64,000 bases of DNA from positions 4,092,001 to 4,156,000 of the forward strand of contig NZ_JARXYJ010000001.1 of NCBI RefSeq assembly GCF_029894425.1, written 5' to 3'. The stretch's first letter is position 1, and every line of letters starts with the position of its first letter. The position numbers were made by a program, and so were the translations under genes. Below the pieces are notes generated by a model. The model did not search any database. It had not been told where the DNA came from and worked only from the letters and a program-made list of their open reading frames with translations. Shown here one piece after another: positions 1 to 64,000 of the stretch. Origin of the DNA: Streptomyces sp. SAI-127. GTDB lineage: Bacteria; Actinomycetota; Actinomycetes; Streptomycetales; Streptomycetaceae.

Positions 1-75
1 CATCCCCGCGTCGGTGAACTCTCCCGCCAGTGCCTGGATCTCGATGCGGTCGGCGATGGCCCGCAGATCGGTCAT
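1..75 (-). CDS. SnoaL/NTF2-like protein, N-terminus only
   Basis: Only the first 25 codons lie in the window. The ATG is at 73-75 on the minus strand and the reading begins MTDLRAIADRIEIQALAGEF, which resembles the start of SnoaL-like (NTF2-fold) proteins, where an aspartate-rich first helix precedes the barrel. A GAGGAACC-type ribosome site lies just upstream. It is divergent from the ECF41-type sigma factor with about 104 bp between the starts. ECF41 genes are usually beside a small enzyme or NTF2-like gene that they control, so a regulatory link is plausible. The family call rests on a short fragment. Confidence 0.5.
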   Translation of the reverse strand, partial: MTDLRAIADRIEIQALAGEFTDAGM

Positions 76-179
76 GGTTCCTCCTCGGTCTCTCCGCTAC
101 GACGACACGGCCACCGAGAATGTGAGGACCTCACTTTTCGGGGTGTGGTCTCGTCGTACCGGCAAAGGAGGCGACCGTC

Positions 180-1079
180 ATGAGCACACCGTCCGAGCCG
201 GCCCTGAGCGCGATCATGGGTGAGCGGCGCCGGCTGATCAATCTCGCGTACCGGCTCCTCGGGTCCCTCGCGGACGCCGAGGACGTCGTGCAGGAGACGT
301 ACGCCCGCTGGTACGCCATGCCGCCCGAGCAGCAGGCGGCGATCAGGTCGCCGGGCGGCTGGCTGACCACGGTCGCCGGGCGGATCTGCCTGGACGTGCT
401 CGGCTCGGCGCGGGCCCGGCGGGAGAGGTACGTCGGTGAGTGGCTCCCGGAGCCTGTGCCGGACAGCACGGAGTGGGCCGGCACCCCGGTGGATCCCGCC
501 GACCGGGTCACGCTCGACGAGTCGGTCGGGATGGCCTTCCTCGTGCTGCTGGAGTCGATGACCCCGGCCGAGCGGGTGACGTTCGTCCTGCACGACGTCT
601 TCCGCTACCCGTTCGCCGACGTGGCGGAGATCGTCGGCCGTACCCCGGCGGCCTGCCGTCAGCTGGCCGTCTCGGCCCGCCGGCGCGTGGGCGAGGCCCG
701 GCCCCCCACGACGTCGACGGCCCGGCACGCGGGCGTGGTGCGGGATTTCAAGGAGGCCTGGCAGGCGAAGGACATCGGCGCTCTCGTCCAGCTCCTCGAC
801 CCGAACGCCGTGGCGACCAGCGACGGCGGCGGCCTCGTCACCGCCCTGCCCGTCCCGCTGCACGGCGGTGAGCCGATCGCCCGCTTCCTGGCCGGTCTCC
901 TCACCGGCGCCCCCGAGACGGCCCTCCTGGAACGCACGGTGAACGGCCGGCCGGGCCTGGTGGTCCAGGTGGACGACACCGTCCAGGCGGTCCTCGCCCT
1001 CGATGTCGAGGACGACCGGGTCACCCGTATCTGGGCGGTACGGAACCCGGAAAAGCTGCGGCCCTGGACGGCGGGCTGA
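180..1079 (+). CDS. ECF sigma factor of the ECF41 (SigJ-like) group
   Basis: A 299-residue sigma factor. Sigma region 2 (about residues 14-85) and region 4 (about 110-172) are followed by an NTF2/SnoaL-like C-terminal domain. Three hallmarks of ECF41 proteins are visible: a WLPEP linker motif at residues 88-92, a DGGG motif at 215-218, and an NPEKL motif at 289-293 near the C-terminus. In this family the C-terminal domain controls activity in place of a separate anti-sigma factor, and no anti-sigma gene is adjacent. The ATG at 180 follows an AAAGGAGG ribosome site. The gene ends at a strong hairpin shared with the convergent protease gene. The group is well supported; the regulon is unknown. 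Confidence 0.9.
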   Translation: MSTPSEPALSAIMGERRRLINLAYRLLGSLADAEDVVQETYARWYAMPPEQQAAIRSPGGWLTTVAGRICLDVLGSARARRERYVGEWLPEPVPDSTEWAGTPVDPADRVTLDESVGMAFLVLLESMTPAERVTFVLHDVFRYPFADVAEIVGRTPAACRQLAVSARRRVGEARPPTTSTARHAGVVRDFKEAWQAKDIGALVQLLDPNAVATSDGGGLVTALPVPLHGGEPIARFLAGLLTGAPETALLERTVNGRPGLVVQVDDTVQAVLALDVEDDRVTRIWAVRNPEKLRPWTAG

Positions 1080-1086
1080 GGCACGC

Positions 1087-1125
1087 GAGGGGCCCGCCGG
1101 AAGCGGTGCTTCCGACGGGCCCCTC
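1087..1125. terminator. Bidirectional hairpin between sigma factor and subtilase genes
   Basis: An inverted repeat of about 18 bp per arm, GAGGGGCCCG onward pairing with CGGGCCCCTC, with one mismatch and a 3-nt loop. It lies between two convergent stop codons and so probably serves both. There is no long U tract, as is usual in Streptomyces. Confidence 0.8.
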
Positions 1126-1144
1126 AACTACCGCTTCCTACAGG

Positions 1145-4100
1145 TCACTTCCCGTAGTAGGCGTTGTAGATCGAGATCGTCGACTTGTTGCCCTTCTTGT
1201 CGGCGATCTTGGCGTGGAAGGAGATGGCCTTCCCCTTCGCCGGGTTCTTCACGGTGATCTTGCCGCCCGAGACCGTGACCTTCTTCCAGGTCTGGCCGTA
1301 GTCGTACGACACGTACACCGCGAGGGACTTCAGGTTGGAGCCCTTGGCGGAGCCCTCGACGGTCAGCGGGATCTTGACCGTCTTACCGGCCTCGACCCTG
1401 CTGTCCAGACCCGTGGCCGCGTTGAAGCGGACCATGGAGGCGGGCAGCTTGGTGAAGTCGGCGGTCTTCTTGGACGAGAACGTCCAGCTGGCGTCGATCC
1501 GGGTGGAGGCCGCCGCGACCTTGACGCTGCGCTTGACCGAGGTCGTCAGCTTGTACGAGGCCTGGCCGGCCGGGACCTTGAAGGTCTTCTCGCCGAACAG
1601 CGGGTCGTCGTTCGAGCCGACCTTGACGCCGTTCTTGTACAGCGTCGTGTTGACCGAGGTGAACAGCGACGAGCCGGCGTGGCCCTGGCCGTCCGCGAAC
1701 AGCGGGAGCGAGCCGAGGATCTCGTTGCCGTTGCGGAACAGACCGAAGTCGGCGTTGAGATGCGGGCCGAAGACCGCGGTGTTGAAGGTCTTCCCGTAGG
1801 ACTTGCCGCCCTGGAAGGACTGCGAGGCACCGAGCGTGTAGAACGCCTCGGCGAGCGGGAAGCCGTCCGGGTCGACGCCACCGTCCTGCTCGAAGTCCAT
1901 CTGCCACTTCACACCGCTGAGGGTGGACAGGTGCAGGGTGCGGGTGCCCGGCAGGGTCTGCTGGATACCCATCGAGGAGGCGGAGAAGGAGCCGGGCAGC
2001 CAGCCCACGGCGTTGATCGAGCCCTTCTTGCCACTGGCGGCGGCGCCCATGCCGACCTTCACCTTGGCCAGCTCGCTCGCCTTGTAGTGCTTGGTGTAAC
2101 CGGTGGCGAACTGCTTGACCTTGCCGCCGGCGACGGTGTCGTACTGCTCGGTGGCGCCCTTGCTCCAGTGGCCGTCGAACTGCTGGGTGAGCGAGCCGTC
2201 GGTCACCTGCGGACCGATGTGCGCGGTGTTGAAGCCCGCGTACGAGTCCAGGAACCAGCCGAAGCCGTAACCGCTGTTGGGCGTCTCGATCTGGAAGCCG
2301 GGCGAGGCGAACTCCGACTTGGCGGCCGCGTCCGGCACGGTGATGTCGACCGGCTTGGCCTTGCGGGCGTCCAGCGTGACCGTCGTGCTCTTGGTGACGT
2401 TCAGCTTCGGCTGGACCAGCCAGTCGGTGCCCTTGGTGACGTCCTCCGGGTCCACGAAGGTCGTGGTGCTGAGGACGTAACCGCCCTTGGGCACGCGCAC
2501 GGTGACGGTGCCGTCCTCGTCGTACGGCGTGTACCACTTGCCGTTGCCGAGGCCGGAGATACCGCTCAGGTCGCTCGAGTAGTTCTTGGTCGGCTGACCG
2601 TCACGGCCGAGGACCTTCAGCGTGACGTCGTACGACTCGACCTCGCGCTGCACCGCGGCCGCCGTGCGGACGGTCTGGCCGCCGCCCGTCGCGGTCACGT
2701 ACGCCGAGTAGGCACCGTCGAGCGTGCCGCCCAGCTTCGTGTTGACGATGAGGTCGACGGATGCCGTGCCGCCGTTCGCCGGGACCGTCACCGTGGTGGC
2801 GCCCAGCTTGAAGAAGCCGGCCGGAGCGGCCTGGCCCTTCGGGTTGGTGGCCGTCGACGACAGCTTCAGCGTGACGTCCTTCGTACCGAGGTTGCGGTAC
2901 GTCACCTTCTTGGTGTCCGGCTTGTCGTCGGTGTGCGGCCACGACTGCGTGCCGAAGCTCACCGACACCGGGTCGGCGATGACGGTCTGCTTGATGGCCT
3001 GGTCGACCTGGATACGGCCCGAACCCTGCTGGAACGGGGTGTACTTGCCGCCCTTCGTGGAGCCCGTCAGGGCGCCCTTCAGCTCGGCGTAGTCCCAGTC
3101 CGGGTGCTCCTGCTTGAGGATCGCCGCCGCGCCCGCGACATGCGGGGTCGCCATCGACGTACCGGAGATGGTGAGGTAACCGGCCGGCTTCTCGCCGACC
3201 TCCTTGGCGATGAGGCTGCCGGGAGCGGCGGCCGCGGTGATGTCCACGCCGGGCGCGGTCACGTCGGGCTTGATCTGCCCGTCGAGGCCGGGGCCGGTGC
3301 TGGAGAAGGACGCCAGCTTGTCCTTGTCGTCGACCGCGCCGACGGTCAGGGCCGAGGCGGCGCTGCCCGGGGAACCGATGGTCTGGTCGCCGAAGTCGCC
3401 CTCGTTGCCGGCGGCGATGGCGAACAGGATGCCCTTGGTCTGCGAGAGCTTGTTGACCTCGGCTTCCAGCGGGTCGATCTCGGGGGTGTCGCCGCCGCCC
3501 AGGCTGAGGTTGACGACGTCGGCGCCCTGCTCGGCCGCCCACTCCATGCCGGCGAGGATCTCCGAGTCCTCGCCGTAGCCGTCGTCGCTGAGCACCTTGC
3601 CGTTGAGCAGCTTGGCGCCCGGCGCCACACCCTTGTACTTGCCGCCCGACTTCGCGCCGGTACCGGCCGCGATGGAGGCGACGTGGGTGCCGTGGCCGAA
3701 CTTGTCGGTCGCGTCGGCGGAGGTGGAGAAGTTCTTCGACGCGATCACCTGGTCCTTGAGGTCCGGGTGGGTCGCGTCGACGCCGGTGTCCAGGACGGCG
3801 ATCTTGACGCCCTTGCCGTCGTAGCCCTTGGCCCAGGCGGTCGGGGCGCCGATCTGCGGCACGGACTTGTCGAGGCTGGCCTTGCGGACACCGTCGAGCC
3901 AGACGTGCGCGATGCCGGAGGCGGTCTTGTCGCCGTTGGTGACGGCGTCCCACAGCTCGGGCGCGTCCTCCTTCGGCGTCTGTACCGCGTCGGCGTTCAG
4001 GGAGGTCAGGGAGTGGCGGAGCGTGCCCGCGTCCCGGACGTCGCCCTTGGCCGTGCTCGCCGCGCCCTTGTAGCCGACGATCACCTTCAGTCCCTTGCTC

Positions 4101-4480
4101 TGGGACTTGCGGGTGGCGGCCTTGTTGAGCTCGGTGACGTCGAACAGCCGCTGGTCGAGCTTGCCGCTCGACACCAGGCGGACGACGTCGGACGGCAGCA
4201 CGTAGGTGTGGCCGTCGGCCTTGCGGAGCTGAACGGGTATGTGCTCGCGGCCCTTCGCGGGCTCCAGGCCCACGACGCGGCCCTTGGCGTCCACGACGAC
4301 GCGGTCACCGGTGATCAGGGTGATGCGGTGCTTGGGCGTGAGCTGCGCCTTGTTGGTCTGCGCGACGCTCGCCGTCTGCTGCGCGTCCGCCGACGCCGGG
4401 CTGGTCATGCCCGCCGCGAGCGCTACCGCGGCCGCCGCGGCGATCGTGGCCGCGCATGCCTTTTTCACTTGTCTGCGCAA
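1145..4480 (-). CDS. Secreted subtilisin-family (S8) serine protease, 1111 aa
   Basis: A large exported protease. A twin-basic N-terminus (RRQVKK) and an alanine-rich hydrophobic stretch to about residue 30 form a signal peptide ending near ASA-DA. A pro-region of about 190 residues follows, then the S8 catalytic domain with the triad Asp231 (VLDTGVD), His263 (GHGTHV) and Ser442 (SGTSMATP) and the oxyanion Asn near 359. The remaining roughly 600 residues are beta-rich (Fn3 or Ig-like stretches). The TTG at 4480 is preferred because AAGGGGG lies 4-5 nt upstream. An in-frame GTG at 4468 has no ribosome site, and one farther upstream at 4543 falls inside a palindrome. It is monocistronic. The length exceeds classic subtilisins but is common for Streptomyces cell-surface subtilases. 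Confidence 0.92.
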   Translation of the reverse strand: MRRQVKKACAATIAAAAAVALAAGMTSPASADAQQTASVAQTNKAQLTPKHRITLITGDRVVVDAKGRVVGLEPAKGREHIPVQLRKADGHTYVLPSDVVRLVSSGKLDQRLFDVTELNKAATRKSQSKGLKVIVGYKGAASTAKGDVRDAGTLRHSLTSLNADAVQTPKEDAPELWDAVTNGDKTASGIAHVWLDGVRKASLDKSVPQIGAPTAWAKGYDGKGVKIAVLDTGVDATHPDLKDQVIASKNFSTSADATDKFGHGTHVASIAAGTGAKSGGKYKGVAPGAKLLNGKVLSDDGYGEDSEILAGMEWAAEQGADVVNLSLGGGDTPEIDPLEAEVNKLSQTKGILFAIAAGNEGDFGDQTIGSPGSAASALTVGAVDDKDKLASFSSTGPGLDGQIKPDVTAPGVDITAAAAPGSLIAKEVGEKPAGYLTISGTSMATPHVAGAAAILKQEHPDWDYAELKGALTGSTKGGKYTPFQQGSGRIQVDQAIKQTVIADPVSVSFGTQSWPHTDDKPDTKKVTYRNLGTKDVTLKLSSTATNPKGQAAPAGFFKLGATTVTVPANGGTASVDLIVNTKLGGTLDGAYSAYVTATGGGQTVRTAAAVQREVESYDVTLKVLGRDGQPTKNYSSDLSGISGLGNGKWYTPYDEDGTVTVRVPKGGYVLSTTTFVDPEDVTKGTDWLVQPKLNVTKSTTVTLDARKAKPVDITVPDAAAKSEFASPGFQIETPNSGYGFGWFLDSYAGFNTAHIGPQVTDGSLTQQFDGHWSKGATEQYDTVAGGKVKQFATGYTKHYKASELAKVKVGMGAAASGKKGSINAVGWLPGSFSASSMGIQQTLPGTRTLHLSTLSGVKWQMDFEQDGGVDPDGFPLAEAFYTLGASQSFQGGKSYGKTFNTAVFGPHLNADFGLFRNGNEILGSLPLFADGQGHAGSSLFTSVNTTLYKNGVKVGSNDDPLFGEKTFKVPAGQASYKLTTSVKRSVKVAAASTRIDASWTFSSKKTADFTKLPASMVRFNAATGLDSRVEAGKTVKIPLTVEGSAKGSNLKSLAVYVSYDYGQTWKKVTVSGGKITVKNPAKGKAISFHAKIADKKGNKSTISIYNAYYGK

Positions 4481-4500
4481 GTTTCCCCCTTGCAGAAGGA

Positions 4501-4525
4501 CCGGGTGAATTCCCCGTTCACCCGG
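4501..4525 (-). promoter_or_regulatory. Hairpin in the leader of the subtilase gene
   Basis: CCGGGTGAA pairs with TTCACCCGG across a 7-nt loop, about 20 nt upstream of the TTG start. It could mask or position the ribosome site, or be part of an operator. The structure is seen; the role is inferred. Confidence 0.4.
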
Positions 4526-4539
4526 GCGGGGGGAGACTC

Positions 4540-4555
4540 GCACGTATATACGTGC
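4540..4555. promoter_or_regulatory. Perfect 16-bp palindrome upstream of the subtilase gene
   Basis: GCACGTATATACGTGC reads identically on both strands. It lies about 60 bp upstream of the subtilase start, in the 188-bp gap before the ABC exporter genes. Its AT-rich centre and position suit a dimeric regulator overlapping the promoter. No second copy was found in the window. Confidence 0.5.
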
Positions 4556-4668
4556 ACCCCCCGGTGCTCGAAGTATGCCGAGGGGTGATCACGACCTCAA
4601 TAGACAACTGCCCGACAGCAAAGTCTGTTACAAGACTGCCGGATTCAGGGGGAGTTGAGGCTCCGCGC

Positions 4669-5352
4669 TCAGGAGGCGGCGTTCTCCTTCACCGTGATCC
4701 TGCCCTTGCGGATCGTGGCGAGACGCGGGGCTTTCTTCGCGATGGCGGAGTCGTGGGTGACCATGATGAAGGTCAGCCCCAGCTCCTTCCACATGCGTTC
4801 GAGTACGTCCATGATCTCGTCGCGCATCGACTCGTCGAGGTTGCCGGTGGGTTCGTCGGCGAGGAGTACCTTCGGCTGCTTGACGAGGGCCCGGGCGATG
4901 GCCACCCGCTGCTGCTGTCCGCCGGACAACTCGGAGGGCAGATGCCTCAGGCGCTCGCCGAGCCCGACGGAGGTGAGGGCCTCGGCCGCCCGCTCCCGTC
5001 GCTCCTTTCCCTTCACGCCGAGGGGTACGAGGGCGGTCTCGACGTTCTCCTGGGCGGTGAGGGTGGGGATGAGGTTGAAGGACTGGAAGACGAAGCCGAT
5101 GTTCTCGCTGCGGACCTTGGTGAGCCTGGCCTCCGACAGCTTGGCCAAGTCGGTGCCATCGAGCACGACTTCGCCTTCCGTGGGCTTGTCCAGTCCGCCG
5201 AGCATCTGGAGCAGGGTGGACTTGCCGCCGCCCGTGGGGCCCTGGATGACGAGACGGTCCCCGTCGGCGATGGTGAGGTCGACACCGGCGAGCGCGTCGA
5301 CGGTGTCCTTGCCTCGGGAGTAGCGCTTGGTGACGCTTCTGAGTTCGTACAT
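4669..5352 (-). CDS. ABC transporter ATP-binding protein (MacB/LolD type)
   Basis: A 227-residue ATPase of the LolD/MacB class. The Walker A is GPTGGGKST near residue 40, the Q-loop lies in FVFQSFNLIP, the signature is LSGGQQQRVAIARAL, and Walker B is VLLADEPTGNLD, followed by the switch histidine in MVTHD. The TGNLD ending is typical of the exporter/FtsE-like class rather than importers. The ATG at 5350-5352 follows a GGAG site at 7 nt. It is downstream of, and in one transcription unit with, the FtsX-like permease, with about 120 bp between them that carries a dispersed repeat. The substrate cannot be read from the sequence; peptides, lipids or antimicrobials are usual for this class. Confidence 0.9.
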   Translation of the reverse strand: MYELRSVTKRYSRGKDTVDALAGVDLTIADGDRLVIQGPTGGGKSTLLQMLGGLDKPTEGEVVLDGTDLAKLSEARLTKVRSENIGFVFQSFNLIPTLTAQENVETALVPLGVKGKERRERAAEALTSVGLGERLRHLPSELSGGQQQRVAIARALVKQPKVLLADEPTGNLDESMRDEIMDVLERMWKELGLTFIMVTHDSAIAKKAPRLATIRKGRITVKENAAS

Positions 5353-5400
5353 GTGAGTGCTCCGGGGTGGGTGGGGTTCGGGCTGGTGCGGTTCGTGTTC

Positions 5401-5447
5401 GGCTGCGGGTTGGTGGGGCCGGTCGCGCAGTTCCCCGCGCCCCTTGG
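5401..5447. repeat. Single copy of the GCGCAGTTCCCCGCGCC dispersed repeat
   Basis: GGCTGCGGGTTGG, GGTCGCGCAG and TTCCCCGCGCCCC follow in order, matching the left arm of the composite repeats at 13.9 kb and 30.2 kb. It lies between the exporter permease and ATPase genes. No right-hand inverted partner is nearby, so this is a solo arm. Confidence 0.7.
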
Positions 5448-5474
5448 GCACCCGGCCGGCCCCGACGGACGCTG

Positions 5475-6941
5475 CTACTCGACTCGCCGCAGCGCATCAG
5501 CCGGCCGCAGCCGGGACGCGCGCCAGCCGCCGAACGCCCCGGCGATGAGACCGCCGGCCACAGCCAGCCCGACCGCGATCGACACCGTCGTAAGGCTGAC
5601 CGGAGCGGTCAGGGAGACGTCCAGCGTCCTGGCGGCCGCCTGACGGCCGAACCCACCGCCGAAGCCTCCGCCACCGGGACCGCCCGTGCCGCCACCGCCG
5701 CCGCCCAACTGGGCCTGCAACGTGGGGCTGACGGCCGTCACGACGTACGCGCCCGCCAGACCCAGCGCGATGCCCAGCGCCCCGCCCAGCAGCCCGTTCA
5801 CCATCGCCTCGCCGACGACCTGCCGGGTCACCCGCCCCGACTTCCACCCCAGCGCCTTGAGGGTGCCGAACTCCCGCACCCGGCGCGAGACCGCGGACGA
5901 GGTCAGCAGACCGGCGACGAGGAAGGCGGCGATGAGCACGGCGATGGAGAGCCACTTGCCCACGTTGGTGGCGAGCGAGGAGGCCGTCGACAGCGACCCC
6001 GACACCGTGTCCGCGAGATCCGCCGAGGTCGTCACCGTCGTACCCGAGATGTTCTTCTGGATCGTCGACTTGACGGAGTCGATCTTCTGCGAGTCGGTCG
6101 CCTTGACGTAGATCGTGGTGACCTTGTTCTTCGAGTCGCTGAGGGTCTGCGCCTGGGTGAGCGGGATGTAGACGTTGGCGGCCGCGTCCCCGCTGTCCGC
6201 GGTGGCGATACCGATCACCTTGAACTTGACGCTCTTGATGGTGACGGTGGAACCGACCTTGAGTTTCTTCTCCTTGGCGTACGCGGAGTCGACGACGGCG
6301 ACCTTGGCGGCGGTCTCGCTCGACGTGAACGTACGGCCGCTGGTGATCTTGGAGGAGGTCAGCGGGCCGAGGGCCGCCTTGGTGACGTCGGTGCCGAAGA
6401 CGGAGTAGTTGTTGACGTCGAAGTCGGCGCCGCCGCCCCGCACTTCACCCTGTGGCTGGCCGGTGCCGCCGCCGTTCCGGCCGAAGCCGCCGCCTTCACC
6501 GCCCCCGTTGCCGTTCTGCTGGAACTCGCCGCGAGTGAACTGGCCGTTGATCTTGATGACTTGCAGGCTCAGCCCGCCGACCGCGTCCGAGACCCCGGTC
6601 TGCTGGTCGACCTTGGAGACCGTGGAGGTGGACAGGGTCTGGAACCCCTGCACCAGCACCCGGTCGCTGCTCTGCTCCGCGTCGGAGCCGTTGTCCTGCG
6701 CGTCGAACCGGAAACGCGGCCGCTCCGACGAATCGGCCTGCGGCTGGGCGGCCTTGGTGACCGTCATGTCCGTGCCCAGCCCGTACAGCGACTGGAGGAC
6801 CTTGTCCTGGGCCTTCCCCATGCCGGACGACACGGAGCTGACCACGATGACCAGCGCGATCCCGAGCGCGAGCCCGGAGGCGACGACGAGGGCCGCCTTT
6901 CTGCGGCGGCGCAGTTCGCGCCTCAGGTAGGTGAAGAACAT
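5475..6941 (-). CDS. ABC transporter permease with MacB periplasmic-core and FtsX domains
   Basis: A 488-residue membrane protein. Its first transmembrane helix is at about residues 18-40 after a basic RRELRRRRK start. A large extracytoplasmic MacB-core-like domain follows (about 45-300), with a glycine/asparagine-rich low-complexity insert near 140-165. An FtsX domain with three helices spans about 320-480. The RRVREFGTLKALGW motif, typical of FtsX/MacB permeases, is near residue 345. It pairs with the downstream ATPase to form a type VII-like exporter or mechanotransducer. The ATG is at 6939-6941 and no other exporter component is adjacent. A second Gly-rich stretch near 415-430 is unusual but in frame. 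Confidence 0.88.
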   Translation of the reverse strand: MFFTYLRRELRRRRKAALVVASGLALGIALVIVVSSVSSGMGKAQDKVLQSLYGLGTDMTVTKAAQPQADSSERPRFRFDAQDNGSDAEQSSDRVLVQGFQTLSTSTVSKVDQQTGVSDAVGGLSLQVIKINGQFTRGEFQQNGNGGGEGGGFGRNGGGTGQPQGEVRGGGADFDVNNYSVFGTDVTKAALGPLTSSKITSGRTFTSSETAAKVAVVDSAYAKEKKLKVGSTVTIKSVKFKVIGIATADSGDAAANVYIPLTQAQTLSDSKNKVTTIYVKATDSQKIDSVKSTIQKNISGTTVTTSADLADTVSGSLSTASSLATNVGKWLSIAVLIAAFLVAGLLTSSAVSRRVREFGTLKALGWKSGRVTRQVVGEAMVNGLLGGALGIALGLAGAYVVTAVSPTLQAQLGGGGGGTGGPGGGGFGGGFGRQAAARTLDVSLTAPVSLTTVSIAVGLAVAGGLIAGAFGGWRASRLRPADALRRVE

Positions 6942-7329
6942 GGCCGAAAGCTAGGTACGGCGCGTGATGACTCCATAAGCCACGAATAAGAGCTGCATGA
7001 GAAGGCTGTCTGTGAGCCAGGAAGAGCCCCGGACGGACCTGTCAGTGCTGCGGCTGCCGGGAGGTCGTGACGTCCCCGACCTGTGCTCCGGACGAGACGG
7101 CGACCAGACGGACAGGCAGGTTCAACGCCGGACCAAGGGAGCTTCAGTCGAACAACGGCGTACGGTCTCGTCCCACCCGTCCAGAGGAGGCCGTCGCAGC
7201 GTGATGAGCCCGTTGGACCTGGAGGATGGCAGAGGCCGCGCCCGTTCGTGTCAGCACCCCCCGGAGCATCCACCCTGGGCCGTCACAGCCGACGAAGCGG
7301 ACCGCGACCGGCTCCCCGCCGGACTCGCA
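6942..7329. other. Gap with no supported gene upstream of the SGNH remnant
   Basis: Open frames here have poor codon bias and no recognisable domain. The stretch may be the eroded 5' part of the hydrolase pseudogene that becomes readable from about 7330. The exporter promoter should lie in its left end. Confidence 0.4.
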
Positions 7330-7690
7330 ACGCACTCGGACTCCTGCGCGACCAGCTCAAGGGCTGGGGCATCAAGGTCGTCTTCACGACCCTGACCCCT
7401 GCGACGGCTTCAGTCCCTGCACCGCGGCCGTCGACCAGAACCGCATCGACACCAACATCTGGATCACCGATCAACTCGACTTCACGTCCCCCACCGTGAG
7501 TTACGTGGACGCGGAGTCGGTCGTGGCGGTCACCGGCACGGCCAGTACGGCCGACCCGCAGGCCCTGAAGCTGGGCAACGACACCGCCCCCGCCGACTTC
7601 GACTCCGGTGACCACGTCAATCCGACGACGGACGGATACCAGGCCATCAGCGACTCCTTCGACCTCGCCTCACTCGGCCCGGACGCGTAG
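7330..7690 (+). pseudogene. SGNH/GDSL hydrolase remnant, frameshifted and lacking its N-terminus
   Basis: Two frames join into one SGNH-hydrolase C-terminal half. The first reads LLRDQLKGWGIKVVFTTLTP. After an apparent 1-nt deletion near 7399 the second reads CDGFSPCTAAVDQNRIDTNI and continues to a block-V-like ending, DFDSGDHVNPTTDGYQAI, where the Asp and His of the catalytic dyad are present. The family's N-terminal GDSL block with the nucleophilic serine is missing, and no start or ribosome site precedes it. I read this as a decayed secreted esterase or lipase-like gene. A sequencing error could explain the frameshift but not the missing N-terminus. Confidence 0.65.
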
Positions 7691-7709
7691 CGCAACCGCA
7701 GGAGGAAAC

Positions 7710-7748
7710 GCGGAAGGCGGCCACCCCGAGGGGTGACCGCCTTCCCGC
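7710..7748. terminator. Hairpin between SGNH remnant and L,D-transpeptidase gene
   Basis: GCGGAAGGCGGCCACCCC pairs with GGGGTGACCGCCTTCCCGC around a GAG loop. It is a long stem between convergent reading directions. Confidence 0.8.
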
Positions 7749-7767
7749 GTCAGTCGGCCGGCGTCGG

Positions 7768-9018
7768 TCAGACCGCCGACCCCGCCTTCCAGTCCGCCCA
7801 GTTCAGGTTCCAGCCGTTGAGGCCGTTGTCCGGGGCCACCGTCTTGTCGCCGGTGTTCTGGACGACCACCACGTCGCCGACGATCGAGTTGGTGTAGAAC
7901 CAGTAACCCGCCGTGCCGGTGTCGTTGGCGCCCTTGGTGTCGGACAGGCCCACGCAGCCGTGGCTGGTGTTCACGTTGCCGAAGACGGACTTGGCGCCCC
8001 AGTAGTTGCCGTGCACGAAGGTGCCGGAGTTGGTGAGCCGGATGGCGTGCGGCACGTCCTTGATGTCGTACTCGCCCTTGCCGTCGTCGTCGGTGAAGCC
8101 CACGGTCGCGCCGTTCATGCGCGTCTCCTTGAACTTCTCCGACATCACCATGACGCCCTCGTACGTCTTGTTCTCCGGCGAACCGGCCGAGATCGGGATG
8201 GTCTTGATCGTCTGGCCGTTGTGCGTGATCTTCATCTGCTTGGTCTTGGCGTCGACGTACGAGACCTGGTTGCGGCCGATCTTGAACGTGACCGTCTTCT
8301 GCTGGACGCCGTAGACACCGGAGGCGCCCTCGACACCGTCGAGCGCGAGCTTCAGCGTGACGGTGGAGTTCTCCTTCCAGTACTCGTCGGGACGGCAGTC
8401 CATGCGGACGGTGGAGAACCAGTGGCAGACGACCTCCTGGCCGCTGCTGGAGGAGACCGTGATGCCCTTCTGCACGGCCGCCTTGTTGGTGATCTCCTTG
8501 TTGAAGTTGATCGACACCGGCATGCCCACGCCGACCGTCGAGCCGTCCTCCGGCGTGAAGTTGCCTATGAAGCTGTTGGCCGGGGAGACCGTCGTGAACG
8601 AGGCGTTCTCGTGGGCCACGAGTCCGTCGGAGTCCTTGGCCTCCGCGGCGACCTTGTAGGTCGTGGAGCGCTCCAGCTGGGTGTCGGGCTTCCAGCTGGT
8701 CTTGTCGGCGGACAGCTCGCCGGCGACCTTCGTGCCGTCGGCCGTCGTCATCGACACGTCGGTGAGCGTGCCCTTGCTCACGGTGACGGCGGCGGAGTTG
8801 TTGATGGAGGCGTTGTCCGTGCCGTCCTTGGGCGTGATCTTGATCTCGGCCTGGGAGCTCTTCTTGGCCGCCGCCTCGTCGGCCTTGGCCTGCGAGGTGT
8901 CGCCGCCGCTGCCGTTCGACGAGGAGTCGTCGCCACCGGAACAGGCCGAGAGCACCAGCACCCCGCCGAGCAGTGCGGACGCGACCGTCAAGCCCCTGCG
9001 CCGCTTACTGACCGTCAT
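7768..9018 (-). CDS. L,D-transpeptidase lipoprotein (YkuD domain with Ig-like domains)
   Basis: A cell-wall cross-linking enzyme that makes 3-3 peptide bonds in peptidoglycan or attaches proteins to it. The signal peptide ends in the lipobox VLSAC near residue 26, so the protein is predicted to be a lipoprotein. Two Ig-like (Big-type) domains cover about residues 60-260. The YkuD domain follows, with HGNYWG and SHGCVGLSD containing the catalytic His and Cys (Cys near 354). The ATG at 9016-9018 is chosen because GGAGAAG lies 6-8 nt upstream. An in-frame ATG at 9031-9033 would add five residues but has no ribosome site. It is monocistronic, with hairpins on both sides. Confidence 0.93.
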   Translation of the reverse strand: MTVSKRRRGLTVASALLGGVLVLSACSGGDDSSSNGSGGDTSQAKADEAAAKKSSQAEIKITPKDGTDNASINNSAAVTVSKGTLTDVSMTTADGTKVAGELSADKTSWKPDTQLERSTTYKVAAEAKDSDGLVAHENASFTTVSPANSFIGNFTPEDGSTVGVGMPVSINFNKEITNKAAVQKGITVSSSSGQEVVCHWFSTVRMDCRPDEYWKENSTVTLKLALDGVEGASGVYGVQQKTVTFKIGRNQVSYVDAKTKQMKITHNGQTIKTIPISAGSPENKTYEGVMVMSEKFKETRMNGATVGFTDDDGKGEYDIKDVPHAIRLTNSGTFVHGNYWGAKSVFGNVNTSHGCVGLSDTKGANDTGTAGYWFYTNSIVGDVVVVQNTGDKTVAPDNGLNGWNLNWADWKAGSAV

Positions 9019-9192
9019 CACACGCTTCTCCATCGTTGCCGAATCCCGAAACCACGAGAGTCCCCGTCAATAAAACCTAAACGCTACGACCGGTTCGTCC
9101 CGTTCCACCTTCTGAGAAGGTGTGGGGCACACCACGTCCGCCGTGGCGGAGGGTGTGTCTGTCGGTGCGTGCGACCCATGAGACGACGAAAC

Positions 9193-9216
9193 CCCGGGCG
9201 ACGGTTGCCGCCCGGG
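9193..9216 (-). terminator. Hairpin downstream of the acidic-protein gene
   Basis: CCCGGGCGACGG and CCGCCCGGG form a GC-rich stem with a short loop, starting about 23 bp past the stop codon at 9239. Confidence 0.6.
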
Positions 9217-9238
9217 ATCACGATTTCCCCAAGCGCGC

Positions 9239-9583
9239 TCAGCCGACGGCCTCTTCTTCCTCGTCCTCCTGGACATCATCCTCGTCGAGGTCCCAGTCCG
9301 GCGAATCCGGGTCGTAGTCGATCTGCTCGCTGCTCCAGGAGGCCTGGGCCAGTTCGACGCCTGTCAGGTCCCCGACCAGGTCGAACGGGTCCACGAGATA
9401 GGCGAGGGCCTCCGCAGTGTCTTCCGTCACAGCGCCCTCGGCGTGCGCCCGCTCGTCGTCCGGCATGTCCGGATCCTCCGCGATCCGCGCCAGCGCGGCC
9501 CGGGTCACGGCGTCCTGGTCGTCGACCTCGACGACGAGTTCCACCCGAAGCCGTACAAAACGTGATGTCTCTTCAGTGCTCAT
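9239..9583 (-). CDS. Acidic protein of unknown function, 114 aa
   Basis: The ATG at 9581-9583 gives a 114-residue soluble protein with no signal peptide or membrane segment. It starts MSTEETSRFVRLRVELVVEV, suggesting a beta strand followed by helices, and ends in an Asp/Glu run (DLDEDDVQEDEEEEAVG). Codon use is typical of the chromosome. The acidic tail suggests binding to a basic partner, but no family is recognised. It is divergent from the LAxTG wall-protein gene, with 109 bp between the starts. Confidence 0.75.
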   Translation of the reverse strand: MSTEETSRFVRLRVELVVEVDDQDAVTRAALARIAEDPDMPDDERAHAEGAVTEDTAEALAYLVDPFDLVGDLTGVELAQASWSSEQIDYDPDSPDWDLDEDDVQEDEEEEAVG

Positions 9584-9692
9584 GCCCGGAGCGTAAAGCC
9601 CACCGCTCCCGTGACTTTCCCGTGACCCGCGCCTTTCACTAACATCGCCCCACACGGCCAATTCGCCAGCACCACAAGGGGATCGATATTCC

Positions 9693-9995
9693 GTGTCATC
9701 CGTTCGCCGTCCGTTGCTGACCGCCACCGCCGCGGGGACCCTTCTGGGTGCCCTGTGGTTCGTCCCGTCCGCCAACGCGACCCAGGACAGCCCGGCGAGA
9801 ACAGAGCCGTCCCCGCAGGCCACGGCACAGGCGCGGGTCACGACCACGAGCGCGGAGACGTCCGTGGACGACACCCGGCTCGCCGACACCGGCAGCTTCG
9901 ACACCACGCCGTACGTCGTCGGCGGCACGCTGTTCCTCACTCTGGGTGCGGGCTTCGTCGTCTATTCGGTACGCCGCGAACGGCTGGGGTTTTAA
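9693..9995 (+). CDS. Small LAxTG cell-wall-anchored protein (sortase E type signal)
   Basis: A 100-residue secreted protein. The signal peptide covers about residues 1-29 (RRP start, cleavage near ANA-TQ). A short Ser/Thr/Pro-rich linker is followed by LADTG at 63-67, a hydrophobic helix at about 74-92 and the positively charged tail RRERLGF. This arrangement is a sortase cell-wall sorting signal. LAxTG rather than LPxTG is the motif of class E sortases in high-GC actinobacteria such as the chaplin-anchoring SrtE enzymes of Streptomyces. GTG start with AAGGGG about 10 nt upstream. There is almost no mature domain between signal and anchor, so it may act as a small wall peptide. No sortase gene is in the window. 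Confidence 0.8.
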   Translation: MSSVRRPLLTATAAGTLLGALWFVPSANATQDSPARTEPSPQATAQARVTTTSAETSVDDTRLADTGSFDTTPYVVGGTLFLTLGAGFVVYSVRRERLGF

Positions 9996-10001
9996 ACGGG
10001 C

Positions 10002-10031
10002 TTGACGTTCTCTTGACGCGACCTTCATAGT
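10002..10031 (+). promoter_or_regulatory. Vegetative-type promoter for the lipoprotein gene; leaderless
   Basis: TTGACG at 10002-10007 and CATAGT at 10026-10031 are 18 bp apart. The predicted transcript start falls at or next to the ATG at 10038, and no ribosome site is present, so translation is probably leaderless. Confidence 0.6.
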
Positions 10032-10037
10032 CCGCGC

Positions 10038-10796
10038 ATGAAGAGATCATCGACGGTGCGCACAGGTGTCACGGCGGCCGTGAGCGTGCTGTCGCTCGCG
10101 CTCATCACGGGGTGCAGCGGCGGCTCGGACGACGACTCGAAGGCATCCGAGAGCCCCCGGCCGTCGGAGGCGTCCGCCTCGCCGACCACGGCCGCCGCGA
10201 AGGCGCTCGGCGCGGCCGAGCTGGAGAAGCTGCTGCTCGTCCAGAGCGACCTGCCGAGGGACAAGATCGCCGACGGCGACGACACCCTGCCGAAGTCCCG
10301 GGGCGAGCTGAAGACGGACAAGGCCGCGTGCGCCCCGCTCGCCTACGCCCTGACCGGCCTGCCCCCGGGCGACTCCGACACGGGCGCGAGCAACACCGTC
10401 ACGTCGGAGGAGCGCGTCGGGAACTCCTTCAACGTCACCATGACCAGCGTGGGCCTGTCCTCGTACGAGGGCGATGGTGCCGCGAGGGCCCTCAAGGCCG
10501 TCTCCGACGGGATCGCCCCCTGCTCCGGCGGGTTCGGCATCACGGCCCAGGGCGAGGAGATGAAGATCACCAAGGTCGCCACGGGCAAGGCCTCCGGCAG
10601 GGGTGACGACTCGGTGGCCTTCGTCCTGGGCGCCGACATGGACGGCGAGGGCACGGGAACCTTCACCGTGGAGGCGGTGCGCGTCGGCACCGTCGTCTCC
10701 ACGTACTACTCGGTCGACTTCGCCTCGATGGAGAGCGGCAAGACGTCAGCCGTCCCGCTCGCTGTGATCGACGCGCAGGTGGGCAAGCTCAAGTAG
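10038..10796 (+). CDS. Putative lipoprotein of unknown function, 252 aa
   Basis: The signal peptide ends in the lipobox LITGC near residue 27 and is followed by a Gly/Ser/Asp-rich tether. The mature part (about 60-250) has alternating beta strands and helices and looks like a soluble sensor-type lipoprotein, but I do not recognise the family. The gene is monocistronic, with a leaderless promoter in front and a hairpin behind that is shared with convergent hutH. The exposed lipid-anchored location is well supported; the role is not. Confidence 0.82.
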   Translation: MKRSSTVRTGVTAAVSVLSLALITGCSGGSDDDSKASESPRPSEASASPTTAAAKALGAAELEKLLLVQSDLPRDKIADGDDTLPKSRGELKTDKAACAPLAYALTGLPPGDSDTGASNTVTSEERVGNSFNVTMTSVGLSSYEGDGAARALKAVSDGIAPCSGGFGITAQGEEMKITKVATGKASGRGDDSVAFVLGADMDGEGTGTFTVEAVRVGTVVSTYYSVDFASMESGKTSAVPLAVIDAQVGKLK

Positions 10797-10803
10797 CGCT
10801 CCA

Positions 10804-10831
10804 GGCCCCGCCGTCGTCGTACGGCGGGGCC
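10804..10831. terminator. Convergent hairpin between lipoprotein gene and hutH
   Basis: GGCCCCGCCGT pairs with ACGGCGGGGCC across a 6-nt loop. It lies 8 bp past each of the two convergent stops. Confidence 0.8.
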
Positions 10832-10839
10832 CGTCCCCC

Positions 10840-12414
10840 TTACCGCAACGGCCCGGTGACCGTCTCCACCGCCTCGACCAGCCGCCCCTCCCGCACGAAC
10901 GCGTCCGCCGCGGCGAGGTCCGGCGCCAGGAACCGGTCGGGACCGGGACCCTCGACACCCGCCTTGCGTACGGCGCTGATGGCGGCCTGCGTCGCCGGCG
11001 CCGGGCTCAGGCCCTCGCGCAACTCGACGGCGCGCGAGGCGGCGTAGAGCTCGACGGCGAGGACCCGGGTGAGGTTGTCGACGGCGGTGCGCAGCTTGCG
11101 CGCGGCCGACCACCCCATCGAGACGTGGTCCTCCTGCATCGCGGACGACGGGATCGAGTCCGCGGACGCCGGTACGGCCAGCCGCTTCAACTCGCTGACC
11201 AGCGCGGCCTGCGTGTACTGGGCGATCATCAGCCCGGAGTCGACACCGGCGTCGTCCGCGAGGAACGGCGGCAGCCCGTGGGACCGGTTCTTGTCGAGCA
11301 GCCGGTCGGTGCGCCGCTCGGCGATCGACGCGAGATCGGCGACGGCGATGGCGAGGAAGTCGAGAACGTAAGCGACGGGCGCACCATGGAAGTTGCCGTT
11401 GGACTCGACGCGGCCTCCCCCAGAGCCGAAAGCCTGGGAGGTGCCCCCAGGCAGGACAACGGGATTGTCGACCGCGGACGCCAACTCCCTCTCCGCCACC
11501 AGCCGCGCATGCGCCATGGTGTCCCGCCCGGCCCCGGCGACCTGTGGGGCACAGCGCACGGAGTAGGCGTCCTGGACGCGGGGGGCGTCGTCCTGGTGAT
11601 GCCCGGTGAGCTCCGAACCCCTCAGCACGGCCAGCATGTTGGCGGCGGAGGCCCCCTGCCCCGGATGCGGCCGGATGGCGTGCAGCTCGGGAGCGAGCAC
11701 CTTGTCGGTACCGAGCAGGGCCTCCAGCGACAGGGCGGCGGTGATGTCGGCGGACTTGTAGAGCAGGTCCAGATCGGCGAGCGCCATGACCAGCATGCCG
11801 AGCATGCCGTCGGTGCCGTTGAGAAGGGCGAGCCCCTCCTTCTCGCGCAGTTCGACAGGCTCGATCCCGTGCTCGGTGAGCAGCTCACCGGCGGCCCGCA
11901 CAACACCGTCCGGCCCCTCGGCGTCCCCCTCCCCCATGAGCGTGAGGGCACAGTGGGACAGCGGCGCGAGATCGCCGGAGCAGCCGAGCGAACCGTACTC
12001 GTGGACCACCGGTGTGATCCCGGCGTTGAGCACGTCGGCCATGGTCTGCGCGACCTCGGGCCGCACCCCCGTGTGTCCCGAACAGACGGTCTTGAGCCGC
12101 AGGAACATCAGCGCCCGTACGACCTCCCGCTCCACCCGCGGTCCCATCCCCGCGGCGTGCGAACGGACGATGTTGCGCTGCAGTTGGGCGCGGAGCTCCT
12201 GGCTGATGTGCCGGGTCGCGAGGGCGCCGAAGCCGGTGCTGACGCCGTAGACGGGCTCGGGCTTGGCCGCCAGGGCCTCCACGATCCCGCGGGCCGCGGC
12301 CAGAGCGGCGACCGCCTCCTCGGAGAGCTCGACGCGGGCACCGCCTCGTGCCACGGCAAGGACGTCGGACGCGGTGACCCCGGACGTCCCCACCACCACA
12401 GTGTGCATATCCAT
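10840..12414 (-). CDS. hutH: Histidine ammonia-lyase
   Basis: Deaminates L-histidine to urocanate, the first step of histidine use. The active-site prosthetic group (MIO) forms from the tripeptide in GSLGCSGDLAPL; here it is Cys145-Ser146-Gly147 in place of the common Ala-Ser-Gly, a variant I recall from other Streptomyces HutH. YGVSTGFGAL with the catalytic Tyr56 and the HHQDDAPRVQDAYSLR-like region are present. The start at ATG 12412-12414 (MDMHTVVVG) is placed by family length and has no clear ribosome site. About ten extra residues near 322-334 (GGTSQAFGSGGG) come from an inserted palindromic repeat. They lie just before the conserved NGNFHG motif. The other hut genes are not nearby, as is usual in Streptomyces. 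Confidence 0.95.
   Translation of the reverse strand: MDMHTVVVGTSGVTASDVLAVARGGARVELSEEAVAALAAARGIVEALAAKPEPVYGVSTGFGALATRHISQELRAQLQRNIVRSHAAGMGPRVEREVVRALMFLRLKTVCSGHTGVRPEVAQTMADVLNAGITPVVHEYGSLGCSGDLAPLSHCALTLMGEGDAEGPDGVVRAAGELLTEHGIEPVELREKEGLALLNGTDGMLGMLVMALADLDLLYKSADITAALSLEALLGTDKVLAPELHAIRPHPGQGASAANMLAVLRGSELTGHHQDDAPRVQDAYSVRCAPQVAGAGRDTMAHARLVAERELASAVDNPVVLPGGTSQAFGSGGGRVESNGNFHGAPVAYVLDFLAIAVADLASIAERRTDRLLDKNRSHGLPPFLADDAGVDSGLMIAQYTQAALVSELKRLAVPASADSIPSSAMQEDHVSMGWSAARKLRTAVDNLTRVLAVELYAASRAVELREGLSPAPATQAAISAVRKAGVEGPGPDRFLAPDLAAADAFVREGRLVEAVETVTGPLR
11414..11451. repeat. Short palindromic repeat inserted in frame in hutH
   Basis: Read on the minus strand, CCTGGGGGCACCTCCCAGG is followed by CTTTCGGCTCTGGGGGAGG. 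The two arms are built from CTGGGGG and CCTCCCAG blocks and can fold back. The block adds about 30 nt relative to the usual HutH spacing and keeps the frame. I recall similar CTGGGGGCACCTCCCAG elements scattered through Streptomyces genomes; no other copy was found here. Confidence 0.65.
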
Positions 12415-12490
12415 ATTCAGGAGCGTACGCATTGAATTCCAGGATGTCACTACTGGGTCGGGGTTACGCCCCTTACATGTACGCACCCCC

Positions 12491-13639
12491 TCAGGGCTGC
12501 CGCCCCCGGAACTGCCGCCGCTCGGGCGTCTCCCCGGAAGGAGCGGCGTCGGCCAGCCGTACGACGGGATCGTCGGGCCCTGCCCGCCCGGCGACGACGG
12601 GCTTGGTGGCGCGTTCGGCCTTGGCCCGGTACTGCGCGGCATCGGCGAGCCGGAACAGCCGCCGGGCGGAGCGGACGGGCCCGATCGGATCCGCGGTGGA
12701 GGCGACCCCACAGGCCACCCCCTCGCCCAGCTCCAGCTCCCCGGCCCGCCGGCAGAGTTCATCGGCCGCCCTGACCACGTCGTCGGCGGCCGGGCCGACG
12801 GCGAGCAGACAGAACTCGTCTCCGCCGAGCCGCGCGGCGAGGGCACCCGGCAGCATGGCCCCGCACAGCGACAGCACCGAGCCGAAACGTTCCAGCAACC
12901 GGTCGCCCACGGCGTGCCCGCGGGTGTCGTTGACCCGCTTGAGCCCGTTCAGATCACACACGACGAGGCTGACGACGACACCGTCCCTCTTGTGCCGGTC
13001 GACGGCCTCGTCGAGCCGCACATCAACGGCACGGCGATTGGCGAGCCCGGTCAGCGCATCCGTGAACGCCAGCCGTCTCGCCTCCTCCAGCCGCTCCGCC
13101 TGGGCGATCCCGGCGGCGACCACGGCGGCCAGAACGGTGGCGAAGTCGGCGTCCTCCCGGCCGAAGACGGGGGCACCGGCGGGCCGGGCCACATACAGCT
13201 CCCCCCACGCCCGTCCGTTGAGCACGATGGGAGCGACGACACAGCTCCCACGCCCCCTCCTGCGCAGCGCGGCGACACGCTGATGCACATATCCGGGCCG
13301 CCCCCCGGCCGCAGGCCCCTCCGCCGTCTCGACCCACGCGTTGGGCTCGCCGCCCCCGGCCCACCGTTCGTGCAGAAACTCGGTGATCTCCGGGAACTGG
13401 TGCACGGGGTAGGCCTCACCGTCGGGAAACTCCTCCTCACCGGCGGCCAGCTCCCCCACGTTCACCAGCACCCTGAGCCGCCCGAGCTCCCGCTCCCACA
13501 CGGACAACGCGGCAAAGCTCCCGCCGAGCGCACGGCACGCCCCAGCGGCGGCGGCCCGCCACGCCTCCCGCGAGCCGTGGGCCGCCGCCATGCCCTGAGC
13601 CAACGCCACGACGGCGGCCAGCCGGATGTCCTCACCCAT
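12491..13639 (-). CDS. GAF-GGDEF protein, probable diguanylate cyclase
   Basis: About 382 residues. An N-terminal GAF-like sensory domain spans roughly 10-190. A GGDEF domain follows, with DALTGLANRR near 200 and the intact active-site motif RLGGDEF near residue 270. That motif indicates synthesis of cyclic di-GMP, which controls development in Streptomyces through BldD. No EAL or HD-GYP domain and no membrane helix are present, so the protein should be cytosolic. The start is uncertain: GTG 13642 and ATG 13639 are adjacent and GGAG is too close to both. The long repeat region lies immediately upstream and may separate it from the enoyl-CoA hydratase gene. Confidence 0.88.
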   Translation of the reverse strand: MGEDIRLAAVVALAQGMAAAHGSREAWRAAAAGACRALGGSFAALSVWERELGRLRVLVNVGELAAGEEEFPDGEAYPVHQFPEITEFLHERWAGGGEPNAWVETAEGPAAGGRPGYVHQRVAALRRRGRGSCVVAPIVLNGRAWGELYVARPAGAPVFGREDADFATVLAAVVAAGIAQAERLEEARRLAFTDALTGLANRRAVDVRLDEAVDRHKRDGVVVSLVVCDLNGLKRVNDTRGHAVGDRLLERFGSVLSLCGAMLPGALAARLGGDEFCLLAVGPAADDVVRAADELCRRAGELELGEGVACGVASTADPIGPVRSARRLFRLADAAQYRAKAERATKPVVAGRAGPDDPVVRLADAAPSGETPERRQFRGRQP

Positions 13640-13709
13640 CACTCCAGGCTAGGGAGGATTCGGGTGGGGGCTCGGTTGTGGTTGGGCCGTTCGAGAACAC
13701 GGGGACGCG

Positions 13710-14009
13710 GCGCTGGGCTTGGGCGGGGCGCCTGTGGGGGTGCCGGGTCGGGTTGTCGGGCGGCTGCGGGTCCGTTGCGGCTGGTCGCGCAGTTCCCCGC
13801 GGGCAGCTGCGCTGGGCTTGGGCCGGGCGCCTATGGGGGGTGCCGGGTCGGGTTGTCGGGCGGCTGCGGGTCCGTGGTGGCCGGTCGCGCAGTTCCCCGC
13901 GGGCCGCGTGCGCGGGGCTTGGGCGGGGCGCCTACGGGGTGCCGGGTCGGGTTGTCGGGCGGCTGCGGGTCCGTGGTGGCCGGTCGCGCAGTTCCCCGCG
14001 CCCCTGGGG
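13710..14009. repeat. Three tandem copies of a ~100-bp unit
   Basis: Copies start near 13710, 13809 and 13910 (periods 99 and 101 bp). Each contains CTTGGGC, GGGCGCCT, TGCCGGGTCGGGTTGTCGGG, CGGCTGCGGGTCCGT and GGTCGCGCAGTTCCCCGCG. The third copy is continuous with the composite repeat that ends at 14556. There is no coding signal. Confidence 0.85.
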
Positions 14010-14556
14010 AGTTGCAGTCACCGGCGCCACGACGGACCGTTCGCCGCACCGCCCGCCCGGTGGACCCCGCGCCTCAACGGACCGATCCCCACCTCACGCG
14101 CCACAACGAACCGTTCGCCACCTGGCGCCACGACGGACCGGTAGCCACACCCCCCGCCCCAACGGACCGATCCCCACCTCACGCGCCACAACGGACCGTT
14201 CGCTGCCTGGCCCGCCACGACGGACCGTTCGCCGCACCGCGCGCCCCGACGGACCGTTCGCCGCACCGCGCGCCACGACGGGCCGTTCGCCGCGTACGGC
14301 GCGAAGGGGACGGGGTGGGGGGTGTCCGCCCGCAGCGGCCGGCGTCCGTCACCGAGCCCTGCTCAAGAGGCCGAGCCGCCGGACCGAGGACGGATACCCC
14401 CCACCCCGGCCCCGACCCACCCACCGAACCCCACGCGCTACACCAGCCCCCACCGAGGCCGAAACGGGCCGCCGCAGGCACTCAGGGGCGCGGGGAACTG
14501 CGCACAACGCCCGCCCCCACCGAACCCGCAGCAAACCCGCCCAACCGCCGGAGGCA
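13938..14556. repeat. Composite repeat with 21-bp inverted ends, copy 1
   Basis: Perfect 21-bp inverted repeats at 13986-14006 (GCGCAGTTCC to GCGCCCCTG) and 14483-14503 enclose about 480 bp. The interior holds roughly nine degenerate 27-30-bp units at 14026-14305 sharing CCACGACGGACCG, then a block conserved with the 30.2-kb copy (CGGACCGAGGACGGATAC and neighbours). Homology with that copy continues past the right arm to 14556. It fills the gap between the GGDEF gene and the enoyl-CoA hydratase gene. No open frame here looks real, and unit lengths vary out of frame. Confidence 0.85.
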
Positions 14557-14565
14557 GAGGCACCG

Positions 14566-15387
14566 TCACTGTCCAGGCCACCTCGGCGCCCGGCGCTCGT
14601 TGAACGCCGCCACCCCCTCCGCCCGGTCCCCCGAGAACGCCACCGCCCGCCACGCCGCGTCCTCCACCTCGAGCCCGGCCCGCAGGTCCAGCCCCTGCCC
14701 GAGACGCAGCGCCCGCTTCGCCGCCCGCAGCCCCACGGGCGAGTTCGCGGCGATCCGGGCCGCCAGCGCAAGCGCCTCCGCCCGGTCCTCCCCAGCGTCC
14801 ACCAGCTGATCCACCAGCCCCAGCCGTTGCGCCTCCTCCGCCTCCACCCGCCGCGCGGTGAAGATCAGCTCCGCAGCCCGCGCCGCCCCCACCCGCCGAG
14901 GCAGCAACTGCGTCCCCCCGCCCCCGGGGATCACCCCCACCGACACCTCCGGCAACCCCACCACCGCCGTACGGTCGGCCACGATCAGGTCGCACGCCAG
15001 CGCCAGCTCGAACCCCCCGCCCAACGCGAACCCGTGCACCGCGGCGATCGTCGGCACAGGCAACTCCAGAACCCCCGTGTACGCCCCCCGGGACACCGGT
15101 CGCTGCCGCAGCAGCTCCGCGTCACTGAAGGAGTTCCGCTCCTTCAGATCCGCCCCGACACAGAACGCCCGCTCATGCGTGGAGGTCACCACGACAGCCC
15201 GCACCCCTTCGTCACCCCCCAGCGAGGCACACGCGGCGGCAACGGACCGCGCCATCTCCGTGGAGACGGCGTTCATCGCCTTGGGCCGATCGAGAACCAG
15301 CTCGGCGACGCTCCCCTCCCCGGTACCGCCGTCCCCCTCCCCGTGCCGCCGCACCAGCACGAACTCCCCGAACCGCTCCTCACTCAT
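14566..15387 (-). CDS. Enoyl-CoA hydratase/isomerase family protein
   Basis: A 273-residue crotonase-fold enzyme acting on acyl-CoA thioesters. The oxyanion-hole segments FCVGADLKER (near 80) and FALGGGFELALACD (near 120) are present. The second catalytic Glu of hydratases is in the GLPEVSVGVIPGGGGTQ stretch near 145, which supports hydratase activity rather than a general crotonase. The C-terminus ends ERRAPRWPGQ, the common F.E+R.P.F.G pattern. ATG 15385-15387 follows a GGGAGGG site. The substrate is unknown; beta-oxidation or amino-acid breakdown is likely. It is a single gene, with the composite repeat directly downstream. Confidence 0.93.
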   Translation of the reverse strand: MSEERFGEFVLVRRHGEGDGGTGEGSVAELVLDRPKAMNAVSTEMARSVAAACASLGGDEGVRAVVVTSTHERAFCVGADLKERNSFSDAELLRQRPVSRGAYTGVLELPVPTIAAVHGFALGGGFELALACDLIVADRTAVVGLPEVSVGVIPGGGGTQLLPRRVGAARAAELIFTARRVEAEEAQRLGLVDQLVDAGEDRAEALALAARIAANSPVGLRAAKRALRLGQGLDLRAGLEVEDAAWRAVAFSGDRAEGVAAFNERRAPRWPGQ

Positions 15388-15584
15388 GACACCCTCCCGG
15401 TTAACGCGAGTTAACAAGAACGCTCCGATCATCGCAGCCCCACCACCACCGCGAAAGGTTCCCGCCGATCCACCCGACACCCCGTACGAGTGACATCCCG
15501 CCCAACTCCCCACCCACCGCCCACAGCAGCGCATAACGTGCGCCCCGCCACAGCGCACGGGGGCGCAGGCACAGGGGAGGAAGC

Positions 15585-16226
15585 ATGACGGCGACGATGA
15601 CGACAGCGGAGACGGCAACAGAAGGGGCGGACGGCACCGGCACCGACAGCACCACCCGCCTGTTCGGACCGCGCGGCCGCCACCGCAAGCCCCGCCCCCG
15701 CAAGGCCCTGCTCGCGGCGGGCGGCCTCGCCCTCGCGGCCGGCGCCCTGAGCCTCGTACGGATGACCCCTGACGCCGGAGTGGGCGGCTTCGGCGCGACG
15801 GAGGCGGACCCTCAGGCCGCCCCGGGCGCGGACACGGACATCGACACCGGCACGGACCGAGCCACGAACGCCGCCGCGACCGTGGGCCCCGCCCCGCAGG
15901 CGAGCCCGTCGTCGACCACGGCGATGGGCGGGATCTCCGCGACGCCCACACCGGGCGTCCGGCAGGCCCCGACGGGATCCGCGACCGCCGTACCACTGCC
16001 CCTCGCGGCGGCCCCCACGACGATCCCGGAGGCGCCGAACACCCCGGCACCGACCCCCACGGCGTCGACCACGCCCCACTCACCGCCGACGACCACGGCC
16101 CCGCGACCGGCCCGGACCACTCCCCCACCGGCACCGGCACCCACGCCGCAGCCCACTCGCACGACCCAGCCCGCGCCCGGCCTGTGCGTACCGATCATCG
16201 GCCTGTGCGTGCGGCAGCGCGGCTAG
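15585..16226 (+). CDS. Membrane-anchored Pro/Thr-rich protein of unknown function
   Basis: 213 residues. A basic cytoplasmic N-terminus (GRHRKPRPRK near 30-40) precedes one hydrophobic helix at about 41-60. The long extracytoplasmic tail is rich in Pro, Thr and Ala, and ends in a cysteine-flanked motif GLCVPIIGLCVRQRG. The tail is low-complexity and probably extended, spanning the cell wall. A strong GGGAGGAAGC ribosome site precedes the ATG. Its stop TAG overlaps the TAG of the convergent adenylate cyclase gene within a single CTAG. No family is recognised. Confidence 0.78.
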   Translation: MTATMTTAETATEGADGTGTDSTTRLFGPRGRHRKPRPRKALLAAGGLALAAGALSLVRMTPDAGVGGFGATEADPQAAPGADTDIDTGTDRATNAAATVGPAPQASPSSTTAMGGISATPTPGVRQAPTGSATAVPLPLAAAPTTIPEAPNTPAPTPTASTTPHSPPTTTAPRPARTTPPPAPAPTPQPTRTTQPAPGLCVPIIGLCVRQRG

Positions 16227-17317
16227 GAGGGAGCCACGTCCCTGCGGGTCAGCAGCCAGGGCTCGACGACGCCGAGTCCTCGCACCGGCCGCTGCCACAT
16301 CGGCTGGAGCGCGAAACGGTACGTCGGCGGCTCCTCGCCCTCCTTCTCGGCGGTGGCCGCGGCCTCGGCCGCCTCGGCCTCGGAGGCGGGCGCCTCGCCG
16401 GTGCGGATCAGCTCCTCCGCGAAGGCGCTGTCGACGAGAACGGCGTCGCGGGGAGCTATCGAGGTCAGCCGGGAGGCGAGGTTCACCGTCGTACCGAAGA
16501 CATCACCCATACGGGTGGTCACCGTGCCGAAGGCGATGCCGACGCGCAGCTCGGGCATGGTCTCGTCGTTGGCCATGGTCTCGATCAGCCGCAGGGCGAT
16601 CTCGGCGGCCACCGCCGCGTCGTCGGCCGCGTACAGCACCTCGTCACCGAGCGTCTTGATGAGCCGCCCGCCGCGCGCGGCGACGAGGTCGGCGGCGGTG
16701 GTCTCGAAGGCCTCGACGAGCTCGCCGAGCTCCTCCTCCTCCATCCGGCGGGTCAGCCGCGTGAACCCGACGAGGTCGGCGAAGCCGACGCACAGGCGCC
16801 GGTCGACCATCTCCTCGTCGTCGGCGGCCTGCACGACCCGCCCTGCCGATGCGGCGAGTTGGCGGCGCCAGACGTAGACGAGGAACTCCTCCAGCTCGGG
16901 CAGGAGCAGCTCGATGATCGGGTAGGTCACCTCGGTGCGGGTCATGCCGGGTTCCGGGGGCTCGGTCAGGCCCTCCAGGAAGGAGTCGATCTGCCACTCG
17001 GCGAGCCGGGCGGTGGTCTGCCCGGTGGACCGTGCCACCTGTACGGCCATGGCCTCGCTCAGCAGCCCCGCCTCGACGAGACCGGCGAGCCGGCGCAGTG
17101 CGAGGACGTCCGCCTCGGTGAACGCCTTGGCCTGGCCGACGTCGGCGAAGCCCATCGCCCGCCAGAAGCGGGTGGCCAGCTCCATGGAGACACCGGCGGT
17201 GCGGGCCGCCTGAAAAGGGGTGTAACGCCGCTCTGCGCCGAGGATGAGCTGCTCGAGACGCACGGCGAGCGGGTGCGGGGTCGCGTCCGCGCCGGAGCCC
17301 GTGTCGTCTGCGGTCAC
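16223..17317 (-). CDS. cya: Class III adenylate cyclase
   Basis: A 364-residue cyclase that makes cAMP from ATP. The N-terminal half (about 20-160) resembles a MerR/helical regulatory segment found in Streptomyces cyclases. The class III catalytic domain spans about 170-330, with metal-binding aspartates in GFADLVGFTRL (near 178) and LGDEVLY (near 225), and GTTVNLASRL near 285. There are no membrane helices, so the enzyme is cytosolic. The GTG at 17315-17317 follows GGAAGGG. In Streptomyces a cyclase of this type controls germination and aerial growth through cAMP-Crp. It lies downstream of birA's end, in the same direction but 150 bp away. Confidence 0.92.
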   Translation of the reverse strand: MTADDTGSGADATPHPLAVRLEQLILGAERRYTPFQAARTAGVSMELATRFWRAMGFADVGQAKAFTEADVLALRRLAGLVEAGLLSEAMAVQVARSTGQTTARLAEWQIDSFLEGLTEPPEPGMTRTEVTYPIIELLLPELEEFLVYVWRRQLAASAGRVVQAADDEEMVDRRLCVGFADLVGFTRLTRRMEEEELGELVEAFETTAADLVAARGGRLIKTLGDEVLYAADDAAVAAEIALRLIETMANDETMPELRVGIAFGTVTTRMGDVFGTTVNLASRLTSIAPRDAVLVDSAFAEELIRTGEAPASEAEAAEAAATAEKEGEEPPTYRFALQPMWQRPVRGLGVVEPWLLTRRDVAPS

Positions 17318-17468
17318 GCCTGCTGCCCTTCCGATCTGTCACGGTCAGGTATCGACCGGCCTCAACTGTACGGCAGGTGTGCGCCAGCTCACGTCCTCAC
17401 TCCGTCAGGTGGAGCGGGGAGATCGTGGGTGGCTGATGTCTTCGGTCGTCTGCAGGGGGTGTCGATGC

Positions 17469-18332
17469 CTACGCCGGTCGCAGGTGCACGATGTCTCCCG
17501 CGCCCACCGGCTCCTGTACCCCTTCCTCCGTCGCGATCACCAAACGGCCGTCGCCGTCCACCGCGACCGCCTCGCCGACCAGTGAGCGGTCGCCCGGCAG
17601 CTCCGCCCGTACCGTTCTTCCCAGCGTCGCGCACCCTGCCGCGTACGTCTCCTGGAGTCCGCTCACCGTCGGATCGCCCGCCGCCGTGCGCCACCGCTCG
17701 TACCACTCCTCCAGGGAGCGCAGGACGGCCCGCAGCAGTGGGTCCCGGTCCGTGCTCACCGCTCCGGCCAGCACCAGCGAACCCGCGGTCGGGACCGGCA
17801 GCTCGTCCTCCCGGAGGGTGACGTTGATGCCCACGCCCACGACGACGCCGTCCTCGCCCGCCCGCTCCGCGAGGATTCCGCCGGCCTTGCGTTCCTCGCC
17901 GCCCACGGTCACCAGCAGGTCGTTGGGCCACTTCAAGGCCGTGTCGACACCGGCGGCCCGGGACAGGCCCGTCGCCACCGCCACCCCCGTCAGCAGCGGC
18001 AGCCAGCCCCAGCGGGCCACCGGCACCTCACCGGGCGTCAGCAGAACGGAGAAGAACAAGCCCGATCGCGGCGGCGCGGTCCACCGGCGGTCCAGGCGGC
18101 CCCGTCCCGCGGTCTGCTCCTCGGCGACGAGGACCGCACCCTCGGCCGCCTTGCCCGCGCCGGCACGGGCGACCAGGTCGGAGTTGGTGGAGCCGGTGCC
18201 GGCCACCACCTCGATCCCGGACCACAGCCCGCCCTCCCGCACCAGCCCGCGGCGCAGCGCGGCCGCGTTGAGGGGCGGCCGGTCGAGGTCCGACCAACGG
18301 CTGTCGTCTCCTGAAGCATCTCGCGGCGTCAT
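17469..18332 (-). CDS. birA: Biotin-[acetyl-CoA carboxylase] ligase
   Basis: A 287-residue ligase that attaches biotin to the carrier domain of acyl-CoA carboxylases. The biotinyl-AMP loop reads QTAGRGRLDRRW (the GRGR..R motif) near 90-100. KWPNDLL and KAGGIL near 150-175 are the usual substrate motifs, and a small C-terminal SH3-like domain ends GAGDIVHLRPA. There is no N-terminal helix-turn-helix, so it is a mono-functional group I ligase and not a repressor. It is divergent from pccB (112 bp between starts) and 3.6 kb from accA2, whose Lys555 is the likely target. Confidence 0.95.
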   Translation of the reverse strand: MTPRDASGDDSRWSDLDRPPLNAAALRRGLVREGGLWSGIEVVAGTGSTNSDLVARAGAGKAAEGAVLVAEEQTAGRGRLDRRWTAPPRSGLFFSVLLTPGEVPVARWGWLPLLTGVAVATGLSRAAGVDTALKWPNDLLVTVGGEERKAGGILAERAGEDGVVVGVGINVTLREDELPVPTAGSLVLAGAVSTDRDPLLRAVLRSLEEWYERWRTAAGDPTVSGLQETYAAGCATLGRTVRAELPGDRSLVGEAVAVDGDGRLVIATEEGVQEPVGAGDIVHLRPA

Positions 18333-18443
18333 GCAAGCCACCCTAGGTGTGTGAAACGCCGCACTGCTGATTCCCAGGGCCACCACTACTCTACGGATGA
18401 GTAACCGTCCCCCCTTTTGAGCAGGCAGGGAGCCGCGATCCCG

Positions 18444-20036
18444 ATGTCCGAGCCGGAAGCGACCGACATTCACACCACCGCGGGCAAGCTCGCGGATCTC
18501 CAGCGTCGTATTGACGAGGCGACGCACGCCGGCTCCGCACGCGCCGTCGAGAAGCAGCACGCCAAAGGCAAGCTGACGGCCCGTGAGCGCATCGAGCTCC
18601 TCCTCGACGAGGGTTCCTTCGTCGAGTTGGACGAGTTCGCCCGGCACCGCTCCACCAACTTCGGCCTGGAGAACAACCGTCCCTACGGCGACGGTGTCGT
18701 CACCGGCTACGGCACGGTCGACGGCCGCCCCGTCGCCGTGTTCTCCCAGGACTTCACCGTCTTCGGCGGCGCGCTGGGCGAGGTCTACGGCCAGAAGATC
18801 GTCAAGGTGATGGACTTCGCGCTGAAGACCGGCTGTCCGGTCATCGGCATCAACGACTCCGGTGGCGCCCGGATCCAGGAGGGAGTGGCCTCCCTCGGCG
18901 CCTACGGCGAGATCTTCCGCCGCAACACCCACGCGAGCGGTGTCATCCCGCAGATCAGCCTGGTCGTCGGTCCCTGCGCCGGCGGGGCCGTGTACTCCCC
19001 GGCGATCACCGACTTCACGGTCATGGTCGACCAGACCTCGCACATGTTCATCACCGGCCCCGACGTCATCAAGACGGTCACCGGTGAGGACGTCGGCTTC
19101 GAGGAGCTGGGCGGCGCCCGCACCCACAACGCGGTGTCCGGCGTGGCCCATCACATGGCCGGGGACGAGAAGGACGCCATCGAGTACGTCAAGCAGCTGC
19201 TGTCGTACCTGCCGTCCAACAACCTCTCCGAGCCGCCGGTCTACCCGGAGGAGGCGGACCTCGCGATCACCGACGAGGACCGCGAGCTGGACACGCTCGT
19301 CCCGGACAGCGCGAACCAGCCGTACGACATGCACACGGTGATCGAACACATCCTGGACGACGCCGAGTTCTTCGAGACGCAGCCGCTGTACGCGCCGAAC
19401 ATCCTCACCGGCTACGGCCGGGTCGAGGGCCACCCGGTCGGCATCGTGGCCAACCAGCCGATGCAGTTCGCCGGCTGCCTCGACATCACCGCGTCCGAGA
19501 AGGCGGCGCGCTTCGTCCGCACCTGCGACGCCTTCAACATCCCGGTGATCACCTTCGTCGACGTGCCGGGCTTCCTCCCCGGCGTCGACCAGGAGCACGA
19601 CGGCATCATCCGCCGCGGCGCCAAGCTGATCTACGCCTACGCCGAGGCCACGGTTCCCCTGATCACGGTGATCACCCGCAAGGCCTTCGGCGGCGCGTAC
19701 GACGTCATGGGCTCCAAGCACCTCGGCGCGGACCTCAACCTCGCCTGGCCGACCGCCCAGATCGCCGTGATGGGCGCCCAGGGCGCGGTCAACATCCTGC
19801 ACCGCCGCACGATCGCGGAGGCGGAGGCGGCCGGAGAGCTGGAGGCGACCCGCGCCCGCCTGATCCAGGAGTACGAGGACGCCCTCCTCAACCCCTACAT
19901 CGCGGCCGAGCGCGGCTACATCGACTCCGTGATCATGCCGTCGGACACCCGCCGCCATGTGGTCCGGGGACTGCGCCAGCTGCGCACCAAGCGCGAGTCC
20001 CTGCCCCCCAAGAAGCACGGCAACATCCCCCTCTAG
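18444..20036 (+). CDS. pccB: Propionyl-CoA carboxylase beta (carboxyltransferase) subunit
   Basis: A 530-residue carboxyltransferase that moves CO2 from carboxybiotin to propionyl-CoA, giving methylmalonyl-CoA for polyketide and odd-chain metabolism. The acyl-CoA oxyanion segments GGARIQEG and [11 protein letters not shown] and the biotin-site segment [10 protein letters not shown] are intact. The Asp in GGAYD (Asp420 here) corresponds to Asp422 of S. coelicolor PccB. That residue is known to favour propionyl-CoA; acetyl-CoA-preferring relatives carry a hydrophobic residue there. The ATG at 18444 gives exactly the family length and has GGGAG 11 nt upstream. A TTG at 18417 lacks a ribosome site. 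It is followed by pccE. Confidence 0.95.
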
Positions 20037-20053
20037 CCCTGCCGGGAGCCGTC

Positions 20054-20263
20054 ATGAACATCAAGGTCGTACGGGGTAACCCCACCCCGGAGGAGCTCGC
20101 CGCCGCCCTGGCGGTGGTCCGGGCACGCGCCGCGGCGGCGGCGACAACGCCGTCCGGCGCCGAGGAGCAAAGCGCCGCGTGGTCCGACCCGTCACGGATC
20201 GCGGGCCATCACCTGCCCCAGCCAGGGCCCACCTCATGGGCGCGCACCTACTGGCCGGGGTAG
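20054..20263 (+). CDS. pccE: Acyl-CoA carboxylase epsilon subunit
   Basis: A 69-residue protein beginning with KVVRGNPTPEELAAALAVVRARAAAA. This is the typical epsilon-subunit signature: a short strand, then a helix that docks on the beta subunit. It ends SWARTYWPG, close to the usual W......P ending. Epsilon subunits activate actinobacterial carboxyltransferase-biotin carboxylase complexes. It starts 17 nt after the pccB stop with a GGGAGCC ribosome site, so the two are co-transcribed and co-assembled. Confidence 0.93.
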   Translation: MNIKVVRGNPTPEELAAALAVVRARAAAAATTPSGAEEQSAAWSDPSRIAGHHLPQPGPTSWARTYWPG

Positions 20264-20287
20264 GGCCCCGGACCGTTTCGGAGAAGT

Positions 20288-20303
20288 TGAGTACGCGTAC
20301 TCA
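20288..20303. promoter_or_regulatory. Perfect 16-bp palindrome TGAGTACGCGTACTCA
   Basis: The sequence is self-complementary over all 16 positions. It ends 35 bp upstream of the ATG of a 42-residue membrane protein gene and 24 bp after the pccE stop. The position suits a promoter-proximal operator for a dimeric regulator. It differs from the CTACGCGCGTAG palindromes in arms and length. Confidence 0.55.
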
Positions 20304-20338
20304 GGCGCCCTCCGCGAAATCGCCGCACGCTGGAAACC

Positions 20339-20467
20339 ATGCTGTGGTCCGATCCCGAGAACGAACCGCCGAAGGAACTGCGCGACACGCAGGAGATGCT
20401 TCGGCGTCTGAGCATCTTCCTGGCGATGGCCATGGTGCTCGCGATGATTGTGATCGGACTACGCTGA
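20339..20467 (+). CDS. Small single-pass membrane protein, 42 aa
   Basis: The frame from ATG 20339 reads [20 protein letters not shown], then [22 protein letters not shown], then stop. An acidic, helical cytoplasmic head precedes a basic LRR and one transmembrane helix at about 24-41. GGAAACC lies just upstream of the ATG and a perfect palindrome lies farther upstream. It ends 4 nt before maf, so the two are likely co-transcribed. Function is unknown; such micro-proteins often modulate a membrane partner. Although short, the clean start, helix and tight spacing support it. Confidence 0.7.
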
Positions 20468-20471
20468 CCGC

Positions 20472-21092
20472 ATGACCGACCAGCCGCGCCGCCGACTCGT
20501 CCTGGCCTCCCAGTCGCCCGCCCGCCTGAACCTGCTGCGGCAGGCGGGCCTCACCCCCGAGGTACTCGTGAGCGGGGTCGACGAGGACGCCGTCACCGCC
20601 CCCACCCCCGCCGATCTCGCACTCGCCCTCGCCGAGGCGAAGGCCTCCGTCGTGGCCGCGAAGCCCGAGGTCAAGGGTGCGCTGGTGATCGGCTGCGACT
20701 CGGTGCTCGACCTGGACGGCGAGGCACTGGGCAAGCCGGCCGACGCCGAGGAGGCGACGGCCCGCTGGAAGTCCATGCGCGGGCGCGCGGGCACCCTGCA
20801 GACCGGCCACTGCGTCTACGACACGACGAGCGGCCGGTATGTCTCCGGCGTCGCCTCGACCGTCGTCCGCTTCGGCGAGCCGACCGACGACGAGATCGCC
20901 GCCTACGTCGCCTCCGGCGAACCCCTCTATGTCGCGGGGGCGTTCACCCTGGACGGCCGCTCGGCCCCGTTCATCGAGGGCATCGACGGCGACCACGGCA
21001 ATGTGATCGGCCTCAGCCTGCCGCTGCTGCGCCGGCTGCTGGCCGATCTCGGCGTCGGCATCACGGAGTTGTGGGCGCCGGCGGGGACGTGA
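20472..21092 (+). CDS. maf: Maf nucleotide pyrophosphatase
   Basis: A 206-residue Maf/HAM1-fold enzyme that hydrolyses nucleoside triphosphates (dTTP/UTP or modified nucleotides) to monophosphates and is linked to cell-division arrest. The N-terminal [18 protein letters not shown] motif binds the phosphates. The central [16 protein letters not shown] carries the catalytic Asp, and the C-terminal [29 protein letters not shown] is canonical. It starts 4 nt after the small membrane protein gene. Its last 32 bp overlap the 3' end of the convergent membrane-protein gene. Confidence 0.94.
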
Positions 21093-21582
21093 GCGGCGGG
21101 CCGTCGGCCCCCTGAGGGCCCTCCGGCTCCTTGGCCCCCTCCGGGCCGCCCGGACCCCGCGCGTCCTGCGGCTCCGCCGCGACCGGCCCGCGCTGTCCGT
21201 CGTAGGTCACCAGCACGAGCACGATCAGCCCGAGCATCACGACCATGAAGAGGAACTGGGGCCGGCCGATCAGCGACCAGGCGACCGCGCCCAGCAGGCC
21301 GTGCACCACGGCCGCGCTGATCAGCAGGACCCGGCCGAGCCCGGCGGGCTGCCGGTCGCGCACCGCCACCAGCAGGGCGACCAGCGCGCACAGCGCGAAG
21401 TAGAGGCCGAAGACGACCCCGCCGATCTTCGACGACATCGACATCGCGTCCGGGTCCAGACCGGCCAGCGACATGTTCTGCGCGTCGACGAGATCGCCCA
21501 TGACCCAGTTCAGCATCGCCACGCCGAGAGCCTCGGCGAAGAGAACGACCGCCACGACCCACGCCACCGGCCTGCGGATCAC
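21061..21582 (-). CDS. Four-helix membrane protein of unknown function
   Basis: About 173 residues from the GTG at 21580-21582 (GTGGGGACCG ribosome site). Four hydrophobic segments run at about 8-28, 55-75, 85-103 and 107-128. A charged Gly/Pro/Glu-rich C-terminal tail ([20 protein letters not shown]) lies in the cytoplasm or wall. An in-frame GTG at 21618 has a poorer ribosome site. It is convergent with maf and shares 32 bp with it. No family is recognised with confidence. Confidence 0.72.
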
Positions 21583-21946
21583 CGGTCCCCACCCACTTTC
21601 GAGCCATGCTCCGGACACCCGACGTACGTTCAATACAGCGCGAACGCTACTAACGGGTAAACCCCGGGACAAGGGTTCGGCCGCAAGCAAAGATTCATTG
21701 GGCCATTCGTAGGGACTCCACAAAGAAACGGAGTGGTCCGCAGCACGCTCTCACAGAGACCTTGGCCACAGAGGAGGGCTAGGGTTTCCGGGAGGAGTCC
21801 TGCGTAACGAGGTGCGACAAGGGATTTCGCGGGTCGGGCCAACCCCGCATCACGCTCCGTGTGGGGAAGCTCACCACAGGGGATGGGTCGAAGAGGCGTG
21901 TCGGCAGTCCCTAAACTCGGCTTGTTTCAAGGAGGGAGCCTCAATC
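21583..21946. other. Divergent control region upstream of accA2
   Basis: 364 bp with no credible gene. It must hold promoters for the membrane protein gene on the left and accA2 on the right. A weak inverted repeat, GGACTCCACAAAGAAACGGAGTGG near 21713-21735 read in two arms (ACTCC and GGAGT), is the only structure noticed. Confidence 0.45.
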
Positions 21947-23719
21947 GTGCGCAAGGTGCTCATCGCCAACCGTGGCGAAATCGCTGTCCGCGTTGCCCGG
22001 GCCTGCCGGGATGCCGGTATCGCGAGCGTGGCCGTGTACGCCGACCCGGACCGGGACGCTCTGCATGTCCGCGCCGCGGATGAGGCGTTCGCCCTGGGCG
22101 GTGACACTCCGGCCACCAGCTATCTGGACATCGGCAAGGTCCTGGGCGCCGCGCGCGAGTCGGGCGCGGACGCCATCCATCCCGGTTACGGCTTCCTCTC
22201 CGAGAACGCCGAGTTCGCGCAGGCGGTCCTGGACGCGGGCCTGATCTGGATCGGCCCGCCCCCGCAGGCCATCCGCGACCTCGGTGACAAGGTCGCCGCC
22301 CGGCACATCGCCCAGCGGGCCGGCGCCCCGCTGGTGGCCGGCACCCCGGACCCGGTCTCCGGTGCCGAGGAGGTCGTCGCCTTCGCCCGGGAGCACGGCC
22401 TGCCGATCGCCATCAAGGCCGCCTTCGGCGGCGGCGGTCGCGGCCTGAAGGTCGCCCGCACCCTGGAAGAGGTCCCCGAGCTGTACGACTCCGCGGTGCG
22501 TGAGGCGGTGGCGGCGTTCGGCCGCGGCGAGTGCTTCGTCGAGCGCTACCTCGACAAGCCGCGCCACGTGGAGACCCAGTGCCTGGCCGACACCCACGGC
22601 AACGTGGTCGTCGTCTCCACCCGTGACTGCTCGCTGCAGCGCCGCCACCAGAAGCTGGTCGAGGAGGCCCCCGCGCCGTTCCTGTCCGACGCCCAGGTCG
22701 CCGAGCTGTACTCGTCCTCCAAGGCGATCCTGAAGGAGGCCGGCTACGTCGGCGCCGGCACGGTGGAGTTCCTGGTCGGCATGGACGGCACGATCTCCTT
22801 CCTCGAGGTCAACACCCGCCTCCAGGTGGAGCACCCGGTCACCGAGGAGGTCGCCGGCATCGACCTGGTGCGCGAGATGTTCCGCATCGCCGACGGCGAG
22901 GAGCTCGGCTACGGCGACCCCGAACTGCGCGGCCACTCCTTGGAGTTCCGCATCAACGGCGAGGACCCGGGCCGGGGCTTTCTGCCCGCGCCCGGCACCG
23001 TCACCCGCTTCGAGGCCCCCTCCGGCCCGGGCGTGCGCCTGGACGCCGGTGTCGAGTCCGGCAGCGTCATCGGCCCCGCCTGGGACTCCCTGCTGGCCAA
23101 GCTGATCGTCACCGGCGCCACCCGCGCCCAGGCCCTCCAGCGCGCCGCCCGCGCCCTGGCCGAGTTCCAGGTCGAGGGCATGGCCACCGCCATCCCCTTC
23201 CACCGCAAGGTGGTCACCGACCCCGCCTTCGCCCCGGAGCTGACCGGCTCCGGTGACCCGTTCACGGTCCACACCCGCTGGATCGAGACCGAGTTCGTCA
23301 ACGACATCAAGCCCTTCGCCGCCCCCACCGAAACCGAGGCCGACGAGGACACCGACCGCGAGACGATCGTCGTCGAGGTCGGCGGCAAGCGCCTGGAGGT
23401 CTCCCTGCCGGTCTCCCTGGGCATGTCGCTGGCCCGCACCGGCCTCGCCGCCGGGGCCAAGCCCAAGCGCCGCGCGGCCAAGAAGTCCGGCCCCGCGGCC
23501 TCGGGTGACACCCTCGCCTCCCCGATGCAGGGCACCATCGTCAAGATCGCCGTCGAGGAGGGCCAGGAGGTCAAGGAGGGCGACCTCGTCGTCGTCCTGG
23601 AAGCCATGAAGATGGAACAGCCCCTCAACGCGCACAAGGCCGGCACCGTCAAGGGCCTGTCCGCGGAGGTCGGCGCCTCGATCACCTCCGGCGCCGCGAT
23701 CTGCGAGATCAAGGACTGA
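21947..23719 (+). CDS. accA2: Acyl-CoA carboxylase alpha subunit (biotin carboxylase plus biotin carrier)
   Basis: 590 residues, the usual length of Streptomyces AccA. The biotin carboxylase domain starts [20 protein letters not shown] and contains the ATP-grasp glycine loop [11 protein letters not shown] near 165 and [14 protein letters not shown] near 285. A linker of about 80 residues leads to the carrier domain with EAMKMEQ. Lys555 in it is the biotinylation site for BirA. It makes carboxybiotin for PccB and other beta subunits, feeding malonyl- and methylmalonyl-CoA to fatty acid and polyketide synthesis. The GTG at 21947 follows a strong AAGGAGGG site. It forms its own transcript, ending at the hairpin at 23738. 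Confidence 0.96.
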
Positions 23720-23737
23720 GCAGTCGTACGACATCTC

Positions 23738-23780
23738 GAGGCGCCCGGCGGACTGGAGCAGTCAGTCCGCCGGGCGTCTC
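23738..23780. terminator. Strong hairpin downstream of accA2
   Basis: GAGGCGCCCGGCGGACTG pairs with CAGTCCGCCGGGCGTCTC, an 18-bp arm with one mismatch, followed by GTTTCCCC. It lies between convergent genes and probably acts on both. Confidence 0.85.
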
Positions 23781-23806
23781 GTTTCCCCGTCCCCCGTGCC
23801 GGTGGT

Positions 23807-24505
23807 TTACGGGATGCGCGCCCAGCCGGTGCCGTGGCGGACCAGGGCGAGGCCGACGTAGGCGAAGGCGACGGCCGCCATGACGAAGGACAGCGCGGTC
23901 AGGGCCGCGATGCCGATGACGTATCCGGCCACGTTGAGCGGCATGGACAGGATCAGCAGCCAGGCGGCCCAGGCCGGGATCGCGCGGCCTCGCAGCAGGG
24001 CGACACCGAGCAGGATCGCGCCGACGACGTGCGCGGCGACGAAGTAGAGGATCGGGCCGTTCACGACGGCGAGTTCGTTGACGCCGTCCGCGATCCGGAC
24101 CAGGGAGTCCTGGCTCACGCCCTTCTCGAAGCCCCCGAGCGCCACGATGTCGAGGTTCGGCGTGGCGTTGACCGCGATCAGCCCGGTGCCGAAGAGGACC
24201 GAGCCCCACAGGCCCAGCCGGGCGGAGCGGGCCACGGCGAGCAGGGCCACGGCGACCAGCCCCGGCAGGAACAGCACGGTGCCCACCGTCCACAGCCACA
24301 CGGACAGTTCGGTGGCCCCTTGGCTCCCGGCGATCTCCCGGGCGATCTCCTTGCTGGAGGCGTCCGTGTCGTACGGCGCCACGAGGCCCGCCGCCGCGAA
24401 CAGCAGGGGCCCGAGGGTGGCCGCGATCGCGGCGAGCAGGCGGGCGGTGCCGGGTGTGGCCCCTTCCGCGGCGGCGGTGGGCGTGCGTGACGGCGTGGTG
24501 GTCAT
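23807..24505 (-). CDS. Six-helix membrane protein (DUF4386-like)
   Basis: 232 residues with about six transmembrane segments (near 22-42, 70-92, 97-115, 145-165, 170-190 and 198-222). Residue composition resembles DUF4386-like integral membrane proteins, which have no known biochemical role. An extracytoplasmic loop near 43-68 carries several charged residues. GGGGGACTCTC precedes the ATG. It follows the LuxR regulator in the same direction with 80 bp between them, so that regulator may control it. Confidence 0.75.
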   Translation of the reverse strand: MTTTPSRTPTAAAEGATPGTARLLAAIAATLGPLLFAAAGLVAPYDTDASSKEIAREIAGSQGATELSVWLWTVGTVLFLPGLVAVALLAVARSARLGLWGSVLFGTGLIAVNATPNLDIVALGGFEKGVSQDSLVRIADGVNELAVVNGPILYFVAAHVVGAILLGVALLRGRAIPAWAAWLLILSMPLNVAGYVIGIAALTALSFVMAAVAFAYVGLALVRHGTGWARIP

Positions 24506-24585
24506 GAGAGTCCCCCTTGGCGGTCTGCCCCCGTGCGGAGCGCCCTAGGTCAGTGAAGCGAGAAGGGGTGGCCGATGACCATCCG

Positions 24586-25614
24586 TCAATTCTGAGGGGG
24601 TCGCGACATGTCGTCTTGGACCGTGCGGTCCGTGAGCAGGCCCAGGTCGCGGCCCCGGCGCAGCAGGGCCGCCGTGTGGCCGGCCTCCAGCTTGCGGTGC
24701 AGGGAGGCGATGTAGCCGCGCACGGTCGCGGGGGACAGTCTCATCCGGTGTGCCGTCTCCGTCGCCGTACGGCCGTCGTGAAGATGGACGAGGGTGCGGT
24801 GCTCCTGCTCGGTGATGCCGAACAGGCGGGCCACGGCGCGGGCGCGGGAGAGGTCGTGCAGGAGGAGCAGGGCGGGGAGGCCGGGGGTGGCCTGCAGGTG
24901 CCGGACCTCGATGTGGCGGGTGGCGAAGGAGACTTCGGCGGTGAGGCGGGGGTCGTCGCGCAGTGCGGTCAGGAGGTCGGCGGCGACGGCGTTGAGGGGG
25001 TGGGGGCGGCCGGTGTCGTCGATGCTCGCGACTCCGCAGCCCTGGCCCTCGGCGAGGCGCAGGGCGGCGGCGGAGAGGGTGACGAGGCGTCGGCGTTCGG
25101 CCAACTGGTTTTCCACCGTGTTGAGTTGGAGCTGGGCCAGGCCGAGCAGGTCGCGCTCCCGTGGGGTGAAGTCGGTGCCGGAGCGGACCAGGGCGTAGCC
25201 CTCGACCGCGGTCGCGGTGTCCGTGCCCGCGGAGGCGACGAGGTGGTGGCGCAGGCCGAAGGGGCGGAAGTCGAGGTTGTAGCAGTGGGTGCGCTGCCAC
25301 TGGCGGCCGCCGGCGACGTCGCTGACACGCCAGGCGCCGGGGGTCACGGTGTCCAGCATCAGGTCGGTCAGGGGGTGGTCCAGGGGATGGTCGTAGATCA
25401 CCATCGGGTCGGCGTGGAAGGAGTCGGCGGGCACGTTGAGCACGAACACTCCGCGCCCGTCGAGCGGAAGGCGGTACCGCTGTCCGGCGTCGGCGGGCAC
25501 GAGCCCCATCACCGCGGTCAGCGCCCGCTCCCACAGCTCCTCCGGCCGGGCGGCGTCCGCCAGCTCCCGCCCCAGCTCCACCACACGACGCGCGTCCGCC
25601 CCGCTGATCTCCAT
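24586..25614 (-). CDS. LuxR-family transcriptional regulator with GAF-like sensor
   Basis: 342 residues. The C-terminal LuxR HTH covers about 265-330, with the usual TATETAHRMRLSPATVRGYI recognition region. The N-terminal two thirds is a GAF-like sensory region and there is no receiver domain, so control is by ligand or unknown input rather than phosphorylation. The ATG lies near 25612-25614. It precedes the membrane protein gene, which is a likely target. The gene is separated from DeoR by a 472-bp gap without genes. Confidence 0.85.
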   Translation of the reverse strand: MEISGADARRVVELGRELADAARPEELWERALTAVMGLVPADAGQRYRLPLDGRGVFVLNVPADSFHADPMVIYDHPLDHPLTDLMLDTVTPGAWRVSDVAGGRQWQRTHCYNLDFRPFGLRHHLVASAGTDTATAVEGYALVRSGTDFTPRERDLLGLAQLQLNTVENQLAERRRLVTLSAAALRLAEGQGCGVASIDDTGRPHPLNAVAADLLTALRDDPRLTAEVSFATRHIEVRHLQATPGLPALLLLHDLSRARAVARLFGITEQEHRTLVHLHDGRTATETAHRMRLSPATVRGYIASLHRKLEAGHTAALLRRGRDLGLLTDRTVQDDMSRPPQN

Positions 25615-26086
25615 GCCACTCTCCCGGCGCTGCTCTCGCCAGAGATTTCCTCTTGGGGAGCAAAAATCCCCCTTGAGAAGAACCTACGGCTTCCGGCCGC
25701 TACGTGAAGCGTCCAGGGCCGATTGCCGGGGTTGGGTGGAGGTCCGACGGGGGCGCACGGAAGGCGAGTTGAGCTGGGGAGGCTCACGGCGCGTCCTGGG
25801 CGGGCCGGACATTCGGCACCGTCTCAAGCACGGGGTCGAGTCGGCCTGCGGGCCGGGAGCGTCCGGGTGTGCCGGGGCTTGCCCCACGCCGGAAAAAGGT
25901 CTGCGCCGGGAGCCGTCCCGAGACATCAACCCCGTCCACGGCCCCACGCCTCCAGCCGGTCCCACCCCACGGCGGTCGAGCCGCACGACACCCCCGCCCC
26001 CGCGCACCGGCGCCCACGGTGCAGCCACGCCTCCACACGCACCCGCCCCTCAAGCAACCCGGCGGCACAGCGCGGGCCGAAAGAGC
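25615..26086. other. Gap without a supported gene
   Basis: Several long open frames exist on both strands because of high GC, but none has a ribosome site, domain or coherent codon bias. The left end holds the LuxR-gene promoter and an imperfect fold-back (CTTGGGGA with TCCCCCTTG) near 25645-25672. I see nothing else. Confidence 0.5.
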
Positions 26087-27049
26087 TCAGCGGCGGCGCA
26101 GATCCGCCACCCGTGCCCGTTCCGCACCCGGAATCGGTTCCCCCAGGGCAGTGGCCGTTCGGAGAGCGGGGCCCGGTGAGGGGACCTGGCCGCGGCGGGG
26201 CCCCGGCAGGGGCACGTCCCGGCGCTGTTGCTGCCGCGCCGGGACCTGATCACCCCCCGGCGCTCCCGACGCGCCGGCAACGGTGATCTGCACCCCCTGG
26301 TCGGCGAGCGCCTGGAGTTCCGTGGCGGCCCGGTCGTCGTGGGCCGGGGGCTCGTCGGTGACAAGCCGGGTGATCAGGTCCGTGGGCACGGTCTGGAACA
26401 TCGTGTCCGTACCGAGCTTGGTGTGGTCGGCGAGGACCACGACCTCCGCGGCGGCCTGCACCAGCGCCCGGTCCACGGACGCCGACAGCATGTTGGACGT
26501 GGAGAGACCGCGCTCGGCGGTGAGCCCGCTCCCGGAGATGAAGGCCCGCGAGACCCTGAGCCCCTGGAGCGACTGTTCCGCCCCGGAACCCACCAGGGCG
26601 TAGTTGGAACCGCGCAGAGTACCGCCGGTCATCACGACCTCCACCCGGTTGGCATGGGCGAGCGCCTGGGCCACCAGAAGGGAATTGGTCACGACGGTCA
26701 GCCCGGGAACCCGGGCGAGCCGGCGCGCCAGCTCCTGCGTGGTGGTACCCGCCCCCACCACAATGGCCTCGCCTTCTTCGACGAGACCCGCGGCGAGATC
26801 GGCGATGGCCGTCTTCTCGGCGGTCGCGAGATGCGATTTCTGCGGAAAGCCGGACTCCCGCGTGAACCCGCCCGGCAATACCGCACCGCCATGCCGGCGG
26901 TCGAGGAGTCCTTCTGCCTCCAGTGCGCGCACGTCCCGCCGTACGGTCACTTCGGAGGTCTGGACGACGCGGGCGAGCTCACGGAGCGATACAGCCCCGT
27001 TGGCTCGCACCATTTCGAGGATCAATTGGCGACGTTCTGCAGCGAACAC
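26087..27049 (-). CDS. DeoR-family transcriptional regulator
   Basis: 320 residues. The N-terminal DeoR HTH covers about 1-55 (LILEMVRANGAVSLRELARV followed by SEVTVRRDVRALE). The sugar-phosphate-sensing DeoRC domain covers about 75-235, with VGAGTTTQELA and TGGTLRGSNYALVG. A basic, Pro/Arg-rich tail of about 65 residues ending RARVADLRRR is longer than the usual 250-260 residue family and may be disordered. GTG start at 27047-27049 without a good ribosome site. DeoR proteins answer to phosphosugars, and this one lies 2.2 kb from the purine nucleoside phosphorylase gene, so it is a candidate controller of the CTACGCGCGTAG genes. No copy of that site lies before its own start. Confidence 0.9.
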   Translation of the reverse strand: MFAAERRQLILEMVRANGAVSLRELARVVQTSEVTVRRDVRALEAEGLLDRRHGGAVLPGGFTRESGFPQKSHLATAEKTAIADLAAGLVEEGEAIVVGAGTTTQELARRLARVPGLTVVTNSLLVAQALAHANRVEVVMTGGTLRGSNYALVGSGAEQSLQGLRVSRAFISGSGLTAERGLSTSNMLSASVDRALVQAAAEVVVLADHTKLGTDTMFQTVPTDLITRLVTDEPPAHDDRAATELQALADQGVQITVAGASGAPGGDQVPARQQQRRDVPLPGPRRGQVPSPGPALRTATALGEPIPGAERARVADLRRR

Positions 27050-27215
27050 GAAACTGACAGTAACGCCAACGACCGTCTGCTTTCAGCTGTTTGCGCCGAA
27101 TAGCAGAAGATGTTCGCACACGAGGGCGGGAAGTGGTATAGGGCCTAATCCCCCCGCCTATGCCGCACGAATGGTCGGCAACTCCCTGTGACCAGGCAGG
27201 AATCGCTTTCGGCCG

Positions 27216-28664
27216 TCAGGCTCCCCCGGTCTCCTTGCGCGTGTGCAGCTGCCGTGCCACCTCGGCGATCGACCCCGAAAGGGAGGGGTAAACGGTGAAA
27301 GCGTTCGCGATCTGTTCGACGGTCAGATTGTTGTCGACCGCGATCGAGATGGGATGGATCAGTTCCGAGGCGCGGGGCGAGACGACGACACCACCGACGA
27401 CGATTCCGGTGCCCGGCCGGCAGAAGATCTTGACGAAGCCGTCGCGGATGCCCTGCATCTTCGCGCGCGGGTTGCGCAGCAGCGGAAGCTTCACGGCCCG
27501 GGCGTCGATCTTGCCGCCGTCCACGTCCGCCTGCGAGTAGCCGACGGTGGCGATCTCCGGGTCGGTGAAGACGTTCGACGAGACCGTCTTCAGGTTCAGC
27601 GGGGCCACCGCGTCACCGAGGAAGTGGTACATGGCGATACGCCCCTGCATGGCGGCCACCGACGCCAGCGCGAACACCCCGGTCACGTCGCCGGCGGCGT
27701 ACACACCGGGAGCCGTGGTCCTGGACACCTTGTCGGTCCAGATGTGCCCGGACTCGCGCAGCTTGACGCCCGCTTCCTCCAGCCCCATCCCGGCGCTGTT
27801 CGGAATGGCACCCACGGCCATCAGACAGTGCGACCCGCTGATGACCCGCCCGTCCGCCAGCGTGACCTCGACGCGGTCCCCGACCCGCTTGGCGGACTGG
27901 GCACGGGAGCGCGCCATGACGTTCATGCCGCGGCGGCGGAAGACGTCCTCGAGAACCGCGGCCGCGTCCGGGTCCTCCCCGGGCAGCACCCGGTCCCGCG
28001 AGGACACCAGCGTCACCTTGGAGCCGAGCGCCTGATAGGCGCCGGCGAACTCGGCACCGGTGACACCCGACCCGACCACGATGAGCTCTTCCGGCAGCTC
28101 GGTGAGGTCGTAGACCTGGGTCCAGTTGAGAATGCGCTCGCCGTCGGGCTGGGCGTCGGGCAGCTCACGGGGATGCCCACCGGTGGCGATGAGCACGGCG
28201 TCGGCGACGAGGGTCTCCTCACTCCCGTCGGCGGCCCGCACCACGACCTTCCGCGACCCGTCGAGGGCCTGCATGCCCTCGAGGCGCCCACGCCCGCGCA
28301 GCACCCGGGCACCGGCACGCGTCACGGAGGCGGTGATGTCGTGCGACTGCGCGAGGGCGAGCCGCTTCACACGCCGGTTGACCTTCCCCAGGTCGACGCC
28401 GACCACCCGGGCGGCCTGTTCCAGCGGTGGGGTGTCGTCGGCGACGATGATCCCCAGTTCCTCGTACGACGAATCGAAGGTCGTCATGACCTCGGCCGTC
28501 GCGATAAGGGTCTTCGACGGCACGCAGTCGGTCAGTACCGACGCTCCGCCCAGACCGTCGCAGTCGACGACGGTCACCTCCGCGCCGAGTTGGGCGGCCA
28601 CCAGGGCCGCCTCGTATCCGCCGGGTCCGCCACCGATGATCACGATCCGAGTCACGTACTCCAT
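27216..28664 (-). CDS. lpdA: LpdA-like flavoprotein NAD(P)H:quinone dehydrogenase
   Basis: 482 residues with the pyridine nucleotide-disulfide reductase fold: FAD site IIGGGPGGYEAAL at 9-21, NAD(P) site VVGSGVTGAEFAGAY near 180, and a C-terminal dimer domain. The family's redox disulfide is broken: GGASVLTDCVPSK has Ser42 where the first Cys should be, while Cys47 remains. The C-terminal His-Glu dyad region reads TVYPSLSGS, without the catalytic His. Both changes match Mycobacterium LpdA (Rv3303c), a quinone reductase, not dihydrolipoamide dehydrogenase. The start is ATG 28662-28664, although a GTG four codons later is possible. It is divergent from the cyclotransferase gene and may protect against oxidative stress. 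Confidence 0.9.
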   Translation of the reverse strand: MEYVTRIVIIGGGPGGYEAALVAAQLGAEVTVVDCDGLGGASVLTDCVPSKTLIATAEVMTTFDSSYEELGIIVADDTPPLEQAARVVGVDLGKVNRRVKRLALAQSHDITASVTRAGARVLRGRGRLEGMQALDGSRKVVVRAADGSEETLVADAVLIATGGHPRELPDAQPDGERILNWTQVYDLTELPEELIVVGSGVTGAEFAGAYQALGSKVTLVSSRDRVLPGEDPDAAAVLEDVFRRRGMNVMARSRAQSAKRVGDRVEVTLADGRVISGSHCLMAVGAIPNSAGMGLEEAGVKLRESGHIWTDKVSRTTAPGVYAAGDVTGVFALASVAAMQGRIAMYHFLGDAVAPLNLKTVSSNVFTDPEIATVGYSQADVDGGKIDARAVKLPLLRNPRAKMQGIRDGFVKIFCRPGTGIVVGGVVVSPRASELIHPISIAVDNNLTVEQIANAFTVYPSLSGSIAEVARQLHTRKETGGA

Positions 28665-28760
28665 TGTCCCGCACGACCCACGGTGCTACGGCCCGGGGGG
28701 CGCCCCGAGATGCCACTGTTACGGGAGAGACGCCGGGGAAGCCTGCCGTACCCTCGACCC

Positions 28761-29198
28761 ATGTCGCTCTACGCCGCTTACGCCGGCAACCTCGACGCGC
28801 GGCTGATGACCCGCCGCGCCCCGCACTCGCCGATGCGCGCCACGGGGTGGCTGAACGGGTGGCGGCTGACCTTCGGGGGCGAGCACATGGGCTGGGAGGG
28901 CGCACTCGCGACGATCGTCGAGGACCCCCTCTCCCAGGTGTTCGTGGCGCTCTACGAGATCGCGCCCGCCGACGACGAGTCGATGGACCGCTGGGAGGGC
29001 GTGGGCCTGGACATCTACCGCCGCACCCGCATCCGCGTCCACACCCTGGAGGGCGAGGAGCAGGCCTGGACGTACGTCCTGAACGGCTACGAGGGCGGCC
29101 TGCCCTCCGCCCGCTATCTGGGCGAGGTGGCCGACGCGGCGGAATCGGCGGGCGCGCCCCACGACTACGTCATGGAACTCCGCAAGCGCCCCTGCTGA
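28761..29198 (+). CDS. Gamma-glutamylcyclotransferase-fold protein
   Basis: 145 residues. YAAYAGNLDARLMTRRAP near 4-21 is the substrate loop YGSNL-like motif of the GGCT/AIG2 fold, here AYAGNL. A conserved acidic residue that could serve as the catalytic Glu occurs in DRWEGVGLDIYRR near 78-90. The fold cleaves gamma-glutamyl amines to 5-oxoproline in its best-known members, but the exact substrate is not predictable here. It lies 96 bp from the divergent lpdA start and is followed by the purine nucleoside phosphorylase gene, which has its own promoter. Confidence 0.82.
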   Translation: MSLYAAYAGNLDARLMTRRAPHSPMRATGWLNGWRLTFGGEHMGWEGALATIVEDPLSQVFVALYEIAPADDESMDRWEGVGLDIYRRTRIRVHTLEGEEQAWTYVLNGYEGGLPSARYLGEVADAAESAGAPHDYVMELRKRPC

Positions 29199-29281
29199 CC
29201 GCTGAACCACACAGGTCACCGGCGTCACACCGTTGGTTGGAAACGACAAGACAACGATCGCCATCCCGTCAGCTCTGTCAT

Positions 29282-29293
29282 CTACGCGCGTAG
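29282..29293. promoter_or_regulatory. Palindromic operator CTACGCGCGTAG before purine nucleoside phosphorylase
   Basis: Perfect 12-bp palindrome. A TACCCT -10-like element follows at 29306-29311, putting the transcript start at or next to the GTG at 29319 with no ribosome site, so the message is probably leaderless. Identical palindromes precede deoC and add. Confidence 0.72.
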
Positions 29294-29318
29294 GCCCGGA
29301 CCGGCTACCCTCATCCGC

Positions 29319-30143
29319 GTGAACGCATCTCTTCTTCCGGACGACATCCAGGGCGACCCGCATGCCGCCGCTGACGCCGCCGCCGCGCGCCTGCGTGAAC
29401 TGACCGGCGCCGAGACCCACGACGTCGCCCTCGTGATGGGCTCCGGCTGGGCACCGGCCGTGGACGCCCTCGGTGCCCCCGACGCCGAGTTCCAGGTCAC
29501 CGAACTGCCCGGTTTCCCGCCGCCGGCGGTGGAGGGGCACGGCGGCAAGATCCGCTCGTACAAGATCGGCGAGAAGCGGGCGCTGGTCTTCCTGGGCCGC
29601 ACGCACTACTACGAGGGCCGCGGTGTCGCCGCCGTCGCCCACGGCGTCCGCACCGCCGTGGCCGCCGGCTGCAAGACCATCGTCCTCACCAACGGCTGCG
29701 GCGGCCTCCGCGAGGGCATGCGCCCCGGCCAGCCGGTCCTGATCAGCGACCACATCAACCTCACGGCCACATCCCCGATCATCGGCGCGAACTTCGTGGA
29801 CCTCACGGACCTCTACTCGCCCCGCCTGCGTGCCCTGTGCAAGGAGATCGACCCCAGCCTGGAGGAGGGCGTCTACGCCCAGTTCCCCGGCCCGCACTAC
29901 GAGACTCCGGCCGAGATCCGCATGGCCCGCGTCATCGGCGCGGACCTGGTGGGCATGTCGACGGTCCTCGAAGCGATCGCCGCGCGCGAGGCGGGGGCGG
30001 AGATTCTGGGCATCTCGCTGGTGACGAACCTCGCCGCGGGTATGACGGGTGAGCCGCTGAACCACGAGGAGGTTCTTCAGGCGGGCCGTGACAGTGCGAC
30101 TCGGATGGGTTCGCTGCTGGCGCAGGTGCTCGGGCGGATCTGA
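29319..30143 (+). CDS. Purine nucleoside phosphorylase
   Basis: A 274-residue trimeric-type phosphorylase that splits (deoxy)inosine and guanosine to the base and (deoxy)ribose-1-phosphate. MGSGWAP near 46 and [10 protein letters not shown] near 100 form the phosphate site. [23 protein letters not shown] near 125 and the [13 protein letters not shown] and [16 protein letters not shown] stretches (about 190-235) are family signatures. GTG start directly after the operator and promoter. The product sugar phosphate is passed to the mutase encoded 0.5 kb downstream, beyond the composite repeat. Confidence 0.95.
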
Positions 30144-30156
30144 CGATTGCCCAAGG

Positions 30157-30614
30157 GGGTGCCGGGTGCTGTCGTATGGCGGATGCGGGTCCGTTGTGGC
30201 TGGTCGCGCAGTTCCCCGCGCCCCTGGGGAGTTGCAGTCACCCGCGCCACGACGGACCGATCCCCACCTCACGCGCCCCGACGTACCGTTCGCCACTTCG
30301 CGCGCCACGACGGACCGTTCGCCGCACCGCGCGCCACGACGGACCGGTAGCCGCGTACGGCGGCAAGGGGACGGGGTGGGGGGTGTCCGCCCGCAGCGGC
30401 CGGCGTCCGATACCGGGCACCACTCAAGGGACCGAGCCGCCGGACCGAGGACGGATACCCCCCACCCCGGCCCCGACCGCCAACACACCCGCACGCGCTA
30501 CACCCGCCCCCACCGAAGCCGCACAGGCCGCCGCAGGCACTCAGGGGCGCGGGGAACTGCGCACAACGCCCGCCCCCACCGAACCCGCAGCAACCCGCCC
30601 AACCGCCGCAGGCA
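30157..30614. repeat. Composite repeat with 21-bp inverted ends, copy 2
   Basis: Second copy of the element at 13.9 kb, in the same orientation. The perfect 21-bp inverted repeats are at 30206-30226 and 30542-30562. Only about four 27-30-bp CCACGACGGACCG units (30237-30353) lie between them, against about nine in the first copy, so the element is shorter. Flanking homology reaches 30157 on the left and 30614 on the right. It begins 14 bp after the phosphorylase stop and separates it from the phosphosugar mutase gene. Confidence 0.85.
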
Positions 30615-30650
30615 CCCGCATCCGACACACAACGAGAGGCTGACGCAACC

Positions 30651-32282
30651 GTGCACGACGACCTCATCGCCCGGGCCAGGACCTGGCTCGCCGAGGACCC
30701 CGACCCGGACACCCGCGACGAGCTCGCCGAGCTCCTCGACGCCGGCGACGTCACCGAGCTCACCGCACGCTTCAGCGGCACCCTCCAGTTCGGGACCGCC
30801 GGCCTGCGCGGCGAAATCGGCGCAGGGCCGATGCGCATGAACCGCACGGTCGTCATCCGAGCCGCCGCCGGTCTCGCCGCGTACCTCAAGAAGCACGGCA
30901 GCACCGGCGGACTCGTGGTCATCGGCTACGACGCCCGCCACAAGTCCGCCGACTTCGCGCGGGACACGGCAGCGGTGATGACCGGCGCAGGCCTGAAGGC
31001 CGCCGTCCTCCCCCGCCCTCTCCCCACCCCCGTCCTGGCCTTCGCCATAAGGCACCTCGGCGCGGTGGCAGGCGTAGAGGTCACCGCCAGCCACAACCCG
31101 CCCCGCGACAACGGCTACAAGGTCTACCTCGGCGACGGCTCCCAGATCGTCCCGCCCGCCGACGCGGACATCGCCGCCGAGATCGCAGCGATCGCGAGCC
31201 TGAACGACGTCCCCCGCCCGGACACCGGCTGGCAGACCCTCGACGACGCCGTCCTGAACGCCTACCTGGCCCGCACGGACGCCGTACTCGCCAAGAGCTC
31301 CCCCCGCACCGCCCGCACCGTCTACACCGCGATGCACGGCGTGGGCAAGGACACTCTCCTCGCCGCCTTCGACCGCGCAGGTTTCCCCGCCCCGGAACTC
31401 GTCGCCGAGCAGGCCGACCCCGACCCCGACTTCCCGACGGTCGCCTTCCCCAACCCGGAAGAGCCCGGCGCGATGGACCTGGCCTTCGCGAAGGCCCGCG
31501 AGACGAATCCCGACCTGATCATCGCGAACGACCCCGACGCGGACCGCTGCGCGGTCGCCGCCAAGCGGGACGACACCTGGCGCATGCTCCGCGGCGACGA
31601 GGTGGGCGCCCTCCTCGCCGCCCACCTCGTGAGCCGCGGAGCGCACGGCACCTTCGCGGAGTCGATCGTCTCCTCCTCCCTCCTCGGCAGGATCGCCGAG
31701 AAGGCGGGCCTTCCCTACGAGGAGACCCTCACCGGCTTCAAGTGGATCGCCCGGGTGGAGGGCCTGCGCTACGGCTACGAAGAGGCCCTCGGCTACTGCG
31801 TGGACCCCGAGGGCGTACGGGACAAGGACGGCATCACCGCGGCCCTCCTCATCACGGAGCTCGCCTCCGAGCTGAAGGAACAGGGCCGCACGCTCCTCGA
31901 CCTCCTCGACGACCTGGCGGTGGACCACGGCCTGCACGCCACGGACCAGCTCGCGGTCCGTGTGGAGGACCTGTCGGTCATCGCCCGAGCGATGGAGCAG
32001 CTGCGCGAGCACCCGCCGACCGAGCTCGCGGGCCTGGTCATCACCAAGGCCGAGGACCTGACGCAGGGCACGGACCGGCTCCCGCCCACCGACGGCCTGC
32101 GCTACACGCTGGACGGCGCCCGGGTCGTCGTCCGCCCGAGCGGCACCGAGCCGAAGCTGAAGTGCTACCTGGAAGTGGTCGTCCCCGTCGCCACACACGC
32201 CGACCTCCCCACGGCCCACGCCAGAGCAACCGACCTCCTGACCACCATCAAGCGAGACCTGTCGGCAGCGGCGGGCATCTGA
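30651..32282 (+). CDS. Alpha-D-phosphohexomutase family enzyme, probable phosphopentomutase or phosphoglucomutase
   Basis: 543 residues. The phosphoserine loop is VEVTASHNPPRDNGYKVY near 143-160, the metal loop ANDPDADRCAV near 290, the sugar-specificity loop near 360 (GFKWIARVEG) and the phosphate-binding loop RPSGTEPKLKCYLEV near 500. Members of this subgroup interconvert ribose or deoxyribose 1- and 5-phosphates as well as hexose phosphates. The position between nucleoside phosphorylase and deoC fits phosphopentomutase. GTG start; the upstream AGAGGC is a weak ribosome site. Its last nine codons form the first unit of the tandem repeat that follows. Confidence 0.88.
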   Translation: MHDDLIARARTWLAEDPDPDTRDELAELLDAGDVTELTARFSGTLQFGTAGLRGEIGAGPMRMNRTVVIRAAAGLAAYLKKHGSTGGLVVIGYDARHKSADFARDTAAVMTGAGLKAAVLPRPLPTPVLAFAIRHLGAVAGVEVTASHNPPRDNGYKVYLGDGSQIVPPADADIAAEIAAIASLNDVPRPDTGWQTLDDAVLNAYLARTDAVLAKSSPRTARTVYTAMHGVGKDTLLAAFDRAGFPAPELVAEQADPDPDFPTVAFPNPEEPGAMDLAFAKARETNPDLIIANDPDADRCAVAAKRDDTWRMLRGDEVGALLAAHLVSRGAHGTFAESIVSSSLLGRIAEKAGLPYEETLTGFKWIARVEGLRYGYEEALGYCVDPEGVRDKDGITAALLITELASELKEQGRTLLDLLDDLAVDHGLHATDQLAVRVEDLSVIARAMEQLREHPPTELAGLVITKAEDLTQGTDRLPPTDGLRYTLDGARVVVRPSGTEPKLKCYLEVVVPVATHADLPTAHARATDLLTTIKRDLSAAAGI

Positions 32283-32536
32283 ACCGGTCAACACCGCGGC
32301 GTCTGAACCTGTCGGCGGCCGGCGTCTGACACTGTCTGCCGGGCGGACATCTGAACCTGTCAGCACCGGCAGGCATCTCAAGCTGCCGGCAACCGTGGGC
32401 GTCAGAAGGTGTCAGCAGCGGCCGGCGTCAAAAGCTGTCAGCAGCGGCGGCAGGCATCTCAAGCTGCCGGCACCGGCCAGCACCTGACCTGTCAGCACCG
32501 GCCGGCACCTGAACACGCCGGCCCAGCCCGGCACCC
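32256..32536 (+). repeat. Degenerate tandem repeat starting in the 3' end of the mutase gene
   Basis: About eleven units of 23-29 bp. The first, GACCTGTCGGCAGCGGCGGG plus CATCTGA, encodes DLSAAAGI-stop of the mutase. Later units share A-CCTGTCAGCACCGGC-GGCATCTGA with substitutions and small indels. The array fades near 32536 in the gap before the PH-domain gene. Units after the first do not keep one frame. Confidence 0.8.
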
Positions 32537-32706
32537 AACCACGTCACCACCGCGACCCGCCACCTGAACCGAGGGGCGGCCCCGTCCGGGCCGTCCCTCA
32601 CCCGTTCAGCCGACCCGCCGATGTGCTGCCGCTCCGCCACGTTCGCGCGGCCGGCCGCATCAGCGCGGCAGACGCCACACGACACCACGTGGCACCCCGG
32701 AACACG

Positions 32707-33379
32707 TCACCCAAGCGCCGCCAGGATCGCCAGCAGCACCGCCCCGGCCACCGCCGGCCCGACGATCTCGTACGCCCACCGCACGGTCACCTCGCCCTGG
32801 GAGGTCTGTGCCTTGCCCCGGGCCTCCAGCATCTCGCGCAGTTCGTCGATGATCTTGTCGGTCTCGGCCCGGGTGGGTCCCTCCGGGACGGGCGTACGAC
32901 CGCCGAAGCCGTCCGGCTGCATTCCGCCGCCGAACAGGCCGAGGCCCCTGGTGGAACCGCGCCCCGACGACTGCCGGGCGGGTCTGCTGGGCCGTCTGCC
33001 GTGCCGCCTTCTTGCGGCCGCGCAGGGAGACCGGGATCGCCCACAGCTGGTACTTCGCGCCGGACTTGACGAACACCTCGTTCGAGTAGCCGGAGCGCAG
33101 CATCTCGACCTCGCCCCACGGCACGACGATCACGCGGAAGGGGTTGCGGATGCGCAGGCGGTCGTGGTTCGCGAAGACGGCCGGGCGCAGCGTGAAGGCG
33201 ACCACCAGCGGGACGGCGAGGATGAGGGTGGCGAGGGCCAGCCAGGGGGTGCGGCCGGTGCCGGAGACGACGGCGTCGATGCCGAGCCAGCCGATGATGA
33301 CGAGGACGAGGGAGCCGCCGATCAGTGCCATGGGTGAGCGGTAGATGCGGTCCCTGGACTCGGGGGGTGCGGTCGTCAT
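32707..33379 (-). pseudogene. PH-domain membrane protein gene with an internal frameshift
   Basis: From ATG 33377-33379 the frame encodes two transmembrane helices (about 15-55) and a bacterial PH domain (HDRLRIRNPFRVIVVPWGEV onward), and reaches KKAARQTAQQTR. Near 32975-32982, in the CCCGCCCGG run, the sensible reading shifts by one base. It then continues RQSSGRGSTRGLGLFGGGMQ to a C-terminal helix, AYEIVGPAVAGAVLLAILAALG, and stops at 32707. Both halves have normal codon bias, so the break is recent or a sequence error. An intact protein would have about 223 residues. Such PH proteins are membrane-associated and of unknown function. Confidence 0.7.
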
Positions 33380-33458
33380 GAGGCCGATCCTAAGCGCCGC
33401 CCGGGTTCGTGTCGGTGTGCGGGTGCCATCAGAACCCGCTCCCCGGGGTGTACAGCCG

Positions 33459-33470
33459 CTACGCGCGTAG
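33459..33470. promoter_or_regulatory. Palindromic operator CTACGCGCGTAG before deoC
   Basis: Perfect 12-bp palindrome immediately before a TATGCT -10 element (33472-33477). The transcript start is predicted at the GTG 33484, so the mRNA is leaderless. A repressor bound here would cover the promoter spacer. Confidence 0.78.
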
Positions 33471-33483
33471 ATATGCTCGTCTG

Positions 33484-34449
33484 GTGACCATGCCCACCAC
33501 TGCATCAGCCGCACACCCGCTCACGGACGTGACCGCGTCCGACAGCACGCTGCGCCGGTTCCTTCACGGGCTGCCCGGCGTGGACGCGGTCGGCCTGGAG
33601 GCGCGTGCCGCCTCGCTCGGTACCCGTTCCATCAAGACGACCGCGAAGGCGTACGCCATCGACCTCGCCATCTCGATGGTCGACCTGACGACGCTGGAAG
33701 GCGCGGACACCCCGGGCAAGGTCCGGGCGCTCGGCGCCAAGGCGGTCCGCCCCGACCCGACCGACCGGACGACCCCCGCCACGGCCGCGGTCTGCGTCTA
33801 TCCCGACATGGTGCCCGTGGCGAAGGAGGCCGTGGCCGGTTCCGGCGTCAAGGTCGCTTCCGTGGCCACCGCGTTCCCGGCCGGCCGCGCCGCCCTCGAC
33901 GTGAAGCTGGCCGACGTGCGCGACGCCGTGGCCGCGGGCGCCGACGAGGTCGACATGGTCATCGACCGCGGGGCGTTCCTCTCCGGCAGGTACATGAAGG
34001 TGTACGACGAGATCGTCGCCGTGCGCGAGGTCTGCGGAACGGCCGCCCGGCTCAAGGTCATCTTCGAGACCGGCGAGCTGTCGACGTACGACAACATCCG
34101 CCGCGCGAGCTGGCTCGGCATGCTGGCCGGCGCGGACTTCATCAAGACGTCCACCGGCAAGGTCGCGGTGAACGCGACCCCGGCGAACACCCTGCTGATG
34201 CTGGAGGCGGTGCGTGACTTCCGTGCGCAGACCGGCATCCAGGTAGGCGTGAAGCCGGCCGGCGGCATCAGGACGTCCAAGGACGCCATCAAGTTCCTGG
34301 TACTGGTCAACGAGACCGCGGGCGAGGACTGGCTGGACAACCACTGGTTCCGCTTCGGCGCCTCCTCGCTTCTGAACGACCTGCTGATGCAGCGTCAGAA
34401 GCTGGCCACCGGCCGCTACTCCGGCCCCGACTACGTGACGGTGGACTGA
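33484..34449 (+). CDS. deoC: Deoxyribose-phosphate aldolase
   Basis: 321 residues. Splits 2-deoxyribose-5-phosphate to glyceraldehyde-3-phosphate and acetaldehyde. The Schiff-base lysine is in DFIKTSTGK (Lys221) and the proton-relay lysine in VKPAGGIRT (near 257). The protein is longer than E. coli DeoC because of N-terminal and C-terminal extensions common to actinobacterial and animal enzymes. GTG start without a ribosome site, immediately after the promoter. It heads a likely operon with two aldehyde dehydrogenase genes (gaps of 5 and -8 bp) that can remove the acetaldehyde. Confidence 0.95.
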   Translation: MTMPTTASAAHPLTDVTASDSTLRRFLHGLPGVDAVGLEARAASLGTRSIKTTAKAYAIDLAISMVDLTTLEGADTPGKVRALGAKAVRPDPTDRTTPATAAVCVYPDMVPVAKEAVAGSGVKVASVATAFPAGRAALDVKLADVRDAVAAGADEVDMVIDRGAFLSGRYMKVYDEIVAVREVCGTAARLKVIFETGELSTYDNIRRASWLGMLAGADFIKTSTGKVAVNATPANTLLMLEAVRDFRAQTGIQVGVKPAGGIRTSKDAIKFLVLVNETAGEDWLDNHWFRFGASSLLNDLLMQRQKLATGRYSGPDYVTVD

Positions 34450-34454
34450 TCACC

Positions 34455-35918
34455 ATGGCATCGGCATTCGAATACGCACCCGCACCCGAGTCCCGCTCGG
34501 TCGTCGACATCGCGCCGTCCTACGGCCTGTTCATCGACGGCGAGTTCGTGGACGCGGCCGACGGCAAGGTCTTCAAGACCGTCTCGCCGTCCACCGAGGA
34601 GGTCCTCTCCGAGGTCGCCCAGGCCGGTTCCGAGGACGTGGACCGCGCGGTGAAGGCGGCCCGCAAGGCCTTCGAGAAGTGGTCGGCGCTGCCCGGCTCC
34701 GAGCGCGCCAAGTACCTGTTCCGCATCGCCCGGATCATCCAGGAACGCAGCCGCGAGCTCGCCGTCCTGGAGACCCTGGACAACGGCAAGCCCATCAAGG
34801 AGACCCGCGACGCCGACCTCCCCCTGGTCGCCGCGCACTTCTTCTACTACGCGGGCTGGGCCGACAAGCTGGAGCACGCCGGGTTCGGCCGGAGGACGAC
34901 GAATGGGCACAGCGGCGCTTCCCCGAAGCCCCTCGGCGTGGCCGGCCAGGTCATCCCCTGGAACTTCCCGCTGCTGATGCTGGCGTGGAAGATCGCCCCG
35001 GCGCTGGCGACCGGCAACACCGTCGTCCTGAAGCCGGCGGAGACGACCCCCCTGTCGGCGTTGTTCTTCGCGGACGTCTGCCGTCAGGCCGGCCTGCCCC
35101 GGGGTGTCGTCAACATCCTTCCGGGCTACGGCGACACGGGCGCCGCGCTGATCGCGCACCCGGACGTCAACAAGGTGGCCTTCACCGGCTCCACCGCCGT
35201 GGGCAAGGAGATCGCGCGGACCGTCGCCGGCACCCGCAAGAAGGTCACGCTCGAACTGGGCGGCAAGGGCGCCAACATCGTCTTCGACGACGCCCCGATC
35301 GACCAGGCGGTGGAGGGGATCGTCAACGGCATCTTCTTCAACCAGGGCCAGGTCTGCTGCGCGGGCTCCCGTCTCCTCGTCCAGGAGTCCATCCAGGACG
35401 AGCTGCTGGACTCCCTCAAGCGCCGCCTGTCCACCCTGCGCCTCGGCGACCCGCTCGACAAGAACACCGACATCGGCGCGATCAACTCCGCGGAGCAGCT
35501 CTCGCGGATCACCTCACTCGTCGAGAAGGGCGCGGCCGAGGGTGCCGAGCCCTGGTCTCCCGAGTGCGAACTCCCCTCCTCCGGCTACTGGTTCGCCCCG
35601 ACGCTCTTCACGAACGTCACCCAGGCGCACACCATCGCCCGCGACGAGATCTTCGGCCCGGTGCTGTCGGTCCTCACCTTCCGCACCCCGGACGAGGCCG
35701 TCGCGAAGGCCAACAACACCCAGTACGGCCTCTCGGCGGGCATCTGGACGGAGAAGGGTTCGCGGATCCTGGCGGTGGCGAACAAGCTCCGGGCCGGGGT
35801 CGTCTGGTCCAACACGTTCAACAAGTTCGACCCGACGTCGCCGTTCGGCGGCTACAAGGAGTCGGGCTTCGGCCGCGAGGGCGGTCGCCACGGCCTGGAG
35901 GCGTACCTCGATGTCTGA
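34455..35918 (+). CDS. Aldehyde dehydrogenase
   Basis: A 487-residue NAD(P)-dependent dehydrogenase. The catalytic Cys is in NQGQVCCAGSRLLV (near 301), the general-base Glu in TLELGGKGANIVF (near 268), and the coenzyme loop in FTGSTAVGKEIAR. It starts 5 nt after the deoC stop, so acetaldehyde released by DeoC is the most economical substrate, giving acetate. The last eight bases overlap the start of the next, truncated dehydrogenase gene, which implies translational coupling. Confidence 0.94.
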   Translation: MASAFEYAPAPESRSVVDIAPSYGLFIDGEFVDAADGKVFKTVSPSTEEVLSEVAQAGSEDVDRAVKAARKAFEKWSALPGSERAKYLFRIARIIQERSRELAVLETLDNGKPIKETRDADLPLVAAHFFYYAGWADKLEHAGFGRRTTNGHSGASPKPLGVAGQVIPWNFPLLMLAWKIAPALATGNTVVLKPAETTPLSALFFADVCRQAGLPRGVVNILPGYGDTGAALIAHPDVNKVAFTGSTAVGKEIARTVAGTRKKVTLELGGKGANIVFDDAPIDQAVEGIVNGIFFNQGQVCCAGSRLLVQESIQDELLDSLKRRLSTLRLGDPLDKNTDIGAINSAEQLSRITSLVEKGAAEGAEPWSPECELPSSGYWFAPTLFTNVTQAHTIARDEIFGPVLSVLTFRTPDEAVAKANNTQYGLSAGIWTEKGSRILAVANKLRAGVVWSNTFNKFDPTSPFGGYKESGFGREGGRHGLEAYLDV

Positions 35919-36798
35919 CCGACTCAGTGTCCTCAAGACCTACAAGCTGTACGTCGGGGGCAAGTTCCCCCGCTCCGAAAGCGGCCGGGTGTACGAAGTG
36001 ACCGACTCCAAGGGCAAGTGGCTGGCCAACGCGCCGCAGTCGAGCCGCAAGGACGCCCGTGACGCGGTCGTGGCCGCGCGCAAGGCGTTCGGCGGCTGGT
36101 CCGGCGCGACGGCTTACAACCGCGGCCAGGTCCTCTACCGCGTCGCGGAGATGCTGGAGGGCCGCAAGGCGCAGTTCGTCCACGAGGTGGCCGACGCCGA
36201 GGGTCTGTCCAAGTCCAGGGCGGCCGAGCAGGTCGAGGCGACGATCGACCGCTGGGTCTGGTACGCGGGCTGGACCGACAAGATCGCTCAGGTGGTGGGC
36301 GGCGGAAACCCGGTGGCGGGCCCGTACTTCAACCTGTCCTCCCCCGAGCCGACGGGCGTGGTGGCCGTCCTGGCCCCGCAGGAGTCGTCGTTCCTGGGCC
36401 TGGTCTCGGTGGTCGCCCCGGTGATCGCCACGGGCAACACGGCGATCGTGGTGGCGAGCGAGAAGTCCCCGCTCCCGGCGCTGTCCCTGGGCGAGGTCCT
36501 GGCCACCTCGGACGTCCCCGGAGGCGTGGTCAACGTCCTCTCGGGCCGTACGGCCGAGATCGCGACCCCCCTGGCGTCCCACCAGGACGTCAACGCGATC
36601 GACCTGGCGGGCGCGGACGAGGTCCTCGCGAAGGATCTGGAGATCGCGGCGGCGGACAACCTGAAGCGAGTCCTGCGTCCACAGCCTGTGGACAACTGGA
36701 CGGCGACTCCGGGCACCGACCGCCTGACGGCGTTCCTGGAGACGAAGACGGTCTGGCACCCGACGGGTTCGCTGGGGGCGTCGGGCTCGTCGTACTGA
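35911..36798 (+). CDS. Aldehyde dehydrogenase-like protein lacking the catalytic half
   Basis: 295 residues, against about 480-500 for the family. It covers the N-terminal coenzyme-binding region (YVGGKFPRSESGRVYEV, GVVAVLAPQESSFLGLV and GNTAIVVASEKSPLPALSLG). The reading then ends with a short tail, and the catalytic domain with its Cys is absent. ATG 35911 overlaps the preceding gene's end (ATGTCTGA). The order full-length plus truncated resembles the two-domain ALDH16 proteins, where a second, inactive ALDH unit is fused behind the first. It may be a structural partner of the upstream enzyme rather than a decayed gene; codon bias is normal throughout. Confidence 0.88.
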   Translation: MSDRLSVLKTYKLYVGGKFPRSESGRVYEVTDSKGKWLANAPQSSRKDARDAVVAARKAFGGWSGATAYNRGQVLYRVAEMLEGRKAQFVHEVADAEGLSKSRAAEQVEATIDRWVWYAGWTDKIAQVVGGGNPVAGPYFNLSSPEPTGVVAVLAPQESSFLGLVSVVAPVIATGNTAIVVASEKSPLPALSLGEVLATSDVPGGVVNVLSGRTAEIATPLASHQDVNAIDLAGADEVLAKDLEIAAADNLKRVLRPQPVDNWTATPGTDRLTAFLETKTVWHPTGSLGASGSSY

Positions 36799-36812
36799 TC
36801 CGTCCGCACCGC

Positions 36813-36852
36813 AGAGCCGCGCCTCCCCTCCGTCCGGGGGAGACGCGGCTCT
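36813..36852. terminator. Hairpin ending the deoC operon
   Basis: AGAGCCGCGCCTCCCC pairs with GGGGGAGACGCGGCTCT around a 7-nt loop, starting 14 bp after the stop. It also faces the convergent small secreted-protein gene. Confidence 0.85.
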
Positions 36853-36870
36853 CCTGCCGTCGTACCGGAA

Positions 36871-37266
36871 TCAGCTGTTCGGCAACCCCACCACCTGTCC
36901 CACCACCGGCATGCTCCCGATCGACTGCGCCTGCGCGACGGGCCCCAACAGCGCCCGCGAGGCAACCGGCTGGGAGTCGCCGAGCTGCGTCGCCACCCCG
37001 TTGTCCAGCGGATCCACTCCCGTCCCCGCGAGCGGGTTCGGCTTGAGACCGGCGACCGGGCCGGTGACGTAGCTGACCGAGCCGGTGAGCGACTGCACTC
37101 CGGCCTGCGGGTCGATGTTGCCCAGCGAGGTCGGCCGGGCGCCCACCATGCCGACGACCGGCTCGGTGTCCGCGGCGGCCACCCCTGCGCCCGCGCCGAG
37201 TGCGACGCCCGCGGTGGCGAGGGCGGTGAGCGTGCGCCGGGCTGTCGGGTTCGCGTGTCGTGCCAT
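36871..37266 (-). CDS. Small secreted protein of unknown function, 131 aa
   Basis: A signal peptide (RHANPTARRTLTALATAGVA through about residue 32, cleavage near AAA-DT) is followed by about 100 residues rich in Gly, Pro, Val and Leu with no Cys. Its composition resembles the secreted protein at 43.5 kb, with phrases such as PVAGLKPNPLAG and MPVVGQVVGLP, so the two may be distant relatives. ATG at 37264-37266. The mature chain is hydrophobic and could be surface-active or wall-associated. No domain is recognised. Confidence 0.75.
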   Translation of the reverse strand: MARHANPTARRTLTALATAGVALGAGAGVAAADTEPVVGMVGARPTSLGNIDPQAGVQSLTGSVSYVTGPVAGLKPNPLAGTGVDPLDNGVATQLGDSQPVASRALLGPVAQAQSIGSMPVVGQVVGLPNS

Positions 37267-37396
37267 GTTTTTCTGCCACCTTTTCCGTGCACTGGGTAAT
37301 CGTGTCGACACGAAGGGTAGTTGAGGTGTGACGCACGCTTCAAAGTCAACCCGCGGGGTCGATGAACAGCAGGTGAATGCCCCACACTGGTGTCCC

Positions 37397-38032
37397 GTGA
37401 GTTCCCAACCGCCCATACCGACGCGAGTCGTGCTGCTCTGCGGCCCCTCCGGCTCCGGCAAGTCCCTCCTCTCGGCCCGGTCCGGTCTTCCGGTCCTCCG
37501 GCTCGACGACTTCTACAAGGAGGGCAACGACCCGACGCTGCCGCTGGTGGCGGGGAGCTCCGACATCGACTGGGACCACCCCGAGTCCTGGGACGCGGAC
37601 ACCGCCGTGGCGGCGATCGTCGAACTGTGCCGCACGGGCCGTACGAATATCCCGGTCTACGACATCTCCCTGAGCGCCCGCACCGGCGAGGAGTCGGTCG
37701 ACATGGGCCGGACCCCGCTGTTCATCGCGGAGGGCATCTTCGCCGCCGAGATCGTCACCCGCTGCCGGGAGCTCGGCGTACTGGCCGACGCGCTGTGCCT
37801 GAGCCGCGGTCCGGTGCGGACGTTCCGCCGCCGGTTCCTGCGTGATCTGCGCGAGGGCCGCAAGTCGGTGCCGTTCCTGCTGCGCCGCGGCTGGCGGCTG
37901 ATGCGCCTGGAGCGCTCGATCGTCGCCCGCCAGACCGCCCTCGGCGCCCACCCCTGCGACAAGGACGAGGCCCTGACCCGCCTGTCCGCGGCGGCAGCGG
38001 GGCACCGGCCGGCGGCGGCTCCGGCGGCCTGA
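37397..38032 (+). CDS. Uridine kinase-like P-loop protein
   Basis: 211 residues with a Walker A at 16-23 (GPSGSGKS) and LRLDDFYKEGNDPTLP, which matches the uridine kinase/phosphoribulokinase substrate loop. IDWDHPESWD and the later FIAEGIFAAEI fit the same fold. It would phosphorylate a nucleoside such as uridine or cytidine, although the protein is shorter and diverged enough that the substrate is uncertain. GTG 37397 is chosen by family alignment; no ribosome site is clear, and it may be leaderless. Its position between nucleoside genes is consistent with salvage, but no CTACGCGCGTAG site is present. Confidence 0.8.
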   Translation: MSSQPPIPTRVVLLCGPSGSGKSLLSARSGLPVLRLDDFYKEGNDPTLPLVAGSSDIDWDHPESWDADTAVAAIVELCRTGRTNIPVYDISLSARTGEESVDMGRTPLFIAEGIFAAEIVTRCRELGVLADALCLSRGPVRTFRRRFLRDLREGRKSVPFLLRRGWRLMRLERSIVARQTALGAHPCDKDEALTRLSAAAAGHRPAAAPAA

Positions 38033-38105
38033 GCGGCCCGGCCGAACGACTTCGGCGCCTTCTCCGTCGTAGGACCGGAAAACGGTCACCTCGGGAAGGA
38101 AGCGG

Positions 38106-38429
38106 ATGACGACAGCACGGCTGGTCATGACGGTGGCGATGCTGGCGGTGGTCCTCGGATGCTCGTCCGGCGGCGAAGCCGCGGACTCCTGCGCGGGGGT
38201 GGTGACGCACGAGAACCGTGACTATCTGCCCACCCAGGACGAGGGCTTCACCGTCGGCGAGCGCCTGGGCACCGCCCGCATCGCGGAGTGCGACGACACG
38301 CCGAACGATCCCGACGTCGCCATCCCCGAAGGCACGACCAACGCGTACCTCGTCGAGGGCAGGGACCCCGCCGAGGCCGTCGCCGTCGGTGACTCGCCCG
38401 TCTCGGCGAGGCTCGTGGAGATCCGCTGA
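38106..38429 (+). CDS. Small lipoprotein of unknown function, 107 aa
   Basis: The signal peptide ends in the lipobox VVLGC near residue 19, followed by SSGGEAADSC. The mature domain of about 85 residues has several acidic residues and a second and third Cys (SCAG and AECDD) that may form a disulfide. GGAAGGAAGCGG precedes the ATG. It ends at a hairpin facing convergent sigQ. I do not recognise the family. Confidence 0.72.
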   Translation: MTTARLVMTVAMLAVVLGCSSGGEAADSCAGVVTHENRDYLPTQDEGFTVGERLGTARIAECDDTPNDPDVAIPEGTTNAYLVEGRDPAEAVAVGDSPVSARLVEIR

Positions 38430-38439
38430 GCACACACCG

Positions 38440-38480
38440 AAGCGGGACTGGACGGACCCCCCGGCCCTCCAGTCCCGCTT
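38440..38480. terminator. Hairpin between the small lipoprotein gene and sigQ
   Basis: AAGCGGGACTGGA pairs perfectly with TCCAGTCCCGCTT across a 15-nt loop. It lies 11 bp after the lipoprotein stop and downstream of sigQ on the other strand. Confidence 0.82.
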
Positions 38481-38590
38481 CTTGGTGCTTCCCCCGCAGT
38501 CCCCGTGGGTCCCCCGTGACCCCCGTTGATCCCCCCCCGGGTACCGGCCCCCCAGCCGGTACCCCTGATCCCCCGTTCCTCCCCCAACCC

Positions 38591-39328
38591 TCAGGCGACG
38601 AGCTCCCCGAAGGCGTTCTCCTCGTCACGGCCGAAGCTGAGGACCTCGTCCTCGCGCAGCCGGCGGAGCGACCGCCAGATGCTGGACTTCACCGTGCCGA
38701 CACTGATGTCGAGGATCTCCGCGATCTCCGGGTCGGTGCGGCCCTCGTAGTAACGAAGGACCAGCATCGTGCGCTGGAGTTCGGGGAGCCGGGCGAGCGC
38801 CTGCCACAGGACCGCGCGCAGTTCGGTGCCGCGCATCGCGTCCGTGTCGCCGGGCGTCTCCGGCAGTTCCTCGGTCGGGTATTCGTTCAGCTTGCGGCGG
38901 CGCCACGCGCTGATGTGCAGGTTCGTCATGGTGCGGCGGAGGTAGCCCCCGACCGCGGCCTTGTCGCTGATCCGGTCCCATGCCCTGTACGTCGAGAACA
39001 GCGCGCTCTGCAGCAGGTCCTCGGCCTCGAAGCGGTCACCGGTCAGGTGGTACGCGGTGGCGTACAGGGAGGCGCGGCGCTCCTGGACGTAGGCGGTGAA
39101 CTCCGCCTCCGACAGCGAACGACGCTCCCCCGTGTCCTCCCTGTACGACGATCCCCCGTGCGATTCCCCCGTGATGGTGTCAACCACCGACATGTACGCG
39201 GTGTGCTGACGCCCGGTGCCGCGAGCGCACCCCCGCCCGCTCACGGCACCGGACTTCTCGGAACCCCGGGTCACGTCGTGCAGCCGCGTGACCACTGCGC
39301 TGGTGCTGATGCTGTGCAGCGTGTTCAT
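38591..39328 (-). CDS. sigQ: ECF sigma factor SigQ
   Basis: A 245-residue ECF sigma factor. Region 2 (about 95-160) includes GDRFEAEDLLQSALFSTYRA, and region 4 (about 180-235) includes DPEIAEILDISVGTVKSSIW. An N-terminal extension of about 75 residues precedes region 2. The ATG at 39326-39328 follows GGGGGGCGCGAG. It is divergent from afsQ1, the arrangement of S. coelicolor sigQ, where AfsQ1 activates sigQ and SigQ in turn damps antibiotic production. A GTCAC-N6-GTCAC site lies in the shared gap. The synteny makes the identity firm. Confidence 0.93.
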   Translation of the reverse strand: MNTLHSISTSAVVTRLHDVTRGSEKSGAVSGRGCARGTGRQHTAYMSVVDTITGESHGGSSYREDTGERRSLSEAEFTAYVQERRASLYATAYHLTGDRFEAEDLLQSALFSTYRAWDRISDKAAVGGYLRRTMTNLHISAWRRRKLNEYPTEELPETPGDTDAMRGTELRAVLWQALARLPELQRTMLVLRYYEGRTDPEIAEILDISVGTVKSSIWRSLRRLREDEVLSFGRDEENAFGELVA

Positions 39329-39435
39329 CTCGCGCCCCCCGTCGTGGACTTCCGGTGTTCGGTCTGCTCGGGCGGTGCTGCCTTGCCCGTGCCGAGAAGC
39401 TTGCCCTCGCACCTTCATGGCCGTGTCCGCCGACT

Positions 39436-39451
39436 GTCACAGACCTGTCAC
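39436..39451. promoter_or_regulatory. AfsQ1-type binding site GTCAC-N6-GTCAC
   Basis: GTCACAGACCTGTCAC matches the published AfsQ1 direct repeat (GTnAC-n6-GTnAC). It lies about 107 bp from each of the divergent sigQ and afsQ1 starts, consistent with activation of one or both. Confidence 0.82.
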
Positions 39452-39557
39452 AGGGGCCCGTCTCAGGAATTGCACAGCGGACCCACGGACGGGTGCCGTA
39501 AGGACTGCCTGTCCCCACAGGTCGAACCGCACCCCCTCCATGGGCCAGAATGAGCCC

Positions 39558-40235
39558 GTGCCTTCCCTGTTGCTGATCGAGGACGACGACGCCATCCGTA
39601 CGGCCCTGGAGCTGAGCCTCACGCGCCAGGGCCACCGGGTTGCCACCGCTGCCACCGGCGAGGACGGCCTGAAGCTGCTGCGTGAGCAGCGGCCGGACCT
39701 GATCGTGCTGGATGTCATGCTGCCCGGCATCGACGGGTTCGAGGTGTGCCGGCGCATCCGGCGCACGGACCAGCTGCCGATCATTCTGCTGACCGCGCGC
39801 AACGACGACATCGACATCGTCGTCGGACTGGAGTCCGGTGCCGACGACTATGTCGTCAAGCCGATCCAGGGGCGGGTGCTGGACGCCCGGATCCGGGCCG
39901 TGCTGCGGCGCGGGGAACGCGAGTCGACCGACGCGGCGAGCTTCGGCTCCCTGGTCATCGACCGCGCGGCGATGACCGTGACGAAGAACGGCGAGGACCT
40001 ACAGCTCACGCCCACCGAGCTCAGGCTGCTCCTGGAGCTGAGCCGGCGGCCCGGCCAGGCCCTGTCGCGGCAGCAGCTGCTGCGGCTGGTCTGGGAGCAC
40101 GACTACCTCGGTGACTCGCGCCTGGTGGACGCCTGCGTGCAGCGGCTGCGCGCCAAGGTCGAGGACGTGCCGTCGTCCCCGACGCTGATCCGTACCGTGC
40201 GGGGCGTGGGTTACCGGCTGGACACGCCTCAGTGA
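39558..40235 (+). CDS. afsQ1: Response regulator AfsQ1
   Basis: A 225-residue OmpR-type regulator. The receiver domain has the phospho-acceptor Asp52 in VLDVMLPG, the acidic pair in IEDDD and the switch Lys in DDYVVKPI. The winged-helix DNA-binding domain ends RTVRGVGYRL. In S. coelicolor it activates antibiotic genes and sigQ and responds to nitrogen excess such as glutamate. GTG 39558 follows a CAGAAT -10-like element by about 7 nt, so the transcript is probably leaderless. It overlaps afsQ2 by 4 bp (GTGA). Confidence 0.95.
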   Translation: MPSLLLIEDDDAIRTALELSLTRQGHRVATAATGEDGLKLLREQRPDLIVLDVMLPGIDGFEVCRRIRRTDQLPIILLTARNDDIDIVVGLESGADDYVVKPIQGRVLDARIRAVLRRGERESTDAASFGSLVIDRAAMTVTKNGEDLQLTPTELRLLLELSRRPGQALSRQQLLRLVWEHDYLGDSRLVDACVQRLRAKVEDVPSSPTLIRTVRGVGYRLDTPQ

Positions 40236-41824
40236 CCCAAGCGCAAGGGGGGTTCCGCGGCTGGTTCGCGGCTCGCAAGGGTGTGTGGTCACGGCTGCGT
40301 TTCACCAGTCTGCGCCTGCGGCTCGTGGTCGTCTTCGGCCTGGTGGCGCTGACCGCCGCCGTGTCCGTGTCCGGGATCGCCTACTGGCTCAACCGCGAGG
40401 CGGTGCTCACCCGCGCCCAGGACGCGGTGCTGCGCGACTTCCAGCAGGAGATGCAGAACCGAGCGGGCGCCCTGCCGGAGGACCCCACGCAGGACGAACT
40501 CCAGCAGGCGGCGGGGCAGATGGCGGGCAGCAGCCAGCGCTTCAGCGTGCTGCTCGTCGCCGACGACGCCAACGGCAGGACGGTGTACGGCAATTCGGGC
40601 GCCCTGGACGGCTTCACGCTCGAGGACGTGCCCGTGTCGCTGCGCGAGGCGGTGAACGAGAAGCAGAAGGTCGACTCCGCCAACAAGTACGCCTATCACC
40701 TGTACTGGCAGCGGACCGTCGACCACGACACCCCGTATCTGGTCGCCGGCACGAGGGTGATCGGCGGCGGTCCGACCGGTTACATGCTCAAGTCCCTCGA
40801 GCCGGAGGCCAAGGACCTCAACTCCCTTGCCTGGTCGCTGGGTATCGCCACCGGGCTGGCGCTGATCGGCTCCGCGCTGCTCGCGCAGGCCGCCTCGACG
40901 ACCGTACTGAAGCCGGTGCACCGGCTCGGGATCGCCGCGCGCCGGCTCGGCGAGGGCAAGCTGGACACCCGGCTCAGCGTGTCGGGCACCGACGAACTCG
41001 CCGACCTCTCGAGGACGTTCAACCACGCGGCCGAGGCCCTGGAGAAGCGGGTCGACGACATGGCCGCCCGCGACAACGCCTCACGGCGCTTCGTGGCGGA
41101 CATGAGCCATGAACTCCGTACACCGCTCACCGCGATCACCGCCGTCACGGAGATCCTGGAGGAGGAGCTGGAGGCGGAGTCCGGCTCGATGGACCCGATG
41201 ATCGAGCCGGCCGTGCGGCTGGTGGTCAGCGAGACGCGCAGGCTCAATGACCTGGTCGAGAACCTCATGGAGGTCACCCGCTTCGACGCGGGTACGGCCC
41301 GGCTGGTCCTCGACGACGTCGACGTGGCCGACCAGATCACCGCGTGCATCGACGCGCGCGCGTGGCTGGACGCGGTGGAGCTGGACGCCGAGCGCGGCAT
41401 CCACGCCCGCCTCGACCCGCGCCGCCTCGACGTGATCCTGGCCAACCTGATCGGCAACGCCCTCAAGCACGGCGGCTCCCCGGTGCGGGTGGCGGTGCGC
41501 GCGGCGGCCGACGAGGTGGTCATCGGGGTCCGCGACCACGGCCCCGGCATCCCCGAGGACGTCCTGCCGCACGTCTTCGACCGCTTCTACAAGGCCAGCG
41601 CCTCCCGCCCGCGTTCCGAGGGCAGCGGCCTCGGCCTGTCCATCGCCCGGGAGAACGCCCACATCCACGGCGGTGAGATCACCGCGGCGAACTCCCCCGA
41701 CGGAGGCGCCGTCTTCACACTCCGGCTCCCCCGGGACGCCTCGGCGCTGGCCGAGGAACTCCTGGAGGCCAAGAAGGACGACGGCGTGTCGAAGAACGGC
41801 GTGTCGAAGAAGGGGGACGCCTGA
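40232..41824 (+). CDS. afsQ2: Sensor histidine kinase AfsQ2
   Basis: 530 residues. Transmembrane helices lie at about 30-50 and 195-217 and flank an extracytoplasmic sensor domain of about 145 residues. A HAMP segment leads to the dimerisation domain with the phospho-acceptor His293 in SHELRTPL. The HATPase domain has NLIGNALKHGG, the G1 box DHGPGIPEDVL and GSGLGLSIA. The C-terminus repeats GVSKNGVSKKGDA after the kinase core. It phosphorylates AfsQ1 and is translationally coupled to the genes on both sides. Confidence 0.95.
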   Translation: MTQAQGGFRGWFAARKGVWSRLRFTSLRLRLVVVFGLVALTAAVSVSGIAYWLNREAVLTRAQDAVLRDFQQEMQNRAGALPEDPTQDELQQAAGQMAGSSQRFSVLLVADDANGRTVYGNSGALDGFTLEDVPVSLREAVNEKQKVDSANKYAYHLYWQRTVDHDTPYLVAGTRVIGGGPTGYMLKSLEPEAKDLNSLAWSLGIATGLALIGSALLAQAASTTVLKPVHRLGIAARRLGEGKLDTRLSVSGTDELADLSRTFNHAAEALEKRVDDMAARDNASRRFVADMSHELRTPLTAITAVTEILEEELEAESGSMDPMIEPAVRLVVSETRRLNDLVENLMEVTRFDAGTARLVLDDVDVADQITACIDARAWLDAVELDAERGIHARLDPRRLDVILANLIGNALKHGGSPVRVAVRAAADEVVIGVRDHGPGIPEDVLPHVFDRFYKASASRPRSEGSGLGLSIARENAHIHGGEITAANSPDGGAVFTLRLPRDASALAEELLEAKKDDGVSKNGVSKKGDA

Positions 41825-42489
41825 TGAGCTCCGAGAGGCGACACCGCCGGGGGCGTGCGGTACGGGCGGAGGGTGCGTGCGCCGGGCTGAACGTACGCCG
41901 GCTGCTGGCGCTGCCCCTGCTCGGGCTGCTGGTCGCCGGGTGCGGGATCCGCTCCACCGAGGTGCCCACCGACTTCGGGCCTGCGCCCTCGCGGGTGCGG
42001 TGCTCGTTGTCGGAGCCGGACACGACGACGCAGGCCTCGCGGGGGCTGGCCGTGCAGGTGTTCCTGTTGTGCGGGTCGTCGCTGGTGGCCGTGGACCGGA
42101 GCCTCAGGGTCCCGGACGGGACCGCGGACTCCGCGCGAAGGGTGCTGGTCGCCCAGGGGCTCCTCGACCAGCTCGCCGAGACACCGTCGGCGGCCGAGCG
42201 GGAGGCCGGGTATCAGACGTATGTGCGCGGCGGCATGACCGTCAGCGGGCCGCGCGCCAAGGATCCCGAGGACACCTTCCGGCTGAGCACCCCGCCCACC
42301 GAGCTCTCCGCCTACGCGCTCGCCCAGGTGGTGTGCACGTTCTCCGACTCGGCCGCGGCCGAGGGCGACGGCTCCGTCATCCTCGGCGGCCCCACGAACA
42401 CCCCTCTGCGCCGCTACGACTGCACGGACGAGGTCCGCTCCCAGCCGGGCAGCCGGCAGCCCGCGTCGAGCGAGGTGACGGACGGCTGA
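41824..42489 (+). CDS. AfsQ3-like lipoprotein of the AfsQ operon
   Basis: 221 residues. A basic N-terminus precedes a hydrophobic stretch ending in the lipobox LLVAGC near 41, so the protein is predicted to be lipid-anchored outside the membrane. The mature region resembles the GerMN/sporulation-type lipoproteins found beside two-component systems. The ATG shares four bases (ATGA) with the end of afsQ2, so it is the third gene of the operon. In S. coelicolor the equivalent gene is called afsQ3, and a sensory or accessory role is assumed rather than proven. Confidence 0.83.
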   Translation: MSSERRHRRGRAVRAEGACAGLNVRRLLALPLLGLLVAGCGIRSTEVPTDFGPAPSRVRCSLSEPDTTTQASRGLAVQVFLLCGSSLVAVDRSLRVPDGTADSARRVLVAQGLLDQLAETPSAAEREAGYQTYVRGGMTVSGPRAKDPEDTFRLSTPPTELSAYALAQVVCTFSDSAAAEGDGSVILGGPTNTPLRRYDCTDEVRSQPGSRQPASSEVTDG

Positions 42490-42582
42490 CGCCGGTCCGA
42501 CGACCACGTGTGGCGCAGACCTCACCCAGGTACCTCGGGGTGTTCCGGAACCGATCGTGGCGAGCGGGGCGTCTAGGGGGTC

Positions 42583-43134
42583 GTGCAGCGTCAAGGCTTC
42601 GTCGGCGGCAGTGCCGCCCTTCGCGTCCGTGTGGCAGGAGGTGCCCTCCTGGTCGCACACCTCGCGTTCGTCGCCTGGTTCACGTTGCGGCCGCTGGACG
42701 TGCCCTGGGTCGTCCCGGCCAACCTGCACCCCCTGGCCGGCATCCGCGCCGACCTCGCGCTCGGCTGGCAGGAGGCGGCCCGCCGTATCGGCGAGGGACT
42801 GGCCCTGCTCGCCCCGCTCGGCTTCCTGCTCCCGATGGCGCACGGCAGGCTGTGGGCCTCTCCGCTCGGCTCCCTGATCCGTACGTCCGCCGCGGGCGCC
42901 CTGATCTCGCTGGGCATAGCGCTCCTGCAGACCGATGTCCCCGGCCAGGTCGTCGACATCGACTCGCTGCTCCTGAACACCGCCGGCGTGGCCCTCGCGC
43001 ACGTCGCGGTCGTGCCGGCGGCACGCCACTGGCTCCGCCGCGGGACCGAGCGCCGCAGGCGCACCGCCGTCCGCCAGGAGGAGCCGGCTCAGGGTCGGAC
43101 CCCGACGATTCCCAGGGTCGGGATCGCACCGTAG
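42583..43134 (+). CDS. VanZ-like membrane protein
   Basis: 183 residues with four transmembrane segments (about 17-35, 66-85, 98-117 and 128-147). FTLRPLDVP after the first helix and the DVPGQVVDIDSLLLNTAGVALAH region are VanZ-family hallmarks; the second is the conserved D.DD..N..G motif. VanZ proteins affect teicoplanin or lipid-related resistance in some bacteria, but most Streptomyces members have no known role. GTG 42583 follows GGGGG closely. It is separate from the afsQ operon by 93 bp. Confidence 0.85.
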   Translation: MQRQGFVGGSAALRVRVAGGALLVAHLAFVAWFTLRPLDVPWVVPANLHPLAGIRADLALGWQEAARRIGEGLALLAPLGFLLPMAHGRLWASPLGSLIRTSAAGALISLGIALLQTDVPGQVVDIDSLLLNTAGVALAHVAVVPAARHWLRRGTERRRRTAVRQEEPAQGRTPTIPRVGIAP

Positions 43135-43226
43135 AGCGACGCTTTGTGCCGTTCGTCTCCGTAGCGTTGAGGACAGTTGGAGAGGGTCACCCGGACCCGA
43201 CCACCGACGCTCACGAAGGAGCCGCA

Positions 43227-43427
43227 ATGTCCCGCCTTGCCCGCCCCACCAACGGCCGCATGATCGGCGGAGTGTGTGCCGCGCTGGCACGGCGCTTCGG
43301 CACCTCCGCGACCACGATGCGCGTGATCTTCCTGGTGTCCTGTCTGCTGCCCGGCCCGCAGTTCCTGCTCTACATAGCGCTGTGGATCCTGTTCCCCTCG
43401 GAGGAGAAGGCGCAGGCCGCCTGGTAA
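43227..43427 (+). CDS. PspC-domain protein, 66 aa
   Basis: The whole protein is one PspC domain: RPTNGRMIGGVCAALARRFG, then a hydrophobic helix IFLVSCLLPGPQFLLYIALWIL and the conserved FPSEE. PspC proteins sense or relay membrane stress. AAGGAG precedes the ATG at a good distance. It ends at a hairpin. There are no other phage-shock genes nearby. Confidence 0.9.
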   Translation: MSRLARPTNGRMIGGVCAALARRFGTSATTMRVIFLVSCLLPGPQFLLYIALWILFPSEEKAQAAW

Positions 43428-43448
43428 CCAACCCCCTACGCGCGTACG

Positions 43449-43489
43449 CCGGTGGGGCGCACCCGAGACCACGGGGTGCGCCCCACCGG
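43449..43489. terminator. Convergent hairpin downstream of the PspC gene
   Basis: CCGGTGGGGCGCACCC pairs with GGGGTGCGCCCCACCGG across an 8-9 nt loop. It serves the PspC gene and the convergent secreted-protein gene. Confidence 0.85.
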
Positions 43490-43511
43490 CGCGTGCGAGG
43501 AGTGCCGGACC

Positions 43512-43868
43512 TCAGCCGAGCGGCAGGCCGTTCAGGCTGGTGTCGCTGCCCAGCAGGAGCTTGCCGACCGGCAGGCCGCCGAGGAGACCGGCGACGGGCG
43601 CGGCCGGACCGTCGGCGAGCACCTTCGCGACGGCCGGCTGCGCGGTCGCGAGCCCCGCGCCGAGCGCCGGCTGGGCCTGCGCCAGTGCCGAACCGCCACC
43701 CGGAAGCGCCTGGGTGACGTTCTCGGTGGGGAGCCCCTTGGAGACGGAGCCGAGCGCCTGAGTGGCGTCCGGGGCCGCCGGAGCGGCGTTCGCGGCACCC
43801 GCGCCGGTGGCGGCGAAGGCGGCACCGAGGGCGGCGACACCGAGGGTCTTGGCAGCAGACTGCTTCAT
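43512..43868 (-). CDS. Small secreted protein of unknown function, 118 aa
   Basis: A signal peptide runs to about residue 28 (AAAKTLGVAALGAA-type core, cleavage near ANA-AP). The mature chain of about 90 residues is rich in Ala, Gly, Leu and Pro, has no Cys and contains phrases such as GGLPVGKLLLGS. It resembles the protein at 36.9 kb in composition. GAGGACGC lies upstream of the ATG at a normal distance. It may be a wall- or surface-associated hydrophobic peptide, but no family is recognised. Confidence 0.75.
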   Translation of the reverse strand: MKQSAAKTLGVAALGAAFAATGAGAANAAPAAPDATQALGSVSKGLPTENVTQALPGGGSALAQAQPALGAGLATAQPAVAKVLADGPAAPVAGLLGGLPVGKLLLGSDTSLNGLPLG

Positions 43869-43949
43869 AAAATGCGTCCTCGAAATGGTTTTACCGGGAT
43901 GTAAGCGGTCCACGACCGTAAACACGCGGACCCACCCGCCGCAAACATC

Positions 43950-43986
43950 GAAATGCGGACGAATGGTGAACACCCGCCCGCATTTC
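43950..43986 (-). terminator. Possible hairpin downstream of add
   Basis: GAAATGCGG pairs with CCGCATTTC across a 19-nt loop, 20 bp past the add stop codon. The large loop makes it a moderate candidate. Confidence 0.4.
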
Positions 43987-44006
43987 GTACCCAAGAACGT
44001 GCTCGG

Positions 44007-45170
44007 TCAGCTCTCCTCGGCCACAGAACCGCTGGTGGAGGCGGTCTGCTGGAACAGCCATTCGGACTTCAGCTCGGCATATCCGGGCTTGATGACGTCA
44101 TTGATCATCGCGAGTCTTTCATCGAAAGGAATGAACGCTGATTTCATCGCATTGACGGAGAACCACTGGAGATCGTCGAGGGCATAGCCGAACGCGTCGA
44201 CGAGGTGCTCGAATTCCCGGCTCATGCTGGTGCCGGACATCAGCCGGTTGTCGGTGTTCACGGTCGCCCGGAAGTGCAGGCGCCGCAGGAGCCCGATCGG
44301 GTGCTCGGCGTACGACGAGGCCGCCCCGGTCTGCAGATTGGAGCTGGGGCACAGTTCCAGCGGGATCCGCTTGTCCCGGACGTAGGAGGCGAGCCGCCCG
44401 AGCTTGACCGTGCCGTCCTCGTGGACCTGGATGTCGTCGATGATGCGCACACCGTGCCCGAGCCGGTCGGCGCCGCACCACTGCAGGGCCTGCCAGATGG
44501 ACGGCAGCCCGAAGGCCTCGCCGGCGTGGATGGTGAAGTGGTTGTTCTCGCGCTTCAGGTACTCGAAGGCGTCGAGGTGGCGGGTGGGCGGGTAACCGGC
44601 CTCCGCGCCCGCGATGTCGAAGCCGACGACGCCCAGGTCGCGGTACCGGTTGGCGAGTTCGGCGATCTCCAGGGCACGGGCCGCGTGCCGCATCGCGGTG
44701 AGCAGGGCGCCGACCCGGATGCGGTGGCCGTTCGCCCTGGCCCTGCGCTCCCCTTCCCGGAAGCCCTCGTTGACGGCCTCGACGACCTCTTCGAGGGTCA
44801 GGCCCTTCTCCAGGTGCTGCTCGGGGGCGTAGCGCACCTCGGCGTAGACCACGCCGTCCTCGGCGAGGTCCTCGGCGCACTCGGCGGCCACCCGCACCAG
44901 CGCCTCACGGGTCTGCATGACGCCGACGGTGTGCGAGAAGGTCTCCAAGTACCGCTCCAGCGAACCGGAGTCGGCGGATTCGCGGAACCAGACGCCCAGC
45001 CGGTCCGCGTCGGTCTCGGGGAGCCCGGAGTACCCGCTGTCCCGGGCGAGGTCGACGATCGTGCCGGGGCGCAGCCCGCCGTCGAGGTGATCGTGCAGCA
45101 GAACCTTGGGTGCCCGGCGGATCTGGTCCGAGCTCGGGGGGTTCCCCATCCGGTCAGTCTTGCTCGTCAT
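44007..45170 (-). CDS. add: Adenosine deaminase
   Basis: 387 residues; converts adenosine and deoxyadenosine to (deoxy)inosine. Zinc-binding HDHLDGG (His26, His28) near the N-terminus, HAGEAFG near 217 with the catalytic Glu, and the C-terminal [10 protein letters not shown] and SMSREFEHL regions are intact. The ATG at 45168-45170 coincides with the predicted transcript start behind a TAGAGT -10 and the operator, so the mRNA is probably leaderless. Its product is the substrate of the phosphorylase at 29.3 kb. Confidence 0.95.
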
Positions 45171-45186
45171 CTTGGCACTCTAACGC

Positions 45187-45198
45187 CTACGCGCGTAG
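45187..45198. promoter_or_regulatory. Palindromic operator CTACGCGCGTAG before add
   Basis: Perfect 12-bp palindrome, 4 bp upstream of a minus-strand TAGAGT -10 element (45177-45182). It is 17 bp from the add start and about 85 bp from the divergent hydrolase start, so it more likely serves add. Confidence 0.76.
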
Positions 45199-45283
45199 AT
45201 GGCGCGTTGTACGAATCCGCCGATACGTAACGGTGACCGCCCCGCCCCGTGTCGTACACCCGTGCTTCTGACACTGTTCTGTC

Positions 45284-46039
45284 ATGGCACAGCAAGCGAC
45301 GCCGGTTCGCAGCGCCCGACTGGGCAGGACACTCGGCCCGGAGCCGGCGGCGGTGAGCGGGGTGGTGCTGCTCCTCCCGGGCGGCGACGAAACCTCTCTG
45401 CGAAGGCCCGCCTCGATGCGACTCCCCTCCGCCGTACGGGCGTTGGGACGACGGCTCGCCCGGTCGGGACACGCGGACGGGCTGGCGGCACACCTGGTGC
45501 ACTACCGCTATCGCGGCTGGAACGGCAGCGAGGCGCATCTCGCGCACGACGCGACCTGGGCCGCCGACGAGATCGTACGGCGATACGGCGACGTCCCCGT
45601 GTCCCTGGTCGGCGTCGACATGGGCGCGCGGGCGGCACTGCGCGCGGGCGGGCACGAGGCCGTCAACTCCGTGGTGGCGGTCGCCCCTTGGCTGCCCGAG
45701 GAGGACGTGGCGGCCACCCCCGAACCGGTGAAGCAGCTCGTGGGGCGGCGGGTGCTGATCGTGCACGGCACGAACGACGAGCAGACGGACCCGGAGTTGT
45801 CGTTCCGGCTCGCGTCCCGGGCGAAGAAGGCGAACCGGGAGGTGTGCCGGTTCGAGGTGCACTCCGACGGACACGGGCTGCATCAGTACCGGGCCGAAGT
45901 GCAGGCGCTGACCGAGGACTTCGTCATGGGAGCGCTGTTCGGGCGGGCGCTGTCCCGGCCTGTGCAGGACGCGCTGGCCGCGCCTCCGCCGCTGGGGCTG
46001 CGGATGCCGCTCGCCTCCGGGTTCGGGCGCAGACGGTAG
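45284..46039 (+). CDS. Alpha/beta-hydrolase with an Asp nucleophile elbow
   Basis: 251 residues with an alpha/beta-hydrolase layout: the LLLPGGDET oxyanion region near 29-37 and the elbow GVDMG at 110-114. That elbow places Asp112 where serine hydrolases have Ser. An acid in HGTNDEQ (Asp165) and His197 in SDGHGLHQY complete a triad-like set. Asp at the elbow is typical of haloalkane dehalogenases and epoxide hydrolases, but the overall sequence resembles small dienelactone-hydrolase-like proteins, so the reaction is uncertain. It is divergent from add and ends 1 bp from the convergent LysR gene. Confidence 0.82.
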   Translation: MAQQATPVRSARLGRTLGPEPAAVSGVVLLLPGGDETSLRRPASMRLPSAVRALGRRLARSGHADGLAAHLVHYRYRGWNGSEAHLAHDATWAADEIVRRYGDVPVSLVGVDMGARAALRAGGHEAVNSVVAVAPWLPEEDVAATPEPVKQLVGRRVLIVHGTNDEQTDPELSFRLASRAKKANREVCRFEVHSDGHGLHQYRAEVQALTEDFVMGALFGRALSRPVQDALAAPPPLGLRMPLASGFGRRR

Positions 46040-46040
46040 G

Positions 46041-46991
46041 TCAGGGCAGCAGGTTCCCCCTTCTCGACAGCAGGAACTTCTTGAAGGCGGCCACCGGGGG
46101 TGTGTCCGGGTGGCCGTCCAGCCAGGCCACGCCGATCTCGCGGGCCGCCCGGGGGGCCGTGACCGTCAGTTCCGCGACTCCTGGGCGGGGGAAGGCCGGC
46201 GGGGGCAGGAGGGCGACACCCAGTCCTGCCGCCACCAGCCCCCGCAGCGTCTCCGCCTCCTCCCCCTCGAAGGCGATCCTCGGCTTGAAGCCGGCCTCCT
46301 GGCAGAGGTCGTCCGTGATCCGGCGCAGGCCGTAGCCGGGCTCCAGGGTGACGAAGGACTCCTCGGCGGCCTCGGCGAGGCGTACGCGCCTGCGGGCCGC
46401 GAGGGGGTGATCGGCGGGGACCACCAGCCGTAGCTTCTGTTCGTCGAGGCGGCGGGCCACGAGGTCGGGTGCGTCCGGGACCGGGGAGGTCAGGCACAGG
46501 TCCAGCTCCCCTGCGCGCAGGCGTTCGATCATCGCCTCGCCGTAGTTCTGGACCAGGCTGAAGCGGACGCGGGGATGGTCGGCGCGGAAGGCGCGGATGA
46601 GGCCGGGGACCGTTTCCGAGCCCATGGTGTGCAGGAAGCCGAAGGCGACCTTGCCGGTGGCCGGGTCGGCGTCCGCGCGGACCTCGTCCGCGGCGCGCTG
46701 GATCTCGGCGAGGGCGCGTTCGGCGGAGGCGAGGAAGGTGCGGCCCGCGGGGGTGAGGGAGACCGTGCGGCCGATGCGGGCGAACAGGTCGACGCCGAGG
46801 TCCTGTTCCAGGCGGACCATCGCGCGCGAGAGCGTCGACTGGGGTACGTCCATCTCCTGCGCGGCGCGGGTGACGTGCTCGGTGCGGGCCACTCCGGCGA
46901 AGTAGGCGAGCCGCGGGGCCAGCAACATCACCATGTCTTCTGTGTCACTGGATGGTGACAGGCGCGCCTGTGACCTCTGCTGATGCTCCAT
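46041..46991 (-). CDS. LysR-family transcriptional regulator
   Basis: 316 residues. The winged HTH covers about 25-85 (LAYFAGVARTEHVTRAAQEM, then PQSTLSRAMVRLEQDLGVDLF). The LysR substrate-binding domain covers about 110-300. The ATG at 46989-46991 lacks a ribosome site, so it may be leaderless. It is divergent from the MFS transporter gene across 63 bp, the classic arrangement in which a LysR protein senses a substrate and switches on an exporter. The ligand is unknown. Confidence 0.92.
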   Translation of the reverse strand: MEHQQRSQARLSPSSDTEDMVMLLAPRLAYFAGVARTEHVTRAAQEMDVPQSTLSRAMVRLEQDLGVDLFARIGRTVSLTPAGRTFLASAERALAEIQRAADEVRADADPATGKVAFGFLHTMGSETVPGLIRAFRADHPRVRFSLVQNYGEAMIERLRAGELDLCLTSPVPDAPDLVARRLDEQKLRLVVPADHPLAARRRVRLAEAAEESFVTLEPGYGLRRITDDLCQEAGFKPRIAFEGEEAETLRGLVAAGLGVALLPPPAFPRPGVAELTVTAPRAAREIGVAWLDGHPDTPPVAAFKKFLLSRRGNLLP

Positions 46992-47054
46992 GGGAACGAT
47001 TATGGCGAATCCATGCATTGGACGGATGAGCGGAGTCGTACGTAACTTCGAAGC

Positions 47055-48332
47055 ATGCCTGCCAGTACCGAGGCGCCCACCCGCGTGGGCGCCGCATCTC
47101 CCGCCTCTGCCGCCTCCGCCGCCGTCGATTCCCGTCTGACGCCGGGTGGTCCCGGCTACCGCCGGATGAGCTTCGCCCTCTTCCTCGCCGGTGTCGCGAC
47201 CTTCGCGCTGCTGTACTCCACGCAGGCCCTTCTCCCGCTGATCTCGGGCGAGTTCGGGGTGGCGGCGAGCGAGGCGAGCTGGACGGTGGCGGCGGCGACC
47301 GGTGGTCTGGCGCTGTTCGTGCTGCCGATGAGCGCCCTGTCGGAGCGTTTCGGACGCCGTACGGTCATGACGGCGTCGCTGGCGGTCGCGGTGACGGTCG
47401 GTCTCCTGGTCCCCTTCGCGCCCTCGCTGACCGCGCTGGTCGTGCTGCGGGCCGTGCAGGGGGCGGCCCTGGCGGGGCTGCCGGCCTCCGCGACGGCGTA
47501 TCTCGCCGAGGAGGTCAGGCCGAAGGCGCTGGTCACGGCGATCGGACTGTTCGTCGCCGGCAACAGCGTCGGCGGAATGAGCGGGCGGGTCATCACCGGC
47601 TGGGTCGCGCAGGAGTGGGGCTGGCGGGTGGCCGTGGGGGTCATCGGCGCGATCGCGGTGGCCTGCGCGGTGGCGTTCCGTCTGCTGCTGCCGGCGCCGA
47701 GGCACTTCGTGGCGGGCTCGCTGCGGCCGCGGGTGCTGCTCGGCACGGTCCGCGGACACCTGGGCGACCCGCTGCTGCGCCGCCTCTACGCCATCGGCGC
47801 GCTGTTCATGACGGTCTTCGGCGGCGTGTACACGGTCATCGGCTACCGGCTGACCGAGGCGCCCTTCTCGCTCCCCCAGGGCATCGTCGGCTCGATCTTC
47901 CTGGTCTACCTGGTGGGCACGGTGTCCGCGTCGACGGCGGGCCGGCTGGTCGGCCGCCTGGGCCGCCGGGGCGCGCTGTACGCGGCGGGCGGTACGACGG
48001 CGACGGGCCTGCTGCTCTCCCTGGCCGGCTCTCTGTGGCTGGTCCTGCTGGGCCTGGTCCTGATCACCGGCGGCTTCTTCGCCGGACACGCGGTGGCGTC
48101 CTCGGCGGTCAGCAAGACGGCCACCCACGGCCGCGCCCAGGCCTCGGCCCTCTACCAGTCCGCCTACTACATCGGCTCCAGCGCGGGCAGCACGGTCGGC
48201 GCGCTCGCCTTCCACGCGGGCGGCTGGACCGGGACGGTCGGGGTCGGACTGCTGGCGGTGCTCGGCGTGGTGTCGATCACCGTCCTCGGAACACGTGCGG
48301 CCCGGGCCCAGCAGCGGCTCGCTACGGCTTGA
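47055..48332 (+). CDS. Major facilitator superfamily transporter
   Basis: 425 residues with 12 predicted transmembrane helices from about residue 40. The loop-2 motif reads LSERFGRRTVM, matching the MFS G-x-x-x-D-R-x-G-R-R pattern in part. The N-terminal 35 residues are cytoplasmic and rich in Ala and Ser. It resembles YnfM/inner-membrane efflux permeases of the drug-exporter type. It is divergent from the LysR regulator, which probably controls it. A hairpin lies 16 bp after the stop. Confidence 0.9.
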   Translation: MPASTEAPTRVGAASPASAASAAVDSRLTPGGPGYRRMSFALFLAGVATFALLYSTQALLPLISGEFGVAASEASWTVAAATGGLALFVLPMSALSERFGRRTVMTASLAVAVTVGLLVPFAPSLTALVVLRAVQGAALAGLPASATAYLAEEVRPKALVTAIGLFVAGNSVGGMSGRVITGWVAQEWGWRVAVGVIGAIAVACAVAFRLLLPAPRHFVAGSLRPRVLLGTVRGHLGDPLLRRLYAIGALFMTVFGGVYTVIGYRLTEAPFSLPQGIVGSIFLVYLVGTVSASTAGRLVGRLGRRGALYAAGGTTATGLLLSLAGSLWLVLLGLVLITGGFFAGHAVASSAVSKTATHGRAQASALYQSAYYIGSSAGSTVGALAFHAGGWTGTVGVGLLAVLGVVSITVLGTRAARAQQRLATA

Positions 48333-48348
48333 GCCGCACGTTTTGCTT

Positions 48349-48378
48349 CCCCCTGGCCGGGGTCGGCCGGTCAGGGGG
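48349..48378 (+). terminator. Hairpin downstream of the MFS gene
   Basis: CCCCCTGGCCGG pairs with CCGGTCAGGGGG across a 6-nt loop and is preceded by TTTTGCTT. Its right arm also supplies the AGGGGG that precedes the small frame at 48386. Confidence 0.75.
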
Positions 48379-48385
48379 ATTCTTC

Positions 48386-48529
48386 ATGTCCGACAGCCAC
48401 AATTACGGGATGGCAGTTAGTAGTTGCTCGACTCCATCTGGTGACGCTAGATTGATCGCCCCACGCGGGAGTCACCCGAAGGCACAGATCCGGCTATGCC
48501 GGTGGACCCGGTTGCACGGTGACGCCTGA
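48386..48529 (+). CDS. Possible small protein, 47 aa
   Basis: ATG 48386 has AGGGGG seven nt upstream and opens a 47-codon frame starting MSDSHNYGMAVSSCSTPSGD and ending WTRLHGDA. Codon bias is weak and nothing is recognised. The ribosome site coincides with the right arm of the terminator, so it could be chance. Listed because the spacing is good and the gap is long. Confidence 0.25.
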   Translation: MSDSHNYGMAVSSCSTPSGDARLIAPRGSHPKAQIRLCRWTRLHGDA

Positions 48530-48850
48530 CCGCGCAGGTGCGGGGCGCCGTCAATCGCCCCTGCTGCTCACCGGAGCAGCTGGACGCAAGCGTGGCGTCA
48601 CATCCAGTGGCGAGCGCTGTGCAAGCCGCACGGCAACAAACGTCGGCAGTTGACACCCCTGCGGTAGACAGGGGCCCGAGACGCTCGGTCGGCAGCGAGC
48701 CGACTGCCGCTGAGCGCTTTACGGGACCGGCAAACACCGCCTCTGAGCTGCCCCTTTCCCACCCCGGACGCCATTGTCAGTGGCGTGCGGTAGCTTCCAA
48801 GTAGTGGGCGCAAAGGCGCGGCACAGCACGGCCACAGGGGTGGGTGGACG
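48530..48850. other. Control region before the SigX5-type sigma factor gene
   Basis: 321 bp without a gene. A short fold-back, GACACCCCTGCGGTAGACAGGGG (CCCCTG and CAGGGG arms), lies near 48652-48673. No clear -35/-10 pair at consensus spacing was found, so the sigma factor gene may depend on an alternative sigma factor. Confidence 0.4.
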
Positions 48851-49867
48851 ATGACGGACAGTACGGCGACGACGACAGACCTCGACCTCAGGCTCGAGAA
48901 ACACCGCACCGAGCTGACGGGGTACTGCTACCGCATGCTCGGCTCCTCCTTCGAGGCCGAGGACGCGGTGCAGGACACGATGGTGCGGGCCTGGCGGAGC
49001 TACGACAAGTTCGAGGGCCGTTCCAGCCTCCGCTCATGGCTGTACCGCATCGCGACGAACGTCTGCCTGGACATGCTGACCGCGGGCAACAAGCGCGCCC
49101 GCCCCATGGACCTCTCCGAGTCGACCCCCCTCGCCCAGGCCGCCCTCTCCCCCCGCCCCGACCACACCTGGCTGGAGCCGATGCCGGACAACCGCATCCT
49201 GCCGACGGTCGAGGACCCGGCGGAGGCGGCGGTCGCCAAGGAGACCGTGCGGCTCGCCTTCATGGCCGCCCTGCAGCAACTGCCGCCCAAGCAGCGCGCG
49301 GTGCTGATCCTGCGCGAGGTGCTGGCGTGGAAGGCGAGCGAGGTCGCCGAACTGCTCGACACCTCCGTCGCCTCGGTCAACAGCGCCCTCCAGCGAGCCC
49401 GCGCCACCCTCGCCGAGCGGGAAGAGCATGGCGCCGACGCGGCCGTGTCCGACCCGCTGGACGAGGAGCAGCAGAAACTCCTGGACCGCTATGTGAAGGC
49501 GTTCGAGGGGTACGACATGACGGCTCTGACGGCCCTCCTCCACGAGGACGCCATCATGACGATGCCGCCGTTCGACCTCTGGCTGACGGGCCACGACGAC
49601 ATCACGGGCTTCATGACGACCCTGGGCTCGGCCTGCGAGGGCTCACGTCTGGTGCCGGTGCAGGTCAACGGCCTGCCGGGGTTCGCCCAGTACAAGCCGG
49701 ACCCGGAGAAGGGCGGTCACACCCCCTGGGCGGTACAGGTGCTGGAGATCTCAGACGGCCGGCTCACCGGGTTCCACTTCTTCCTCGACACCCAGCGCTG
49801 GTTCCCCTTGTTCGGACTGCCCCTCCACCTCGAAGCGGAGGCCGACGAGGTCAAGGAGGGCGTGTAG
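48851..49867 (+). CDS. ECF-type sigma factor with NTF2-like C-terminus (SigX5/SigG group)
   Basis: 338 residues. Sigma region 2 (YRMLGSSFEAEDAVQDTMVR near 28-47) and region 4 (LREVLAWKASEVAELLDTSV near 155-175) are followed by an NTF2-like domain of about 130 residues. That architecture matches the TIGR02960/SigX5 group, in which the C-terminal domain is thought to replace an anti-sigma factor. No anti-sigma gene is adjacent, but a convergent STAS-domain gene overlaps its last 117 bp. The ATG at 48851 has GGGGTGGGTGG upstream. The regulon is unknown. Confidence 0.9.
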   Translation: MTDSTATTTDLDLRLEKHRTELTGYCYRMLGSSFEAEDAVQDTMVRAWRSYDKFEGRSSLRSWLYRIATNVCLDMLTAGNKRARPMDLSESTPLAQAALSPRPDHTWLEPMPDNRILPTVEDPAEAAVAKETVRLAFMAALQQLPPKQRAVLILREVLAWKASEVAELLDTSVASVNSALQRARATLAEREEHGADAAVSDPLDEEQQKLLDRYVKAFEGYDMTALTALLHEDAIMTMPPFDLWLTGHDDITGFMTTLGSACEGSRLVPVQVNGLPGFAQYKPDPEKGGHTPWAVQVLEISDGRLTGFHFFLDTQRWFPLFGLPLHLEAEADEVKEGV

Positions 49868-50221
49868 CCCGGGGTCGGGGTCGCGCAGCCTGATCCGGCC
49901 CCCGGCGCGCCGGGCCGCGAGCTGGAGCCGGGCGAGCAGATCGACCGTGCCGAGCCCCGGCGGCCCGAGCCCGGCGACATCGCACACCACCACCCCGGCA
50001 CGGGTCGTCCGCAGCAGCGCCCGGACCTCGTCGCTCAGCCCCGTCACCTCGTCCCGGGTGACGGGGCCGACCAGCACGAGTACAGCGGGTGTCATGGCGT
50101 CCACGATCGGTAGACCGGACGGGTGGGCGTAACTCATCGGCCGACGCCCTGTCCGCGCGTGCAGGATCACGTTGACCTGCGGGCCGCCTTCCCACCAGGG
50201 TTGCCTGTATGCGCCACCCAT
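49751..50221 (-). CDS. STAS-domain protein (anti-anti-sigma-like)
   Basis: About 156 residues. Residues 45-140 form a STAS domain: VLVLVGPVTRDEVTGLSDEV, VVVCDVAGLGPPGLGTVDLLARLQ and a GGRIRLRDPDPGLHALL helix-strand ending. The usual phosphorylatable Ser in DxSG-like motifs appears as DVAGLGPPG, without an obvious Ser, so classical SpoIIAA-type switching is doubtful. The ATG at 50219-50221 is supported by GGGAGG at 5 nt. Its 3' 117 bp overlap the end of the convergent sigma factor gene, so each mRNA carries antisense to the other. Confidence 0.78.
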   Translation of the reverse strand: MGGAYRQPWWEGGPQVNVILHARTGRRPMSYAHPSGLPIVDAMTPAVLVLVGPVTRDEVTGLSDEVRALLRTTRAGVVVCDVAGLGPPGLGTVDLLARLQLAARRAGGRIRLRDPDPGLHALLDLVGLRFEVEGQSEQGEPALGVEEEVEPGEPAV

Positions 50222-50270
50222 CAGCACCTCCCTGGATACGCCACGCCCTCCTCACGCTTGAGGAGTCCCC

Positions 50271-51194
50271 GTGCAGGGAGTGCTGACCGGCTTCGCGGTG
50301 ATCGCGGTGGTCATCGGGGTCGGTTATCTCATCGGTCTGCGCGGCTACCTCGGCGACCATGGCCGGGAGGTCCTGACGAAGCTGGCCTTCCATGTGGCGT
50401 CCCCGGCCCTGCTGTTCACGACGCTGGCGCGGGCCGACCTGTCGGTGATCTTCTCCAGCCGCCTGCTGGTGACCGCGCTCAGCACGGCAGCGGCGGCGGG
50501 CATCTTCGTGGCGGTGGGTGCCGTCCGCGGCTGGGGGCTGGGCCGTACGACGATCGGCGCGCTGTGCTCGTCGTACGTCAACTCCGGCAATCTCGGCATC
50601 CCGATCGCTGTGTACGTCCTCGGGGACGCGTCGCTCGTGGCGCCGGTGCTGCTGTTCCAGCTGGTGGGGGTGACCCCGGTCGCGCTGACGGTTCTGGACC
50701 TGGCGTCGGGCGAGGGGGAGAAGGGCCCGCTGCGGCGGCGACTGCTGACCCCGCTCCGTAATCCGATCGCGGTGGGCTCGCTGGCCGGCGTGGCGGTCTC
50801 GGCGGCCGGTCTGAAGGTCCCGGCCCCGGTCATGGACCCCTTGACCCTGATCGGCGGCATGTCGGTCCCGGCCGTCCTCCTCGCCTTCGGGATCTCCCTG
50901 TGCGGCAGCACGATGCCCGGCCGGGGCCCGGACCGACAGCTCGTCCTGCTCTCGGTCGCGCTGAAGTCGGTGGGCCAGCCCGCGGCGGCCTGGGCACTGG
51001 CGGCCGGGGTCTTCGGCCTGCACGGGGCCCAACTCCTCGACGTGGTCGTGACCTCGGCCCTGCCGGCCGCGCAGAACCTCTACGCCTACGCCTCCACCTA
51101 CGGCGTGGGCGAGCGGTTGGCCCGGGACTCGATCCTGGTGTCGACGGTGCTGTCGGTGCCGGTGTTGGTGGGGGTGGCGGCGCTCCTCGGCTGA
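50271..51194 (+). CDS. AEC-family (auxin efflux carrier-like) transporter
   Basis: 307 residues with about 10 transmembrane segments in two halves. The N-terminal half includes LTKLAFHVASPALLF and VNSGNLGIPIAVYVLG, matching the conserved P-A-L-x and N-x-G-N-x-G-x-P motifs of the AEC/BASS-like fold. Bacterial members export or import organic acids such as malate; the substrate is unknown here. GTG start at 50271. It is followed 1 bp later by the convergent Uma2 gene. Confidence 0.88.
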   Translation: MQGVLTGFAVIAVVIGVGYLIGLRGYLGDHGREVLTKLAFHVASPALLFTTLARADLSVIFSSRLLVTALSTAAAAGIFVAVGAVRGWGLGRTTIGALCSSYVNSGNLGIPIAVYVLGDASLVAPVLLFQLVGVTPVALTVLDLASGEGEKGPLRRRLLTPLRNPIAVGSLAGVAVSAAGLKVPAPVMDPLTLIGGMSVPAVLLAFGISLCGSTMPGRGPDRQLVLLSVALKSVGQPAAAWALAAGVFGLHGAQLLDVVVTSALPAAQNLYAYASTYGVGERLARDSILVSTVLSVPVLVGVAALLG

Positions 51195-51195
51195 C

Positions 51196-51780
51196 TCACG
51201 TCTCGGGGAATTCGCCGGTGTCGATGACGAGATCGAAGGGCGCCGGGATGGTGAGGAGTTCGCCGAACTTGGCGACGGCCAGGGGGCGGTAGACATCCCC
51301 CTGAGGCTCTCCGTAGAGCGTCGCCGTGGGGCCTTCGGGCGCCCAGCGGTCGACAAGGAGGCAGAGCGGGATGCCCGCGGAGGCGTAGGCGGCCGGCTTG
51401 CTCACACGGTCGTGGCGGGCGTTCTTCCTGGAGGTGACCTCCACGACGAGTTCGGCGACGGCGGCCGGCAAGTAGGTCTCCGCGTCGGTGCACTCCTCGA
51501 TCGGGGCGACCAGGATGTCCGGGATGAACATCCCCAACCGCGACGGAACAGCGATGGCCTGGGTCTGGAACACCCCCCAGTCATCGGGGATCACGGAGTA
51601 AAGGCGGCGCTGAATACGTTCCGCGATCACGTTGTGACGCGGCGCGGGAGCAAATGACACGGTGATGATCCCCTCGATGATCTCCACCTTGCTGCCCTCG
51701 GGCCATTCCATCTCGTCCCAGAGCTGGACGAGGTCGTCCCAGCTCTGGCCGGGATCGTGGCCCACGGTGAGTGCGCTCAT
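51196..51780 (-). CDS. Uma2-family (DUF820) putative endonuclease
   Basis: 194 residues with the PD-(D/E)xK layout of Uma2 proteins: KVEIIEGIITVSFAP near 31, FIPDILVAPIEE with the catalytic Asp near 90, and ELVVEVTSRKNARHDRVSK supplying Glu and Lys near 113-120. Uma2 genes are very common in Streptomyces and cyanobacteria, and their biological role is unclear. The start is ATG 51778-51780. There is no nearby toxin-antitoxin or transposon gene. Confidence 0.88.
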   Translation of the reverse strand: MSALTVGHDPGQSWDDLVQLWDEMEWPEGSKVEIIEGIITVSFAPAPRHNVIAERIQRRLYSVIPDDWGVFQTQAIAVPSRLGMFIPDILVAPIEECTDAETYLPAAVAELVVEVTSRKNARHDRVSKPAAYASAGIPLCLLVDRWAPEGPTATLYGEPQGDVYRPLAVAKFGELLTIPAPFDLVIDTGEFPET

Positions 51781-51820
51781 GGCGGTCTCCTATCGGTGCG
51801 TCACCGATCCCAGCATGCCG

Positions 51821-51852
51821 AACGGGACCGGTGGCGGTCCACCGATCCCGTT
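51821..51852. terminator. Hairpin downstream of deoA
   Basis: AACGGGACCGGTGG pairs with CCACCGATCCCGTT (one G-U) around a CGGT loop, 24 bp after the deoA stop. It insulates the nucleoside operon from the Uma2 gene. Confidence 0.82.
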
Positions 51853-51875
51853 CACCCGGAAGAGGAAACCCCAGG

Positions 51876-53159
<1,284 letters not shown>

Positions 53160-53180
53160 GCAGGGCTTTCCTTCCGGGAA

Positions 53181-53582
53181 TTACTTGGTGAGATGCCCCG
53201 GCCCGAAGGCCTGCGGCAGCATCTCCGACAGCGGCAGGATCCCCGCCGGGGTCTCCATGAGCAGGTCGGGGCCGCCGAACTCGTACAGCAGCTGCCGGCA
53301 GCGGCCGCAGGGGACGAGGATCTCGCCCCTGCCGTCGACGCAGGTGAAGTGCGTGAGGCGGCCGCCGCCCGTGTTCTGCAGCTCCGAGACCAGACCGCAC
53401 TCGGCGCACAGGCCGAGGCCGTAGGAGGCGTTCTCGACGTTGCAGCCGGTGATCGTACGGCCGTCGTCGACCAGGGCGGCCACGCCGACCGGGTAGCCGG
53501 AGTACGGGGCGTACGCCCGGGACATGGCGTCCCGGGCCCGCTCGCGCAGCGACTCCCAGTCGACGTCGGACCGCGGGGTCAC
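53181..53582 (-). CDS. cdd: Cytidine deaminase
   Basis: 133 residues; turns cytidine and deoxycytidine into uridine and deoxyuridine, the substrates of DeoA. The zinc motif is CAE at 59-61 (GLGLCAECGLV) with PCGRC at 91-95, the homotetrameric-type arrangement with three Cys ligands. AYAPYSGYPVGVA near 23-35 is the N-terminal family signature. The GTG start shares GTGA with the stop of the upstream permease gene, so translation is coupled to the importer. Confidence 0.96.
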   Translation of the reverse strand: MTPRSDVDWESLRERARDAMSRAYAPYSGYPVGVAALVDDGRTITGCNVENASYGLGLCAECGLVSELQNTGGGRLTHFTCVDGRGEILVPCGRCRQLLYEFGGPDLLMETPAGILPLSEMLPQAFGPGHLTK

Positions 53583-54862
53583 TTGCCCTGGCCCTTCCGG
53601 TAACGCATGCCGTCCGCCTTGGGCATCCGCAGGCGCTGCGCGGACAGCGACAGCACCAGCAGGGTGACGACGTACGGGGTGGCGCCCACGAAGTCGCTCG
53701 GGACCTCGTCGGTGACCAGGTACCAGACCAGGACGCCCGCGGCCACCATGAGGCTGATGCCGCCCTGCCAGTGGGCCTTCTTGTACAGCTTCCAGCCGGC
53801 CATCGCCAGGAGCAGCACGAACAGCAGGAGCAGCAGCGCGTGGACGGTCTCGCCGCCGCTGCGCAGCTGGAGCGCGTCGGAGTAGCCGAACAGGCCCGCG
53901 CCCATGGCGAGTCCGCCGGGCCGCCAGTTGCCGAAGATCATGGCCGCCAGACCGATGTAGCCGCGTCCGCCGGTCTGGCCCTCCAGGTAGGTGTGCGAGG
54001 TGACCAGGGCCAGGAAGGCGCCGCCGAGGCCGGCGAGGCCGCCGGAGACGGCCACGGCCATGTACTTGTACTTGTAGACGTTGACGCCGAGGGACTCGGC
54101 GGCCATCGGGTTCTCACCGCAGGAGCGCAGCCGCAGGCCGAACGGGGTGCGCCACAGCAGCCACCAGCTGCCGACGAACAGCACGACCGCCAGGACCGTC
54201 ACGATGGACAGGTCGGTGAACAGACCGCCGAGGATGCCCGCGATGTCGGAGATCAGGAACCAGTGGTGGTTCTCGATGGAGTGCAGTCCGCTCGAGATGC
54301 CCGGGACGTCGAAGCTGGGCAGCGAGTCCACGGGCGGGGACTGCTTGGGGTTGCCGCCCGCTTCCTCCGCCTTGCCGTCCACGAAGAAGAGCTTGGCGAG
54401 GTACTGGGTGGTGCCGAGCGCGAGGAGGTTGATCGCGACACCGGAGACGATGTGGTCGACGCCGAAGGTGACGGTCGCGACCGCGTGCAGCAGGCCGCCC
54501 AGGACGCCGAAGCCCACGCCGCACAGGAGGCCGAGCCAGGGGCTGGACTGCCAGCCGATCCAGCCGGCGCCGAAGGTGCCGAGGATCATCATGCCCTCGA
54601 GGCCGATGTTGACCACGCCGGACCGCTCGGACCACAGACCGGCCAGACCGGCGAGGCCGATCGGCACGGCCAGGCTGAGCGCCGCGGAGACCTGGCCCTC
54701 GGAGGTGAGCTGGTCGGAGCCGGAGATGACGCGGACCGCCGCGACGAGCAGCAGCGCACCGGCCACGATCATGAGGATCTGGCCGAGCGAACGGCCCGAC
54801 CGGGTGGCGGTGTCCGCCTTGGGTGCCGCGGGGGGCGGCGTGTCGGTCATCGTGGCAGTCAT
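53579..54862 (-). CDS. Nucleoside ABC transporter permease (second subunit)
   Basis: 427 residues of the BPD_transp_2 family with about 10-11 helices. Regions such as LWSERSGVVNIGLEGMMILG and LRSCGENPMAAESLGVNVYKYKY are typical of simple-sugar/nucleoside (BmpA-linked, NupQ-like) permeases. A long extracytoplasmic loop near 185-215 (KAEEAGGNPKQSPPVDSLPS) is notable. ATG 54860-54862 follows GGAGG. The start overlaps the upstream permease stop by one base (TGATG), ensuring matched synthesis of the two channel halves. Confidence 0.92.
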   Translation of the reverse strand: MTATMTDTPPPAAPKADTATRSGRSLGQILMIVAGALLLVAAVRVISGSDQLTSEGQVSAALSLAVPIGLAGLAGLWSERSGVVNIGLEGMMILGTFGAGWIGWQSSPWLGLLCGVGFGVLGGLLHAVATVTFGVDHIVSGVAINLLALGTTQYLAKLFFVDGKAEEAGGNPKQSPPVDSLPSFDVPGISSGLHSIENHHWFLISDIAGILGGLFTDLSIVTVLAVVLFVGSWWLLWRTPFGLRLRSCGENPMAAESLGVNVYKYKYMAVAVSGGLAGLGGAFLALVTSHTYLEGQTGGRGYIGLAAMIFGNWRPGGLAMGAGLFGYSDALQLRSGGETVHALLLLLFVLLLAMAGWKLYKKAHWQGGISLMVAAGVLVWYLVTDEVPSDFVGATPYVVTLLVLSLSAQRLRMPKADGMRYRKGQGK

Positions 54863-55989
54863 CACGCCACCTCCTGCTTCTGGGTCGTGGCTGCGGCCTG
54901 GGCGGCGAGCTCGGCGCCGACCCGCTGCTGCTGGCGCTTGAGTCCGTAACGGCGTACGACTTCGTAGGCGATGACGACGCACAGGACGATGACGCCCTGG
55001 ATGACGCCGAGGATCTCCTTGTCGTAGCCCTCGAACTCCAGGTGGTTGGTCGTGCGCTCCAGGAAGCCCCACAGCAGCGCGCCCAGCGCGATGCCGACCG
55101 GGTTGTTGCGGCCGAGCAGGGCGATGGCGATGCCGGTGAAGCCGATGCCGGTCGGGAAGTCGTTGCTGAACTGGTGGCTGTCGTTGAGGAGGGTCGGCAT
55201 GCCGATCAGGCCGGCCACCGCGCCCGAGATGAGCATGCTGGTGGCGATCATCCTCTTCACCGAGACACCGCTCGCGGCTGCGGCGCTCTCGGACTGGCCG
55301 ACGGTGCGCAGGTCGAAGCCGAAGCGGGTGCGGCCGAGGACGAACCAGTACGCGATGCCGACGAGCGCGGCGATGACGATGAAGCCCCACAGCACGCCCG
55401 CGGCGCCGGTGTCGATCTGGAAGAAGTACGAGGACGACGGCAGCGGCTTGGTGGAGACGACCGTGCCGCCGGCCTGGAGTTCGGCGAGCTTTCCGGGCTG
55501 GAGCAGATAGGCGATGATCGCGGTGGCGATCGCGTTGAGCATGATCGTCGAGATGACCTCGCTGACGCCGCGGGTCACCTTCAGAACGCCCGCGATGCCC
55601 GCCCACACGGCACCGGTGCCCATGGCGCACAGGATGATCAGCGGGATGGAGATCCAGCCGGGCGTGGTCAGCGCGCCACCGAGGACGGCGGCGAAGAACG
55701 CGGCGATGCGGTACTGGCCGTCGACGCCGATGTTGAACAGGTTCATGCGGAAGCCGATGGCCACCGCGACACCCGCGAGGTAGTACGTCGTCGCCTTGTT
55801 GAGGATGTAGACCTGGCTGTCGCTGGCGGAGCCGTAGGTCAGCATGTCGCTGAAGGCGGCGCCCGGGTTCTTGCCGGTGGCGAGGATCACCAGGGTGGTC
55901 ACGACGAGTGCGGCGACGACCGCCAGCAGCGGCGCCGCGATGCCGAGGAGCAGCCGCTCCTTGTCGATGCGTTGGGTCAGCTTGTTCAT
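54862..55989 (-). CDS. Nucleoside ABC transporter permease (first subunit)
   Basis: 375 residues of the BPD_transp_2 family (NupP-like), with the conserved GFRMNLFNIGVDGQYRIAAF near 78-97 and FGFDLRTVGQSESAAAASGV near 225, the coupling-helix EAA-like region. About ten transmembrane helices. ATG 55987-55989 overlaps the ATPase stop (ATGA). It pairs with the next permease to form the channel fed by the BMP lipoprotein. Confidence 0.92.
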   Translation of the reverse strand: MNKLTQRIDKERLLLGIAAPLLAVVAALVVTTLVILATGKNPGAAFSDMLTYGSASDSQVYILNKATTYYLAGVAVAIGFRMNLFNIGVDGQYRIAAFFAAVLGGALTTPGWISIPLIILCAMGTGAVWAGIAGVLKVTRGVSEVISTIMLNAIATAIIAYLLQPGKLAELQAGGTVVSTKPLPSSSYFFQIDTGAAGVLWGFIVIAALVGIAYWFVLGRTRFGFDLRTVGQSESAAAASGVSVKRMIATSMLISGAVAGLIGMPTLLNDSHQFSNDFPTGIGFTGIAIALLGRNNPVGIALGALLWGFLERTTNHLEFEGYDKEILGVIQGVIVLCVVIAYEVVRRYGLKRQQQRVGAELAAQAAATTQKQEVA

Positions 55990-57566
55990 CGGGCGTCGTC
56001 CTCGTCGTCCGCTGCGGAGTCCTCTGCGTGCTCCAGGTGCCCGGTGGCAGCACCGGTCATCGCGGAGCCCAGCTCCTCGGGGGTGATGGTGGCGGGGTCG
56101 GCGTCGGCGACCAGTCGGCCCCGGTACATCACCCGCAGGGTGTCGGACAGGCCGATGAGCTCGTCCAGGTCGGCCGAGATCAGCAGCACGGCCAGGCCCT
56201 CGCGGCGGGCCTGGCGGATGTGGTCCCAGATCGCGGCCTGCGCGCCGACGTCCACACCGCGGGTGGGGTGGGCGGCGATGAGCAGCGTGGGCGCGTGGCT
56301 CATCTCGCGGCCGACGATCAGCTTCTGCTGGTTGCCGCCGGACAGGGAGGCGGCGGTGACGTCGATGCCCGGGGTGCGGACGTCGTACGCCTTGATGATG
56401 CGCTCGGTGTCGGTGCGGGCCGCCTTGATGTCGAGCAGCTGGCCGCGGGAGTTGGGCTTCTCGGTGACGTGGCCGAGGATGCGGTTCTCCCACAGCGGGG
56501 CCTCGAGGAGCAGACCGTGGCGGTGGCGGTCCTCGGGGATGTAGCCGACGCCGGCCTCGCGGCGGCGGCGGGTGGGGGCGTGGGAGATGTCGGTGCCGTC
56601 GAGGACGACCGTGCCGGAGTCGGGGTTGCGGATGCCCATGATGGCCTCGACCAGTTCGGACTGGCCGTTGCCCTCCACACCGGCGATACCGAGGACCTCG
56701 CCCTTGTGGATGGTGAACGAGATGTCGTCGAGGATGATGCGCTCGATGCCGTCGAGGTCGGTCTGGGCCAGGCGCAGACCGTCCAGCTTCAGCAGCGGGA
56801 CGTCGGTGACCGTGGACTCCTCGGTCTCCGGGGTGGGCAGTTCGCTGCCGACCATCAGCTCGGCGAGCTGCTTGGGGGTGGTGCCGGCGGGCTTGACCGT
56901 GCCGACGGTGGTGCCGCGCCGGATGACCGTGATCTCGTCGGCGACGGAGAGGACTTCGCCGAGCTTGTGCGAGATGAAGATGACGGTGAGGCCTTCGGCC
57001 TTGAGCTCGCGCAGGTTGTCGAAGAGGGCGTCGACCTCCTGCGGCACGAGGACGGCGGTGGGCTCGTCGAGGATCAGCGTCTTGGCGCCGCGGTAGAGGA
57101 CCTTGAGGATCTCCACGCGCTGGCGGTCGGCGACGCCGAGCTCCTCCAGCAGGACGTCGGGGCGTACGTTCAGGCTGTACGCGTTGGAGATCTCCCTGAT
57201 CTTCGCGCGGGCCTTGGCGCCGATGCCGTACAGCTTCTCCGCGCCCAGGACGACGTTCTCCAGGACCGTGAGGTTGTCGGCGAGCATGAAGTGCTGGTGC
57301 ACCATGCCGATGCCGCGGCCGATGGCGTCGGCGGGGGTGTGGAAGGTGACCGTCTCGCCGTTCACCGTGATGGTGCCCTCGTCCGGCTGCTGCATGCCGT
57401 AGAGGATCTTCATCAGGGTGGACTTGCCGGCACCGTTCTCACCGCACAGGGCGTGCACGGTGCCCGTGCGGACGGTGATGTCGATGTCCTTGTTGGCGAC
57501 GACGCCGGGGAATCGCTTGGTGATGCCGCGCAGTTCGACGGCAGCGGGAGGGCTGGACGCGTTGAT
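55986..57566 (-). CDS. Nucleoside ABC transporter ATPase with an apparent ATC start
   Basis: A double ATPase of about 526 residues (two ABC domains, NupO/RbsA type). The first Walker A is GENGAGKST (near 43-51). The first signature is largely lost: the family's LSVGxxQRVEILK appears as LGVADRQRVEILK. The second half has VEGNGQSELVEAI and SGGNQQKLIVGREM. No ATG, GTG or TTG precedes the essential VELRGITKRFPGVVANKDID strand. The frame is open back to a stop at 57642, and the only codon well placed behind GAGGAGAG is ATC at 57564-57566 (reading INASSPPAAVELRG). A GTG at 57458 would cut off the first beta sheet. I therefore infer an AUC start or a base error. It heads the operon with two permeases, cdd and deoA. 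Confidence 0.85.
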   Translation of the reverse strand: MNASSPPAAVELRGITKRFPGVVANKDIDITVRTGTVHALCGENGAGKSTLMKILYGMQQPDEGTITVNGETVTFHTPADAIGRGIGMVHQHFMLADNLTVLENVVLGAEKLYGIGAKARAKIREISNAYSLNVRPDVLLEELGVADRQRVEILKVLYRGAKTLILDEPTAVLVPQEVDALFDNLRELKAEGLTVIFISHKLGEVLSVADEITVIRRGTTVGTVKPAGTTPKQLAELMVGSELPTPETEESTVTDVPLLKLDGLRLAQTDLDGIERIILDDISFTIHKGEVLGIAGVEGNGQSELVEAIMGIRNPDSGTVVLDGTDISHAPTRRRREAGVGYIPEDRHRHGLLLEAPLWENRILGHVTEKPNSRGQLLDIKAARTDTERIIKAYDVRTPGIDVTAASLSGGNQQKLIVGREMSHAPTLLIAAHPTRGVDVGAQAAIWDHIRQARREGLAVLLISADLDELIGLSDTLRVMYRGRLVADADPATITPEELGSAMTGAATGHLEHAEDSAADDEDDAR

Positions 57567-57641
57567 GGCGCACTCTCCTCGGGGAAAAGGGGCTGCGTAG
57601 GGGAGGGCAGGCGTCGGTGACGCTAGCGCGGCAACTCCGTG

Positions 57642-57653
57642 CTACACGCGTAG
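57642..57653. promoter_or_regulatory. Operator-like CTACACGCGTAG before the importer operon
   Basis: Matches the CTACGCGCGTAG palindrome at 11 of 12 positions. It is flanked by a wider inverted repeat, CAACTC (57632-57637) and GAGTTG (57653-57658). A TAGCGT -10-like element lies 16 bp downstream on the minus strand. Confidence 0.65.
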
Positions 57654-57670
57654 AGTTGACACATTGTTAT

Positions 57671-57709
57671 GGCTCGACGAGGGGGTTGTCGAGGCCCCCT
57701 CGTCGAGCC
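57671..57709 (-). terminator. Strong hairpin between the BMP gene and importer ATPase gene
   Basis: GGCTCGACGAGGGGG pairs perfectly with CCCCCTCGTCGAGCC across a 9-nt loop. It separates the binding-protein transcript from the ATPase operon, which allows excess binding protein. Confidence 0.87.
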
Positions 57710-57733
57710 CGGGTTCCGGCGGGAACCGTCAGG

Positions 57734-58792
57734 TCAGCTGGTCTTGACCTTGACGGTGCCGTCGACGATCTTCTTCTTCGCGGCGTCCAGCTGCGGCTGG
57801 ATGTCGTCGATGAAGCCACCGCTGGTGGCCAGGCCGACACCGCCCTTGGCGAGGGAGTAGATCTGGTTGCCGGTCAGCGGCTTGCCGTCGTGCACGGACT
57901 TGACGAAGTCGTAGACGCCGACGTCGACGTTCTTGACCATCGAGGTCAGGATCGAGTTCTTGTACTTGCTCAGACCCGGGATGTTGTACTGGTCCGAGTC
58001 CACGCCGATGGCCCACGCGCCCTTGACGCCGGAGACGGCCTCGATGGCGCCGTTGCCGGAGGAGCCGGCCGCGGTGTAGATCACGTCGGCGCCGCCGTCG
58101 AGCTGGCCGGACGCGGCCTCCTTGCCCTTGTCGGGGCTGGCGAAGCCGGACAGGTCGGAGCCGTGGGTCAGGTACTGGACGTCGACCTTGACGCCGGGCT
58201 TGGTGTCCTTGACGCCCTGGACGTAGCCCGCCGCGAACTTCTTGATCAGCGGGGTGTCCACACCGCCGATGAAGCCGACGTGGGACTTCTTGGTCTTCAG
58301 CGCGGCGGCGACACCGGCGAGGTAGGAGCCCTGCTCCTCGGTGAAGGTGATGCTGTCGACGTTCTTGGCGGTCGCGACCGAGTCGATGAGGCCGAAGTTG
58401 ACCTTCGGGTACTTCGCGGCGACCTTGTCCACCGAGGTGGCGTAGGAGAAGCCGACGGCGACGATCGGGTTGTAACCGGCGTCCGCCAGGTCGGTCAGGC
58501 GCTGCTCACGGTCGGCCTCGGTGTCGGAGCTCTTGGCGGTGAGCTCCTTGATGGAACCGTTGAACTCCTTCTCGGCCTTGTCGGCACCGCGCGCGGCGGA
58601 GTCGTTGAAGGAACGGTCACCGCGGCCGCCGACGTCGTAGGCGAGACCGATCTTGATACCGCCCTTGCCGCTGCCCGCGGAGGCGGACGAGGAGCTGTCG
58701 TCCTCGGAGGAGGTGCTGCCACAGGCTGTGGCAGTCAGTGCGAGAGCTGCGGTGGCGATACACGCAGCGGAAAGCTTGGCTACCCGGCGCAC
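57734..58792 (-). CDS. BMP-family nucleoside-binding lipoprotein
   Basis: 352 residues. The signal peptide ends in the lipobox ATAC with Cys24, followed by a Ser/Asp-rich tether. The mature domain has the BMP (PnrA/Med) pattern: GIKIGLAYDVGGRGDRSFND near 45-64, GVGFSYATSVDKVA-type and GSSGNGAIEAV segments, and DSDQYNIPG near 265. Those features match PnrA/BmpA proteins that capture purine and other nucleosides for ABC import. The GTG at 58790-58792 is placed by AAGGAG 7 nt upstream; longer upstream reading lacks a signal-peptide layout. It is separately transcribed ahead of the transporter operon. Confidence 0.92.
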   Translation of the reverse strand: MRRVAKLSAACIATAALALTATACGSTSSEDDSSSSASAGSGKGGIKIGLAYDVGGRGDRSFNDSAARGADKAEKEFNGSIKELTAKSSDTEADREQRLTDLADAGYNPIVAVGFSYATSVDKVAAKYPKVNFGLIDSVATAKNVDSITFTEEQGSYLAGVAAALKTKKSHVGFIGGVDTPLIKKFAAGYVQGVKDTKPGVKVDVQYLTHGSDLSGFASPDKGKEAASGQLDGGADVIYTAAGSSGNGAIEAVSGVKGAWAIGVDSDQYNIPGLSKYKNSILTSMVKNVDVGVYDFVKSVHDGKPLTGNQIYSLAKGGVGLATSGGFIDDIQPQLDAAKKKIVDGTVKVKTS

Positions 58793-58896
58793 GGGAGGCT
58801 CCTTCACCTGACCTGAGCGCCTTGTCGGCGCTTCATGTGAGCACCATGCCAGTGCCCGGGCCTGTACGCCCCTGCGGCGTTGGCTTCGCGGCATCG

Positions 58897-58908
58897 TAAC
58901 GCGCGTAG
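58897..58908. promoter_or_regulatory. Operator-like half-conserved palindrome before the BMP gene
   Basis: TAACGCGCGTAG matches CTACGCGCGTAG at 10 of 12 positions. On the minus strand it overlaps a TACGAT -10-like element, about 105 bp upstream of the GTG, leaving a leader with a ribosome site, unlike the leaderless add, deoC and phosphorylase genes. Confidence 0.6.
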
Positions 58909-59046
58909 ATGTCGGAAACAGACCTCTTCCGAAGCCGTTATCGATTCGAGGCAAACAGCGTCTGAACTGAGGCTCTGCCGCCCTCGCACACCGGGATTTC
59001 GATGTGCGCACAATTGGCTTACGAGCATGTTGCGCCGGTCGGCGGA

Positions 59047-59066
59047 ACGGCCCCCGTGGGGGCCGT
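59047..59066 (-). terminator. Hairpin downstream of the M20 gene
   Basis: ACGGCCCCCGTGGGGGCCGT, a near-perfect palindrome with a 9-bp stem, lies 15 bp past the amidohydrolase stop. Confidence 0.7.
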
Positions 59067-59080
59067 CCGTCACGCTCGGA

Positions 59081-60301
59081 TCACTGTGCGGCATCCAGCA
59101 GGGCCGCCGCCGTGAACATCTCCACACCGACGGTGATGGCGGACTCGTCGGCGTCGAAGTCGCCCTGGTGGAGGTCGCGCACGGTCCGCTCCCCCGGCGT
59201 GCGCACCCCGAGACGCGCCATGGCACCCGGCACATGCTGCAGATACCAGGAGAAGTCCTCGCCGCCCAGGCTCTGCTCGGTGTCCTCGATCGAGTCGGCT
59301 CCGCGCCGGACGGTCATGGCGTCCCGGAGCAGCTCGGTGACGCCCGCGTCGTTGACGACGGGCGGAACCCCACGCACGTAGTTGATCTCGGACTTGGCCC
59401 GGTGCAGATTGGCGACCTCGTCGATCGCGGCGACCACGATGTCCGGGGCCTGCCGCCAGGTGTCGAGGTCCAGGCAGCGCACGGTCCCGGAGAGCTCGGC
59501 GTGCTGCGGGATCACATTAGGTGCGTGCCCCGACTCGATCCGCCCCCAGGTCACGGCGAGCCCGGCCCGCGTGTCCACCCGTCGCCCGACGATAGCGGGC
59601 ACGTCGGTGACGACGCGGGCGGCGGCGGTGACGAGGTCGGTGGTGAGGTGCGGCCGGGCGGTGTGCCCACCGGGCCCGTCGAGGGAGATCTCCAGCCGGT
59701 CGCAGGCGGAGGTGATGGCACCGGTCCTGAGCCCGATCTTCCCGGCGTCGACCCGCGGGTCGCAGTGCACGGCGAGCATCTTCCCGACGCCCTCCAGCAC
59801 CCCGCAGTCGATGGCGTCGGCGGCACCGCCGGGCAGCACTTCCTCGGCGGGCTGGAAGAGCAGCCGCACGGGCCGCGGCAGCAGCCCACGCCTGTGCAGG
59901 TCGGCGAGGACGAGCCCGGCCCCGAGCACCACGGCCGTGTGGACGTCGTGTCCGCACGCATGCGCCCGATCGGGCACGGTCGACCGGTACGAGCACTCGC
60001 TCTTCGTGTCCGGGATGGGCAGGCCGTCGATGTCGGCGCGCAGGGCGAGCATGGGCCGCTCGCCGTCCCACTCCCCGATGTCACACACGAGCCCGGTGCC
60101 GACGGCGAGCACGCGCGGCTTCAGGCCGGCCCTCTCCAGTCGTTCCTTGATCGCCGCGGTGGTTCGGAACTCCTGGTTGCCGAGCTCCGGGTGCATGTGC
60201 AAGTCGCGTCGGAACACTACGAGTTCGGCGTGCAGTTCCTCGCTCAGCACGCCGGGAAGCACGGCTTCCCCGGGAAGATCGACCTCGGACTCCAGTGACA
60301 T
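59081..60301 (-). CDS. M20-family metal-dependent amidohydrolase
   Basis: About 406 residues. The metal-binding motif HACGHDVHTAVVLGAG is near 115-130, the catalytic Glu pair is in LLFQPAEEVLPGGA near 155, and the LGGEDFSWYLQHVPGAM ending binds the second metal. A lid/dimerisation domain lies at about 190-300. Family members hydrolyse N-acyl amino acids, hippurate or IAA conjugates; the substrate is unclear. ATG 60299-60301 is preferred because GAGGG precedes it at a workable distance; a GTG at 60313 would add four residues. It stands apart from the nucleoside importer and has no CTACGCGCGTAG site. Confidence 0.9.
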   Translation of the reverse strand: MSLESEVDLPGEAVLPGVLSEELHAELVVFRRDLHMHPELGNQEFRTTAAIKERLERAGLKPRVLAVGTGLVCDIGEWDGERPMLALRADIDGLPIPDTKSECSYRSTVPDRAHACGHDVHTAVVLGAGLVLADLHRRGLLPRPVRLLFQPAEEVLPGGAADAIDCGVLEGVGKMLAVHCDPRVDAGKIGLRTGAITSACDRLEISLDGPGGHTARPHLTTDLVTAAARVVTDVPAIVGRRVDTRAGLAVTWGRIESGHAPNVIPQHAELSGTVRCLDLDTWRQAPDIVVAAIDEVANLHRAKSEINYVRGVPPVVNDAGVTELLRDAMTVRRGADSIEDTEQSLGGEDFSWYLQHVPGAMARLGVRTPGERTVRDLHQGDFDADESAITVGVEMFTAAALLDAAQ

Positions 60302-61015
60302 CAGTTGCTTCACCCTCTAAAGGGTAGGACGCCGGGGCGACCAACCGACCCGCGATCAACAAAACTTCAACCCGCCGGGGGAAGAAAATATGGCCGCTCG
60401 ACGCATGGATGAGATTTGAGGTGGGTAGGAACCTCTTTTCCCACACATACCATGCTGCGCCTGCGTCCGGCGGCTCTGTTCATTTGTCGGAACGACATTG
60501 GGACCGGGTGGGGGCGGGTTCGGGTCATCACCGTCGGGTGCGGGTGCGGCTCCATGGAGTGATCGGCGGTGGTGGGCGGGGGGCGGGACCTCGGGAAAGC
60601 CGCACCTGGCTTACAGGTCCGCCGAACTCTGCCGGGAGCCGCGCCGAGATGCTGGAAGTCGGCGCCTGTGATTGTGGCCACGCTTTGCGCTCCGCGGGCC
60701 CCGGCTCCCATTGACCACTCGATCTCACCCCCAGGAACCGGCCGACGCCGCCGAAGCCACCACCCCACCCGGCGTACATACGCCACGCGACCGCGCCCCG
60801 GCGACGCCGGACCGTGACGCAGCGGACTCTGACCCCATGGACCTGGCCCCGCTCCCCTCGGGCCGCCCGCTCGCTTCTCCCCCGTGCTGAAGCGAGCCGC
60901 GTCTGGAGTGCGCCCGGACGGCCATCGGCGCAGCCGACGCGGAGCGCCCTTGACGCGGCTCGCGGAAGCACGACCGTGACGAAGAAGCGGGCGCCCCCTG
61001 GCCCCACGGCTCCTC
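60302..61015. other. 700-bp gap without a supported gene
   Basis: Open frames in both directions are compositional; none has a ribosome site with a recognisable product. The right part (60880-61010) has skewed codon-like GC but no domain. The left end must hold the M20 promoter. I see no convincing repeat or RNA structure. Confidence 0.45.
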
Positions 61016-61423
61016 CTAAGCGGCGGCCAGCTCACACCACACGAACTTCCCCCGATTGCCGTGCCTGGCCAACGGCTGCCACCCCCACAGATCGGCGCAC
61101 GCCTTGACCAGCGCCAACCCCCGCCCCTCCTCCACCTCCCCCATGCTGTTCAACTCACCGGGCGGCTCCGGAGGTGCAGGGTCCGCATCCCAGGCCCCGA
61201 TCCGCAGCACCCCCGCCGACCAGCGCACCCTGAGGGCGGCCGGCCCCTTCGTATGCCGTACGGCATTGGAGACCAGCTCGGCCGCGAGCAGCTCCGCGGT
61301 GTCGGTGAGGCGGATCAGACCGTGCATCGTGAGGATGAGCCGGAGGGTGCGGCGGGCGACGGTGACGGCTCGGATGTCGTTCGGGATGTAGAGGGCGTAC
61401 TCCCAGGGGGCGTTTTCGGGCAT
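61016..61423 (-). CDS. ATP-binding anti-sigma-factor-like protein (HATPase_c_2)
   Basis: 135 residues forming a GHKL fold of the SpoIIAB/RsbW type. Helices carry the N-box LLAAELVSNAVRHTKGPAAL (Asn in EL-x-x-NA), followed by GAWDADPAPPEPP (the G1-like D) and EEGRGLALVKACADLWGW (the G2 box). It may phosphorylate or sequester a partner such as a STAS protein or sigma factor. It is divergent from the XRE gene across 215 bp; such ATP-binding genes are regular neighbours of WhiJ-like regulators. Confidence 0.9.
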   Translation of the reverse strand: MPENAPWEYALYIPNDIRAVTVARRTLRLILTMHGLIRLTDTAELLAAELVSNAVRHTKGPAALRVRWSAGVLRIGAWDADPAPPEPPGELNSMGEVEEGRGLALVKACADLWGWQPLARHGNRGKFVWCELAAA

Positions 61424-61638
61424 GGGTCAACTCCAGTTCTGGAGGGGGCTTCGGGTGGTGGCAGTGCCGCAGCCGTCATGGCAGGACGGGGCGGTGCGCT
61501 TCCGGGATCCCGGCGATTCCACAGAGTGTGCGTCGCGTCACTGACAGTAGACCTGCAATTCGAGGTCTAGCAACCTGATCGCGTAATCTGTCCCCGAACG
61601 AGCCACGCCTGTGGGCGTGTTGATCCGAGGAGCACTCC

Positions 61639-62493
61639 ATGGCGGGACTGAGGCCTGAACCGACCGCACGGCAGATGCGACTGGGAACCGAACTGCGCAG
61701 ACTGCGGGAGAAGGCTGGCCTCACCGGACGCGAGGCGGCTGCCCTGCTCGGCGTGAGCTCCGGCCAGATCAGCCAGATCGAATCCGCCCTGACCGGCGTG
61801 AGCGAGAAACGCTTGCGCAGCATGGCGGCCAACTACTCCTGCTCCGACGAGAAGTTGATCTCAGCCCTGGTACACGTGGCCACCGACCGGACCCGCGGCT
61901 GGTGGGAGGAGTACCGGGGGCAGTTGCCCACGCCGTTCCTGGACCTCTCCGAGCTGGAACACAACGCCACCTTCCGATGGGACGTGGACTTGCTGCATGT
62001 GTCGGGCCTCCTCCAGACCGAGGACTACGCACGGGCTCTCTTCTCGACCCGCATCCCTGAGCTCCCCGATACCGACCGCGAGCTGCGTGTGCGGCATCGC
62101 ATGCAGCGTCGAGCAATCCTCGAAAGGCCCACACCGATTCCCTACCAGGCCTTGATCCACGAGGCAGCACTACGAATCAGGGTCGGCGGCCGGGCCACCT
62201 CGCTGGCCCAACTCGCCCGAATCCTGGAGCTCTCCGAAGCAGGCCACATCACCGTCCGAGTGATCCCGTTCACTCTGGAGCGCTTCGACGACACGGGCAG
62301 CGCAATGATCTACGCCGGTGGCGGCATCCCGAGGTTGGACACTGTGGTCCGCGACGCTCCGCACGGCACGGCGTTCATCGACGCGGAGGCCCAACTCGGC
62401 GTATTCCGAACACTCTTCCGTAGAGTAGAGGCGTCGTCACTCGATCCCGAACAGTCACGCGACCTGATCCACAATCTGGCCAAGGAACTGTGA
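61639..62493 (+). CDS. WhiJ-like XRE regulator with DUF5753
   Basis: 284 residues. The N-terminal XRE HTH spans about 15-70 (LRRLREKAGLTGREAAALLG then SSGQISQIESALTGVSEKRL). A DUF5753 domain spans about 95-280. This layout is that of WhiJ and its many Streptomyces paralogues, which work with a DUF397 protein. The ATG at 61639 follows GAGGAGCACTCC. It is followed 8 nt later by the DUF397 gene and preceded by the divergent ATP-binding gene, completing the typical trio. Confidence 0.94.
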   Translation: MAGLRPEPTARQMRLGTELRRLREKAGLTGREAAALLGVSSGQISQIESALTGVSEKRLRSMAANYSCSDEKLISALVHVATDRTRGWWEEYRGQLPTPFLDLSELEHNATFRWDVDLLHVSGLLQTEDYARALFSTRIPELPDTDRELRVRHRMQRRAILERPTPIPYQALIHEAALRIRVGGRATSLAQLARILELSEAGHITVRVIPFTLERFDDTGSAMIYAGGGIPRLDTVVRDAPHGTAFIDAEAQLGVFRTLFRRVEASSLDPEQSRDLIHNLAKEL

Positions 62494-62501
62494 GGCACCC
62501 T

Positions 62502-62699
62502 ATGAGCACGCGCGAAGTCTGGCGGAAGTCGTCCTACTCCGGCGGCGGCGACGGCAATGCCTGCGTGGAGATCGCAACGCACCCCACCCACATAGCCATC
62601 CGCGACTCCAAGACGCCGACCGGCGCCATCCTCGCCTTCCCGCCCGACACCTTCACCACCTTCCTCGAAGCCCTGAAGTCCCCGCACCCCACCGTCTGA
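62502..62699 (+). CDS. DUF397 protein
   Basis: 65 residues; the whole protein is one DUF397 domain (WRKSSYSGGGDGNACVEIAT followed by IAIRDSKTPTGAILAFPPDT and FLEALK). DUF397 proteins act as partners of WhiJ-type regulators. ATG 62502 follows GAGG (62493-62496) at about 5 nt; a GTG at 62490 overlapping the XRE stop is a weaker alternative. It is repeated as a broken copy 266 bp downstream. Confidence 0.93.
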   Translation: MSTREVWRKSSYSGGGDGNACVEIATHPTHIAIRDSKTPTGAILAFPPDTFTTFLEALKSPHPTV

Positions 62700-62743
62700 T
62701 GACCGCCGGGGGAACTCCGCGCGGCACTCCCCACCAACGTGTT

Positions 62744-62967
62744 GGCCAAGGAGCTGTGAGGCACAGGCGACCACCCCCGACAACTGGCGGAGGTCGTCAT
62801 ACTCAGGCCCCGGCGACGGCGACTCCTGCGTGGAGATCGCAACCCACCCCACCCACATAGCCATCCGCGACTCCAAAACCCCGGCCGGTGTCACCCTCAC
62901 CTTCCCGCCCGGCACCTTCACCGCCTTCCTCGAAGCCCTCAAGTCCCCGCACCCCACCGCCCGATGA
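62744..62967 (+). pseudogene. Decayed tandem duplicate of the DUF397 gene
   Basis: The frame WRRSSYSGPGDGDSCVEIAT, IAIRDSKTPAGVTLTFPPGT and FLEALKSPHPTAR-stop matches the intact gene closely. The 5' flank GGCCAAGGAGCTGTGAGGCAC also copies the end of the XRE gene, so a 266-bp unit was duplicated. The start codon has been lost (ATGAGCA became GCGACCA) and no in-frame ATG, GTG or TTG replaces it before the domain, so it is probably not translated. Confidence 0.78.
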
Positions 62968-63042
62968 CCGCCAGGCAAACTCCTCGCGGCACCCCGCAAC
63001 TTCCCACCCGCCGCTCCAAGACCCCCCGCTAGGGTGCAGCCC

Positions 63043-63705
63043 GTGAACGCCGAGAACCCCGACTTCATACGGGCCACCCGAACCGCGTACGACACGATCG
63101 CCGAGCCCTACACCGAGCAGTTCTCCGAGTGGGCCGGCATCCCCACGCTGGACAGAACCCAGATCACCGGCTTCGCGGAGTTGGTGAAGGAGCAGAGCAA
63201 GGGCCCCGTGGCCGACATCGGCAGCGGACCGGGCCACGTGACCGCCCAACTCGCCGCACTCGGCATCCCGGTCTTCGGCGTGGACGTCTCCCCGAAGATG
63301 GTCGAACTGGCCCGCAGAGCCCATCCGGACCTCCGCTTCCACGTGGGTTCGATGACGTCGCTCGACCTACCGTCGGAAACCCTGGGCGGCATCACCGCGC
63401 TGTACTCGATCATCCACGTCCCGGACGACCACCTCCCCACGGCCTTCGCAGAGTTCCACCGCGTCCTGGCTCCCGGCACCCACGCTCTGATCGGCTTCCA
63501 GTACGAGCCCGGCGGCACCCACATGCACCTCGACGAACGCTTCGGCCACAAGATCTCCCTGGACTACTACCTACGCGCACCGGAGGCAGTGGTCGAACCG
63601 CTGATCAAGGCAGGCTTCGAGGTGATCGTCCGAGTACTCAGGGAGCCCCTCGGCGAGGAAAAGCTGTCCCGGGCGTTCCTGGTGGCAAGGAAACCGGCGG
63701 CGTAA
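63043..63705 (+). CDS. Class I SAM-dependent methyltransferase
   Basis: 220 residues. The SAM-binding motif I is VADIGSGPGHVTAQLAALG near 55-73, and motif II is VFGVDVSPKMVELARRAHPD with the ribose-binding Asp. Motif III is followed by HVLAPG-type VLAPGTHALIGF near 147. It resembles UbiE/BioC-like methyltransferases, and the substrate is unknown. GTG 63043 lies 7 nt after a TAGGGT -10-like element and has no ribosome site, so it is probably leaderless; GTG 63034 overlaps that -10. Confidence 0.88.
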   Translation: MNAENPDFIRATRTAYDTIAEPYTEQFSEWAGIPTLDRTQITGFAELVKEQSKGPVADIGSGPGHVTAQLAALGIPVFGVDVSPKMVELARRAHPDLRFHVGSMTSLDLPSETLGGITALYSIIHVPDDHLPTAFAEFHRVLAPGTHALIGFQYEPGGTHMHLDERFGHKISLDYYLRAPEAVVEPLIKAGFEVIVRVLREPLGEEKLSRAFLVARKPAA

Positions 63706-63773
63706 GACGCATCCGCCCGCACGCTGAGCCGAAACACGACACGACCCGGCTTTCGCGAAAGTCTCTGCAGATC

Positions 63774-64000
63774 TCAGCCGGCGAGCTTGTTCGTCTTGCG
63801 GATCTGTCCGTCGAAGACCCCGGCGGGAAGGATACGGCGCGCCGCGCTGACGAGCCGGGCCTGCCGGCCGGCGGTGTACCGCACCTTCGGCTTGGAGTCG
63901 GTGGCGGCCGCGACGATCGCCTTCGCGACGGTGGCGGGGTCGTCGCCGTCCTCGTTGACCGCCACCGCCAGTTTGTCGGCGATGCGCCGCTGCTCCGCGT
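63774..64000 (-). CDS. Short-chain dehydrogenase/reductase, C-terminal part
   Basis: The window edge cuts the gene; 75 codons of the C-terminus remain. EQRRIADKLAVAVNEDGDDP, VAKAIVAAATDSKPKVRYTA and LPAGVFDGQIRKTNKLAG match the C-terminal variable region of classical SDR oxidoreductases. The Rossmann and YxxxK parts lie outside. A 12-bp palindrome, CTTTCGCGAAAG, sits 13 bp past the stop. Confidence 0.8.
   Translation of the reverse strand, partial: AEQRRIADKLAVAVNEDGDDPATVAKAIVAAATDSKPKVRYTAGRQARLVSAARRILPAGVFDGQIRKTNKLAG

Follow-up and report, generated by a model that had tools for sequence, protein, structure and literature searches.

The window analysed here is a 64-kb stretch lying at 4.09-4.16 Mb on a contig of the 10.7-Mb genome of Streptomyces sp. 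SAI-127, and it carries genes for nucleoside uptake and breakdown together with several copies of a short palindrome, CTACGCGCGTAG. Gene starts were taken from a simple in-house caller. The names originally given to the purine-nucleoside phosphorylase (PNP), deoC, add, BMP lipoprotein, ABC ATPase, permease, cdd and deoA genes agree with Pfam and NCBIfam. In window coordinates, the features are as follows.

26087-27049, minus strand: DeoR-family regulator (HTH_DeoR and DeoRC domains), a local candidate, unsupported as the reader of the palindrome
29282-29293, plus strand: putative operator CTACGCGCGTAG upstream of PNP, with the 11-mer TCTACGCGCGT from 29281; perfect in 80/80 loci at -36/-37
29319-30143, plus strand: PNP (TIGR01698), GTG start
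30651-32282, plus strand: PGM/PMM-family phosphosugar mutase, perhaps a phosphopentomutase
33459-33470, minus strand: putative deoC operator, 11-mer on the minus strand, within the 17-bp spacer of a plus-strand TGTACA/TATGCT promoter
33529-34449, plus strand: deoC, deoxyribose-phosphate aldolase (TIGR00126)
34455-35918, plus strand: aldehyde dehydrogenase (family search), next after deoC
35911-36798, plus strand: half-length aldehyde dehydrogenase-like protein (profile positions 6-232 of 461)
43436-43447, strand unassigned: one-mismatch copy, unconserved and probably a chance occurrence
44007-45170, minus strand: add, adenosine deaminase (NF006847)
45187-45198, minus strand: putative add operator, directly upstream of a -10-like TAGAGT and the ATG; 29/29 ortholog loci
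51876-53159, minus strand: deoA, thymidine/pyrimidine phosphorylase (family search)
53181-53582, minus strand: cdd, cytidine deaminase (family search)
53579-57458, minus strand: importer of two BPD_transp_2 permeases and an ABC ATPase (family search)
57642-57653, minus strand: putative operator CTACGCGTGTAG (gene orientation) upstream of importer-cdd-deoA
57734-58807, minus strand: BMP-type substrate-binding lipoprotein (PF02608)
58897-58908, minus strand: putative BMP operator CTACGCGCGTTA, the same 12 letters in 30/30 loci

The half-length aldehyde dehydrogenase adjoins the full-length one and has homologs in the equivalent position in other genera, and 48851-49867 encodes a sigma factor whose C-terminal domain is SnoaL-like.

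A scan of the window bore out the positions and mismatch counts of the original prediction, i.e., perfect copies at 29282, 33459 and 45187 (upstream of PNP, deoC and add), one mismatch at 57642 and two at 58897; it also returned three copies absent from that prediction, at 43436 (one mismatch) and at 42129 and 59370 (two each). The perfect 12-mer has an order-1 expectation of 0.002 in the window, in keeping with the claim that such sites are unlikely to arise by chance. At up to two mismatches, eight copies were present versus 3.85 expected, a count of at least eight being reached in 1/100 shuffles. The 11-mer unit TCTACGCGCGT occurs four times, upstream of PNP, deoC, add and BMP. The palindrome is real and not a product of chance. 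The copy at 43436 was rejected as a target because it is unconserved, being present among 29 add loci in the host only.

Genome-wide counts, compared throughout with a reversed control of the palindrome, define the unit that matters. The host genome holds four perfect copies of CTACGCGCGTAG versus one of the control, the fourth (C1:9637651) covering codons 3-6 of add2, which encodes a second adenosine deaminase. With up to one mismatch there are 34 copies versus 44 for the control, so that copies with one mismatch are, taken together, unenriched; most of them are therefore chance occurrences, and the treatment of every such copy as a site was dropped. Enrichment is confined to copies retaining TCTACGCGCGT, which the aligned sites have in common, followed by N and then mostly R. 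Across six genomes, TCTACGCGCGT occurs 102 times versus 18 for its control. Among the 23 copies in the host, 16 lie within ~160 bp upstream of a called start or in the first codons, one lies in a convergent gap, and six lie deep within genes, approximately matching the host control count of five. Perfect copies and the TCTACGCGCGT unit thus stand up to the scan against unrelated genes and gene interiors proposed at the outset, and are conserved in relatives as well. Two sets of copies, far inside AfsR-like genes and inside a 542/602-aa gene, were dropped as targets though conserved in four and three of six genomes, respectively. The 11-mer is also kept in a convergent gap near DUF397/XRE-like genes (named by eye) in three genomes (L401, L386, L373), and in one genome (G181, L338) it lies in the gap upstream of a GntR-family gene.

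Conservation at orthologous promoters, as had been predicted for related species, is close to complete. The PNP site is perfect in 80/80 loci (the best 80 of 555 confirmed relatives, all Streptomyces, the closest PNP among the named loci being that of a Streptomyces canus strain at 99%), and the deoC site is likewise perfect in 63/63 loci where deoC was found, the gene being absent from the fetched DNA of the other 17. At add, the site is perfect in 29/29 fetched ortholog loci, with the 14 letters TCTACGCGCGTAGG invariant; this sample derives from matches in 30/31 genus genomes, with one paralog from an incomplete genome (L141) excluded. The BMP site is fixed as CTACGCGCGTTA in 30/30 loci (the best 30 among 45 matching genomes). 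At these same loci the importer site is perfect in 14 and has one mismatch in two, and the remaining 14 show no such site in the flank fetched. A CpdB-like nucleotidase gene, so named from its best NCBIfam match, which falls below the cut-off of that family, has a site (up to two mismatches, within 100 bp) in 30/30 loci (the best 30 of 38 genomes); five of these loci carry another copy at a distance of 14 bp. At the PNP, deoC, add, BMP and nucleotidase loci, the sites are invariant and their surroundings variable. Upstream of the PNP operator, a further block of some 30 bases at 29237-29269 (GGAAACGACAAGACAACGATCGCC) is strongly conserved across the 80 loci and is perhaps a second control element.

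Beyond the genus, the palindrome follows the family. Every one of 31 host-genus genomes in a class-wide sample holds two to six perfect copies, and any perfect copy is found in 10/265 genomes of other families; in five of those 10, inspected by eye, none lies upstream of a nucleoside gene. In an order-wide sample, the host genus scores 47/47, and two other families score 3/13, with one copy each, two of them inside the same gene. Within the family sample, a perfect copy is present in 60/61 genomes and 16/17 genera, with 192 perfect copies in total versus 30 for the control; the control itself occurs in 25/61 genomes, and single perfect copies therefore need gene context. Such context was examined in 20 chosen stretches from other genera, where the site is present at PNP in 17/17 cases (nine perfect, seven with one mismatch, one with two), at deoC in 12/12 (one perfect, 11 with one mismatch), and at add in 4/4 assessable cases, all perfect, the single changes CTACGCGCATAG and CTACGCGTGTAG being found at these same promoters. 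The one genome without a perfect copy (G362) has near copies at PNP, deoC, BMP and the nucleotidase. The operator is genuine and family-wide, and the literature searched does not describe it.

The original prediction of a dispersed nucleoside salvage regulon holds in that a conserved putative operator is shared, but its scope was too narrow, since nuclease, RNase, nucleotidase, phosphatase and purS genes carry the site as well. In the host, TCTACGCGCGT is found at PNP, deoC, add, BMP, add2, purS and a CpdB-like paralog; at genes for an exo/endonuclease-phosphatase protein (two copies), a GmrSD_C protein, a ribonuclease and an acid phosphatase; and at genes for a PLD-like protein, an M4 peptidase, an alpha-lytic-type protease and a DUF4429 protein, the last site overlapping the end of the preceding gene. 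An ortholog tally over the six genomes gives the CpdB-like nucleotidase 6, the LTD/exo-endonuclease group 6 (the G376 member having the LTD domain only), GmrSD_C 5, DUF4429 5 (a DUF4429-SHOCT gene, L403 and orthologs), purS 3, ribonuclease 3, M4 peptidase 3, acid phosphatase 2 and protease 2, with PNP, deoC, add and BMP undercounted because some cluster loci were not refetched. Paired sites 40 bp apart precede the nuclease gene in three genomes. The HNH type of the GmrSD_C protein, the guanyl specificity of the ribonuclease and a 5'-nucleotidase (L149) are assignments by eye or recall. The two proteases and DUF4429 fit poorly with a purely nucleoside theme, and the proteases are perhaps regulon targets.

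In the host genome, one-mismatch copies stand 38 bp upstream of the CpdB-like nucleotidase gene, 27 bp upstream of its 61% paralog, 57 bp upstream of purS, 80 bp upstream of a Xan_ur permease gene and 31 bp upstream of a carbon-nitrogen hydrolase gene, after which come genes for an aminotransferase and a PucR protein; a further copy precedes a third gene encoding 5'-nucleotidase domains, with an ATG 83 bp downstream. Among the six genomes, TCTACGCGCGT also occurs in G376 at a PurF-like gene, with a GTG 63 bp downstream, and, with less conviction, at a PurN-like gene (~300 bp), both labels resting on Pfam domains, and 48 bp upstream of a Transp_cyt_pur permease in G145. In ten other genus genomes, chosen for holding a perfect copy outside the cluster and with most genes named by eye, the extra copy lies at the start codon of a second adenosine deaminase in seven (all but that of L016 named by eye) and upstream of purS, a nucleotidase-like gene and a HAD hydrolase gene in one each. 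In all seven add2 genes printed, i.e., that of the host and six of the seven fetched, the site employs the codons GCT and GTA.

Where the sites sit bears on how they would act. With promoter boxes assigned by eye, the deoC site lies inside the spacer of its promoter, the add site directly abuts its -10-like box, and the nucleotidase site lies directly downstream of a -10-like CAGAAT at most loci; in add2, GmrSD_C and M4 genes, the site falls within codons 3-7. As the sites overlap core promoters or first codons, a repressor fits and an activator does not, and repression would thus be the best reading of these positions. Our analysis establishes the sites, their positions and conservation, and the family of most target proteins. 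On this footing, the conserved word is very probably an on/off switch read by a control protein, and we consider it highly likely that, in Streptomycetaceae, one dimeric helix-turn-helix repressor governs a nucleic-acid scavenging chain through the operator TCTACGCGCGTNR, whose full form is TCTACGCGCGTAGA. We infer that a single protein reads all sites and that its inducer would be a nucleoside or a (deoxy)ribose phosphate. When bound, the repressor would obstruct RNA polymerase, either at the core promoter or within the first codons; once nucleic-acid breakdown products are present, it would be released and the whole chain would come on together. This chain would start with nucleases, an RNase and a phosphatase that appear to be exported, judging by their N-termini as read by eye, proceed through CpdB-like nucleotidases and BMP-ABC uptake, and end with deaminases, phosphorylases, the phosphosugar mutase, deoC and aldehyde dehydrogenase, yielding glyceraldehyde-3-phosphate and acetate. 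More tentatively, one repressor may control a "dead-biomass" programme comprising exported DNases, a ribonuclease, nucleotidases, a phosphatase, nucleobase and nucleoside uptake, full catabolism, adjustment of purine synthesis and exported proteases, through which lysed hyphae or neighbours would be recycled.

Two readings would dispense with a DNA-binding protein. Chance combined with shared ancestry could draw on the lack of genome-wide enrichment among one-mismatch copies, but it has next to no probability given the invariance of the sites within variable flanks, the excess of TCTACGCGCGT over its control (102 versus 18) and the repeated occurrence at unlinked orthologs. An RNA hairpin in leaders would suit those sites that lie in leaders or first codons; the deoC and add sites lie upstream of a -10-like box and would therefore stay untranscribed from those promoters, making a hairpin very improbable. 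The local candidate for the reader of the operator was the DeoR-family protein encoded at 26.1 kb, which we take to be the counterpart of SCO4920 and which would sense deoxyribose- or ribose-phosphate. Its gene has a strong match in 61/61 family genomes (the next paralog being ~45%), the order DeoR-Lpd-GGCT-PNP is kept in 17/17 PNP-holding loci of other genera, and residues 1-44 are identical in 19/19 printed rows. Autoregulation through the same operator is usual, though not obligatory, in the DeoR family, but the promoter of this gene has no site at up to two mismatches in 79/79 loci, and its best match has at least three mismatches in 117/117 loci (a few genomes counted twice). Instead, it bears a different conserved block, GAACAACTTC...GCAAACTGCTGAAA (window 27050-27180; 117 loci), which is likely the operator of the DeoR-family regulator itself; in the window, the longer piece of this block matches its own promoter with one mismatch and position 40300 with two, and the shorter piece occurs once at its own promoter and at four other places. 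Operator and DeoR ortholog co-occur inside the family, but outside it the site precedes add in 0/17 genomes with DeoR orthologs. Relatives in other families (50-71% identical, 20 loci) have two-mismatch copies only, none at up to one mismatch, and stand directly beside a sugar-type ABC ATPase in 7/20 loci, the neighbouring proteins having been subjected to family search in two (L273 and L281). The proposal that this gene encodes the regulator therefore went unsupported, and we regard it as unlikely; the evidence is indecisive because DeoR-family helix-turn-helix domains are alike and specificity may have shifted.

The further suggestion, that an even palindrome with a central CG would also suit a LacI or GntR protein elsewhere in the genome, fared better for the former family than for the latter. 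A GntR fit is poor, as the core of the palindrome is AC-N4-GT and a GT-Nx-AC core, sought in the palindrome on the model of the GntR consensus GT-N-AC given in the available text of PMC4494728, was not found there. For LacI, the central CG in an even palindrome is present, and LacI regulators of nucleoside use are described in the available text of PMC4052901; the same text reports even motifs of 16-22 nt for 1251/1303 LacI regulators, but only about 11-14 letters are conserved here. A LacI-type reader is possible, though doubtful.

No description of the motif as an operator was found in the literature searched, most subscription journals being outside its scope, and nothing on the regulon was found in S. 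coelicolor SCO locus-tag papers or the iModulon paper. The letters of CTACGCGCGTAG surfaced only as a crystallised A-DNA duplex (PDB 5MVK), a context unrelated to regulation; the exact 12-mer takes the A form in that crystal. What emerges is a regulon that is new but of a known kind, its putative operator being an orphan. For a major family of soil bacteria, it defines a precise candidate operator through which nucleic-acid use may be switched on, and it connects intracellular catabolism with enzymes that are probably exported. Confirmation of repression would, in addition, make promoters inducible by DNA or nucleosides available.

Ultimately, the closest parallels lie in known nucleoside and purine systems. 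Gammaproteobacterial CytR and DeoR regulons join nucleoside uptake to deo/cdd-type catabolic genes under shared operators, an arrangement resembling the one proposed here; the operator differs, however, and nuclease, RNase, nucleotidase and purS genes are included in the present case. The LacI-family PurR of E. coli reads an even palindrome with a central CG and ACGC/GCGT arms, features that recur in our palindrome, but the arm spacing differs and the targets here are mainly catabolic. Nearer in lineage is UriR, a LacI-family regulator of Corynebacterium origin according to its NCBIfam name, which is named for nucleoside use in the available text of PMC4052901 and, by description only, would likewise represent a local, actinobacterial nucleoside-use regulon.
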